DNA of 64,000 nucleotides, taken from assembly GCF_024713975.1 (NCBI RefSeq), contig NC_091108.1, positions 3,711,001 to 3,775,000 on the forward strand, read 5' to 3'. The DNA comes from Paralichthys olivaceus. Taxonomy: Eukaryota > Chordata > Actinopteri > Pleuronectiformes > Paralichthyidae. The notes below the pieces were generated by a model. That model made no database searches and was not told where the DNA came from. It was given only the letters and a program-made list of their open reading frames with translations. The position numbers were made by a program, and so were the translations under genes. Below, one piece after another: positions 1 to 64,000 of the stretch (its first letter is position 1; each line of letters begins with the position of its first letter).

Positions 1-82
1 TAATTAGTGAGTCTGACAGGAATCTCCACTGAATTGAAGATGGAGTCTGTTTTATGGACATCGATGTGTTTGTCTGTAGCAG

Positions 83-3000
83 GAGGAGACCACAGTGAGC
101 ACTGTACCCAAGAAGAAGAAGAGCTCCATGCTGGACGTGAAGATCCAGTCTCTCCTCGAGCTCATCTGTGACCTTAAAGCCATGGAGGAGTGTGTGCTGG
201 AGATGAAGTTTGACACCCGGAAAGCTCCTCTCGGTGAGTCTGACGGAGATGAACAATAACATATTCGTACTAATTCCATTCCCACATTTTATCTACTTCT
301 ATGCTGAAGTTGTGACAACATGAGTAAATTCAGCTCTTGATCCTGTGGTTTTCAAACCTTTCCTTGCTTCATTCTTCCAATTCAGTGTTTCCTTTTTTCT
401 TTCCACACCCACAGGCAAACTGACCTCGGAGCAGATCCGTGCGGGCTACACTGCGCTGCAGAGAATCGAGGCGTGTTTGAAGAGGAAGGGCAACAGACGT
501 GAACTGCTGGAGGCCTGCAACCAGTTCTACACCCGCATCCCTCACGACTTTGGGTGAGGAGCGCGGAATGATGAGAGATTTAAAGGCTTTCAAAGCGTTT
601 CTCATTTGTCTCCATCTTCGATCATTAAAAGACGCTATTCTGCAGGTTGAAAACTCCCCCGATGATCGACACGAAGGAGGAGCTGAAGGAAAAGATTGCA
701 CTGCTGGAGGTGAAGGGATTATAAATAAATAAAATAAATGCATATTGTAAAATTCTTTATTAACATGTTTAAATTAACCTTTGCTGTATATTTTATTGCC
801 TCTTAATTGTCATATCTGATTTTACCCGGGGCTCGTCTTCTACTTCAAACATCGCATGACAAAGGAAAAACACACAGATAGCCAGTTAGCAAGTCGCCTG
901 TTTGTTAATCCCACTGTTTGTAAAGTGACTCCAGTTTCTTTTGGCCCATGATATAGAACAAGTTATTTCTGTTTTTCTTTTCAGGCACTAAGTGACATCC
1001 AGATAGCCGTGAAAATGGTCCAGTCCAGCGAGAACGGTGACGAACATCCTCTGGACAGACAGTACAGCTCCCTCCAGTGCAAACTACAGCCTCTGGACTG
1101 CCGCAGTGATGAGTTCAAGGTCTGTGTGTTGAGAACAAAGTACCTAAAACCAATTTAGTTGCATTTCAGCCATCAGGTGAGAAGAGGAATCTGTTGTAGA
1201 AGACAACTCTTTCTTGTCTTCAATACTTTTATTGTCATTATACAAGTTACAGGTACAGTCAGAATTAGTGTGAGTTCAGATCCCTGTAAGCACCAAGCAA
1301 CTCTTTGTTCTGAAGGTTATAGAAAAATATCTGCAGTCCACTCACGCCTCCACCCATCAGGACTACACCATGACCGTCCTTGACATGTTCTCAGTGGACA
1401 GAGACGGAGAGAGCAACAACTTCCTCTCACAGCTTCACAACAGGTAACACGGGTTAGAGACCAGCAGTGGCTTCTTTTGCCTCAGATGTTTTGCAGAAAC
1501 GCAGCTTCTGTATTTGCTTGAAAATCTGAAAGTTGTGGCAATTAAAAATAATAAATCCTCGTTCGTCTACCAGGACTCTGCTGTGGCACGGTTCCCGTCT
1601 GTCTAACTGGGTCGGGATCCTCAGCCAAGGGCTCAGAGTGGCTCCACCTGAAGCTCCAGCCACTGGATACATGGTAGGATGGATGGATGGATAGAAATAC
1701 CTGCACTGGATTCTTAATTTATATTTGTCTCAAAAATGAAGTCTGCTGCTCAAAAACGTCTAAAAAAGATTCAATAAATACACAATATTAAATGAATTCT
1801 GGGGAAAAAAATGTAAAATACAATCAACATAATCAAGTCATATGTCCCTGGCAACAGTATAATGGCTGAGAACTGTTAATACTTTGTATTTAGAATATAA
1901 CACATAACCTCACCGTCTATAAACTGTAAAGAATCGTCACAGTGATATTTTTTACCTCAGTAGTAATTTCACTTCCTTGTCTATCTCATCTACAGTTTGG
2001 TAAAGGTATCTACTTTGCTGACATGTCGTCAAAGAGCGCCAACTACTGCTTCGCCAGTCAGCAGAATCACGTTGGGCTGTTGCTGCTGTGTGAGGTGAGT
2101 TGACTGAATGTTTTCTGTTTTGTGTTAAATGTAGTAATCTGATTACACATGCCACCCTCACCCATCCCGTCACATGTTTAGACCAGGAGCAGCTTAATGT
2201 CTGGAAACAGGAATCTTTTTATTTTGTAGTTTTTTTCTGTGTGGTCGTTTTGTCTGTTTAAAGATTGTACATTCTATTTTTGTACAGCCTTGTTTTTAAC
2301 AAACTTAACAACTTGTTTTTAGAGCAGATTTTCTATTTCCAGGTCTCACATCTGCTCCTCATCACTTGTTTCCCAATAAAGCCAACATGGTTTTTTACCA
2401 TCACATGATGAGCCCGGTCCAGATGTGTTGCATCACTGTCCATGCTTTGTGTGTGTGTGTGTGTGCGTGGCCGCAGGTCGCGCTGGGAGACTGTCATGAG
2501 CTGCTTGATGCCGACTACGAGGCCAGTAATCTGCCGGCTGGAAAACACAGCACCAAGGGCCTGGGACAGACCGGACCTGACCCCAAAAACTCAGTCACCC
2601 TGTGAGTCCGTCTCACAGCACTCATTCATTTCATACAGGCCGGACATTGATTTAACCGTGTTACACAACACAAATCTTTACATTTATCCGAGGGGGGGTT
2701 TGTTAATTACATTAACAAATAAAAGACGTGAATAAAAAGAAAAGATTTAAGATGAAACGTTTATAATTTGTATAATGTTTGTTTGTTATGAGACACAAGC
2801 TCACGTTTTAGTCAGTTTTATTTCAGGAGTAGTCAGTACTATAAAAAGTTGTTGTTGTTGTTACCTTCAATAATAAACTATTAAAATTTTCCAGAATTTA
2901 GGCACCGATTACTTTAAAGTTAAAACTTCAGGTTTGTGCTCAAAGAAATGACTGAAAAATCGAAAATCTGTTAAGAAACGTGTTTTGAAAGAAGTTATGC

Positions 3001-3240
3001 TGAAGTTTACGATCGTTCAAAGTGTTGATGATGTGATCCAACCATCAGAGTGAGAATATATCCACCTCTCTCCCTCTCAGGGACGGGGTCACAGTGCCGA
3101 TGGGGCCTGGAGTAAAGACGGGGGTGGGTAAAAACGGCGCTTACTCCCTCCTCTACAACGAGTTCATCGTCTACAACCCTGCTCAGACCCGCATGAGATA
3201 CCTGCTGCGGATCCAGTTCAACTATTCTTCACTGTGGTGA
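83..3240 (+). CDS. parp2: PARP2 (poly(ADP-ribose) polymerase 2), 3' part
   Basis: Nuclear DNA-damage-activated enzyme that transfers ADP-ribose from NAD+ to proteins and chains. Nine exons are readable: 83-233 (start could be 80), 415-553, 646-709, 985-1119, 1316-1443, 1574-1673, 1996-2094, 2477-2601 and 3081-3240 (stop TGA). All are joined by GT-AG introns with matching phase. The first exon starts with a Lys-rich patch and runs into the helical regulatory domain ([11 protein letters not shown]). The catalytic fold follows, with the His of LLWHGS, the Tyr of GIYFAD and the Glu of LYNEFIVY, which is the H-Y-E triad of true PARPs. KHSTKGLG and the ending [12 protein letters not shown] match PARP2 rather than PARP1 or PARP3. 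The N-terminal tail and WGR domain are outside the window, so this model is partial at 5'. Linkage to tep1 agrees with the PARP2-TEP1 pair known in human. Confidence 0.92.
2448..2466. repeat. (TG)n microsatellite
   Basis: Short TG run inside the last-but-one parp2 intron, ending about 10 bp before the acceptor of the exon at 2477. Confidence 0.8.
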
Positions 3241-3949
3241 GGCTGTAAGAAAACCGTGTATCAGGATGGTATGTTACTTGAGCTGCTTTCAGACATGTGC
3301 TGAACTCCAGACGTTTTCCATGTAAAAAACTAAAACAATGCGAATGTACATGAAGGAAAAAAACAAGATGTTGAAGACGCAGACGAAAACATCAACTTGG
3401 AAAGACGAGCACCGAGAGTCTTGACGTTTAAGGTTCAGGGGGTGAGAGGAAAACCTTGGACATTTTCTAGAGTTCATGTCTGAAAACAAAGTCATTCTTT
3501 GTGGGTGGGGAGAGTTTGAAGCTTCTCAAATGTTTTTTTTTTTTTTTTTTTAATATCTGATGTTAAACTGAATTTATTAAAACTGTTTGTCACATAAAAC
3601 AATTCCAACACATCACTTTGTTCTAAGAGAATATACAACTGGCATTTTTCATGTTTTCTGATGTGAGTCAACAAGTCAAAATATAGAACCACCAATATAA
3701 TAATAATATTTAGCGCTATCTATGAACATCCTTAGAAGTTGAATTACATGTCACTGAATATTGTTTTTACCAATGTGTCTTATTAATGTTATAAAATTTG
3801 TGTAAACGATGAATTCAGTCCCCAAATTTTTTTTATTTATGTAAAAATGATACAAAAAGAATCTGTAAAAACAAAGATCATCATTCAAACTGGATGTGGT
3901 TCCGTTTTAATCATTACAATAAAAATAAAATACATTTTCATGTTGTTTG

Positions 3950-3995
<46 letters not shown>

Positions 3996-4044
3996 ATGTG
4001 TGTGTGTACATGTTTGTGTGTACATGTTTGTGGCTTGTTCAGTT
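3241..4044. other. Convergent 3' UTR zone between parp2 and Lifeguard gene
   Basis: No coding exon is visible. It holds a poly(T) run (3533-3551), an AATAAA on the + strand at 3918-3923 that could end parp2, and TTTATT at 3832-3837, which is AATAAA on the minus strand and could end the Lifeguard transcript. If both are used, the two 3' UTRs overlap by roughly 100 bp. Confidence 0.45.
3951..4031. repeat. (TG)n microsatellite, interrupted
   Basis: About 40 bp of pure TG followed by TACATG-interrupted TG. It lies just downstream of the Lifeguard stop codon, so it is probably inside that gene's 3' UTR. Confidence 0.9.
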
Positions 4045-6579
4045 TCACCTCCTCCCCAGTAGGAAAAGGAAGATGAGGATTATGTCGAGGTAGATGTTGA
4101 GAGCAGCGTTGATGTATTCTTCGGGATCCAGGCGGTAGCTCATCGCCCCCATCATCAGCTGACAGTCGATTATGAGAAACTGAGGCCGGCAGGAGGAGGA
4201 GGAGGAGGAGACGCAGGGTGAGAGACATTTTAACACATCACAGAAGGAAAACAATCGACAATGGCCGAATTTCAATTTTGCTGCTTCAGGTTCAGGATCC
4301 TGGTTTGAGCACACTGGCTCACAGAGGTACAAGTATTCAGATCCTGTACTTGCAGAAAAAGAAGTAATTGATTACGTTGCAAGTAAGTTTTGCATTAAAG
4401 GAAAACTCACATTCTGAGTTACCTTCAGTTATTGCTTTGTGCTCTGAGCTTTAAACCTCAGACTGTTTACAGGCTCCGCTACCTGAGTGATGTTGGGACT
4501 GTATGAAACCTACAAACCCAGAACTGCTTCCTAAATAAATAATCTAGAGCAAAAGTACTTTTTATGAATGTGTTCATCCTGCGTGGGTCTTGTTTGTGCA
4601 TCATCCCTTTAGATAGTTGTATCAGAATCATATATTGTATTTTTTGTGTTTCCCGTACCATTGAATACAGCAGAGCTCCCAGACATCCGTAGGCGATATT
4701 AGCGATGTCGGAGTAATAGAAGATGGAGAAGAATCCAAAAATGACCAGGTTGACAGACAGCATCAGCAGCATACCATAACAAGTGGTGAAATCATAACGG
4801 GTCTGAAAATAAAACACAATTTCATTTATTTTAATTTCAACCACAGGTACATTTCGAAGCAGCTCCTCGGCTGAGCCAGCTTGACTAACCTGTGCTGAGA
4901 AAGCGATGATTGCAACAGTAACCGCCAGCGTCACTCCCATCGTGACGACCACGGCAGTGGTCTCGTACAACGAGGCGAGGGTTCCCACCATGTATGAAAA
5001 GCTCAGCGTGACCACAACCTGTTGGAACAAGATGTTTTTAGTTTTGTTGGTGGGTTTGTTCTCGGAAGCTCTGCAGAGCAACCAAACAGGAAGAGACTCT
5101 TCTACTTCAACATCCCAACAAAACCTCAGCGGCTCAATGAGAACTCAGATGGAAACCGAACTAGAACAAGTAGTGTCACATGCCAAGAGAGGTTTATGTA
5201 GTCTGGAAATAAAGATGACAGCCCCCCGCCTAGTGGAGGACTGCAGCATAGGTCATAAATCCTGCCTCCTCCATGTTAGCAGATGACATAAGGACCAAAC
5301 TACTTGCGTGGTTGTCGAGTAAAGAGATGTTTATTCAGCAACATTTATCTGTGGCAGCAGCTCACCCAACATATTTCACTTCTCTTTCCAGGATGTGACT
5401 TTGTTTCACATTCAAGATCATTTTTACCTTTTAAACTTTCATTGTTTCAGTTATAAACATGAAATATGGGGATTACTGCTCGTTAGATATTTGTTGTGTG
5501 CGCATTAAAAACAGCAGGAGTTGGAGTATGGATAAAAGTGTAAATAGAAAGTAGAATTAAACATAAATGCAAAAGAAAGTGTAGTAAGAGACACAGAAGA
5601 TAAGATAAAAGTTAAAAAGTTATAATAATGAACATGAGACAATGAGTCATGAGACAAAGTTAAAACAAGAATGAAATGTAGGACTTTAAATTAGATTTAA
5701 AATGATCGATAGAAAAACTGACAACAAAGGAGGATGAAATGTTTATAACGACGAGAACGTCAGAATAAAATTGTGTTTCTGACTCACCAGTCCCACGACG
5801 TTCCAAGGGTAAAGACGACGGAAGGATTTACAGAGGGCGAGGGAGACGGTGACCACGGCGAAGATGATGATGGAGCTGACGAAGACCCATATGTCGTCCT
5901 GCACGGCCTTTTGGACCGTGCTGGAGAAGGTGAACACACACACCACACTGAAGGTGAAGAGCAGCTGCAGAGTCACGATGCAGAACACCTGCACGGGGAC
6001 GAGACAAAAGAATGAAGGGGAGCTTTATCAAAACATCAGCTGCAGCAGGAGTGAAGTTTGCAGCATTTAAAAAGCAAACTGATCGAAAAATGAGTAATGA
6101 GTTATCAGAATAAGAATCATCCAGAGTTAATGGAAGTGAAACCAACATAGTGTCTGGCATTGGTCGTTTTACTGTTCTGTCGAAATAAGAATGATTTATT
6201 ACAGCAAATATTATCTTGAAAGCATCTGTTAATTATATTTAAATCCTTCAACCTATGAGGAGGAGTTTTAATCAGTAGCTTAAAAACTCACCTTTCTCAC
6301 AAACCCTCTCCTCACCGTCTTGTCGTCAAAAGAACTCGAGGCTACGGGGGGAGTCGTGTCCGACTGGGTTTCAGGGCAAATGTCACGAAACGACTCGTAC
6401 GCAGCAGGCTGATCGGTGCAGGCCGTCTCAGTTTTGGTTGGACAGTACATAGCTGGGACTGTGGAGTAGGCCGGAGGTGGCTGCTGTTGGTAGGAGTACG
6501 GAGGTGGAGATGAAGACATCTCAGAGACGGGGGCGTCCTGCGTCTCTTTGGACACGATGGGGTCTGATGAGTCGGACAT
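4045..6579 (-). CDS. Lifeguard / TMBIM (Bax-inhibitor-1-like) family membrane protein
   Basis: Predicted 298-aa multi-pass protein of endomembranes. Relatives (GRINA/LFG1, FAIM2/LFG2, TMBIM1/LFG3) modulate Ca2+ and protect from apoptosis. Coding exons on the minus strand: 6292-6579 (ATG at 6579), 5788-5988, 4890-5018, 4659-4802 and 4045-4179 (stop at 4045-4047); all are phase 0. Residues 1-75 are Pro/Tyr/Gln-rich with PPPY (a WW-domain ligand). Family signatures follow: FDDKTVRRGFVRKVF, FRRLYPWN, then hydrophobic helices, SAQTRYDFTTC, and the C-terminal DCQLMMG and DPEEYINAALNIYLDII motifs. The protein stops soon after the last helix (LGRR). The family is certain; the paralogue is not. QTRYDFTTC is closest to LFG1/GRINA. 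Confidence 0.88.
5195..5295. mobile_element. Probable dispersed repeat fragment
   Basis: Within the 5018-5788 intron. The stretch around GACAGCCCCCCGCCTAGTGG and the following text resembles a non-coding repeat that I recall from other fish genomes. No terminal repeats or target-site duplication could be fixed by eye. Confidence 0.35.
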
Positions 6580-7250
6580 TGTGGAGGAACCTGGGGTCCA
6601 AACACGACGGTCATTTCAGAATCAAGGTTTTCACACACGAGGAGATTGCTTTGCTGTTTTGGTTCATTACAATAAACACGGAAGAGAAGAAAGAGTAGAA
6701 AAATAAGGGGAGAAGCAAATAAAAAAACAAGTTCTAAATAAAATAAGACTCAAGGAAATTATACATTATCTGAGAACAACAAAATCAAACAAATTCACAT
6801 GAAAAACCCCCAAAAGATTTAATTTTCTCACGATATAATACAAAGGACAGCAGATAAGTCCCTGAGAATATTTAAAAACTCACCTGATGATTGATTATCC
6901 TGGTGGTGGCTGATAAATTGACTGTCACTTGTTTAACTGTCTCATTATCTGGTCAATTTCAGCCTGTGTTGATGAAACAATGTGAGGTTGGTAGATTCTG
7001 TGGTTCATACTGTCGAGATGGAGAACTGTTGTAAATTCAGAAACTCCATCAGTTCATGGTTGGTTACATCAGCTCAGATTTTTCAAGCTCAACCAGACTT
7101 ACAACAGACCTGTTGCTCGAGCAGAGTTAGTATTAGGAAATAAAGCTGGACTCGTGGGGACACTTCTGTTCTCAGCAAACAGTTCATGTGAAACACTTTC
7201 ACATGACATCACATACAAGGTGCATCTACCGACTATTTAAACATCTGTAT
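6580..7250 (-). other. 5' UTR exon and promoter zone of the Lifeguard gene
   Basis: The ATG exon extends to 6590, where the plus strand shows CT (an AG acceptor on minus) after a pyrimidine-rich tract. A good minus-strand donor (CAG|GTGAGT) reads at 6884, so a non-coding first exon probably runs from 6884 upward to an unplaced start near 7.0-7.3 kb. A second possible donor sits at about 8519, which would give an alternative upstream exon. Confidence 0.45.
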
Positions 7251-8170
7251 GTGGAACACAAATCTCACAGTCGGTTCAATTAATCGGCTTCGCACTTGGC
7301 GTGTGTGTTGTTAGTCGCCTGAGGAAGTGCACTATTGAGTTTGGTTTGATTTGAACTTGTGATACCTTCAGTATTAATGAAAAAATTAACAAACAAGAGC
7401 TCTGTCGCAGTCAGTGGGGGCGGGGTAGTGTGTCTTCAGCCAAGTCTAATCTCTATTTGGCAATTTGTCAAAAGTAAAAGCACATTTTTTGTTTCGTTGT
7501 TGCAATGCTTTAACCTGAGCAGAATTACTTTTATTTTGAAAAGTTGTCAATTTGGGTGTGAGGATTGTGTCGGTCATTTAGCAGAATGCTGAATAAGCCA
7601 AATGCAATGTATGGATAAAAAAGAATAAAACATTTACTTTAAAGTCTTTACCGCAGATAAACCAGGTAGGATGAACACAAAGTTTTCTAACATCACTCTG
7701 CACCATGATTATAAAATATGTTGAATTAAAACATCTTATTTTGCTTTTGGACATTTCAGAGATGTTGTGTCGACCTGCTGAGGTAGAGACTTGTTTCCTT
7801 GTCTAGATTTTATTAGTCACAACCTCCTGAATTTATATGAGTTTTAAAAATTCCATCGTTACTTTCAGTTCACCCACATCACAAACACACGCAAACGTCT
7901 GATGTATTATTCAGTTTGATTAGATACAAGAAGGAATAAGAGCCTTAAATGTGAGCTCCTGAAATATAAAGTTAAAATAAAATAAAAAGTTTTGTTAGTA
8001 AAATGCTAAATTCAATAGGTTACAATGCCTTTTTTTTAAATTTTACGCAGTTGTTTCTAATCCGCTGTCAGAGATCTTAAAACTTCATAACTACAGCAAC
8101 TGGATGAGCAGATAAAATTGGATAAGATTGAAAAAATAATCTGTCGTGTTGAATTATACGAGGAAAAACT
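7250..8170. other. Intergenic, no feature recognised
   Basis: AT-rich DNA between the Lifeguard 5' end and the 3' end of the ZNRF-like gene. Short open frames here have no family signature and no splice context. Confidence 0.5.
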
Positions 8171-8460
8171 GGCAAAACTGTCACTTGGGGTCCAGTCCAA
8201 AAAAACAATCCGGACTGCGGCCCAGAGAGAACGAGGAGGGAAGACGAAACACTCAAGACCGCTTTCAGAAGGAAAGGAAATAAAGTTTTTAAAAAAAACT
8301 TTAGCCCCCGAAAATTCCCCTGAAATGTTTACAGGTAATAGAAAACAGATAACACCAAGTAAACAGCAGCACCCATTCACCAAAAACAAGCCCTCAACCT
8401 CCAGCTGGTTGAAAATAAAGCAATGTTAAACAGTTCACGCTTTCAGTGTGAGGTTGGTTC
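8171..8460. repeat. Partial duplicate of the ZNRF-like gene 3' UTR, with internal deletion
   Basis: Two blocks repeat the 3' UTR downstream of the RING gene in the same orientation. 8171-8271 matches 10497-10596, and 8301-8460 matches 11086-11254 apart from a few substitutions and a 9-bp gap. The 489 bp between the blocks in the parent are replaced by about 29 bp of A/T-rich sequence. The copy creates an open frame at 8118-8429, which is not a gene. Confidence 0.9.
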
Positions 8461-9114
8461 ACAGAAGTGGGATATTTGTTATTACGTGTTTTAGTTCTAT
8501 GAGGAGAATGATCTTACCTTATCTGCTGGATCACACTTGTGTCAGGTTGTGTAAGGAGGCAATAAGGACTGGTGTGTTATTTATATTATCAGTTTGTGGT
8601 TCAACTTTTCACTTCCTGATTGTGTGAGAAAAAAAAAAAAAAAAAGCCTGTGAGTTTGGAAACAAAAAATTTCCACTTTTACCGCAGACCTGGTCAGAGG
8701 ACGATAAACTGGAGGCTGAGGACTTACAGGAATCCACAAACACAATCCAACTATCTGGACAATAAAAAGTCAAATCTTCACTTCTGTCAGGGATCATTAT
8801 GATTTCATGGGTGTTTAGTTAGTTGGATTAAACAAAAACTTTAAACACATTAAAGAAAAGCCATAAATTTGGTGTGGATCCATATCAGGAGGCTGATCCA
8901 AGATAGTTTAAGATTAAGTGCCATTTGTCAACTACTAAATTAAATAAGTTACAACTGAAATAAAATAATTTAATAACATTTGTGTGATAACTCGATACCG
9001 CACAGTGTAATTTGTGTCATTTAAATTCCCCCATTGCAATAAGATTCTTGTTGCTTCAGGGTCTGAACGACAAGTACGACCACAAACACGTCACTGACAC
9101 AGAACAGACGTTCA
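8461..9114. other. Intergenic, no gene recognised
   Basis: AT-rich sequence with a poly(A) run at 8629-8645. Nothing coding was recognised beyond the possible alternative Lifeguard donor near 8519. Confidence 0.5.
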
Positions 9115-11810
9115 CAAAACATCTCTCACACATATTTATTGTAAAAAATACATATAAAAACCATTTCTGAGACATACAAAAGATTGGAGCTTAGAAACAG
9201 TATATTGAACAGACAAAGACCAAGCCATTTTTCTTGAATTGCATTACATATTTACAATTTAATAAATAAAATTCAATTTGTTTTTAATACCAGAGTAAAA
9301 GGCAGATTGTCCATATCTCAGGGGATGCAGATACTGCTGTGGTGGCTCTTTGAAAAAACATTCTCGTCGTCTAAAGCGTTGGTCTCAAAGCACAGGGCGG
9401 ACATGGGGCGGCCGGGCGGGAGGTCGGCGCCCTGTGATTTAGAACCGAGGAGTTTAGCGACATCTATACAAAACACCATCCTTGATTGGCGAGGAGCTGG
9501 TTTACACACAGAGCGTTTAGTTTAGCATTGGTAAAAATTGAGGTATTGCACCACACAGCTTCAAGGGGGTAAGAAAGTAAATGAGAGTAACGTGGGGTAT
9601 CAGATTGTCCGTTATTTTTTTCTTCAATATAATCGACAACCAAACCACCACCCACCCCCCACCCCCGTCTCCCAAAAACACACACACACACACACAAACA
9701 CCCCCTCCCCTCCCAGCCAAAGTATACAACATCATAACTTATCACCACAACAAATGTAACATCTAATGATCAATACACCTCATCCTCCGCACTCGCTCAC
9801 ACAATGCCCTCATTGCACAGACACACTTTTGGCATCATTTTTCTAGTCTCTGATACAAAATAAAGAGAGCAAACATGCACGGGGCTGCCCCCGAGTGGCG
9901 GGACGAGTCGTAGCACCTCAGTCTGCAGAACACCAGGGATCAGAGAAGAAAGAAAAACAAACTTGGGCGAATAAAGCAGCCAGTGGGAAGCCTGTGCACC
10001 GGGCTGACCTCGAAACTGATCAATGCTCGCTGCAGGAAAGACCAGGACACATGGCGCAGACTCGCCCTTTGAGCAGGCAGCCACAGCAATCAATTTTTGT
10101 TCTTTCCCAGTTTCCCTCGGCCCGCGCTCGACCTGCATCTGTCGAGCAGCCTTATTGTTGGGCCTCCGCCTCAGCCGGGTCACGAAAACACTACAAAAAC
10201 CTGCTTGCACAAGAAGTCCGTCACCAGGCAAAGGCAATCAACACACACAAAACAAGGCAAAGGAAAGCCCTCGAACACGTTAAGCAGTAATCATGATCCT
10301 AATGTGATGATATCATATTTAAAAAACTTAAAAAATAGGCGGGGTGGGGGTTACGTAATTATTAACCATCAGCTGTCCGTAGCCTGCAGTGTCGGGGAGA
10401 GAGGCAGATGCCACATGGTGTAAACATGCCCCAAAAATACATCCCTCAACCCGTCACTTTCATCCCTCCCTCAATCTGGCTTTAATGGAGCCAGATGGCA
10501 AAACTGTCACTTGGGGTCCAGTCCAAAAAACAATCCGGACTGCGGCCCCGAGAGAACAAGGAGGGAAGACAAAACACTCCAGACCGCTTTCAGAAGTAGA
10601 ACAGGACCGCGAGAGTCACCCACAGTTCGTACCAATGCCACATGTAACAGGATGTTCGCCGGCGTGACTCATAGAAAAAAGGAAAAGCTTTAAAATTTAA
10701 AAGGGTTAACCCGCTTCACCAAGCAGACTTCTGGGCAGTTTACAGTAAACACACACACACACACACACACACACTCTTGAATACACAAACATTCTCAGGA
10801 CATTTCCTGTCCCTGGTTATCATTTTAACACACAGACGTATTCACACACTCACTACCCAGACCTTATGTGGGGGAAATAAAAAAAAAAAAAAAAAAAAAA
10901 AACAGCCTTGAGGGACAAAAGTGCTCAAATTGGTGCCAACACCAGCGCTGCTATGACCCTATGGAACTCCCACAACCTTCCAAACACTCACCAAGTAGCA
11001 GCACGTTAAACTCAGCGCTTACCAACCACCTACGAGAAACTGACCTACTGAGGAAAAAATAAAAAATAAAAAAGAGGAAAAACATTTAGCCCCCGAAAAT
11101 TCCCCTGAAATGTTTACAGGTAATAGAAAACAGATAAGACCAAGTAAACGGCAGCACCCATTCACCAAAAACAAGCCCTCAACCTCCAGCTGGTTGAAAA
11201 TAAAGCAATGTTTATGTGGTTAAACAGTTCACGCTTTCAGTGTGAGGTTGGTTCATTTGGGTTGAGCCGAGGAAAGATAACATTCATCGGATGTACGACG
11301 TGGAACAATACTCTTTTTGCAAAATACTTGATAAAATGACTGATCCCATTCGGAGGGAGAAAAATACACAGGAGCGTCCAGTCACAGTCAGAAAAGCTTG
11401 TTTTTCTCCATGTTCCTCCTCCAAGTTCAAGATCTGTCTGGGGCACGTTCCGTCATTCTGGTGGGATATCATGGAGTTGATGTTTTTTTGTTTTTTTTTT
11501 TAAAGTAAGAGTCAAGCCGAGTCCGTGAAATAAAAAAGGAACCCCTCCACTTCTGTTTCAACAAGGGTCCACAGGTTAGACAGTGCAGCTGTTTTTCTTT
11601 TTTGTTGTTGGAGTTTGGCTTGAAATGGTCTAGACCAAGTTCAAATGGACTGATCCGAATGGAGAGCATCGTGTGTGACGCACTGTAGCTTCCTGCTGTG
11701 ATCTTCTGTTTTCCACTCAAATATGGGTTTGTGTCTGAGAGGGACTGGGGGCTTTTAGTATTCAATAACACATCTTTATTGGGATTTAATTAGGATTCAG
11801 TGTAGTCTCC
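9115..11810 (-). other. Terminal 3' UTR exon of the ZNRF-like gene
   Basis: A minus-strand acceptor (pyrimidine tract, CAG|GAGACT) lies at 11810. It can join to the donor at 12498, which is 43 nt past the stop codon. Below it, about 2.7 kb without a coding frame leads to TTTATT at 9135-9140 (AATAAA on minus), so cleavage near 9115 is likely. It contains CA repeats (9678-9696, 10749-10774), poly(A) at 10881-10902 and the parent copy of the 8171-8460 duplicate. The junction lies within 55 nt of the stop, so it should not trigger nonsense-mediated decay. Confidence 0.6.
10749..10774. repeat. (CA)n microsatellite
   Basis: Run of CA dinucleotides inside the predicted 3' UTR exon of the RING gene. 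Confidence 0.9.
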
Positions 11811-12540
11811 TGTAAAGGAAGAAAAGGGAAGAGAGAGATGATTAGACAAAGTGCTGCATATTGTAAAGAATGTACTGAAACATAGTGTTAGTTGCGGCTC
11901 TAGTAACTCTAGTGTGTTGCTCAGTCGTGAAATAGTATAAACTGATCATAACGCTTTGTTGTTCACTGTACACCTTCCTCAGGGAATATAAAACCTGTTG
12001 CTATGGATACAGTACCACTTGACACAGCAGCTCACATCTGAATGATGCGTTTGCAGTGGACGTACGTCACTTACTTTAATGAACGTTTGAGACTCTTTCA
12101 TTGTTCTTCAAGTTCTACAGATTTTTGTGTTCAGACATTTTATTTTCATCTTTTCTCATAGTGGGACATCTAAAAATACAAAGAGCCATTGTTGTTGCCA
12201 GGCAGGTTTACACATGCGAAGGATCTGCTGTGACGTGTTTGTGTAAAGCATAAATATAAAAATAGGAAACAGTATAAAAATCATGAGATGAAGGATTCTG
12301 TAATATGAGCAATAAATATTTACAATTTGACTTATGTCAAAAGAAATGATGATAACGTCCATGTTTTTTTATGCTGATTGACTCCAAGATTCTAGTTTAT
12401 GTTACAGCAACTTTTTATTCACAACCATGGCACATGTGCTACTGCGCTTCGTCTACAACAGCACAGTTGTCTCTCGGTCAGTGTGACGTGTGCGTACCTG
12501 AGTCGGGTTGGTCACTGTGCAGGAACATGTGACCCGGGAG

Positions 12541-15500
12541 TCAATCGAAGGGATGCTCGGGGCAGCAGGGCTTCACTTTGGACCAGGAATCAATGCAGCT
12601 GCAGGGAGAAAGACCAGAGATAAAGATGATGATTTATTTTGATTCATGTTAATTAATATGTGAAAACCTCAGTGGTAGATTTTAGCTTGTGGCGCCTCCC
12701 ACCAGGATGGATCCACTTACTGACAATATGAAGTAACACTAAACTTAATCATTAAAATGAGCTGTGAACATGTTTACGGTTTAAATACTCATGTAGAAAT
12801 GAAACCACTGGTTTAACAAATAGCTGGCCAACATTTTAAATCAAACAAACTAGTCATTCACAAGTTGCAGCTTCTAAACTGTGACTGTGTTGCCGTCTTG
12901 GTATTTTCAGAGACTATCACAGTTTGCAATTATTTTTAACCGTCACTGTTTTGTCTCTGAAATTCCTGAGCTTCTCCAAATCCGTGTTGCTCAACTGGAT
13001 GGATCAGAATGTTAAAAGGACAAACCTAAAAACCGTGCTACAAGACCTGACAACATGCAGCTGGTGAAAAGGAAAAGACTGACGTGTTGGGAGGGTTGGT
13101 TTTCCCAAAAATCAACTTAAGCGGCAATTTGATTTGTCCTAAGCTTCCACTGTCTCTCTGCTGGTTATCCATCACAGTTAAACGTGACACTGTCAGAGTA
13201 AAGTTGTTATTGTGTGGAACTGATGGGTTTTTTAATTAATCTGCGCTTCTCAGCAGGGACTGAACTACAATTGCGGGAAAAGAAAAAGTTGTTCAGAAGT
13301 TGGGAAAACCCAAAAGTGCTGAACGCAGTATACAGCATGCTTTCAAAATGAGAATGACTTGCATGTATAATAAATGAGCTGAAACATGTATAAACACCTG
13401 TGGTCCTTTAACAACTCGATGGTAATTTATTTTTCCAAGCTGAGGCTGGGAAACTCTTTGAGACTCCCCTTAATAAATGATGCGGCTGTTCTCACAGTTG
13501 CGAAAGAACAGAACGGCAACAAACAAAAAAAGTTCACAGTTGTGAAATCTGTGTTTGTAAAATATTCACATCATTTACTTGAAAATATGATACAAGGACA
13601 GAAACACAAGCAAACTGTCTTTTCATCTGCTACATAAAGTGAACAGTTTTCCACACTTATCTGCGTTATCTAATGTTTCACAGAATGAACCTCAATGACG
13701 GAGCCTTCTTAGTGGATATTATGAAAACATTTGAGAACATTTTTATCATAGAAAAGAACAACAGGTCTCTTTTCCGATACGTGAAACGGAGCAAAACAAC
13801 TTTCTTGTTTTTCTACCTTAACCTGGTTAACACACTTTCTCATATCAAGAAATCTCATCTGAGCTGAAAACATTCGCCCACCGTGTGCAGAGCAAAGAAC
13901 GCGTGTTCATGTTCTTCTTTGCATGACTAAAAGAACATGTTAAAGAACTGTGTGTTTTTCTGTCTGACTGGTTTATGGTAATGTGAACTGAGCTGTTACC
14001 TCTTATGGTAGACGCAGAGGCAAGCCAGCCTGGCGATGGTCTCTCCCTGTACCAGATCCTCCAAACAGATGGAGCACTCTCCACTGTCTTTACTTAGCAC
14101 ATCCGCTGTAAACACAAACACACAAAGCAACCATGAGTGTTTCCAGCTTTTAAAAATACATAAATCAATCACACGGCAACTGGTGTGTTACTGTGGTGTG
14201 ATACTTACTATTGTAAGGTAGGGGAGGAGACGTGAGGCAGCTCAACAGGTGATCCTCGATCCGACCCCCGGGGAAAGGCTTCGAGCAGAAAGGACAACGG
14301 ATATCTGCACAAAGCAGAGACACAGGAGAGCTGAGTTTAAAGCGTTGTGTCACACAGCGAGGCATAAATGATGGATGATGCTCACATCACATTTAACACA
14401 AGTGCTGTGTTTGGACATTTAGATTACACAAAGCAAAGAGCAGACTGACGCACAACCAGGCCGTGTAAGGGACGTGAATGATTTTACTTTGAGTGGAACT
14501 GACCCAGAAGAGTTTGAAGCTTTATTTGACTGCGTGCAAAACAGCGACTCCGCTCCGAGGCCACACGTGAATGGGACAAACCGTCAGAATCGGTGCCTTG
14601 CTGCCCTACATTCTCCTCCATCCAGGAGCTGCTGCCAGCAGCGAGCGCGCATGTGAAGTTGTGACCCATTTCCCTACACTTGCTGGAGGGCTGGCCCAGG
14701 AAGCCCCCCTCTGCACCGTGGCTGTGTTTGGGCTCAAATAAATGTCACGTCTCTGTGTGCGAGAGCAACAATCACAAAACCAAGCACCTACTTTCACTTC
14801 CTCTGCAAACTCTTGTTCCCATTTTGATGCACTCCAGCGGTCAGCTGCTGGTGTTTTCAACTTGCAGGCTGCACAAACACTGTCAACCGGCTTTGAGACA
14901 TGAAAGAGCTTGGATATGTCATCACTTCCAGGTTTTAACGCCACAGCTCTGCCTCACACAATGGGGCCTCTTGATGATTTTAGCAGCATGCAAGCACGAG
15001 CAAAGAGATCATCTCTTCAGGAATGTAAATTCCACATGTAATCCATTTTAATTTCAGACTGGATGGATGGAGGGGTACCAAGTTAGACTGGAATACCAAT
15101 GTTTGCTGCAGGTCACTGTGTTTTATTTAACTTTAAGGTCATTTTTCTCTGAACCCACGTCACTCTTTCCTATCTCCTGCTGCTATTTTATCATCTGTCT
15201 GATTAAAGCATCATCAGTCATACCCCAGATGTCGTCACACATTTTAATGCCGCTGACGCAACGAGTTATTTCCTTTTTGCTCCCGTTGCCAAGATGTGAC
15301 ACATCCAGGACTTTCCGAACAGCCGCTGCTGCCGAACATGTCCCTGGATGTGATCTGCTTTCATTTCCACCCCAACAAGTACCGATGGAGCCCAGACAGA
15401 CATTGTGGGAAGTGTTGTGAATAAAATGTCATGTATAGAGAGTAGAACTGTGTGAACTCACTGCCATGTCGGTTGTTGACACGGTAAAGGCCGATCCATG

Positions 15501-15987
15501 CCTCTGACACCGGCCGCTGGTGTGTGCCCCGGACCCGGGCGGATCTTGCGCCAACGCTGCGGCTCGAAGAGTGCCGATTCCCGGGCAGCCGCTCGGAAAA
15601 AGTGCGGTGGGGCGTGCGGCCTGTCTCCTCCCCGGGCTGATGCTCCGCGTCGACGGGAGCCTCCGGGCTTGTGTTCCCGTCCTCCTCGGGTTTCCCCTCG
15701 CTGTTGTCGTCCGCAGGTGACGCCTGGCTGACGCCGGAGGACGGGATGCTGTGGTGGTCGGCGGGGCTGCCGTCGGCGCTCGCCCCGTGCTGCCCCAGGT
15801 CCGAGTCGCTGCCCTCCTCCGATCGGCTCCGGTTGGCCTCCGTGTCCTCGAAGCTTCCGGAGAAGTCGACCATGAGGCTGGTGGGTCTGGCGAGGCGGGG
15901 TCTCCGGTAGGAATCCCGCTTGGTGCCATCTTTCCCGAAGGCAGAGGGAGCCGGGTCTTCCTGGAGGCGGCTGGCTCTGGTGCCCAT
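12541..15987 (-). CDS. ZNRF1/2-like RING E3 ubiquitin ligase
   Basis: Predicted 261 aa from exons 15462-15987 (ATG at 15987), 14209-14304, 14000-14105 and 12541-12598 (stop at 12541-12543; the exon continues to 12498). Phases fit exactly. It begins MGTRASR, so Gly2 could be N-myristoylated as in ZNRF1/2. Residues 5-170 are a low-complexity Ser/Arg/Asp tail. Then comes a C2HC-type zinc finger (CPFCSK to HLLSCL) and a C-terminal RING (ECSICLEDLVQGETIARLAC, LCVYHKSCIDSW, ending CCPEHPFD). This zinc-finger plus RING order, the CPEH ending and the short tail match ZNRF1/ZNRF2. The N-terminal tail does not match either, so this looks like a divergent third member. ZNRF proteins ubiquitinate membrane-associated substrates; the substrate here is unknown. 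Confidence 0.87.
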
Positions 15988-16310
15988 CTCTAGCGGGGAG
16001 CTAGTTCAGCGGTTAGCCGAGCGGCTGCTTCCTCAAACCACCGCGAAACCAGGCGGGCGAGTTCACCTCCAAACGTCCCCGAAACTTTCCGGTGTTCTGG
16101 TATGAGCTCCGGATAGTAACACCCGTCCAGACACCGAGCTGCTCGGAGGAGACGTTCGTAGTTCGACGGAGAGTCTCCGGCCTCAGTTCGTCTGGACTCT
16201 CCACATTTTCATTTTCTTTTTTTTTGACGTGACCGACGTCTCTGCTGCAGCGGAAACACTGAGCGCGGCTTCCTCCTGTGCGTCATATACCCACAGTTAC
16301 GGTAGCGTCA
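15480..16310 (-). promoter_or_regulatory. CpG-rich island over exon 1 and promoter of the ZNRF-like gene
   Basis: GC- and CpG-dense compared with the AT-rich flanks. It spans the first coding exon and about 320 bp upstream. The transcription start probably lies between 16000 and 16290. No TATA box is evident at a fitting distance. Confidence 0.6.
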
Positions 16311-16319
16311 TCAACTGAC

Positions 16320-17380
16320 CCCCCCCAGCAGCTGCTCGATAAACAAATAGATTTTTTTTTAAAAATCATATTTAAATATTAACCTGAGAAATATACATCA
16401 TTTAATAATATGCATTTATAATTCAACGAGGAAACAATTCTAGGAAATCTAAACAATTAAAAAAAAAAATCTAAACACGAAACTATTAAAAGAGCGAAAT
16501 ATTAAGCAACACACGAATCTAAATATTAACCTGTGAATCAAACCTTTTAAAATCTAATTATCAAAGTTTAACATAAAAACAAAATCTATATATATTAAAA
16601 CATGTATTAAATAATAAAAAACCTAAAAATCTGGTACTAGTCTAATTTCAACACAGATTTTTAACGATGAATTCAACATGATTGTGGAATTTGTTGAAAT
16701 TATTTAACTATTAATTTTTTATCTATTTGTGTGTCTATTTATACAGATTGTTTTTCAGGTACTTCATTTTATACTAATTTATCTAATAATTTAATTGATT
16801 CATTAATTGCTCAGGGTTTTAGCTTTCAGCAGTTTGTTATTTGATCTTTATCCTTTTCACATCTCTTATTCAATCTTTTTTCTAATCTCTTTTGTATGTT
16901 ATTATTTTATCTTCAACATTTGTATCCTTCTTTGTGTGTTTCCTCATTTCAAACTCATGAGAGTCATGATATGGGGGGGTTATAATATATATAAAAATAA
17001 AGCCTCTTCACCTCTTTATTAGTCTGCAAAGCACTTTGTGTCATATTGTTTATGTAAAAAATAAAATCCAAATAAACTGATTGACTGATTGATTAATTGA
17101 TTGTGATGTTGATGGAATGAAATGTTCCGGAGAACATTAATTCAGGAATTACACTATTTATGCCTGAATTAAAAACCTGATTTAAAAAAAACTACAGTCC
17201 TGATCGTTCTGGGTATTTGTCTTTGAAAATGTGACAGTTTCAAATGACCAAACATTTAGTAGGAACCAGTGAAATTGTGATTTCCCTCTTTTTGTTGCAT
17301 TATAATAAATAAAAATAAAGAATAACGCCAGCGACCGTTGAGGGTTGGCGCCTGCTCGCGGGTTATTACGGTAAAAAAGT
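16320..17380. other. AT-rich spacer between head-to-head genes
   Basis: Very AT-rich sequence with poly(A)/poly(T) runs separates the divergent ZNRF-like and tep1 promoters. No coding exon or RNA gene was recognised. Confidence 0.6.
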
Positions 17381-17384
17381 ACAC

Positions 17385-17568
17385 AACAAACTGACCAATC
17401 AGCGCCCTCCAAATCCCGCGGAGGTGGGGCCGAGCAGCTGAATGCGGAAACACAGTGAGCGTCGTTAGCTTCATTAGCCCCACACCGATGCTAACCCCGC
17501 ACTTCACACTGCGGGAGTCACACGCGTGTCCGGAGCCTGAGGAGGAGATTCTGCGGAAACGTTGCGCG
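17385..17568 (+). promoter_or_regulatory. tep1: tep1 promoter and non-coding first exon
   Basis: A local GC-rich block has a CCAAT-type box (GACCAATCAGCG at about 17392) followed by a GC-rich stretch. A strong donor (GCG|GTGAGT) sits at 17568. The next in-phase acceptor is at 18880, two bases before the chosen ATG, so this is a 5' UTR exon. The start site is estimated at 17440-17500. Confidence 0.6.
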
Positions 17569-18881
17569 GTGAGTGTTTGTTCGCGCTTCCGTTATAAACC
17601 GTGAGTCATCACAACGAGCAGCGACGTGACTCGTGAACTGTCGGAGTCTCAGGTTGACTCAGGCTGAAGTGAAGAGATGATGTGACACAGTCATTGTGTT
17701 GTGTCTGTCGTTGGTTTGTTGTGTTTGTTAATGTTTACATGGTGTTTGTTGCTCTGTGGTCTGTATTTTATGCTCGTTACAGCATAAGTTGCCAATTTGG
17801 GTAAAAAAAAAGAAAATAATATATGAACTCACGTGAAGGAAACTAATCCAGACCAGCTTAAAAACTTTACTATTGAAGAAAATATCAAAAACTAAAGCAA
17901 CATAACATTTGCTTTATACATACATATATAGATGTATATATAGAATATTTATGTGAAAAAACGAGATTTTTATTTAATTTTATTTGACTATAGCAATAAT
18001 AATAAACTTTATTTATTTCACGCCTGGTTACAAGTAATGAAATAATAAAAACAATCAAATAAAGCGATAAAACCAACACAAGTTAGGAGGGTTTTTTTAT
18101 CCATTTATAGTTATGTGACATTTATAATTATGTGTTAAAATAAAATGAGCGGATGTGTTCCTTTCTTTAAACCACCAACGACATTTCAAATTCACCAGAC
18201 GCTCAAATGAAACAGCTGCCACACATGCAGAGATGCAGACTTAAGACAAATGTGGAGTTGGTGTAGGTATTTTTTATTTGTTAAGGCTGCAACTAAGAAT
18301 GAACAGTTTCAATCGTCCAGTCGTTTGAGGGAAAACTTGATTAAATAGTAAGTAATTAAACTCTCTCTGATCATGACGTGTACCTAAGTACTTATAATGC
18401 TTTAATACTTGTGAAGCTGAACGTTGCTTGAAAAATGATTTAAAACAATCAGTTGTTTGGTGTAATTTTTATTTTATTCGATTTGCTGTTGCAGTTCCAA
18501 CATTTAGTTGAGTTTATGGTGTGAAATAAGCATTTCTTGTTGTTGAATTCTTTGCTGATTTGTTTTTCCACTGTCTGTGGAATTTCATAGTATTTTAGTC
18601 ACTTTTGCATATACTTCATGCATTATGCTGCTGCTGGTGTCTAATGAAACAACGCAGAACATGTTTTCTGACTGTTTCCAGACTTTGGTCTCTTTTTATG
18701 GAGAGCGACACTCCCTCATCTACAGTAGCACAATGCTTAGTCAAACAGTTGAAGGAATGCTGCAGAGCTGCTTATCTAAGGACCTCGTCCTGCCTTGGAT
18801 TGTTCGGGTTTTGTGATTGATGGGAGAGGCTCGAACCCGCTGCAGCCTTTGACCTTCTGATCGCTGTGTTTCTCTGCAGAG

Positions 18882-20480
18882 ATGAGGGCCCTCACTTTGC
18901 AGGCGGTAAACGTGGCTCAAGAGGAGCAGCAGCAGGCCACATGTGGAAGAAGTCTGTCCTCCAACTACGCTCCTCTGAGTCTGGATAATAAGATCTTAGC
19001 TCAGAGCTCCCTGCAGATGCCCCAGCTCTCCTCCCTCGCCTCTCTCCAGCCCTCCAGTCTCTCCTCCACGTCATCCTCCCTCCTCTCCTCATCTTCCCTC
19101 GTGCCCTCCATCACCTCTTCCCTCCTCAGCACCCAGAACAGGCTCCTAACTAGCGATTCACCTCGTTTCTCCTTTTCTTTGACCTCCTCCATCTCTGATG
19201 ACTCGCTGCTGCCCACGTCCGTGCCCAGCGGTGCTCTGCTCAACCGCTTCGCTCAGCCTCCATCATTCCTGCATCACGGTCTGGGCGAACAACAGAAGAG
19301 GGATGTCGGAGGAGACGTTGGCAGAGAGGAAATATCTGAAGAGATGCCAACTAGTTTTGAAGGAATATGTGTGGTACATGAAATATTCTTCATTTGTCTC
19401 GTCTTACCGTGGTTGTTGATACAAACTTATTTGAAATACCTGACAAAGACCATTTATGATACATCCCATTTCTTAGTATTACTGTTCTAATGTGTATTCT
19501 CATGCATCAGCAGCAGTCTGAAGAAGATGATATTAGTTCTGAAGAGGAGGAGGAGGAGGATTATGTTTGCTCCACTATGGAGTTATCTTTCCTGGAAACA
19601 GACTTGGTCAACGAGGAAATCGAACCGTCTGTTGCCATCGCACAGGAGGAGTTTCCTGTGTTTGATGGAGGAAATGAAAATATTGAGGAGCTGGAGGACA
19701 AAAAGGTAGAAGAAGCTATTTTACATTTGTAACAGTCTGACATAGAAATACTCTCCTTTTCTTCAGCAGTTGTCTGCACCAGTGACACCAAGCCATATTA
19801 AAATGTGCTTGTTTTTATTATATAATCACGCTTCTGTGTTGTTCTGTCTGTTGCTCAGTATCTCCTGCTGAATGCAGTGTGTTGCTCCCTGGTCAGTAAG
19901 AGCACACCTCCGGGTCAGGACAACTGGGACTCAGAGGACAGTGTTTGGACCAAAATCACAAGCCTGGCAAAGGACATTTCTGTCCACGACCCTGAGTTTC
20001 TTCTGAAGGTGTGTACACTTTACATGTCTTAACATTACAATTATGAATATTTTATATTGTTGTATTCAAATATGACTGTTCTCCTTTTTCTCTTCCAGGT
20101 GGCAGTTTATGCTCGACAGGAGCTGAACATTCGCATCACAACAAACTTCATATTGGCTCTGGCTGCCAATCAGCCCTCCACCAAGCCTCATGTCCGCAGA
20201 TACTTCTGTGCCGCTGTGCAGCTGCCCTCTGATTGGCTGGAAGTCGTCAGGATCTATAGCACAGTAAGCATTAGTGAGCGTCCTCAGGGCGGTGGAATCC
20301 TGTTGCAACAGTTCTGTCTAAACTCTACGACTGTGTTTCCAGTGCTTCAGCCACTCCCTGCCGATGTGTCTGAAGAAAGCCATGGCTGACAAGTTCAAGC
20401 AGTTCAGCGAGTATCAGCTGGCGAAATATAACACACGCAAACACCGCTGTAAACGCAGCCCCAAAAATCGCAAAGTAAAG
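18882..20480 (+). other. tep1: tep1 N-terminal exons and start of TROVE
   Basis: Exons 18880-19373 (coding from 18882), 19511-19705, 19859-20008, 20099-20263 and 20343-20480. The first encodes a Ser/Leu-rich, low-complexity stretch and the second an acidic patch. TROVE-type helices begin in the third (YLLLNAVCCSLVSK) and continue through VAVYARQELNIRITTNFILA. The acceptor at 19511 sits in a CAGCAGCAG run, so one- or two-residue variants are possible. Confidence 0.85.
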
Positions 20481-23400
20481 GTACTGGAACATTCACTCTG
20501 CTCTCCATTTATCTACATATATCACCAGGCTTTGTTCACAAAATGTTTTCCTCTGTCTTCATCATGGTGGTGGAGGCTGTTTCTTTATATATAATACGTC
20601 AGTTCTGTCTTTTCTCTAAAATAATTCAAAGATAATCTCTTAATCCCTCCGTTTTGTTCTGTTGATTCACCAGAAACCGACTGAGGCGCAGCTGAAACGG
20701 TGGGCAGACACGCTCAGAACAGACCAATCTATCCTGAAGAAGTTTGTGAGTCAACATGCGTTTCCATCGGGGAAAGTTTATTGCTGCAGGGGCTGTGATG
20801 TGTTTGAACTGGTTTGTGTTTGTGTTTACAGCTGATGATGGAGAAAAAGGTGGTGGATAAAAAGCAGAGTGAGTTCACTGTGAAGAAGATGATAAAGAGG
20901 CTTCACATCAAAGAACCGGCCAAACACGTCATGGCCATTCTGGGAAAAAAGTGAGACACTCTTCACATCCTGGTAGCCTTCAATCAATAAAGTTGTCTGG
21001 AAATAAAAGGAAGAAGCTTTGTTGATTTTAACATTTTCAACACATTTTAATTTAACCTCCCATCTATGATCTATAAATAAACAGATATAATTGTTTTAGC
21101 TCTTGCATCTCCATCTTTACGGAAACTGAGACAATGGTGTCATTCAGCATTTTTGTCATTCGTTATTTACACAGTAGAAAAGTGGAAAACTGAGATGCAG
21201 GAGAAAAAGGTCTAGTTTGGATCTCAGAGCAGGAGCTATGTACATGACACCCGAGAGGTGAGAAACCTGGGTCATCTCCTGCCATTTCGAAATGTGACGC
21301 TCTTGTGTGTGTGGCAGGTATCCTGCTGACCTGAAGGCCTTCACCCACAGTGGAATGAAGGGTGTGTGGGAGAGGGAGCAAGCCGGGAAGCGAATGAAGC
21401 TCAAAGAGCCGGAGACTTGGGAACGACTGCTCGGTGCAGAGGGCAACAAGGCCGCCACCTGGGAGAAACTCATAGGTTCGGAAAATATTTACTTCCAGCT
21501 TGGCATCACACAAGCTTTCTGGCCAGTTCAGTTTTCTTATCGCTACAAGTTCCCCAGAGCCAGTGAATACTTTTCCAAAGATGCATTTGGAAATCACACA
21601 CCCAACATGATGATGAATGACGTCTTTTTCTGCACAGATAACAAGTCTCTTCCGTTCATGGCCATGTTGAGGAACCTGAGGAACATGATCACTCAGGGCA
21701 TCAGCGAAGCTCATCACAAGAAGATCCTCAGCAAACTGACCAACAAGGTGAGACAGACGCTCTGTGGTGAAACATGCGGTAAATCTTTACGTAAAAAAAT
21801 AATACTACAACTCTGACCAGCTGAGAGTTCATTAAGTTCTCGGTAATTATGTGTTTTTCATGTACTTGCAGAAAGCCGTCATTCAGAGCCGACAGTTTCC
21901 TTTCAGATTCCTCGCTGCCTACAAAGTCATCATGGAGCTTAACACTTTGGGTGAGATACATCATCAAGTGGCTATAAAACTCTTGTCTGATAGTTATATT
22001 AAAAAAAATACAAGCTACTCAGCTGGGTTGCTATTTTTTAAAATAGTAATAAAGGCAGAGGTTGATGAAATACTCAGTTCCTTTACTCATGTAGACGTGT
22101 ACATGTACTTCAAGGACATACTCTTCACTCTAACTCCTCTTTACCTCTTTGTTCTTTAGCTTCCACATCCGAGCAAGCGGTTCCCTCAGCACAGGAGATC
22201 CTGAAGGCAATCCTGAAGAAGTTTCCCAAGTGCAAGCGTACCAAGCGTTTGGACTGGGAGACGACCGACAAGAAAAGGGTGAAGATGACGCTCGGCGTGC
22301 CGTTTATCTGTCGAAAGTACAAACTGAAGAAAGCCCAGCTTCTCAAGGCCAAGTATGAAAATATCCATCCATCCATTATCTATACCACTACAGTCAATAA
22401 TTAACTCGATACTCACTCTTGTTTTTTCATTTGCTGGAGTTTTGTCTTGATTTCTTAAATTTTTGACACAGATTTCTTCAGTATTATGTGATTGAGAGTT
22501 AAAACAGTCCAACGTTGTTAGAAAATGCACAAAAGGACAACTGCATGAATTAAAAGGACGTGTACTCAGTGATATAATGCAGCTTCTTCTTTGTCTGTGC
22601 ATCCAGTCAGAGGCTGTTCACCGTTGCTCTGCTGCAGCGTTACCGCAAAGCTCTGGAGACGGCGGTTCAGATCTCCTGCCGTTACAATGTTCCACCACTT
22701 CCGGGACGGACCGCTGTTTTCCTCGTCACAGACATCTCAACTAGTCGGACCACGGAACAGAAACAGGACTTCTGTCTCCCACCAGAATCCGAGCAAGAAA
22801 GCGATGAGGAGGAAGAAGACGCCTCAAGCTCGAGGAGGAGGAAGAAGAAGAAGGAGGAGAATGATGACAAGCTCAGTCCTTCTGTATGTAATATTTTATT
22901 TCAGATAAGCAATTACACAAAGGAAGTCATAACACAAAGGAAGTAGGGAATGAAATGTTTGACCTCTCCCGGGTTTTAAAGCTGATGGAGGTGGCGACGT
23001 TGCTCTCACTGATGATCTGCAGCAGCGCAGAGGACGGCCAGCTTCACTTAGTTGATGGCCACGGTGAAGAAGCAAAACTGACGTCTGACGTCCTTTTGGA
23101 AAATGTCAGAAGTGTCATGAAGCAAGTAAAGGTCGGGATTTTCTTTATTCACAGCCTTAGAAAGTTTGAAAAGTCTGAAGACTAAAATGCATTGAATACG
23201 ATTCCTGCTCACTCATGCTGTTGTCTGTATTAATGAATGCTTCTCTTCTTCAGTCAAGTAAGATGATATCATACAATGAAAGGGACAATAACTACCTCTC
23301 CAAAGTACTTAACAAGACAAACAAGGTCAGTTTATATGTACGAATGTATTTTATTTTGATAGTGTATCATTTGTTCTTACCTTTTATGGTTTCAGGGTTA

Positions 23401-26400
23401 TTTTATTTTATTTATAATCAATATTTTCCTTTAGAGACTTATTCAGCATCTTTGAGATCAGAGTGCTCATATGCTTTTTTTTTTTTATATCTTAGATTGA
23501 CAACATCATCGTACTGCTTGACTACTCCAATCCCCCTCTTGAATACACCATCAATAACTACAGGAAGGACGTAAACAACAAAGCCCTCATGGTGCAAATC
23601 AACTTAGAGGGGTAATTTTTCTGGTATAAAGCCGTCATCTCACAGTATTAGGACGCCAACAAAGGTTGGTGATCCTTTGTATTTATTAGCATACAGGTTT
23701 GTTTTCGTAACGCACAATTGTACAATAGAGGAAGGTTTTTGTTTCCTGTTTCTAATCTGCTGTTGTGTTGATTTGTTACAGGTACACAAAACCCCCCACC
23801 GACAGAAACCATGTGATTTTGTCGGGCTTCAGTGAGCAAATGCTGAGGTAAAATATCTTATTTACATCCCAAAGTCTTTTTAGAGCATTCATTTAGACAC
23901 AAACTGGAATCTCTGCCCTGCGGTAGTTTTCCTCCGTCACCAGTCCAGTGTCAGTCTAACGGTTTCCCGCGCTCATGCTCACCTAAAACCTTCGACCAAG
24001 AAAATGTAAATTTAGTCATAATGTTGTACAAAGTAAGAGATTGTGAACATCATACAACTCTAAAGAGAGTAAATAAGCTCATTTCATGAACTCTTTCTGT
24101 CGTCGTGTTTCCAGGTTTGTGGCAGAACGAGGATCTTCTAGGCTGATGGACCATGTGGAGCATTTGGACAAACTTTACAATGTCCCACCACCAGAGGGAG
24201 CTAAAGACCCTCAGACCACAAACAGTGTTGTCTCAATTCCAGCCAGCCCCAAGTTAAGGTAAAAAGTAAAACTTGTCCTTAGAACTGTAGTATACTACAG
24301 CATTAAATATCCATAACAATCAAATTAAAAAAACAATCTTCTCTCTTTTCTTTTTTTTTTAAAATATAAAAGAAATCTAACGTGAAACAAACGCACCTTT
24401 TCCTCACTTCCTTAACACCAGCTCCTTCCTCTGTCGTCAGGTGGCGAGGCGTGCGCGTGTTCATCTCCTCCACCTTCAGAGACATGCACGCCGAGCGCGA
24501 CATCTTGGTGCGGAGCGTCTTCCCGGAGCTCCGGCGTCGTGCTGCGGTTCACTGCCTCTACCTGCAGGAGGTGGAGCTGCGCTGGGGCGTCACAGAGGAG
24601 GAGTCGTGCCGAGCCACCGAGCTGTGCCTGTCAGAGGTGTGTCGCAGCCAGATGATGGTGGGAGTCCTGGGGGAGAGGTACGGCCTGGTGCCCCCCAAAC
24701 CCGTCCTCCCTGGCCTGCCACAGTACAGCTGGGTAAGACCTGATGTGATGAGATCAAATTACATTCGAATTAGGCCTAGACGATATGGGCAAATATTATA
24801 TCGAGAAAAAGAAAATATCGTTAATTATCACGATACATGTCATATTATTTCTCTTAAATTTAAAGACAGATTTTTGTGCAATTTTTGAACGTGGGAATTT
24901 GAAATGTTGAAAACAAAGAAGAGTTTTTTCGTCTGTGTGCAGCTGGCGTCGGCCCCGGCGGGTCTGTCCATCACAGAGATGGAGATACGTCAGTTTCAGG
25001 CTCTTTTCCCTGATTCAGTGAACCAGAGAATGTTCTGCTACTTCAGAGATCTGAACATTACCAAGTATGAAGTCAGCAAATGTAACATGTTCACACACAA
25101 ACACCACTTCTTTTAATTCTTCCTTTTACAGTTGAAATACATTTGTCTTTTTGCTGTAACTTTGTGACGTCTTTAAATCACATTGTGCTTGAAATCTATT
25201 TATAGTTTCATTTATCTTTTTTTTTTGTGTCTCAGATCAGTTCCGGTGGCCTGGAGATCAGACTTTGCTCCTGAATCAAAAGAAGCTGAGTCTAAAATGG
25301 CCTCTTTGAAAAGCAGCATCCGAGCCAGTGACATCAAGGTCACTGAGAAGTGAGTCGTCTTTTTTTATTTTTCCATTATTTTTATTGAGGTTTTCCAGGG
25401 CAGAGTAAAAGTGCAGTGCTGCTTTGTCACTGTTAATAATGAGGTATTTAAAAATCTGGAAAGTGTATGTTGAAGCTTTTATCTCCATTATTTAAAGCCT
25501 AATTTAGACTTAAAAGACTTGTCTTGTCTTTGTCTCTCAGTTACCCGTGTGAGTGGGGGGGTGTTGTGGAAGGGAAGCCGTATCTGAAAAACCTGGAGGA
25601 CTTTGGCAAAGCTGTGCTCGACGACCTCTGGACGGCTGTGGTGAAGCAGTTTGTGGAAGTTAGTTCCTCTAAAATATGTCTATTTCATCACCGCACCCTT
25701 AATTAATCAAACGTTTCCTTATGAAAACAAAGAAATTACAAAAAACCTTTCCCTGGTGTATGGATATTTTATATTAAATGATTTGAAGTGATTTATTCAG
25801 AGTAATTTGTTAATACACACATTTGGTCAGATAATAATCACTATTACTTTCAGGAGGTTGAGGAGGCCGAGGGTGCATCAGATGTGACCGAGCAGGAGGT
25901 GCACCAGGGGGCGCTGCAGAGGCAGTTCTTTGGCAGAACGAAGCTGCTGTCACGAGCTGTGGAGGTGGTGGAGCAGGTCCAGACCAAAGGGGGGATGATG
26001 GTGGTGGACGGAGGACCTGGAGAGGGCAAAACTGTTTTCATGGTAAACTTCTTAAAGACGTTCACGTGTTGACATCATGTAGAGGATCCAGGGAAAATCT
26101 GTTTACTTGATCTCTGCACAGATTCTATCTATAACTGCCCGTGTTTCTCTGTTTCACACAGGCTGCTCTCGCTGACGCCCTCAGGACCAGAGACAAGTCC
26201 AAGTCCAACCTGGTCTGTGACATCATCTCCTACTCCACAGATGCCAGCCAATCAGCACGCTCTGTCGAGAACCTCCTCCGCTGCCTCGTTCAGTGGTTTA
26301 GAAGAATGAAGAACACTGAGAAGAAATCACCTCTTCCTCACTCATACAAGTGATTTTTACTTGTCTTCCACTTAGTTAATAAACTACATCGTGGTTCTAA

Positions 26401-26957
26401 TGCATTAGAAATGTCTTTCACATGTGTTTGATTCTATATTAATCCCTTTCATCAGAGACTTGCTGTCAGAGTTTCACTCCGCGTTGAGCGACGTGAAGCG
26501 GAACAAACCTCTGGTGCTGATGGTTGATGGGATGGATGGCATCAAAGACGGCGGAGGTCAGCTCAACTCTGACTGGATACCACAGCAGCTTCCACAGGTC
26601 AGTCAAAAAAGACAAACCCACACGTGAGATATACATGTATGTGTTTATGTTTACATCATTTCTCTGCTGTAGTCTAACACGTATTCTCTCTCTCGTGTCA
26701 GGGCGTGTGTTTGATCATAAGCATCACACCTAAAGCGGATCTTTTACAAACGCTGGTCAAGAAGAGAAGCACTGTCCTGTTCACCCTGGGACAGCTCACC
26801 ATGCCGGACAGGAGGGAGATCATTCAGAAAGGACTGGAAGCTTTTGGGAAGAAGCTCAGTGACTCTGCGTTCAACAACCAGGTTCTTTTTATTGTTGTAA
26901 TTTTCCTGTACTTTTGTTTAATCAGTTTGATTATTTGTATTTTCTCCTAAAAAGCGC

Positions 26958-26997
<40 letters not shown>

Positions 26998-29900
26998 CAG
27001 CTCCAGAACCTGATAATGAAGAAAGGAGCGATGAGTCCTCTGTTCCTGCACCTGGCCTGTGAAGACCTGAGGAACTTTGCCTCCTTCGATCAGGTCTGAC
27101 TGAATACGTTGGTTTCTTCAATTAGTCTATTTAATAGATAATACAACAGACTCCTTTTAACAAGAATATTATCCGCTGACAATAAAAACAATTAGCTGCG
27201 GCCTGATTAGCTATATATGTATATCACACATACACACCCTGCTAATTATTTAGCTTCATGCCAAAGGTGTGGATGATGATGTTGTGGTTTTTGTCTCAGT
27301 TGAAAGAGACCCTGCAGGACATGCCAGAGTCTCTGAGTCAGTTGGTGCAGCACAACCTGGACAGACTCTGCTCACAGCACAGAGGCATGCTGGGACTGCG
27401 TTGGACCCTGGCTGTCCTCACCGTCAGCCCGACCGGTAAGATGGATATCTTTTTTTCTCCTCTATTGTCTCCTCATAATTTTTGACTTAACATGTGACTC
27501 GTCTTGATCCACAGGCCTGAGGGAGAGAGACTTGTACTCTGTACTGAACACATGCAATCACCTGTCCTCGCAGGACAGACAGGTGTCATGGCAGGACATG
27601 CTTCAACTGTTCAGGACGCCCAAAGGACGCGTTCCCATGGCAACCTTCACCCGTTTAGTGCAGGGTTTACGAAGGTATGGGGTTTTATAGTGATGTGATG
27701 TGCTTTAGATTATAGAGGCATGTTAGAGGCATGATGCACATTTGGGTCTATTTCCCTTCAGTCAAAATTTCAGTCAACAACCCACATGGAGATAAATCTA
27801 TTTGATTGGCTTCCTGCAGTTTGATTGGTTCGTCTCATTGGCACAACACCGACGACTTGCTGTCTCTAACGAACCCGGAGGTGCGGCAGAGTTTTGAGGA
27901 CTTTTTCCTCCCAGCAGAAAGCGACAGGACCAGAGCTCACCTCGTGCTGGCAGGTAGAGTAAAGCACACGTCGCTTGTTTGTAATGCACAAAGTATAAAG
28001 TCACTGTGGCCTGTTTAGATTTTTTTCTCTGTTTCCTGTTCACAGCTCATCTTTGGACGCTGGCTGACCCGCAGGGAGCAAACACCTTCCTCCACTGTGA
28101 GGCCAACTCCCTCATGCACCTGCCTTCCAACCTGGTGAGTCACCTCATGTCACCAGTCGTCATATAGATACTGCTCAACATGAACAGCCCATGAATACCC
28201 TCCCTATGTAGTTTCTATTGAAACCTTTAAAAAACAACAACTGGATTTTGTCTCCGGAGTTTAAATCCACTCATCTTTTTTCTTCTCTATGTTTATTTGA
28301 TATATTTTAAGTTCTGTGAGAGCTTGTAGAGAAATCAGAGTCAAGTTGTTATTGTGAATTGAGACATTTTACACAATAAGTACAGTTGCCTCAATATTTT
28401 TACTTCACCCCTTGGTTCTTCTATGTGTCTTTGGTCAGATTCAAAGTGGCCAACCGGAGGCGCTCCGTTCCCTGCTCTCCAGCTACTACTTCCTGTATGC
28501 TTGCGTGCGCCACGGCCTCCTGCACCGCCTCCTGGAAACCTACAGCTCATACGGTGAGTATGCATGAAGATCCTACATGATAAATGTGTAACTTTCCTTT
28601 TAATCCTTCGCACGTTGTCTTGTTTACGACTTCATGAATTAAAAATTGTTGGCAGGGCAGGTTAAATGATAATTTAACAAAAAGTCCTAATGATAGTATC
28701 CTGTGAATTTTTACTTTTCCTGCAGATAAGGAGCAGAAGTCTGCTCGCTCCTGTAAGTGCCTGCAAATGGACATCACTCAGAAACATTCCTGCCAGATGT
28801 TTTTTAGTCCTCATACAAGTTTCTCTTTAACCTTGCAGTCGGCGTCCAGGACCATTTAGAGGACTGCTGGAGTTTCCTGCGGCGTCACGCCTCCCTTCTC
28901 TCGTCCTGCCCACCTCTCTTCATCCAGCAAGCCTTCAACGAGCCTCCAGAGACCTCTGCTCACATCTGGGCACGAGGCATGGTGGGAAAAGGAGGGATCA
29001 GGGTAGTTGAGTGTCAGAACAACAAAGATCAGATTGTTCAAGACACCAGGTAAACGCATTGTCTGCAACATATTGAACTAGAGGTGTGTACATCGTGTTT
29101 GATTAGATTGTGATAAACTTATATAGAAACCTGCCGGTGGTCTTGTGTGTTTCACCGCAGTGAGCTGGTGTCGACCTTCTCCTCTGATCCGACCTGTTTG
29201 GATGTGAGTCCGGATGGAGAGCTGATGGTGATCGGTACTGGACAGGGAACGCTGCATTTCATCAACGCACAGACGGGACAGGTATGAACACAATTTTCCT
29301 ATTTTTGTTTGCCTCCCTCCTGCATGTTCTTCATCTCGTCAGTCTTGGCTAGTGGCTCGTTTAACTCTGACATTTAGTTTACAAGCTCTACAATCCATTT
29401 CTCTAGGATTCAATGTGTCAGGTTTTTACATCTGAGATAAATCACGGTTTACTTCTTCTCCTGACTGTGAACAGAAAGTGAAGTCACTGGTGAGCAGCTG
29501 TGACGGCATCTCGAGCTGCGTCTTTCTGAAGGACGGACATCTTGCTACAACCTCCTTTGACGGACGAATAGAGATCTGGGAAATCAAGAACGGCTGCAGG
29601 TGAGAGGAGGGAGAATTCGGAACATATGTCAGACTGTACAGATCTCCGACTTTTCTCCAGAAACCTTAATAAACTGATTTGTGTTTCCTTTTCTTGCAGG
29701 ACTGCTCTTATTAAAGGCCACACGAATGTGATAACAGCGAGTAATATCTCTGCAGACCATAGGCACCTTGCAACTGTGTCTCTGGACTTCATGCTGAAAG
29801 TTGGTCCCAAACAAATCATATTTTATTTTTTTTGTTGTGTTTTTTTTTGTTTACTTGTGTGAAGCTAATGGCCGTCCAATTATGCGCAGTAGAATTTACT

Positions 29901-32900
29901 GCTATTAAATTATACCGTCAGCTGTTTCTTGATTTTTACATGTCAGTGTTGTTTTCTGCTCATCAGGTGTGGTCCTCCACTAAATGTCATGAGGTAGCAG
30001 CGCTGCCCAGCCCCAGCCCCATGAACTGTGTGACCTTTGACCCCGAGGGTCGCCTGCTGGCTGCTGGTTGCTGGAATGGAAAAGTGATTGTGTGGAACTG
30101 GCTTCAGAATAAAACTCAAACTGTGAGTCACAGTCAGGAGAAACATCAGAAACACATGTTACTTGTTGAAGGAGCTAAAGTAATCTTGATGCTCACTCTC
30201 CAAAAAAAACTAAATTATAACCCCATATAGATTTATGGGGACTTTCTTAATTGCTATTTCTATCTCTCTCTGTCCATTTGTGTCCCTAGTCCCTGTGTGG
30301 TCACCAGCGTTCAGTACGCAGTGTCTCCTTCTCCTCCTCCTCCTCAATGCTCTGCTCTGGTTCGATATCCGGAGAGGTCAGGGTGTGGTCAGTGCCCACC
30401 TCCACTTGTGTGGGATGTTTCCAGGCTCACCGTGGAGCCACAGAGGTCCTCACCTTCCTGGATGAAGGAGCCATGCTGCTCAGTGGCGGCTCAGATCACA
30501 TGGTGAGACATCGCTGCCTCCACACTCTGAACCTGGATCATTATGGTATAGTTACTTCACTGCTAATAAGGACTGTATGGTCATACTGCTTCACAATTAC
30601 AAACCTTTACGAGTGTTTGTTGTCCTAAAGCACATTCAGAAACTTGAATGTCTCCCAGTAGAATGCATACCTCTGCCAATGCCCTACAGACGTCTTAGCG
30701 TCACTCATTTTGAAATACATTTTCTCTCTTTCCTTTCCCTGTAGATATATTGATCACTGTCTGTGTCTTTTTGTGATCATGTAGTTTCTGGTTTCATGGG
30801 ATTAATATCCCGACTTCAGGTAGATCTTTAAAGTTTTGTGGTTCGTTTCCAGCTGCAGCTCTGGTCAGGAGGACTCGGACGTTCTGTCACTGCACTCAAA
30901 AGTGATAATGTAAGCTCTTATTTCTCTTTTATAATAAACCGTTACCTTCCCACATTGATGTCACACAGTTAATCTCAGTTTAATGTATCATGTCATGGAG
31001 TGTGTGTAAACAAACAACTGAATATAAAATAGACATAATTTGGTGAAAACCTAATGTCTGCAACCTGAAACGGTTTATTTTTATACTGAATAGTCAAATT
31101 TCTCTTCATATCCCTCAAATTATTAAACAGTTTGACCTGGAGCCTCCTCAGAAGAAACTCAAGACCGTAAACTCAGTTTTCGCTGCGCTGTGTGTGGCTG
31201 TGAATGGAGACTACGCTGCTGTGGGTTACCACGGTGAAGGCATCAAACTCTTCAATCTGGACTCGGGTGTGTGTCATGTTTTTTCAACCCCATACATACA
31301 GTTAATAAATAGAGGTATGGTCTATAAAGTTATACAGATACACAAGCTTCAAATGATTTTATTTTCACCTTAGGTAAGATGATTTGGTCGTCCAGGGACC
31401 TTGATGTGTCCATCCTGTGCCTGCTGTGGGTCGCTGTGGACGCAGAGCAGACCGAACCCGAGCTGCTGGTGTCCGGAGGGAGCGACAAACGTCTGAGAGT
31501 CTGGAGGAGAGAAGAGGGAGAGGAGGGAACGATGGGGGGCCTGAAAATGGTGGGAATGTTTGGTGGGCAACCAGGTGACATCCAGGCACTGGCTCAAAAC
31601 TCTACTTACCTGGCTACAGCTTCAGGTAAGGATCATGACCATAAAGAAGATTTACATCAATGTGTATGTTACGTCTCAGGTAGACGGTGTTTTCAACCAT
31701 CATATGTTCCGTTGTTTGCTCTTCTCCGTTTCACTTTTATCAGATAACTTCACCATTGCTTTGTGGCTGTTGAGCGATTTGGCCGTTGACTCCCATGTTG
31801 AGCCTCATGTGCTGCTGAGGGGCCACAGCGGAGGAGTCACCTGTCTGGCCTTCAGCCCTGATGGTGGACAGTTACTCTCCGGTGGAAAAGATGCGGTAAA
31901 AATGACCAAAAATACATTTTATGTGCAGGGATGTAATGCTGCTTATATGATACAGATCCTTTGTGCTCCCTCTGGTTCAGTCTTGATTTCAATGTGTTTC
32001 AAATGAAGGATAAACACATTGTCCAACAATTATTTTTTTGTCAGACCAATAATCACTTAACTTTAACTTGAAATATAAAAATCAGAGGAGAAGATACTGT
32101 AATGAGACAATCATGGTGGATATGAACCCATATTTACTGTGTCTTTGTCAGGCTCTGATGGTGTGGGACATGAACTCAGCACCTCCTGTTCTGTCTAAGT
32201 CTCTCCCTCACGCTCACAGAGACTGGATCACAGGCTGTGTTTGGACTCCAGACTGTGTGGTGAGTGCACGTATCATGAAGACATGTAACTGAACAAACCT
32301 GCGCTGCATGTCCTCCACCTTATTCGAGTGACGTCTGAAACTTGTCCTCGTCGGTCTCTTCCAGATCAGCTCGTCAAACGATGGCAGACTTTGTTTGTGG
32401 GATCTTCAGACGGGCAAACGCCTCAGAGAAATCTCCTGGAGTAGTGCTCTGACCTCTGTCTGCTGTCTGGTGAGAAAATCATACGACTAACTCAGAAAAT
32501 AGGCACATCTTCTCTTACACAACTTCTTTTACTGTAAACTGGTGTCTGGGTGCAGTAAAAGAGTTAATAATAATAGTTGATAATCTCTTATTGGCTTTCT
32601 CATGACAAATAAAGCATTCAGCCTCATGAACCTCTGTGTTATTTCTGTGTGCAGGGCCAGTATGTGATCGCCGGCTGTGCAGAGGGAGCTCTACATGTGT
32701 GGAGCTGGGAAACCAACATAGAAATCTGCCACATCTCTGCTCACAAACAGCGAATACACCACTGCTCTCTCCTCACAGACACAGGTAAGTTGATCTGAGT
32801 AATGTAATGACTCACCAAGCCTCAGTTTTATATTGAAACTGACTATTGTTCTAAATTCTCGCCTTTGTTTTAAGACAAGAACAAAGAGGTCAACTCAGAA

Positions 32901-35900
32901 GAAATGACTGTTTTCACTGCATCTGATGACGGAACAGTGCAGCTCTGGAAACCACTACAGGTCTGCTGGTCAAAATAAAAGGCTCTGAAGTTATTAACAT
33001 ATTTCTGTCATTTTATTTCATGTCGGGTTTGTACCATTCATGTCTTTTCCTCATCTTTTATCAGCTCATATCTCCCATTATTGTTTACGATTAATCTGCA
33101 ATTTTATGTGGCAATTTCATCTCATCTCATCTTAGTTGTTCCTTTCCTCCCCTTCTTTCCTCTTCCTCTCCTCTTCCTCCTCATCTATGTACAGATGCAA
33201 CACTTCAACAGCTTCCTGGGTCACAGCGGTGCCATTCATGGAGTCGTCCGCAAGCAAGGAGTCCCAGAATTCCTCACTGTTTCTGAAGACTGCTCATTGC
33301 GGAGCTGGACATGGGCAACAAGTAATACTGTGCATTCTGCCTCTGACTAATTAAGAAAGACATTACAGTCTGAGATCAAGATGGAGACTGTTGTGCTGTT
33401 GTTAGTTGGAGTAGATTTGTTTGCGAGTCAGCGAAGGAGCACCTGGTCGCATGTATCAAGAGAAAATTATTACAAGCGGTTTATTAGCTGCTGTTTTGTT
33501 TTTGGAGTCATCACCTTTCTGTTCTTTGTTTCCTGCTCAGAGAGTCCTCTCAGACACTCGGACCACGTCACAGCTCTGTGCTTCTCTCAGAACGCTGATT
33601 TTTGTCTTGCTGGCTATACATCCGGTTTGCTGGAGATTTGGCAGCACAACGCTGTGGTCTGCCGCAAGCAGGTGAGGAAAAGCCCAAGAAAAAGGGATTT
33701 ATACCTAATGCATACATTTGTGTTTGTGTAATGACGCAGTGTGTCTGTTTGTGTCAGGCTTCAGACAGCACCATCACGGCAATCTGCTCCATGCCTCACG
33801 GTCAGTTTGGCGTCAGCTACTCGAAATGTTTTGTGGATGTGTGGAAGCTGGTGTGGAATCAACAGCACGACAGTGGAAGGTAAACAACAACAAACCAGTC
33901 AGACTAGTTTCTGATGAACCTAACTAACTTTATTCTGTGTTTCTGTCGCCCTCAGTCTGGTGAAGGTGACCACGTACAAAGTGAAATATCCTCTGGTCAA
34001 GCTCTTCTTCTGCTCGTCCCTGATCGGGGTGTCCAGCATCGGGACAATATTTTACATCACTGACGATAGTAACGAAATATACAGGTTTGTTGTACCGCAC
34101 GGACCAAAATCTTTATCCAGGCTTCTAATGAGTTGATTAAAGCTGATGATGATTTGGTTTTGAATTTGCGAGTAAAGATTTAATTTCACAGAATATTAAT
34201 GTGATGAGGTTTTTCTTGGCCTCAGTATTTTTAATCCATCGTGGCTGCTGATATGTCTCTTTTGCGAAAATGTACTGATTACGTCCGCACTAATTGTAAA
34301 TTAGCTGAACCTGACAAATATTGTTCATTTATTGCACAGATTTATGATTTATTTTATAGTTAGGAGTCATTTATACAGCTTCTATTTCTTTCTTATACAC
34401 CGTGAGCTTTAATTTTAACCTCCAAGGCTTTAAAATGGCAAAATAAAATTCAAAGCTCCTTTGTGTTTGTCTTTTCGCAGCTGGTACTACAATGCCCGAG
34501 TTCTGGATTTGATCCGTAATGACGAGAAGAGCATGTGGCTGGTGGGCGAAGGGGACCGAAAAGTTTGCATTGGCTTTGTCGTGAGTTTTACCGAACCTGC
34601 GTCTCATATCCTCAATATCATTGTTTTACATGAAGAATACTTGTATTTCATGGTGTTTTAATTTATTTTAGTGGTGAAAAGGGCATTAGAACACATCAGA
34701 AGAGCAACAATTAAGATTAAGAACTTTATTTTATTATATTAAATATTATATTACATTGATTAGACTGCAGAATATGTAAGATTAATACAAACATATCATA
34801 GTATCCATATGAAGAAGTTTGCTCTGGTTTTCAGGGGTGTATTTTTGTGTATTAGACATTTTTATAATAAAATCTCCCCATTTAAAAACAAAACCCAAGT
34901 GTAGCTCACACCAACTTTGTTTTTAAGTAAAAAAGGATGAACGTGATGATTTTCTCTCTGTCCTCAGTTTACCATGAACCCCAAAATGGCACTCACCTCA
35001 GCTTTCAACTCGATCAACCTGAAGAACGAGGAGGAGGAGGAGGAGGAGGAAGAGGTAGAGAAGAGGAAGGACAAGAGGGAAAGCCTAGTAACAGCTGTAA
35101 CAATGGACAGAGGTACAAACTATTACAACTTTATACAAGTAATATTTTGTATTTTTGCTTTAGAAATGACTGAAATTATCATCTGTTTGTCGAAATTGCT
35201 GCAGATTGATCAAGAAATCATTGAAGCTCTAATTCAAACTGCAGCTTTTACAATTACTACTCTACTACAGTTACTTCAAGCAAAACCACAGTAACTAGAA
35301 CTACTGCCACCTCTGTACGTGGCAGCATTGTAATTCTGTGTTTATATATATGTTGAATTGTTTTTCAGAGTTCATGGTGTGTGGAGACACGAGGGGAAAC
35401 ATGTGGTTCAACCAGATTTCAGAGGATTCATTCTGGAGCAGCAGAAAACCTGTAAGAGACTCAGAACACACAACATAAGAGAATACTGCTCGTTTTCACA
35501 TGTGGTGGGAAATGACAAGTACATTTACTCAGCTGCTGGATTCAACTACAAATCAACCAACGATTTCAGCAATTCATTGAAATAACCAGCTCCGATATGA
35601 TTTTGAGTCAGCAAGGAAATAAATGCAAAATCAGAAATGATTGTGCGTCCCTTTAAACTTGTTTTTGTTTTATCTTTTGTTTTTTTTAATGATGTTCTAT
35701 CGTCAGGCTCACAATGACAGGATCAGTGTGCTGAGACTCACTGAAAGCAGCATCATCTCTGCCTCCTATGACAAGACGGTGAAGCTGTGGGACAGAACCA
35801 CTAAGAAACAGGTACAATCCAGTCTTTGTGGAGAAGTCTGGTGATATTCTGTAGTTTTTGTTTTGATAGTGACCCAAATAAAGAGACCAAAACCACACTG

Positions 35901-36158
35901 CTGCTGTAAATAGTCACTGGATGAATAAATAAGTTTATCTACTGTTAATCTAAAACCTAACCTGTGTTCCAGTGTTTCATTTTGTATGTATTTGTTCCTC
36001 TGCTATTTGTGCTCCTCTCTGTCGCTCTCCTCCTCCAGGTGGGCATGTTTGTGTGTGGAGGTCCTGTCCTGGTGTTGGAGGTGAATCCAGAAAAACCCAC
36101 TGAACTGGTTTGTGCTGACGGACAAGGAAAGCTCTACTTTCTCTCCTGGAAGGAATAA
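18882..36158 (+). CDS. tep1: TEP1, telomerase/vault-associated protein 1
   Basis: Large RNA-binding scaffold found in telomerase and in vault ribonucleoprotein particles, where it binds vault RNA. I trace 55 coding exons whose phases close to 2617 codons (about 2616 aa; human TEP1 is 2627 aa). Domain order is a Ser/Leu-rich N-terminus, TROVE RNA-binding module, VWA-like region, DUF4062-like segment, NACHT NTPase and a long WD40 array ending LYFLSWKE. The ATG at 18882 is the first after the 5' UTR splice and is in frame with all later exons. The least certain junction is 22883/22940, an intron of about 56 bp. Exon coordinates are given in the domain entries below. A polyadenylation signal lies at 36569-36574. 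Divergent from the ZNRF-like gene; linked to parp2. Confidence 0.95.
20674..24258 (+). other. tep1: tep1 TROVE and VWA-like exons
   Basis: Exons 20674-20745, 20832-20950, 21318-21475, 21638-21747, 21872-21950, 22160-22352, 22607-22883, about 22940-23131 (or to 23125), 23254-23325, 23496-23611, 23782-23847 and 24115-24258. They encode the rest of the TROVE superhelix (FLAAYKVIMELNTL, RYRKALETAVQIS). A VWA-like fold then has a MIDAS-type DxSxS (VFLVTDISTS). An acidic-then-basic insert (ESDEEEED, then RRRKKKKEE) interrupts the VWA-like region at 22790-22870. Confidence 0.82.
22361..22397. repeat. Fragment of a common fish repeat tail
   Basis: Intronic ATCCATCCATCC followed by ATTATCTATACC, a tail that recurs in many fish interspersed repeats. 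Only this short piece is present. Confidence 0.4.
24441..25658 (+). other. tep1: tep1 DUF4062-like exons
   Basis: Exons 24441-24732, 24943-25064, 25236-25349 and 25541-25658. The start reads VRVFISSTFRDMHAERDILV, the signature of DUF4062/TIR-like segments that precede NACHT domains in TEP1 and NWD-type proteins. VELRWGVTEEES and LGERYGLVPP follow. Confidence 0.85.
24768..24890. mobile_element. Probable MITE-like or degenerate repeat remnant
   Basis: Intronic stretch reading GCCTAGACGATATGGGC, then TATCGAGAAAA and TATCACGATAC. It resembles a common fish non-autonomous element recalled from memory. Ends could not be defined. Confidence 0.4.
25854..29049 (+). other. tep1: tep1 NACHT NTPase and linker exons
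   Basis: Exons 25854-26042, 26162-26349, 26456-26597, 26702-26881, 27001-27093, 27300-27435, 27515-27674, 27820-27953, 28046-28134, 28439-28553, 28726-28752 (27 bp) and 28839-29049. Walker A is GGPGEGKT at the end of the first exon and Walker B is LVLMVDGMDG in the third, so both NTP-binding motifs are intact. Helical winged-helix-like sequence follows up to the WD40 region. Confidence 0.85.
26957..26998. repeat. (CTGT)n microsatellite next to a tep1 splice acceptor
   Basis: About ten CTGT units end directly in the CCAG acceptor of the exon at 27001, so the repeat itself forms the polypyrimidine region. Confidence 0.95.
29161..36158 (+). other. tep1: tep1 WD40 propeller exons
   Basis: Exons 29161-29281, 29475-29599, 29700-29799, 29967-30122, 30290-30502, 30853-30909, 31131-31266, 31374-31625, 31744-31895, 32152-32259, 32365-32469, 32655-32784, 32875-32960, 33195-33321, 33541-33671, 33758-33879, 33956-34084, 34481-34580, 34968-35112, 35369-35451, 35707-35811 and 36039-36158. 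Repeated blades show GH...SxD...(V/L)W patterns, for example GHQRSVRSVSF, LLSGGSDHMLQLW, ISASYDKTVKLWD. The exon at 34968 inserts nine Glu and a basic patch between blades. Confidence 0.85.
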
Positions 36159-36600
36159 TTCACTTAACACACTTAATCCCGACCCTAACCAAATATTATA
36201 GGAATACATATACACAGCTGTTTTTGATTGTTTGTTTCGACGATGGCAACGTGCAATGAAATGTAATGAAATTAAGTATTTGTCTTTTGCAGAGGGGAAA
36301 AAAAAATTATCTATGTTTTAGTTGTAAAGCTCTAATTATATCATGTTTACATGTGCCTTTAATTTAGCCGAAGAAAACTTGCAAATATAAGATGCAAGTA
36401 TAAAATATGGCAAACTTTAAATATATTATCTTGTGATTGTATGGGAGCTAAATTTATTATTGCTTATTTTGGAAAATGTGATAGAATGAATATAAGAATG
36501 TTGGACATTAACCATTCGAAGTGCATTGGGTTGTGCAATGGGTTTACTGACCATGAATTTTCTTTGACAATAAATTATTCGCACTTGTGTGTTGTTTGCT
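36159..36600 (+). other. tep1: tep1 3' UTR with poly(A) signal
   Basis: AT-rich 3' UTR ending at AATAAA (36569-36574), the first perfect signal after the stop codon. Confidence 0.7.
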
Positions 36601-37480
36601 TTAATATTTTTAAATGACTGAATCAGAAAACCTGGTTTGGTTAAAAAAACACAAAAAAAACATTTTGGAAATGTGCATTTATCTGTAATTAGCGGTGTTT
36701 ATTTTATAATCCTGGGTTTAAAAAAGTTGTGGTATTATTGTCAAATGCTGTATGAATGATAGATTGATGCTTGATGGAAACTGCTCTCAAACAAACAGTG
36801 AGGCTGATGTGTAAACAGCTTATCATCTAATGTGTTTACAGCTCTGTTATCTGTCAGAATATTAACTGTCGTAAAACACTGTTTAAACAAAACATACCAT
36901 AAAATGAAAACCATGAAGCTTCTCGCATTGAATGTCTGTGATTTGAACCATGAAAGTATTAGAACCATTAAAATTAGGTTTTCCTCATAAAACCGTCAGG
37001 TGAGCAGGATCAACGAGAGGTCTTCAAACTTTTAATTCTCTTGTGGCCTCATTCACCGTGGGGTCGACAAAGTTTTATCTCATCTTACCTATTTTTTTAT
37101 CTTGTTTAATATTATCTTACCTATTTCTTACTTATTTAATATTTTTTTAGTCTTACGTCAAAAGGTTCACCTCCATTTCTTATATTAAAATAAGATTTAA
37201 TTAATGTACTCATTCCACCACTGGCAGACACATCTGTTATATCCTGGATATCCTTGAACGCAGCATCAGCCTCCTACCTGCAGCTCAGGTGAGACGGACA
37301 CGCCCACTGTCATGGCGGACAATAAACAGGTGTGAACAGAGGAGGGTCCTTCATGAACACACACACACAGGTAACACACACACACATTCTAACACACACT
37401 CTCAGGTAACACACACACACACACACTCAGGTAACACAAACACACACACACTCGGTCACACAACATCAGGGGGAAGTCTC
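36600..37480. repeat. Intergenic stretch with a CA-rich minisatellite
   Basis: No coding exon. 37357-37457 holds CA runs interrupted by CTCAGGTAACACA, giving roughly three irregular units just upstream of the next gene's first exon. Confidence 0.7.
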
Positions 37481-37669
37481 TGAACTCCGCCATCTTTATT
37501 TTCGTCACCGAGGAGGAGGAGGATCTCTAACTCTTCATCCCAGAGTCTGGCGGCGAGTCTCGGTGTCGACTCCGGAACAATGTGGAGGAAATAAGACTCG
37601 TTCGTCCTCTGACGTCGCTTCACCGGGTTTTAAACAAAGAGAGAAGAAGAAGAAGAAGAGAAAACTATG
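37480..37669 (+). promoter_or_regulatory. First exon and promoter-proximal region of ApoL-type gene 1
   Basis: GC-richer block leading to a purine-rich GAAGAAGAAGAAGAAG tract. The exon ends with the ATG at 37667-37669, which abuts the donor GTGAGT. The transcription start is not resolved. Confidence 0.5.
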
Positions 37670-40600
37670 GTGAGTGAACTCCAGAAGTTCTTCTTCTCCT
37701 CACGAGCTGCTCGAGCTTTAACAACATCTTCTTCTCTGACAGGATCGATACGATGATCTGGATCTGGAGTGTGATGGAGGAGGTGTTGCTGTGAGTAACT
37801 AGTATTATATACTGTAATACCATGGATATTAATACTTCACTGTTTGTGTTGTGAGGGGGTTTGTAGTTTTAATACTCTAATGTCATGAATATTAATACTT
37901 TAACTTCTGTTTTGTTGTGAGGGGGTTTGTAGTTTTAATACTGTACTGTCATGAATATTAATACTTTAATACTCTAATGTCATGGATATTAATACTTCAC
38001 TGTTTGTGTTGTGATGGGGTTTGTAGTTTTAATACTGTACTGTCATGAATATTAATACTTTAATACAATAATGTCATGAATATTTATACTTTAATATAAT
38101 AATGTCATGAATATTTATACTTTAATACAATAATGTCTTGAATATTAATACTTCACTGTTTGTGTTGTGATGGGGTTTGTAGTTTTTAATCCTTTATGGT
38201 CATGAATATTAATACTTTAATACTCTAATGTCATGAATATTAATACTTTAACTTCTGTTTTGTTGTGATGGGGTTTGTAGTTTTAATCCTTTATGGTCAT
38301 GAATATTAATACTTTAATACTCTAATGTCATGAATATTAATACTTTAACTTCTGTTTTGTTGTGATGGGGTTTGTAGTTTTAATCCTTTATGGTCATGAA
38401 TATTAATACTTTAATACTCTAATGTCATGAATATTAATACTTTACTGTTTACGTTATGATGGGGTTTGTAGTTTTTAATCCTGTAATGTCATGAATATTA
38501 ATACTTTAATACTCTAATGTCATGAATATTAATACTTTAACTTCTGTTTTGTTGTGATGGGGTTTGTAGTTTTTTTCACCCCTATAATTAATTTAATAAC
38601 GTGTTTTTGAGTATTTGACCTCCGTCTGTGTCACTGGAAGTTTCACTATTTTTAGATGAATATTAGTTTAAATATAATGTTGTTTTTCTTCCTCTCCTTC
38701 ACTCTTCAGGAAAAAGCAGCGTTATTTGGTGGGATGTTCAAGAGATCCTCCAGATCTGCAGCTCCAGTTGTCCAGGAGCAGGTGAGTTTGTACTTTTAAT
38801 ATTTACTTTATGAGACTTAAAGCTAGAAATGAGCCACTTCACACTTTGGTTGATGAACTTTGATTTGTCAGTTGTCATATTAACTAAAGTTGATAAGAAT
38901 ATAACTTTTTATCATTTTGTGACTCTCTGTTTTATATTTTATTCTCCATTCATTTCCCGTACCAGGTGTAAGACTCATATTATCCTAATTTTAGACAGTT
39001 TTTATGAAGATATACTCAAACACAGACTCTGTTCTGACATCACAGGACAATTTATCAGCCAGCAGTGAACTTTCAAACAGCAGCGACAGCCTGACTGACA
39101 ACCACAAGGTGGGGAAATCATTTGTGTTTCATGTTTATATTCAAACCTTCTCATGTAAACTGAGGAAATTCATCACATTCTAAATCAGTGAAAGTTTATT
39201 ATTCATGTTCAGGAGAAAGGAGGCGGGTTGAAAGGAATGTTTAAGAAGACGAGCAAATCTGCCAAAGAGGCTCAACCACAGGTTGAAAAAACAAGTTGTC
39301 TTATATCATTTATTTTATTGAGTTTTGTAATTAAATGATCCTGAATGTTTACAGCAGTTTTCACACTGGATAAGATCCAGCAACACTTTTGTTGTGTCGC
39401 GTTGACAGGTCACCCTCTCGTTACAAAACCCTGAACTCTCCGGCAGTAATGACAATTTAATGGAAAACAAGTCATCGAAGGTGAGTTCAGTTTCTGCGCT
39501 GTGATATTTTACACTTTATTTATGTTTTTCTTGGAAACTAAACTTTTCTCTGCCCTGTTTCATTCTCCAGGACAAACCAGGTGTCCTGGGTGGGATCCTG
39601 AAACTACCGAACAGACCGGGACACGTCCGGAGGCCGTCACAGGTGAAACACGACCCTCACCTGGGAAACACGGTTATCGGAAGAATCCCTCGCTTGTTGA
39701 GTCGTGAGGCTGACGGATTCATTTTGTGTTTCAGGATCTTTTGGAGAGTGAACTCTCAGTCAGCGAGGGCAGTCAGTCTGAAAACACCAAGACTAAGGTG
39801 AGTCTCATCAGTGTCTTTCAGGAATGTTCATTACAACAAAAAAAAAAAACCTGTCCACTGCTTTTTAAACATCTTTACTGACAAAGCTGTGTCATGTTAC
39901 AGTTTCACACCAGAATAAAGTTCACAATCATCCCAACAGGCACCAAAATATGAAGAAATATATCATAAAACCCTTTAGAAAAAAGATAAACTAATAAATA
40001 CATAAAAACAAATTGAGTATATTACAGTAGGTGTGGTATTTGTCCTTCTTTCTCCAGAACAACATCATGTGATTCGTCCCTGACACACGTTATGGGCTCT
40101 GATGTGTTTGAATGGAACATTTGCGACGTGTGTTGTTGTTTTTGTGAGCGAGGTTAACCTGCTTTCATCAGCACTTTGAACGCCAGCTCGGGCTGATGTG
40201 TAAATCCCTGCCTGTCCCTCTGACCGCTGCAGCCAGTCGAAAAATACGGAGTTTATTTCAATTCACACAGCAAAAGTAATTTATTATGTGACGGGTTTTT
40301 TTTTCTTTCTTCAGGAGTCGGGTGGGATGTTGAGTGGGATGTTTAAGAAAAAGAAGACGCAGTCTCAGGTGAGAGTTGAGGATCTCGCTCGTCTTAAACC
40401 TGTGTTTCATCGTTAGTAGGTGAAAATAAGTGTAGACGCTTGTTTCGGTCTTTCAGGAGGATTTGACGGCACCAAGCGAAAACGACAATCTCTCTGAAAC
40501 GGGAAACACTAAGGTAAAGGTTTCTTCAAGCCTGTAAACTCTATGAACGTGTCTTCTACAGTTTGACACAAACAGGTTGTGGAAGTTTGTGTGTCAGGTA

Positions 40601-43600
40601 GAGAGACTGAAACCTGCACGGAAACCAGAGGAATGCTCCTCCGTGGGAAAATGTTCTTTAACTGCAGTCTTAATATTATTTCTATTTTTTTCCAGGATTT
40701 CGGTGGAGTGTTCAGTGGAATATTTAAAAAACCCCCAAAGGCAAAGACACGGTCTCAGGTGAGAGTTGTTTATCTCACTCGTCTTACTTGAACCTGTGTT
40801 ACATTACTAGTTGATGATAATAATATGGACGCTTGTTTCTGACCTTCAGGAGGATTTGACGGCTCCCGGCGAGCTCTCGGGCAGCAGCGACAATCTGTCT
40901 ACAACTAAGGTGAAGTTTCTTTAAGCCTGTAAACTCTGTGAACTTGTCTTGTCTTTAGCTGTGGTGTAAATATCGTTTTTATTTCTCCAGGAATCAGGAG
41001 GAATGTTCAGTGGAATATTTAAAAAATCTCCAAAGCCGTTCGGATCGAGGACTCAGTCTCAGGTGAGATTTCTGTCTATCGTCGTCTTATTTAAAAAAAT
41101 GTACATCACTAGTAGATGATAATAATAGTAGATGCTTGTTTCTGTCCTTCAGGAGGATTTGACGGCTCCCGGCGAGCTCTCGGGCAGCAGCGACAATCTC
41201 TCTGCAACTGGAAACACTAAGGTGAGTTTTCTTCAAGCCTGTAAACTCTGTGAACTTGTCTTGTCTTTAGCTGTAGTGTAAATATCATTTTTATTTCTCC
41301 AGGAGTCAGGAGGGATGTTCAGTGGAATATTTAAAAAATCTCCAAAGCCTTTCGGAGCGAGGACTCAGTCTCAAGTGAGAGTTGTGTGTCTCGCTTGTCT
41401 CACATTTGCCCGTGTGACATTATTTGGAGATGATAAATTCATTTGTTGACATTTCTTTGTCACCCTCAGGACGACTTGTCAGAACCCGGCGAGCTCTCAG
41501 GCAGCAACGACAATCTCTCTGAGAACAGCACGAAGGTGACGTTTGTTAAAAGGCTGTATCCTAACAACTCCAACCGTAACCGAAAATAACTTCATGTTGA
41601 ATTTTGTTTTCTCAGGAGAAAGGAGGAATTCTGAATAGCATGTTCAAAAAGAAAGGTGCCAAGTCTCAGGTAAGAGGAACGTTTTAAGGTTCTAATTAAC
41701 TTTGTGTTCTCAACACTGAGCCACTGATTACATGATTTTCCATTTCTTTTCTTTTTTTGTTTTCACATTATGAAAGTTATAGTATTTCACTGTTTGCAGG
41801 ATAATTTGTCTCTGGAGGTGGAACTCTTTGCCAGCAGTGACAGTCTGTCAGAGAAGTCTTCGAAGGTGAGGGAGGACGCTCGCTTGTTTGTTAACAACAA
41901 TGTTTTTCATGAAGATGTCGGTTTGAGACTTTAAAGAGCTTTGTCTTCTCCGTCAGAGTGGAGCCAAGAACCTGAAGAATCCTTTCACCTCCTCGTCTCA
42001 GGTCGGTTTTCTCCCTTCAGGCTAAGTATCCCTCCAGGAAGTTGTTCATGCTGTCGATTGTTGAAACGCTGATAAAACGTTTTGTTTCATATCAGGACAA
42101 AGAAAAAACTGAACGCTCAGGAGAATCGAATGAGAGTAGCTCCTCCACAGAGAAACCCAAAGTGAAACAGGTTGGTTACTGAATCTCTTCTCTGCTGCTT
42201 CAACAGCTCGGACTGTGCTGAGACTCGATGCTGTGAACACTAACCGGCTCCAAGAGTTTTTTTTTTAATGTTTAAATTCTGCTGTAGATCAGGATCAGAG
42301 CTGTAAACTGTTTCTTTAAGTGGAGAAGAAAAGTGTCTTTGTCCTGTTTCAGAGCGGTTTGACTGCGATGATGAAGAACACGTTCAACGCCGACAAACGG
42401 GTAAGATGCTGTTTCATCTCGTGACACGGAAGTTATGAAGCTGAATATAGTTTTATCAGAACAACGATCATCTCCGTCCACAGGAGAAGAACTCTGACAC
42501 TGATGATGAGGAGACCTCAGAGAATGACGAGAACCAGCCCGGCCACAAACAGGTCCGTCAGGTTTTTAAATGTTCATTTGCCTGAGGTTTTTGTTGCCTT
42601 TCATGTATTTGATCACGATTTGTTTTCTCTCATTCAGAATAAATTTGCTGAGGCGATGACAAAGCTGAATCCATTTCGATCTGCAGCCAAAGTAAGGGGG
42701 GGGGGGGGTTTAGATTGTGATGTTTTTATAGTGCTCAAGAATTAAGGAACATAACTATAGATGGATGTGATTCAAGAACTTTTTGTCGATATACTTTCAT
42801 ATTTAATATTTTATCTCATGCAGAAAGACACTGAAGACACAGAGACGCTCAAAGAGAACGAGAAACCAGTGGAAGAGAAGTCGAAACCGGTCAGTCGACA
42901 TATTGTATCAGCAATGAGTCATCGTGACCACAAACACACACACACTCGTTCGTGCTTCTATCTTAGTGAGGACACTCATTGACCTAACGCATTGCCCAGA
43001 CTCTAACCATCCAAACTAAATCATATAAGTGAGGTCTGGTCAAAATGTCCTCACTTTGTAAGGTCTTTGCTTAAAATGGTCCTCACAAAGGTACAAGTAC
43101 AGGAGCACACACACACACTTACTTTGTGCCCCCCCCCCCTTCCTCCTGCACAACACACTGTGTGTGTGTGTGTGTGTGTGTGTCTCCTTGTCAAGGTCAA
43201 AAGCAACATGATCCAGCGAGAAACAACAGAAAAGAGTGAAACACCAGCGGTCCCACCCAAACCAACTGCAGAGATTTGCATTCAGAGGGAACATACTGTA
43301 ACTGCTGCTCGGTGACCCGTGGCTCATGTGAAGCGTCTCCTCTGACTTCTCCTCTGACTGTCTCTGGCACTTTGTGTTGCAGGAAATGAAAAGGATATCC
43401 ACACACGATAAAGTGAATCCACGAGGGACCGAGGATAATCAGGTTCAGTTTGCATTTCCCACATTTACAAAATGTGCAGGAGTCCTGTAAATGTTTGTTG
43501 TCTGGTACATTTAAAGATATTTGTGAGAATGAGAATTAGATTGGTTGAATAACAATAACAAGTGGTTAAAGTTTTGTTTTTTTTAACACTGAGTATTGTT

Positions 43601-46600
43601 TTGTTCTCCGAAGGATAAAATGGAAATGATCTCCCGACAGAAAAAAGACACGGCTGCGGAGACTCCTGTCGTTCCTGTCAGACCATCAGAAGAGGTGGAG
43701 TAAACCTTCAGCGTAGACGGATCGTTGACTGTTTGTGTGTGTGGTCGGAGTTCATGTGTGTCCGTGTGAATCGATGCTGGAGTGTTTACCTGAACTGTTC
43801 TGCTTTGATTACAGGAGATGAAAAGAAGAGTGAGACTAAAGCCCAGGAGCAACCATCAGGTGCTGCTCTTCACTATCGTCACACAATGTGCATTGATAAG
43901 ATGCACTCACACATTTCAACGCATGCTTGTGCAATACACTGAAAATGAATCATTTATCAAATAAGTTGCTTACTTTGCTGCAGAGCCACTCCGATGATGA
44001 AGGTCTCAAACCAGACGAGTCTGCTGAGTCCAAAGACGGAGACGAGGTGAATCCTCCGGAGAGTAAAACAGTAAGTTTATCTCTTCACTCGTCGCTGTGG
44101 GACCGTTTGTCTTAACCTCGTAAAGTTTTGTTTGCCTGTTTATTTGTGATGTTGAAAAATCCTCATCCGCTGCTACATACAGGTGAAAACAAACATGGAG
44201 TATTTAACCACACGTGTTCTGCCGTGATTTAATCGTTCTACTTCCTGCTTCCTCATCATCAGTTCTCTCATGCAAACCATATGTGTTACTTATAGACTGG
44301 AGACACAGGAGCCTCCACCTGAACTTAGAAAAGTCGGACTGTTGACTGTATTTGATTGTTAATTAATCTTTTAGTGATAAGAGCTGATAGCGGTGAGATC
44401 AAGGATCCGAGCCTAGATACAGTTGCTCCAGTCCAATGTAATGATGAATGAAATGTAGTTGTTTGTCCTCATGTCCTCTAACGGTTTTTCAGACCAAGGT
44501 GAAAAAGCACAAGCACCACAACCCGTTTATGTCTCGTGCTGCATCAAAGGTACGTGGCACTGTTTTGTTCCATATTTGATTCGTCAACTTCTCACAGTTT
44601 TTTAACAAAAGCTTAAAAAGTCAACTTTATTTTAAAGATTTATTCTAGGTTATTTGTTTATGGTTTGTTTTAGGCTGCGTCTGATGACGAAGGACTGAAA
44701 GAAGAAGATGAATCTTCATCCAAAGAGGAAAAGAACGACGAGGAGGTCAAGGAGAGAAAAGAGGAGGTCAGTCAATGACATTCATTAGGATCCTTGTTAT
44801 TTCAGCTAAAAGAATATTTTATAATTTGACCTGAAGTAATGCTGCTTTTTCTTTTTTTTTTCTTTTAGACCAAAGTCAAGAAACCTAAGCGTCACAATCC
44901 CTTCATGCCACGGGTCAAGGTAAATCTCAAACACGGGACTTGTCCTAACTTGTCTCCTCCCTTGACGACAGTTCCTGTTTGTGTTAACACTGTCAACGTC
45001 TTTTGTAACACGGCAAACAACAGAGAACCAGGTCAAATCACTGGAGAGGAATTTACTGTCAGAGCGGCAGAAGAGATCTAAAGGATGAAATCTTATCGTT
45101 TAAACTAAACCTGTTTTTTATGTCACTTTTAATTTGCAAACGCTGGTCAGATGAGAAGTGGGAACATATAACAACCTCATCAGCACTTTTTAATTCTTAA
45201 AAAAAGAAAAATCCTCATTATTCTCATTTGAAATGTGATGACGGAGCTGGAGAACGCTGTCGGACACGTCTCACGTCCAATTAGGTTTTGATTTCATGAC
45301 CATGAACATAATCTTTATCGTCATCAAATCATCAATGAGCCTTTGTGACCTGAATGGAAGCATCTGTCTCTCTTCCTGATTACTCCCCGATCCCTCGTCT
45401 TGTCATGTTGTCAAGGTTACAGTTACAGTAACACAGCCCGAAGTGGAAACACATGCTGTTACTGGGTCATCGATATTTTACCCAGAGTTTTATAACTGGA
45501 TTCTTTTGGTTTAACTGTGTGTTTTAACTGTGTGTTTGTCTTTATCTGTTTCAGGCCAAAGTTATTCAGAGGCCTGGGCAAGACGCTGAAGAGGTAGAGA
45601 AAATAAAACCCTCGTCATTCTGTGTTTCTCTGAGTCCAGAAACGTGTATTTTGATCTTTCTTACTCTCCATTATTTATTTACTCACCTCTCTCACACACT
45701 GAGCATTTCTCTACATGCTAATTATTACTGTTTCTGTGTGACGTGTTGGAGTCTTCGTGGTTCAGGATTACAAAAGGTCTGTTTCAGTCACCTGACTCTT
45801 CGTCTCTTCTCTAAAAACAACCTCGGCCGTGCAGTTATTCACAGCGTTTGTCCCCAGGGCATCGCCTCAGCTCCCAGCAGAGATGATTATAGCCGACCTG
45901 TTGAGTTGTTGTTCTTCCCAAGCTGACATGTAACCCACCCCCCACACCTTCGCTCACAGTTTGTGCGCTGCCTCGGAAGATGAGACGAGATTAGGCTGCA
46001 ATGCGGCCAGACTTGTTTCTCTGCTTCCCTTTTCAACGCGTCCATTAAGGATTTCTTGTTCCCTACACTTCTGCAAAAAAAAAAACAGTAAAAACAAGTC
46101 AGTGTATTCAGAATCGCTTTCACTGTCACTTCCTCCTCTGAATCTGAGCTCACGCAGGACAGAAAGAGAAACAACTTATATGATTCTTAATGTTTTTCAG
46201 CCTCGTGTCTTCTGTTGTTCAGCTACTCTGCAGAGCCAGAGCTGTGATCTTGACACAGGGTTTTAGAGACTGTGTGTATATTGTTTCACATTTGTGTTAT
46301 CTGGATATTTAGACATGTTTTTCAGCTGTATGATTTCTGTGGTCTCAGAATGAAGGTGGAAACAGGTCCTTGTTCGACCAGCTGGAGGATTTACGTGTTG
46401 ACCCGTCAGAGCCTGAAACCAATCAGGTTAATATCTAAAACTAAATAAACATCACCACATTAAGATTTTAACTGATGCATGTTAATAAACATAAAAATTG
46501 CAAACCCACACAAACCCTGATGTTATCTTTCAGGATGTGGAGGATCTCATGGAGTGGTGGAACACGGTGGAGCGTAAGTGTAATCTGTAATCTGGAAGAA

Positions 46601-47925
46601 AAGTATACTTCAGTATATGATGTCCATGGGCCTCATGTTCTGGATATTTGCCTTGTAATGTGTCCAACGTGATTGGAAAACTAACGATTGTCTTATATTT
46701 ACTTCCTCAGAATGGGAGGACACGCCTGAAGTTGAAGACATGACAGAAAAAGAAGAGGCCAAGTATGTTAAAGCTCACACGTGTCTTTTGCTGCATCTCT
46801 TCTTTGACCTCTTAATGGTCACTTCACCATGTTTATCCAGTTTTGAGATTTCCACGTCTAAACTGTCTCTCACTGACCCAATCAAACCACTTCCATCCAC
46901 CTGGTTAGAAAACTTATTTTTAGATGCAGCGACTTCTTTGTGATAACTTTCAACTTTCTCTTTTCAGGGCGTTTGCTTTAACGGCTGAAAAGGTACAGAA
47001 AGGAATCCGTGTGTTCAACAAACTGTTCTCCGAGCGAGCTGAGAGTCTCTGGGAGCACGTCATCGTCCTCAACGGCATCGCCGACAGCTTGGACAAATTC
47101 AACAAGAAAACAAAGATCGCTCAAATCACCGGCGGCTCCACCAGCGCCATCGGGGGCGTCGCCACCATCGCTGGCCTCGCTCTGGCCCCGATCACCATGG
47201 GAACCTCTCTGATTGTGACGGCAGTGGGGTTGGGCGTGGCCACGGCGGGCGGTCTGACGTCAGCGGGCGCCGGCATCTCCAACCAGGTCAACAACTCCAT
47301 GGACCGCAAGAAGGTGGAGAAGATCGTGGAGGACTACCAGGAGAAGATGCTGGACTTGAACAAGTGCCTGAAATTCATCAAGCAGGGAATCGAAAACCTG
47401 CGCAAGTTCGACCTGATCAAGATGAAGAAACACGCGTACAACCGCGACTTCCCTGTGCTCAGCAGTAGTTTCTACGAGGACGGCGCCATGGCAGGAAAAG
47501 CTATCCTCATCAACGCCAATGAGATCATGCGTGTGGTTCAGATCGCCAACGTGGCCGGCAGCACGGCGGCCAGAGCGGTGCAGATCGCCAGCATGGCCAC
47601 TGGCGTTCTCACTGGACTGTTCGTAGGTATGGACATCTACTTCGTGGCCAAAGACTCCAAAGAACTCAAGAAAGGGGCCAAGTCAGAGTTCGCTGCCAAA
47701 ATCAGGGATGTGGCCACGCAACTGCACGACGGTCTGGTGGAGCTCAACTCGATACGAGAGGAGCTGCAGTCCACGACGCCAGAGGCCAACGAAGAGGACG
47801 AAAAAGCTGCTCTGGAAAATGACGAGAAGGCGAAAGAGTATAAATATGACAGTTCAGATGAAGACGAAATCGACCGCATTAAGAAAGCCATCAAAGAGGA
47901 CCTCGAAAACCGAGAGTATGTTTGA
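37667..47925 (+). CDS. ApoL-domain protein with mini-exon array, tandem copy 1
   Basis: Thirty-seven exons whose phases close to 1065 codons (1064 aa). The initiator ATG is the last codon of exon 1 (37669); exon 2 (37743-37790) encodes DRYDDLDLE. Then come eight alternating A/B mini-exon pairs (38710-41865), a linker of duplicated exon pairs with NPF and SH3-ligand motifs (41957-45593), exons 46349-46426, 46534-46573 (DLMEWWNTV) and 46711-46762, and one 958-bp exon (46968-47925) with the whole ApoL-like domain. There is no signal peptide, so an intracellular protein is expected. Human APOLs are interferon-inducible membrane-active proteins; function here is inferred. I cannot name a characterised orthologue. 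Least certain exon ends: 43196-43297 and 43383-43442. Confidence 0.82.
37815..38575. repeat. Intronic minisatellite, unit about 97 bp
   Basis: Intron 2 of ApoL-type gene 1 repeats GGGGTTTGTAGTTTTAAT and GTCATGAATATTAATACTTT. Full units at 38170-38575 are about 97 bp apart; the left part is more irregular with shorter sub-units. Confidence 0.92.
38710..41865 (+). repeat. Array of eight A/B mini-exon pairs in ApoL-type gene 1
   Basis: Type A exons: 38710-38781, 39213-39281, 39571-39642, 40315-40368, 40696-40758, 40991-41062, 41303-41374 and 41616-41669 (core GGMFSGIFKKSPKP). Type B exons: 39046-39108, 39409-39480, 39735-39797, 40457-40513, 40850-40909, 41153-41221, 41470-41535 and 41800-41865 (core ELSGSSDNLSE). 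They alternate strictly. All are 54-72 bp multiples of three, follow a CAG acceptor and most begin with a Glu or Asp codon. Type A is basic with Phe/Met/Ile at i and i+3/i+4 and a Ser/Thr-Pro-Lys end. Type B is Ser- and acid-rich. Confidence 0.9.
42964..43100. mobile_element. Dispersed fish repeat
   Basis: Intronic block beginning TTAGTGAGGACACTCATTGA and ending GGTCCTCACAAAGGT, partly inverted at its ends. It resembles a non-coding repeat that I recall from many fish introns. A CA/poly(C)/TG microsatellite follows it. Confidence 0.55.
43108..43184. repeat. CA / poly(C) / TG compound microsatellite
   Basis: CA run, then about ten C, then about 28 bp of TG, ending roughly 12 bp before the acceptor of the exon at 43196. 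Confidence 0.9.
46968..47925 (+). other. Single exon encoding the apolipoprotein-L-like domain
   Basis: The 319-residue domain starts with amphipathic helices (FNKLFSERAESLWEHV). A Gly/Ala-rich hydrophobic hairpin follows (GGVATIAGLALAPITMG, then VTAVGLGVATAGGLTSAGAG), which is the hallmark of APOL proteins, and then long helices. A second hydrophobic segment at about 47560-47650 includes SMATGVLTGLFVGMDIYFV. The tail is acidic and lysine-rich, ending ENREYV. Confidence 0.85.
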
Positions 47926-48950
47926 ACGAGCTCTATCTCGTATTTTGATAAAACAGGTTTAGATTTATCAAAGAGAAAAGTGCAGAATCTTTTCTAGACT
48001 TTATATTTTTGACCTTTTTGAGTCTCAGCCAAGTTCGTCGGTTCATATCGAGGCACTGGACTTTTTACCGACCAGTGGCAGAGGTCGCGTGTTGTTAATG
48101 ATTAGAAATACGGTGTGATGCAGTTTCATTAAGTTGTGTAGTTGAGGTGAAAGAAACCACTTTGGATCTGATGTGGGATGTTCATGGTTCGTTTGGCTCA
48201 ATGATGATAACTCATTTTAAATATTGATCGAATATAATAATATAATAATACTAAGCTTTGTTTATATCTGCTGGGCAAAATGGATTTATTTATACAAAAG
48301 AAATAGTGCCAGTCCTTTGTAAATGTAGCTGTTACTTCATTTATACGCACAGGGAGAAAAATATTTCATCTCATCGGGTTTAGAGGGATGTTAGGGGAAT
48401 AAACTAATGTTGTGTCTAATGTTATTAATGTCATTTTTTAAAATTGTGTTATATTGTGTCTTCCAACTTTACATCATTATTAAACTGCATTTTGAACAAG
48501 TGTCAAATAAAACATGCCAGCGATATTCTACTTTACGTTTTCACTCTAAATTCATTGTCATAGTTTAAATGACGATTTATAAAATGTACCAAACAGTGGA
48601 TAAACCGGCTCCAGGCCTCCAGCCACTTACTGATCTCATTTTCTGATGTATTAGATGATTGAATGGTTTCCAGGTGTAACATACATCCTCCTTAGAAAAC
48701 TGGAATGACACTGGACTGTTAGAACCAGCGACCTGCCCTGAAAACACCCAGGTCCTTTTGTTTTTTTTTTAAAGAGATTTATTTCATATTGAAGGTTCGA
48801 TGTGTCGTCTTGTACTGTTTTATATTTATTGATCTTCGGTCTTACTCTGGGTTGATCTGGTTATTTGGTGACACCTTTTATGTGCAATATACTGTAGAGC
48901 TTCATGTGCAATAAATTTAAATTGTTAATAAAAAGTCAGAAACACAATCT
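47926..48950 (+). other. 3' UTR of ApoL-type gene 1
   Basis: AT-rich, no coding frame. AATAAA signals lie at 48506-48511, 48910-48915 and 48927-48932, so alternative polyadenylation is possible. Confidence 0.65.
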
Positions 48951-51900
48951 GTGCAGTTTGTGAAGGTCTTGAAATGCAACGAATACACTTGAGTCACAAA
49001 ATGTAGTTTTTATGTTGATATGAAGACGGAAACTCTGGAGACAATCGGCTGCAGGAGGATTTGCCTGTTGAAAATCTAGAGTCGTAGCTTCACGTTGACA
49101 TGAGAATAATCAGCGAAGCAGAATCCGCTTCAATCAAACAGACACAAAGCTGCTGGTCGACGTTCGGCGCAGACGTCATTGTTCTTCTAACCACACCCGG
49201 CCGTGATGTCACCGTTTACTGACCCCACCCATGAGTCCACAGTTGACATCACTGAATTCATGAGAGTAAAAAAATAATGATAACAGATGTGAGAAGGAGC
49301 AAATGTTGTGAACATAGTGAGTACAAGGGACGTGTAGTTAAATCTCAGAGTTGAAAAGTTCATAGTAATAAAAGTAAGATTGCTCAGACCCACAGTTCTC
49401 TGGACTCCTCCAACATCAGGAGGGAGAAAACACATTTATATCAAAGTTTTCATCTAACGCTGATTTGGTGAAAACTGTTTCAATTACAGCAAAATATAAA
49501 ATGTAATAGATCCAGTACTTTTTCCGATGAGCTGTGAAGTTTTGTTTCGTTTTAAACATTTTCGATGAAAATGTTGAGATAAAATCATTTTAGAAAGTAA
49601 ATGATTCTCTGAAAATTGTGAAATAATCAAAGAAAACATCAGATTTCTTTTGGCAGCTACAACAAAAATGGAAAATGTGCTGTGAAATTATAAACCTGAT
49701 AAACTGTCCACTGGGTCCGTTGATGACTAAGTTACTTCTTTTCTATTTTTGAAATCTGCTCCCCTCGTGTTTGTATTTTCTTCACGAGTTGTTGACGCTT
49801 GTGAAACCCAGGAGTCAAACCCATGAGTCAGAGTCTCTGCTCCACTCCCACAGACACAGGTGGGCCTCAGAGTGTCCCCGCCCTTCTCCCCAGGTGAGTC
49901 CTCCGCCACCACGCAAGCAGGAAGCAGACAAAGCTTTCTGCTCCTGCATCCTCTCAGACTGAAGAGACCAGGTGAGACATTACGCTTCTGATCCCGGTGC
50001 AGATCCTCTGAACGTCTCTTTGTCCCGTCACAGACGTGTTCACATGTTTCTCTGTGAGGTTTTGTGGTTCAGAAGCTCTCAGGGCGTGTTTGGTTTGTCT
50101 GAGTTGCTTTGTTTGACCTGTGTGATGTTGCAGTGTGGTGAAATATTATGCTTTCTCAACATGGAGGTAAAAACACAAACCATGTCAACATGAGTTGTGT
50201 AGAGGAGAGAAGATGTTCACAGTGATGAGCGTGTTGTTGTTTTCCATTTTATTTTACTCTAAATATATAATATTGCAAGTTTCTATTACTATTAACAAAT
50301 TGATCATATAAGCATTAGATATTATTTGGAGTATTGTCTTTAAAATTGCATTACAAGTATTTCTGTGCGATGCAAAGCTAGTGTGTAGTTTGACATATTT
50401 TTAAATTGACATTAGGGTGGATTGTTTTTTTTGTTTTTTTACAGCTTATGGATAATTTGATCCTCAGGTTTTCTTTTTCTTGCTAAAATCAGAATGAAAC
50501 TTTTGTTTTTCCAGACCCATTCTCATTATTAAATAACTTTAAATGTTCAAACTAAATATATATTAATGTGGAAACAAGACAAAATAAAAACAGCAAAATA
50601 CCATTTATATATATATATATACAAGTGTTTTAGTGGAGCTGACACTTTTATCACTGAGATAAAACTTTTACTGCACATTACCAGAGCAACAGGAGAGAAG
50701 TGTGGGTGGAGTGCTGTGTTTTCCGGGGCTCTTGTGCAGCTCTTGAACGCCTCGCTGTGCAGATGTTGTGGGTGTGGAGAAGTTGTTGAAACTCCTGGGA
50801 TGTGATGTCAGTGAAGGAGCCTCCGCTTCACGCTGCTTCAGTGTCATCGAGTCAGAAAGTGAGTTTTGATTCTTCTCTGCTGTTTGATCGGTGGGGGGGG
50901 GGGGGGGGCAGGTCGGTGTGACGTCACTTTGCCTCTTTAAACTTCTAATTAAAAGTTGAATTCCTCGTCAGAGGATCTCAGGAGGTTTCAGACGAGCTCA
51001 GGCTCCACATGGAGGAAATGAGTTGAGTTGAGTTTCTCTAAACGTCTCTCAGTGGAACTGACACAGGATCAGCTGATACTAATACTCAACACCAGTACAA
51101 CACTTCCACACTTTTGAAGGTACTTGTAGATTACTTAAAAACTTCCCTCTGTGCATCACAGTACTGCATTACTCTCATTGTGTTGCATCACGCTGCTAAT
51201 ATGCTGCCTGTGTTGATCTTGATTTGATTTTTTTTTTAATCTCTAGTTTTATATTTGGAGTTTTTTCTCCTTCTCACCTTTTTGTTTTCTTACTTCTGCT
51301 GTTCCGTGTTTTTTACTGGCTTTGTTGGAATAAAGCTCAACTTTGCAGAGCTGCAGTTCTTTATCTTTAAATCTGTATTTATATTTGGCTTCAACACTCT
51401 GCCTCGGTTACTTGTGTCTTTAAATTAGCTTATACTTTATGTCTCCATCAGCACAGTACTTCTTCACAGTGACAGCTTTGTGGTACTACTGGTGGCTACA
51501 GACTTTCATCTATTTATTCTGGACTCGTTTTGACCTTTGATTATTCTTCTGCTCTTGTGTTTGACTGTTTTGTGTGATGACACCAAGATAAAGTACAAGC
51601 TGAACATGTTCTACACTTAAATATGTTTAAATTGCTACGAAGCACTGTCTGGTTCCCTCGTTTCTCCTGCTCATACTGAGTGTTGTACTTTACAGAGCTG
51701 ATTTACCCATTGAAAGAAAGTTATTTCCTGTTGTGATTCAAATATTTGAAGGTTCCAGCTTCTCCAATGTGAGAATTGTCTATTTCCCTCGGTCATTATG
51801 GTCAATTTAATATTTGTGACTTTGGTTCGGTGTCATGTGATGACGTTCAAGTCAGAATTAGCTGGTTTTTTGGTCCCGTGCGTAAAAATTAGTTGGAGAT

Positions 51901-52226
51901 TTGAGTTGTTGCTGCGTTAAAACCAGACACGTCCAGACGCCATCTTGTCTCTTGTTCTTTCCATCAGTGAGATGGACACTTTTACTGTTTTCTGAATTAT
52001 CAGTGGACAATTAAAAAGACATGTAAAGTGACGATGCTCCAGTTTTAAACCAGTGTCAGTGTCTCACATTTGTGAATCTGAAACAAAACATTGAGTTCCC
52101 AGAAGTTGTGAAGCCACGCTGTGATTTGCCACAGGAAGCAGAATGTTGTGTAGGGGCGAACTGGAGGTTCCTTTAACGTGTAGTTGTTCATATTTATCCG
52201 TGTTTCTGTCTGTGCTGTTTCCACAG
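48950..52226 (+). promoter_or_regulatory. Promoter and 5' UTR region of ApoL-type gene 2
   Basis: No convincing coding exon. Donor-like sites suggest non-coding 5' exons ending at 49971 (ACCAG|GTGAGA) and 50859 (CAGAAA|GTGAGT), each able to splice to the acceptor at 52227. A GAS-type TTCGATGAA lies at 49561-49569, and an imperfect ISRE-like GTTTTGTTTCG lies at about 49539-49549. A poly(G) run is at 50891-50908. Confidence 0.35.
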
Positions 52227-52230
52227 GAGG

Positions 52231-55200
52231 ATGGAGGCGTGCATGATGAAGCCAGAGGTCAAAGGGAAACCGAAGCCGGTGAGAACATCTGCATCCAGAA
52301 CCGAAAACACTGATTCTGTATCCAAACTCAGCAAAATACCAGAAACACAAAGATATAACATATGTCCTGATACACAGACTTTGTACTAATACACAGTGTT
52401 GTCCTCTGTGTTTGCAGCCTAAACCTCCTCCAAAGCCCACCGAGGTACTGGAATCAAACCTCGTGTGTGCTAACGTGTGTTTGCTGTAGTAGTAGTACAT
52501 GAGATTTATTCTGTGTAGGACTTCTTGCAGCGAGGCCACACACCCTTGTGCAAATAATGAAATCAGAAATTATCTTTCCAGATTAAGAGAAGTGACCCAG
52601 AGAAACCAGCTCCCGTGGTTCCTCCTCGACCTTCAGACGCTGTGAGTCCAACATCTCGTGTTCGGCCTGTTACACTTTTACGAGATGGAGGTTCTGAGAT
52701 GAAGCTACTTCTGGTTGAAGTATTTTGCTCGTGTGTCTCTGGAGCAGATGTGGTTCCAACGCGCTTTAAACATCTGGCACCATTTAAGTAGATTTCTTTT
52801 AGTCTGGGTTGTAGTGGAAAAAGTTTTACGGCAGATCCTTTTCCGCAGTCACACTTTTTTTTTTTTTTTAAAGGAGACAAGTTCTACTAAAAAAATATAA
52901 TATGAAAATATCTACATGTTCACCTGTGTCAGGGGGCGGGGCTTATTACCTGCAAAATGTGCAATTTAAACTTTATTTATACAGCAACTTTCAAAAGACA
53001 GTGATTTACAGGTTAGAAATTTCACAACTTTCACAAAAACCTATAAAACACAACAGAGGAAAGAAAAAATCTAAATATTCTCCCTGCTGTTTTTCTAAGA
53101 GTCTGTAAATAAGGAGAATTGTCCACTTTGGATGAAAGACTTTGCTTTTTTTCCGTCCAGGAACTGACTCAGACACAATACAGAATAAAAAGAGCAGCAG
53201 CGACAAACAATGAGGTATTTACTGCACTTGTTACACATTCATTTTTCTTTTTACACACAAGCGTTGATTTTAATTAGGAAGCTGACGTTACAGATATTTA
53301 TTGATCGATTGATTGATTTCCGAACATGAAGAAAATGTATTTTATCTTTTATCTTGAACAACCTGTCCGAAGTTATCATGTAAACATGAACATGAAGTAT
53401 TTAACATGTGGCTTTCATACTGATTTGAATAAATACTGTGCACACGTTTACTTTTATTCCCTGAGTGGATTATTGAGTGTGTTGTGACCTTTTTTTCCGT
53501 CTGTGTCAGGATGATGGAAAAAAAGACAGAAAAGTGAAATCGTCTGAAACTCCTCTGGCTGCGCCTCGACGCAGAGACAAGGTTCAGTACCCAACCAGCC
53601 ATGCATTTTCAACTGAACAGTTAATACGACTCCAGGTATTGTGGGAACACTTGTGTTTGTGTTGTGATCAAAGCTAGTCAGCGTCAGAGTGTGAGAACAG
53701 TTTACAGATAAAAATCTCCCTGAGCCACTGAAGGTTTCATGTTTCTTTCGTGTTTCCTGTATCATATTCTAATCGTATTGTTGCCTCTGGGCTTCTTGTG
53801 TGTGTGTTTGTTGTGCAGGAACTGGACACAACAAGCAGGAGGACACACACTGAGGACACGCAGGTACACAAACAATGCAACCTCACATTCCTTTGTGCTT
53901 TTTTAAAATAAATGTCAGAGTGAACGTTCTTCCTCTTTCCCTCAGAGAGAAACGAACAAACCAGCTGCTAAAGATGAAGCAGATTTCAAACAGGTAGAAG
54001 TGTCCGACCACATTAATGAGGCTTGCACACAACATCTTCCTCTTTCTTTACACGCGCTTTGATTGCAGAATAAACCGCTGGACCTGACGGGAATGTTCCG
54101 ACGGAGCCAGAAGGAGAAAACGTCCACGTTCACTGTAAGAAAAGCACCTGAAGGAACTCCTGTCTGCTCACTGAGCCGCACTTTACTCACCTTTACATGA
54201 GTTCCATTGGATTTTACCATTGTTCACTCTGACAGTTTATTATTTTAGTATTTATAACAAATCACACGCTGCTGTTTTTCTCAACGTCTCCAACTGACTC
54301 TCAAAATGAAATTAAAGCAACACGTTTTGTATTTTCACGTTAAAAAGCGCCGCAGCACAGAACAAGATATTTTTGATATTCTAGTCTCTATTTTATTCTA
54401 CCTGTTAATCATAATAAATTGTTAAACATGTATTAATACAACTATTCCGACAACACACACACACAACGATGTCGGTTCAACAGCTGAGTCAAATCCTGAA
54501 TCCCTGTTGGCTGTTGAGGACATTTTACTTTGTAGTTAAACAAACATGTAAGAATTCAAGTATAAAAGTACAAGAATGAATTCATGAGTCACTTTGTAAA
54601 AGAAGCTCAACAGGTTTCTGGTGTTAAGCGGATGTGTGTGTGCGTGTGCGTGAGTGTGCGTGTGTGTGCGTGTGTGTGTGTGCATGTGTGTGTGTGTGCG
54701 TGTGTGTGTGAGATCAGTGGGTGTGTAAATTTGTCAGCATCACATGAGTCTCATAAACTTCAGAGAATTAAATTAAAACCGTGATAAATAATATTTTTGA
54801 CGTAGTAAATGAATGAAGCAGTTTTTTTTTTCCAAAGGGAATTTGTTAAGGTCAACATTTGTTCTCCTCCTCCTCCTCCTCCTCCTCCTCCTCCTCCTCC
54901 TCCTCCTCCTCCTCCTCCTCCTGCTCCTCCTCAGAGTTATGCGTTTGACGACTGTGACGAGGAGGAAACAAGAAACGTCGACGTCTCGGCCAAGCAGGCT
55001 CCTGGCAGCAAACCGGTGTGTGTTTCTCTCTGTGTGCATGTGGACGTGTGTGTCATCGGCCGGTCTGTGACATGTGACTGTTGTTGACAGGGCGTTCTGA
55101 AGGGAGTAAAGAAAGGTTGGCAATTCAAGTCGTCACCTAAGGTACAAAGAAGAGCTGTGTTTCAGTGTTTCCTGCTGCTCTCTCTCTCTCTCTCTCTCTC

Positions 55201-58200
55201 TCTGGTCGCTGAGTTTGCTGTTTGGTTTTGAAGACGTTGAAATGTTGAAGAGCTGCTTGTGAAGAACATCTGCTAACATTCCTCATTCTGCTCTGTGATA
55301 GCTCAGCCTCAGCTGTGTCTGCTGCTCAGCCTGTTAAGAGAGTAAATGCATCTTATTATAATAATTATGTTGGTCTTTTCTTCAGCTCTTTACTTTCTGG
55401 CGTCTTTGGGCTACAAGTTTAAAAGTTTGACCGTTGACGTCTCTGGTTCACAACCAACCTGGGACCTTTGTCGGCGTCACACTCGGATGTTTTCATGCCA
55501 CAAACTTCTGTCTGCTTTTTCTAAACTTATTGGTTCGGTCACTTTCTTGCATCTTGCTGGTTTGAATTAATTGATTTAAAAAAAAAAAATTAAATTAAAT
55601 AAAAAATGTATTTAAAGGTTCAGTGTGTAGAATTTAGTGATATCTAGTGTTGAGGTTGCATGTTGCAGCTGAACACCCCTCACCTCCCCCTCTCCTTCCA
55701 AACATGAGAAAGAAACTGTGTTAGACTTTAATTGTCATAAAAACTCAAAAGCTGTTTAGTTTGTTCAGTCTGCAAAAAACATGGCGGCCTCCGTAGAGAG
55801 GGTCCCCTCGATGTAAACATAAAGTATTTTAATATAAACGGCCTTTTCTGGGGTAAAGAAAATTACATGAAAATACAATTTAGATGAAATGAACTCGTGA
55901 AAACATCATGAGGATTATTCCTCATTAAATTTCTGCCAGTAGTTCCCTTTCCCCTAAATCTGACACACTGGACCTTTAAATATTCTGTCCGAATTTCTGC
56001 ATCATTTCAAATCGACCCTGTTTTATTTGTAGAGCAGCTGCAAATATCAACAAGTGAAATATTACAGAAGGATCCTTTTCAATCCTGGAGAGGGTTTAGA
56101 TTCTGGTGAACGCATGAGCCTATAATCTCTTGTCGAGTGTAACTGATGATCCTGTTGATTCTCGTCTCAGATGAACAGAGATAAGAGTCCAAGTCCCGGC
56201 TCCGAGGACGGAGTCGCAGAAAAAGAACAAACTGCAGAAAAAGAACAAACTGCAGAAAAAGAGAAAAACAAGCTGGAGAAAAACACAGAATCCAAACAGG
56301 TGAAATCATATAAACACATAAAATCATAACTGACTCGCTGCTCTGCTGGATCAGTGATTTATGTGTTGTATTATATATGATACTGTGGATAAACTGTACA
56401 TTTGATTTCTCCACGTTTCCTCAGGACAAAGGTCTGCTCACTGGGATGTTCCGGAAAACTCCCAAAGAGAAATTATACCCTTCACTGACGGTAACTGAGT
56501 TTAAGTTCATCCAAGACTGAATTCCCAGTGTTGAGATGATTTCCAGCCTGCTCACTCGTTGTTGCGTTCACCTGCAGGTCAGTAAAACAGATCACGAAGA
56601 CGAAGACGAAGAGGTGGAGAAAATATCCGACCAGCCTCAGGTTCCGTCTTAATATAATATTTATATGAAGGAGAAAAGAGATTCACAAGGTTAATAACAG
56701 ACTCAAGTCGAATAGTGATGATGATGATAATGATAAAAATGTCTTCATCATTTCACCACAGGAGAAGGGAGGCCTCTTCTCTGCTATCTTTAAAAAACCT
56801 GACAAACCAGCAGATGAGACACCTGAACGGGTGAGCTGCCTCTAAAATAATCTGATAATATAATAAAATAATAAAATAATAATATAATAAAATAATAATA
56901 GTTGTTTATTTGCATCAAATGTCTGATTCTGTCTCAAGCTGAGTTTGTATATGTGTATGTGTATTTTAATGTCGTCTAATAAAGTGTTGATGTGAACGTT
57001 GATGTTTCAGGAGAACCTGAGCGCCCACAGCGAGCTGTCGGCGAGCAGCGACAGTCTGTCTGAACACAACAAGGTGAGCAGCTTCAGTTCATCTTTAACT
57101 CACAGAGGTTACGCACGAGTCACCGACCTGAACTTCATCTGAACGAATCCACCGATGTGAAAACTTGTGTCTGCTTCAGGAAAAGGGAGGAATATTCAGC
57201 GGGATGTTCAGGAAAAGTCCGAAACCAGCAGAAGCAGCTCAGACCGACGAGGTGATGTAAAAAAAAAAAAAAAAATAATAAAACTTGTCAGTTGAGTTTA
57301 ATCGTCATGCTGAATTTTTGTGTTTCCAGGAGCAACGTGACGACGTGTCGGGCAGTAACGATAATCTGTCGGAAAACTCGAAGGTGAGCTGAGAGGTGAA
57401 GTGATCATGACGCAGCGTTATCGTTAGTATCGTATCTGACGGTGTGAATTCACTGGTGTGACGTCAGCAGGATAAAGGAGGATTCTTCAGCGGGATTCTC
57501 CGGAAGTCTCCCAAGATTCCTGCAGAGGGAACATCTGGGCAGGTCAGTGTGTGGTGCTCCTGCAACATGTGGAGCTCCAGTCGAGGATGTTTTATTTTGT
57601 TTCCCTGTTCCAGGAGGAAGATTTAAATCATTTCCGTGTTGTTGATTTGCTCATTTGAAATAATCACGTAGCTAAAATCTGTCTGTGTTCAACCTTTTAC
57701 ATTGTTTCCTGCAAAATATCATTAAAAACAAGTTCCCTTTTGTGTTTTTAAAACATTTTTCTCTTTTTACATTTAACATTTTCCTTGTTGAGTTTCAGGA
57801 GAAAGAGTCGCTGGGGACTGAGCTGACAGCCAGCAACGAGAATCTGTCTGAGAACAGCAGCACTAAAGTAAGATTTGTTTCTTTTTCACAAACGGAGGAG
57901 GACGTCCTGTTCAAAAACGTTTCTGTGTCTCACTTCGTTTCTTTGTTCACCAGGAGAAAGGAGGCGTCTTCAGTGGAATGTTCAAGAAATCTCCCAAACT
58001 GTCCGAAGGACCTCGACTGGAGGAGGTGATTTATTAACTTTTACTCTGAAGCTTTTGCAGATTTAACTTCACAGTTTGGCTCAAAATACAAAACAGCCAG
58101 TGAACATTTAATGCACCTGATTCAAACATACTGTAAGTTCCTGAATTACCAGGCAGCTGCTCGGCCTCTGCAGTAATGAGGTTATTGCAACATGTGCAAA

Positions 58201-61200
58201 CACGCCTGTGTCAGTATTGTCTCCGCAGCTGGTCCCAGGTCTGTGTGTAGGTGTAGCGAGCGTTCGTGTTCACACAGGTCGAGTAACATTTTTTTGTTTA
58301 GGCCGCGGAGCCGCTGCACGGTGAACTCTCCGCCAGCACAGACAGCCTGTCGGACAACAAGGTGAGAGGAGTGACAGACGCACCCACCGCCCGCTGCATG
58401 AGTCACAGACACAAACACGAAGTCTGAGCTAAAGTCGCTGGATGATAAAGTTCCTGAGATTTTATTTTGATGAAGGAAAACGATTCTTCAGTTTGATTTC
58501 AGTCTGTTTTCTTCCTGTGTAGGAGAAAGGTGGTTTGTTCAGTGGACTCCTCAGAAAAACTCCCAAAACAACCGGAGAGGTACAAACACGAGTAGTTTCC
58601 ATGGAGCTGCTCTGAACCGACAATAAACTATGAACACAAATATAAAGTATAAAGAAACAGCAGATTTTCGTGCTGTGTGACGCTCGGTGAACTCTGTGAA
58701 ACTGGCTCAGGGCCAGTTTGAGCTGCCTGGGGGAGGGGCTCTCTCAGATTTAAATCTGCACCCACGGCTGAAAGGGTCATTTTTCTTAAAAGAGTAAATA
58801 TCAAAGTTAAAATACGTCCCACAAGTTTTCTCATGAAGCTTCACTCACCACAGTGGCGTCTTTATACACGATGCATTGATCCAACACTGATCACACGATC
58901 TGATGTGAGCATGTGATTCTTGTTTCAGGAGAATCTGTCGGCACAGAAGAATCTGTCGGCGAGCAGCGACAGTCTGTCGGAGGCGTCCAACACAAAGGTG
59001 ACGCTCTCAGGCTTCTCTGGAAATGTGTCTGTTTATACATTTAAATGCAAACTTAATGAAAACAGTGTTTTCTTTGTGGTTTTGAAGTCGAATACTGAAA
59101 ACAACTTACTACTGCACTGCTCTAACTTTCTTTTATTTGCTCTGTTGTTAAGTAGATTTTTTTATTCATACGTGTCATATGTTCTAAATTGATTCCATAT
59201 TCTGAGGATTAAATAACGTGAATAAATAGAGAACCTGTGTTTCAGGAGAAGGGAGGTGCGTTCAGTGGAATATTCAAGAAATCGTCCAAACCTGCAGACG
59301 TTCCCACAGAGAAAGTGAGAAACAATATTTCAGTATTTGTGAGGAAAGTAAATTCATCTCCGCTCTGGAGCAGGTTATGATTGAACTGTTCTTCTGCCGC
59401 AGGACGCTGAGCTGAGCGGCAGCAGTGAAGCTCTGTTTGAGAACAACACCAAGGTGAGAGGCTTATTTCTAAACAGCATTTCAAAGTAACTTCCCTAAAA
59501 GGACATTTTCTGACATGTTGGCGTGTTTCAGGAAAAAGGAGGAATATTTAGTGGAATATTCAAAAAACCGACCAAACCTGCAGAAGCTGCTGAGTCTGAG
59601 GAGGTGAAGTGTTTTCATTTCTTAGAACGTGGACGTTCATCACTGTAATGATGTAATAATCAGTCCTGATGATTCATCAGTTAGTCGACACGAACCTTTT
59701 ACAGAAATATCCGTGTCACAGTTTCTGTTTGGACACATCAAAACTTTTATTTTACAGAACTAACACCTTTAAAAATTCTGCACATTTTTTCAAGTTCTAT
59801 ATATCTGTGTTTTCTTTTTATCTTCATGTAATTTTCCACAAGGTTTTGATTTTGACATCTTAGGAATCATTGTGATTTTATATATATATGAGAATTTAGG
59901 AATAATAAGTTCAGTTCAAGTGATTAGTTGTTTACACTTCACACTTTTCCACCATTAAAGTAATAAATTCTTGTAGAATCTTTGAACAATAACCCAGGAG
60001 ACTGCAGCTGCATCAAATATTATCTCCTTATTTCTAATGTGGTCACATTAACCACAACTTTTAATCTGTGACAGGATGAATCTCCGGATAAAGAGCTCTC
60101 AGGCAGCAGTGAAAATCTATCTGAGAACAAGCAGGTTATTGAAACAGTCTCGTTTCTAAACATTTAAACTTTTTAAAAACACTCGTCTCGTCCTAAAGCT
60201 CGTTTCTCTTCTGTTTCCATCAGGAGAAAAGTGCGGGTCTGTTCAGCGGACTCCTCAAGAAAACTCCCAAAGCCTCAGGAGAGAAGTCAGAGTCGCCGGT
60301 GAATGAAAGTCTGCTCAGAGTTTTTTCAAACCATCACATGAATCCTCGTGTTTCACTCAGCTTTGATTGTCTGTGTTTCAGGAAAGAGAAGAGAAGGAGC
60401 TGTCGAGCAGCAGCGACGACCTGACGGAGAATAAGGTGAGCGGTGACGTGCAGCTGGAACCTTTGGATTAAAGTGTTTTTTCAGGTCTTTCACTGATTCA
60501 CCAAATTATTTTTCAGGAGAAAAACATTTTCAGCAACATGTTTAAGAAGCCGCAGAAACCAGCAGAGGGCGCTGCAGCAGACAAGGTGCTTAACATCATG
60601 AAATGAGTTATTCAAACTTCTCTGAAAGATGAAACTGATTCTTTGACTGTTTCTCTTGTTTGAATTCAGGAGCAGGACGGAAACGGTGGAAAACAGATTT
60701 CTGGAAGCTTTGAGAATCTGACGGACGCCACCGTCCAGAAGGTTTTTCTTCTTCTTCAAATCCTCTTCACTTAAGATGTTTTCAACTTGACAACGTGAAC
60801 TGAAACCAGATCAGAGATATTTTAATAACAATAGTTTGTAGTGAACTTGAAAATGATTAATGATTAATTTGAAAATGACAAATAAACATTAAATACTGTA
60901 AAATAAAAGAAAGGAATGAATGAAAGTCTTAGTTGATTTAAGTAGTAAAACTAATGCCACATTGGAAAAATACTTTTTATACAAGTAACTGAAGAATAAT
61001 CAGCAAAATGTACAAACATAGAAAATAAAAGTATTCAGTACACAGAAGTAAATTATAGCTTTACATATAAATGAGTCGTAAAAACATTAACAGTGTTTGT
61101 AGTTTTTATTCCTAAGATTTAATTCTGATTCTAGAAAAGAGTGAATACGTCTGATTCACACTGAAATAAAGCTGTTTTCACTCTTCACTCAACTTCTCGT

Positions 61201-63962
61201 TGTGTGTCTGAATGTTTCAGGAGAAGAAAGGAGGCCTGGGTGGAATCTTCAAAAGGTCGTCCAGCATTGACAACCTGTTCGATGAGGTCAGTATCAGTGT
61301 GTCTGTGAAGAGACGACCTCTGTCAACCAATGATAACTTGTCTGTCCAACACTCTTTGGTTTTTGTTCCTCGTCACTGAACCGTCCCTGCATCTTCATTT
61401 TGTGCTCGTCAGGAGAAAGGTGGACTTTTCAGTGGCCTCCTCAAGAAAACACCCAAAGCGTCTGGAGATGATGCCGAGGTGAGTCCGTGTTTCCGCTCCG
61501 AGCATCGTCGTCTGTCGGGGACTGACGCTCGTTAACCGTTCATCGTTGTTTTCTTCACTCAGGACAAAGACGAGCTGAGGGCGAGTAACGACAGTTTGTC
61601 TGAAAACACCAACACCAAGGTACAGAACTGTCACCTCCCTGAGTCTACACGTTTATCTTAGTGCCACGAAGCAACACAACTGCTCCCGTGCGTTTGATCA
61701 CATCAGCTGTTCTGATGTTCTCTCACATTATTTCAGGAGAAAAGTATTTTCAGTGGGATGTTCAAGAAAACTCCAAAAGCAGCAGACGAGGTGCTTTTTT
61801 AATGTGAGGTCGACGTCATGTGACACTGAACTTGTGTATTAATGTGTTTTTATTTTCAGGAGTCAAACTCAGACGAGGATAAGAAATTATCAGCCAGCTC
61901 CGAAAATCTGTTAGAAGTGAACAAAACGAAGGTACGAACATCTCATTCCGTTTCTCTCCTTTCGTCGATCATGCATCGATTATTAACGTGTCGATGTTTC
62001 GCGCGTGTCAGGAGAAAAGCGGAGGACTTGCAGGCATCTTCAAAAAATCTCCCAAACCGGCTCCGCGCTCTGTCGCCACCAAGGTGAACTGCTGATGTGC
62101 AAGTTGGGTTTTTTTACGACCATGAAATCTCACATGAACTTTTTTTTAAACCGTTCAAACTGTTCTCCAGGATCCACTCTCGAAGGAACTGTCCTCCAGC
62201 AGGGACAGTCTGGAAGATGCTGCCGAGGTGAGAGCTTCTACTCAAATACTGAACCTTCATGAGAATACTTGGTTTCCTGCGTACATGTGAATACTGTTGA
62301 CTGGTTTACCACAATGAATACACAACTCTAAGGAGCAGGGAGGCCCCAAAACTATTTTTATTTATTTAATTATTGCTGTAAAAACTTGGAACAGAAACAT
62401 TTTTTATCAGTTTGTATCATATGTTTTCTGAAATTGCTTTTCAGGAGGATCCGTCAACACAGCGTGAGATGTTTGCCAGTAACGAGAATCTCCTTGAAGC
62501 TACAGGCAACGCGAAGGTGAGTCTGTTCCGGTGAGAGAACGTGTTCGACTGCGTGAGCTGCTCGTGTTCATGTGTTATTTTTTATCACAGGAAACTAAAG
62601 GAGGATTTGCTGGGATGTTCAGGAGGACGCCGAAAACTGTGGAGCCACAGGTACGATCGTATCAGCGCTGAGACCCTGACGTGTTTAACTATTTCTATGA
62701 TCCGTAGTGAGAAAACATGAAACAGATTAAAATACAAATACAATAATATATGTGTTTCTATGTGGACGACTGTTCCTGTGTTTCTGTTCCGTAAATATGT
62801 TTTCCCTGTGTTGCAGGAGAGCGTGGACATGGAGGCTCCACAGGGAGGCGGGCTGAAACGCAGGAGGACGATCAAGAAGAAAAGACGAGTGAGTGGTTGG
62901 ACGTATTCAACCACATGAATTTCTCCTCAGTGAAGACGTGTAAACTCTAATCGTGTGTTTGTATTGTTTGATTTCCTCAGATCGTGTCTTTCAGAATCAA
63001 GAAGACTCTTCCTAAAATACCGAAGGGGACACAGGTATGTCGCTGCTCCTCAGTCTCTCTCCCTGCTCCTGTTCTTTAACTGCATCACGGATCTGAAGAG
63101 AGAAACATTTCCTTAGTTTAAAATAAAGTTTACTTACAATAGCTTATTTTCAGGGTTTCTATACATTAAGTTGCATAAAAGGTTTTTCAAAAAGTGATTC
63201 CATGTGACTCAGATCAACATTTTCATTTATGCTTTGTCCTTTTTTTTTTAAATTTAAATTGTTTGAAGACATTTTCTTCTTTCTCTTTTCTCCTGCTCAG
63301 TCTTCAGATAAGATGCCAATCATCACGGAGACAGTGGAGATGCAGGAGCTGAACCCGGCACAGGTTTGCATGAGAATATTATATCATGCATCATGTCCAA
63401 CAGAGCCTCTCGCTAAAACACATCCACTTAGGATATTTCATTTTTATCAGCAGCTCATTGATAAACACAGATATTTACCAGTTGGTCATGAAGTGAAAAC
63501 CCAGACGTGTGCAGATGTTCCAGGGGAAATGTTTGTGTTAAAAGTTGTGTTACAGTTGTGTGTGTTTTCCAGGAGAGCACAGTGGAGGTCCAGCCTGTGG
63601 TGATGGCAGCGTACCCGACAGAAGGCGACTCTCTTCAGTCTGAGCTGGTGCGTTTCAGTGCTCGTGTGTGGTTTCGTGTTTTTCTCCATGAATTCAAGAT
63701 CTCAGCTTCTTCTTCACGGTTTGTTTTCAGGAGAACGATGAACTGACCGAGTGGTGGAACACAGTGAAAGGTCAGTGTTCATTTGATAACATGCATGTTT
63801 TGTATGTTTATAAGTAGAGAAGTTCTCCAACAGGAGAAAATGTGGAATTCAATCAATGACTTGAAACTAGTGTTAATACCAATCATACAGTTTCTGCTGC
63901 TGGTTTCCAGGTTGGGCAGAGTGGAACGAGATTTCCAATTTCCAGCCGGAGGATGGAGAAAT
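52231..63962 (+). CDS. ApoL-type mini-exon array protein, tandem copy 2 (3' end off window)
   Basis: Forty-six exons, all phase 0 until the last two. The ATG at 52231 lies in exon 52227-52278. Early exons: 52418-52444 (PKPPPKP), 52582-52641 (APVVPPRPSDA), 53161-53214, 53510-53635, 53819-53863, 53946-53993, 54069-54134 (TGMFRRSQK), 54935-55015, 55091-55141, 56171-56299, 56425-56490 and 56578-56640 (possibly ending at 56613). The A/B array follows at 56762-62650. Then 62817-62888 (very basic), 62981-63034, 63301-63363, 63573-63647, 63732-63771 (EWWNTVK) and 63911-63962. The last two are 40 and 52 bp with the same phases as 46534-46573 and 46711-46762 of copy 1, so an ApoL exon probably follows beyond 64000. 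No signal peptide. Start codon less certain than the array. Confidence 0.8.
54636..54715. repeat. (TG)n microsatellite, interrupted by CG
   Basis: TG/CG dinucleotide run in the intron before exon 54935-55015. Confidence 0.85.
54866..54934. repeat. (TCC)n microsatellite forming a splice acceptor
   Basis: More than twenty TCC triplets with one G interruption run directly into the CAG acceptor of the exon starting at 54935, so the polypyrimidine tract is a triplet repeat about 69 bp long. Confidence 0.95.
55173..55203. repeat. (CT)n microsatellite
   Basis: Pure CT run about 30 bp downstream of the exon ending at 55141. Confidence 0.9.
55611..55980. mobile_element. MITE with terminal inverted repeats
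   Basis: The left end TTTAAAGGTTCAGTGTGTAG and the reverse complement of the right end agree at 17 of 20 positions. The interior contains ACATGGCGGCCTCC and is non-coding. This is a familiar non-autonomous DNA transposon in fish genomes. TTTAAA at both ends leaves the target duplication ambiguous. Confidence 0.8.
56762..62650 (+). repeat. Array of A/B mini-exons in ApoL-type gene 2
   Basis: Type A: 56762-56830, 57180-57251, 57471-57542, 57954-58025, 58523-58579, 59246-59314, 59532-59603, 60224-60298, 60517-60585, 61221-61286, 61413-61478, 61737-61790, 62012-62083 and 62591-62650. Type B: 57011-57073, 57330-57383, 57799-57867, 58302-58361, 58929-58997, 59403-59453, 60075-60134, 60382-60435, 60670-60741, 61563-61619, 61860-61931, 62171-62227 and 62445-62516. 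All are 51-75 bp and phase 0. Alternation breaks twice: two A exons adjoin at 61221-61478 and two B exons at 62171-62516. Three more A-like exons (54069, 55091, 56425) precede the array, giving about 17 A and 13 B. Confidence 0.88.
56855..56900. repeat. (AATAATAAAATAAT)-type low-complexity repeat
   Basis: AT-only run of TAATA/AAAATAA units in the intron after exon 56762-56830. Confidence 0.8.
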
Positions 63963-64000
63963 GTAAGCATTGTTTTTTATTTCATTTCATTTTTTTAATT

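Follow-up and report, generated by a model that had tools for sequence, protein, structure and literature searches.

The 64,000-nucleotide stretch of Paralichthys olivaceus DNA analysed here (NC_091108.1, positions 3,711,001 to 3,775,000; "the window") carries on its forward strand two adjacent genes composed largely of short in-frame exons. The last exon of gene 1 (46968–47925) matches the apolipoprotein-L (ApoL) profile of Pfam (PF05461) over profile positions 44–297 of 298, scoring 125.8 bits versus a cutoff of 25.9 (E 3.1e-36), which places gene 1, as judged from this domain, in the ApoL family, an identity missed by the initial annotation. The interval proposed there for the two genes (38710–62650) includes the ApoL exon without naming it, but omits two 5′ exons of gene 1, whose predicted start is at 37667. 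Gene 1 spans >10 kb and has about 37 coding exons. Gene 2 is probably an ApoL-family paralogue: its 40-nt WW linker exon (W, 63731–63770) is similar to that of gene 1 (46534–46573, ending in phase 1; P 0.0005) and equal to it in length and phase, and the exon that follows (W2; 46711–46762 in gene 1, 63911–63962 in gene 2) has 52 nt and runs from phase 1 to phase 2 in both. The ApoL exon of gene 2 would lie beyond position 64000. A single-sequence structure model of the gene 1 ApoL exon is all-helical, at a low mean pLDDT of 39. A Pfam search of the joined arrays described below gave no match above cutoff, Rfam gave no matches at gathering score, and a sequence search of the PDB returned two marginal matches (E 0.07), both to bacterial toxin components. 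Among GTDB contigs, none of 36 candidate stretches was confirmed. A scan of IMG/VR confirmed 2 of 16 candidate loci (37% identity over residues 25–112, E 8e-5 relative to the candidates); one ORF inspected there (L001, 1,176 residues) aligns at a hydrophobic stretch around ALAPITMG and was judged probably unrelated to the gene.

The putative start codon of gene 1 closes exon 1 (37667–37669, ATG followed by gtgagt), and exon 2 (37743–37790, encoding DRYDDLDLECDGGGVA), found by a phase-0 splice scan, is in phase 0. Then follow eight pairs of an A and a B exon, placed by splice sites and phase: A1 (38710–38781) and B1 (39046–39108), A2 (39213–39281, with the weak donor gttgaa) and B2 (39409–39480), A3 (39571–39642) and B3 (39735–39797), A4 (40315–40368) and B4 (40457–40513), A5 (40696–40758) and B5 (40850–40909), A6 (40991–41062) and B6 (41153–41221), A7 (41303–41374) and B7 (41470–41535), and A8 (41616–41669) and B8 (41800–41865). 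Downstream, basic K exons are interspersed with E exons: K1 (41957–42001), E1 (42096–42170, Ser/charged with net charge 0), K2 (42353–42400), E2 (42484–42552), K3 (42638–42691) and E3 (42824–42889), and, after four P exons, E4 (43984–44070), K4 (44493–44549), E5 (44674–44766) and K5 (44869–44919). K1, K3, K4 and K5 contain NPF and K2 does not; E2 to E5 are acidic; E5 resembles E4 and K5 resembles K4. The P exons comprise P1 (43196–43297), which carries a proline motif (PAVPPK) and has uncertain boundaries, with no GT at 43273 and a phase-0 GT at 43297; P2 (43383–43442), with a weak donor; P3 (43614–43694), a proline motif exon resembling P1; and P4 (43815–43859). X1 (45555–45593) and X2 (46349–46426) lead to W, W2 and the ApoL exon.

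Gene 2 opens with N1 (52231–52278), which holds its putative start codon, followed by the proline-rich N2 (52418–52444), N3 (52582–52641, containing PVVPPR), N4 (53161–53214), N5 (53510–53581, containing PLAAPR and with a weak donor), N6 (53819–53863) and N7 (53946–53993). The A-like exons A0a (54069–54134) and A0b (56425–56490) flank N9 (54935–55015, acidic), N10 (55091–55141, basic) and N11 (56171–56299), and N13 (56578–56640, acidic, with a weak donor) precedes the array proper. Splice sites and phase place there A1 (56762–56830), B1 (57011–57073), A2 (57180–57251), B2 (57330–57383), A3 (57471–57542), B3 (57799–57867), A4 (57954–58025), B4 (58302–58361), A5 (58523–58579), B5 (58929–58997), A6 (59246–59314), B6 (59403–59453), A7 (59532–59603), B7 (60075–60134), A8 (60224–60298), B8 (60382–60435), A9 (60517–60585) and B9 (60670–60741, with a weak donor); A10 (61221–61286), after which no B exon follows; A11 (61413–61478), B11 (61563–61619), A12 (61737–61790), B12 (61860–61931), A13 (62012–62083) and B13 (62171–62227); and B14 (62445–62516), directly after B13, and A14 (62591–62650). 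Y1 (62817–62888) and Y2 (62981–63034), both basic, Y3 (63301–63363) and Y4 (63573–63647) connect the array to W. Across both genes there are 34 phase-0 modules other than A and B; their boundaries were mostly set by eye, several have weak donors, and one (P1) lacks a GT at the position first chosen.

The modelled arrays comprise 43 exons, 22 A and 21 B (8 A and 8 B in gene 1, 14 A and 13 B in gene 2). All 43 are preceded by AG and followed by GT, are multiples of three in length, lack stop codons and, as the initial annotation had described, are in phase 0 at both ends, and their lengths (54–75 nt for A, 51–72 nt for B) agree with the 51–75 bp given there. Its count of eight strict pairs in the first copy is exact; for the second copy, where it gave about 17 A and 13 B, the B count holds and the A count is close, at 14 clear exons plus the two A-like ones. 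Alternation is strict in gene 1 (15 of 15 transitions; P about 1e-4 with shuffled labels), whereas gene 2, which had also been described as alternating, has two breaks, at the adjacent A10–A11 and B13–B14 (24 of 26 transitions; P about 2e-5). Since every array exon is in phase 0 and a multiple of three, any subset of these coding, modular and frame-neutral exons could be skipped without a frameshift, as had been proposed.

Two analyses indicate that these exons exceed chance expectation. A and B profiles built from one gene were searched on a six-frame translation of the window, with the reversed window as control. The gene 1 A profile recovered all 14 gene 2 A exons (E 2.7e-9 to 0.021) and the gene 2 A profile recovered seven of the eight gene 1 A exons (E up to 0.041), missing A3 (E 5.6). 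With the B profiles, nine of 13 gene 2 B exons were found at E<0.01, B12 and B14 being weak and B9 and B13 not found; in gene 1, six of the eight B exons reached E<0.02, with weak scores for B3 and B4. The top matches on the reversed window had E values of 0.46 and 0.81 for A, and 1.7 and 7.2 for B. In a frame-blind scan, exons were picked by splice scores alone with no rule on frame or length; at the laxest of three thresholds, 14 of 15 picks in gene 1 and 12 of 13 in gene 2 were phase-0, open and multiples of three, and each of these coincided exactly with an A or B exon, giving 26 of the 43. The same properties were found in three of 25 picks from a TEP1-like region, one of ten from 0–18.8 kb (where eight lengths were multiples of three but just one was open) and none of four from the minus strand of the arrays.

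The introns of gene 1 units 4–6 are 77–94% identical, compared with a median of 65% and a 95th percentile of 75% in pairwise comparisons of 46 short introns of both genes, and the distances among gene 1 A exons co-vary with those among the B exons that follow them (Mantel r 0.64, P 0.013; B versus the following A, r 0.50, P 0.066). Together these observations show that the gene 1 array grew as a unit of two exons, introns included, was duplicated in tandem. For gene 2, co-duplication of units was not detectable by the same comparisons (A and following B, r −0.08, P 0.70; B and following A, r 0.14, P 0.16). Gene 1 contains one other duplicated two-exon unit, formed by E and K exons (P 0.0005 for each exon). 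A duplicated P unit is not claimed, P1 and P3 being similar (P 0.0005) and P2 and P4 not (P 0.07), and the gene 2 pairs N3/N5 and N4/N6 did not reach significance (P 0.25 and 0.39). Because the two-exon unit was, on this evidence, duplicated in tandem, the A/B alternation would need no selection of its own.

Such a mechanical origin of the alternation would also fit a mostly neutral evolution of length in a disordered linker, in which units are duplicated and lost and the number and order of modules matter little; the paralogues differ in copy number, gene 2 has its two breaks, and the module tails are poorly conserved, with pN near pS. The motif cores, however, are clearly constrained in both genes: bootstrap median pN/pS is 0.51 for A and 0.59 for B at a pS of 0.65–0.76, and pN is as low as 0–0.19 in the F, K, L and S columns of the core, implying purifying selection on the A and B cores across both genes. 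That a gene 1 A profile still recovers the full set of gene 2 A exons likewise speaks against neutrality, which we consider an unlikely account of the arrays as a whole. A further alternative, in which the repeats are decaying and many exons survive as disused relics, would draw on the few weak splice sites and the two breaks in alternation, but it is highly improbable given that every array exon is open with intact AG and GT and that differences in nearest pairs are in excess at third codon positions (176 of 363 for A, 157 of 348 for B). A search of the introns for dead A or B exons gave no Smith-Waterman score above the reversed and minus-strand controls (the A10–A11 gap scored 23 for B; the best of 480 controls scored 31), and the B13–B14 gap was outside the six best introns for A. 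The best intron match to the A profile was a poly-Lys stretch (3.3 bits, E 1.1; best control 1.5 bits) and was not significant. As the gap scores lie within the control range, we claim no relic A or B exon. Between A10 and A11 of gene 2, the translation PLSTNDNLS looks B-like.

The two module types differ in composition much as had been noted. B exons are Ser/acidic, with a negative net charge in all 21. A exons are Gly/Phe/Lys-rich and basic throughout gene 1 (+2 to +4), but in gene 2 their net charge ranges from −1 to +5, and the description as basic applies to nine of 14, four being neutral and one negative. Charge alternation is weak in gene 2, with sign changes in 25 of 38 cases (P 0.05), and among the non-A/B modules it is not significant in either gene (P 0.06 and 0.29). 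Charge blockiness as a driver of condensates was considered and not adopted; its z score of 3.6 in gene 1, at 10 residues, is moderate, and that of 2.0 in gene 2 is weak. The suggestion that B is a phospho-regulated spacer gains nothing from the site counts: CK2-type [ST]xx[DE] sites occur in 12 of 21 B exons but total 16 versus 24.9 in within-exon shuffles, and S-x-E motifs in B total 11 versus 12.3, so that neither is enriched. [ST]P is present in 12 of 22 A exons; counted along the entire tails, it is rarer than in shuffles in gene 1 (4 versus 8.2) and only slightly commoner in gene 2 (17 versus 11.3, P 0.044). Short motifs of other kinds are specific to one gene. The gene 1 tail has four NPF motifs versus 0.08 in shuffles and the gene 2 tail has none, while PxxxPR occurs three times in the gene 2 tail versus 0.15 in shuffles and is absent from that of gene 1. 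NPF and PxxxPR are binding motifs for EH and SH3 adaptors, a role that they may also have here. The general SH3-type PxxPx[KR] is not enriched in either tail (2 versus 0.40 and 0.69; P 0.06 and 0.15).

The splice sites of the array exons show no unusual weakness. Donors average 3.0–5.8 in the four array groups, above the mean of six TEP1-like donors (1.0), and mean acceptor scores are 8.3 and 6.0 for the gene 1 groups, 4.7 for gene 2 B and 3.8 for gene 2 A, compared with 4.7 for seven TEP1-like acceptors. Individually weak are the donors of gene 1 A2 and gene 2 B9, A5, B11 and A12, and the acceptors of gene 2 B1, A3 and A6. Exon skipping would be permitted by phase, and the locus might be envisaged as a combinatorial isoform generator, in which varying subsets of frame-neutral A and B exons yield many valences, perhaps under immune stimulation. 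The complete set of skippable exons, the weak sites and the mean acceptor score of gene 2 A, below that of the TEP1-like control, are compatible with this, as is a precedent in human APOL1, where the cited account describes exons 2–4 as differentially spliced and exons 5–7 as present in all protein isoforms (PMC12248677). Yet donors in all four array groups, and acceptors in gene 1, are on average stronger than the control, and exon duplication by itself would already produce symmetric phases; we regard extensive isoform generation as doubtful.

The initial annotation knew of no described system of this form, which is too strong a statement given that elastin alternates exon-encoded domains and that titin PEVK both expands and splices exon arrays; elastin, titin PEVK and the schistosome micro-exon genes are comparable as they are described in PMC8875079, PMC6469411 and PMC10526429, respectively. 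By analogy, the arrays resemble the exon arrays of elastin and titin. Both the arrays and elastin have alternating exon-encoded domains, and elastin has a uniform exon phase. Elastin, though, is an extracellular elastomer of hydrophobic and cross-linking domains, with no sequence relation to the arrays and no ApoL domain. According to the cited account, its domain types alternate and are mostly encoded by specific exons, with 57 and 59 exons in zebrafish versus 34 in human (PMC8875079). The cross-linking motifs KAAK and KAAAK are absent from both translations, which also lack a hydrophobic leader; the motif test alone is weak because fish elastins, too, are described as lacking KAAAK (PMC8875079). 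Titin PEVK is an array of about 100 exons, 113 being annotated in human, that grows and shrinks through duplication and varies in length by alternative splicing, but it forms a PEVK-rich muscle spring, and the cited part of PMC6469411 mentions no strict A/B alternation. Here the A exons are Gly/Phe/Lys-rich and the B exons Ser/acidic, in an ApoL gene, as opposed to the Pro/Glu/Val/Lys-rich exons of titin. Schistosome micro-exon genes are described as alternatively spliced and as made up of short exons whose length is in most cases a multiple of three (PMC10526429), and all 43 A/B exons (51–75 nt) are likewise short and multiples of three. The schistosome exons differ in measuring 6–81 bp, most often 15 bp, their products are secreted with a signal peptide, and the cited part of PMC10526429 states no alternating pair unit. 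Neither putative start in the present genes is followed by a hydrophobic leader, the best 11-residue hydropathy window with its first position among residues 1–60 being 0.9 for gene 1 and −0.2 for gene 2. Within the ApoL family (human APOL1–6 and zebrafish apol1), the shared feature is the ApoL domain, which in gene 1 is encoded by the last exon; an A/B array is not described in the APOL accounts cited (PMC12248677, PMC4492502). Gene 1 exceeds 10 kb, whereas the one zebrafish apol1 locus reported there is about 2.6 kb, and zebrafish apol1 is described as being without a secretory domain (PMC4492502).

Taken together, these observations suggest two tandem paralogous ApoL-family genes with a modular N-terminal tail that most likely serves as a multivalent tether for the ApoL domain, a reading to which we assign a probability of roughly 0.55. 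Each gene would encode an extended N-terminal tail, intracellular and probably disordered, ahead of a membrane-active ApoL domain. Every phase-0 exon of the tail would contribute a single short motif, with basic aromatic A modules alternating with acidic Ser B modules, and NPF (gene 1) or proline motifs supplied by other exons of both genes. Growth by tandem duplication of the two-exon unit with its introns would keep alternation and frame automatically. The repeated basic aromatic and SLiM-type modules may dock the ApoL domain onto trafficking adaptors or membranes, and the acidic modules would act as spacers in the tether. A may be a membrane-contact segment, as put forward in the initial annotation; the ApoL domain in gene 1 renders a membrane environment more plausible. 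Copy number would change mainly through exon gain and loss, perhaps with some exon skipping. A more specific form, in which the tether is tunable, seems to us improbable; here the number of membrane-binding and spacer modules ahead of the ApoL domain, chosen by splicing or by exon pairs being rapidly gained and lost in the germline, would set both the reach and the avidity of a pore-type innate-immune protein in fish.

Exon-array genes such as these are readily split, truncated or misnamed in annotation. Even if all exons are always included, the locus would be a clean natural record of the amplification of a two-exon unit. If the tail does tune ApoL function, the genes would exemplify a membrane-active family evolving avidity via frame-neutral duplication of exon pairs, one motif per exon, and fish APOL proteins may have a layer of control unlike the signal-peptide and N-terminal splicing of human APOL1.

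The last exon of gene 1 (46968-47925), the first of the two neighbouring + strand genes that carry arrays of short Gly/Phe/Lys-rich (A) and Ser/acidic (B) exons, encodes an apolipoprotein-L (ApoL) domain (Pfam PF05461, 125.8 bits, E 3.1e-36), an identity missing from the initial annotation, which had described the arrays themselves. In our model the inferred start (37667-37669, + strand) is an ATG that closes exon 1, the next bases being gtgagt, and exon 2 is 48 nt long (37743-37790, + strand); the 37 coding exons encode 1,056 residues if the proline motif exon P1 takes its short form and 8 more if it takes the long one. Gene 2 is modelled from an inferred start at 52231, with 46 coding exons inside the window. 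Its 3′ end there consists of two exons, a WW exon of 40 nt and one of 52 nt, and because these equal their gene 1 counterparts in length and phase, the gene 2 ApoL exon should lie beyond 64000. On the + strand the order is a gene with TROVE and DUF4062 domains, which we take to be TEP1-like, then gene 1 and gene 2. The TEP1-like gene (about 18800-36158, + strand; start estimated by eye, last exon ending at 36158) is directly upstream of gene 1. The intron immediately 5′ of the gene 1 array contains an AT-rich tandem repeat of seven 91-nt copies (38004-38540), spaced 31 to 97 nt. Elsewhere, a minus-strand ORF at 4482-5144 matches Bax1-I below threshold (28.5 bits, cutoff 34.1), and two short ORF stretches (8322-8348 and 11107-11133; EMFTGNRKQ..) are alike, perhaps as a dispersed repeat.

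The frame neutrality attributed to the array exons is borne out: all 43 modelled exons (22 A and 21 B) are open multiples of three, phase 0 at both ends, with AG/GT edges. As a guard against biased choice, exons were also picked frame-blind, from splice scores alone, at three thresholds. At the laxest, 14 of 15 picks in the gene 1 array and 12 of 13 in the gene 2 array were open, phase-0, multiple-of-three exons coinciding exactly with A or B exons, compared with open phase-0 multiples of three in 3/25 picks from the TEP1-like region and 0/4 from the arrays’ minus strand; in 0-18.8 kb one pick in ten qualified, though eight had lengths divisible by three. The stricter thresholds gave 11/13 and 10/11, then 7/9 and 2/3, for genes 1 and 2, versus 1/12, then 0/6, for the TEP1-like region. 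Cross-gene A profiles recovered 14/14 and 7/8 modules of the other gene, and B profiles 9/13 (E<0.01) and 6/8 (E<0.02).

Median bootstrap pN/pS over all pairs was 0.51 (0.45-0.57) for A and 0.59 (0.51-0.66) for B; with pS at 0.65-0.76, the true ratios are probably lower. Constraint is located in the cores (A, GG-F-G-FKK-PK; B, EL-S-D-L-E), the module tails being nearly free, and differences are most frequent at the third codon position (positions 1/2/3: 97/90/176 in 19 nearest A pairs and 95/96/157 in 18 nearest B pairs). Together these patterns show that the A and B exons are translated, or were until recently.

The A/B alternation is not due to chance; it is strict in gene 1 (15/15 neighbour changes) and reaches 24/26 in gene 2. 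Selection for alternation is not needed to account for it, since in gene 1 units 4-6 both exons and both introns are alike, the introns at 77-94% identity, so the duplication took place at the DNA level and took in the A-intron-B-intron block. In gene 1, distances between A exons track those between the B exons that follow them (r 0.64, P 0.013); in gene 2, where the units look older or more shuffled, they do not (r -0.08, P 0.70). Gene 1 contains a second type of two-exon unit, in which a basic NPF exon comes after an acidic one; its duplicated copies lie at 43984-44919 (P 0.0005 per exon). Across 41957-44919, basic exons are interleaved with exons that are acidic or neutral and unrelated to them in sequence; charge-sign alternation over all gene 1 non-A/B modules was not significant (P 0.06).

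Phase symmetry allows skipping, yet exon duplication yields the same symmetry. Scored with position weights that are not fish-trained, donors of the four array groups average 4.9, 5.8, 3.0 and 4.4 versus 1.0 for six TEP1-like donors. Set against a mean of 4.7 for seven TEP1-like acceptors, those of gene 1 average 8.3 and 6.0, and those of gene 2 average 3.8 for A and 4.7 for B. Array splice sites are thus not weak in general, gene 2 A acceptors excepted. Single weak donors (gene 1 A2; gene 2 B9, A5, B11 and A12) and acceptors (gene 2 B1, A3 and A6) mark the first candidates for skipping. Human APOL1 is a precedent for such splicing within the family: in passages of PMC12248677, its upstream exons are differentially spliced and its later ones constant.

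Neither inferred start is followed by a hydrophobic leader, so both proteins are probably intracellular. In the tail, the N-terminal part encoded ahead of the ApoL domain, gene 1 has four NPF motifs (0.08 expected), found in four of its five basic K exons, and gene 2 has three PxxxPR motifs (0.15 expected), one inside A13; NPF is absent from the gene 2 tail and PxxxPR from that of gene 1. NPF is an EH-domain ligand and PxxxPR a CIN85/CD2AP-type SH3 ligand. ApoL proteins act at membranes, according to passages of PMC11726835. Given the motif counts, these candidate ligand roles, the membrane action and the lack of a leader, we prefer a reading of the tail as a multivalent tether by which the ApoL domain would dock on membranes or on trafficking adaptors. 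CK2-type sites lend no support to the earlier proposal of B as a phospho-regulated spacer; [ST]P occurs in 12/22 A exons, which could be regulated instead. An IMG/VR contig (L001, 4443-7973) carries a 1,176-aa ORF that has repeated NPFL motifs close to its start and also a hydrophobic stretch resembling that of ApoL.

Exon arrays that alternate or are frame-neutral have precedents, in the passages retrieved, in elastin, titin PEVK and schistosome micro-exon genes. No such array on an ApoL gene was described among the matches listed from the open-access apolipoprotein-L literature (zebrafish, teleost, gene family, fish genomes), a weak negative, or in passages of PMC8576052 and PMC4492502. The TEP1-like neighbour provides a synteny handle for locating the locus in other fish.
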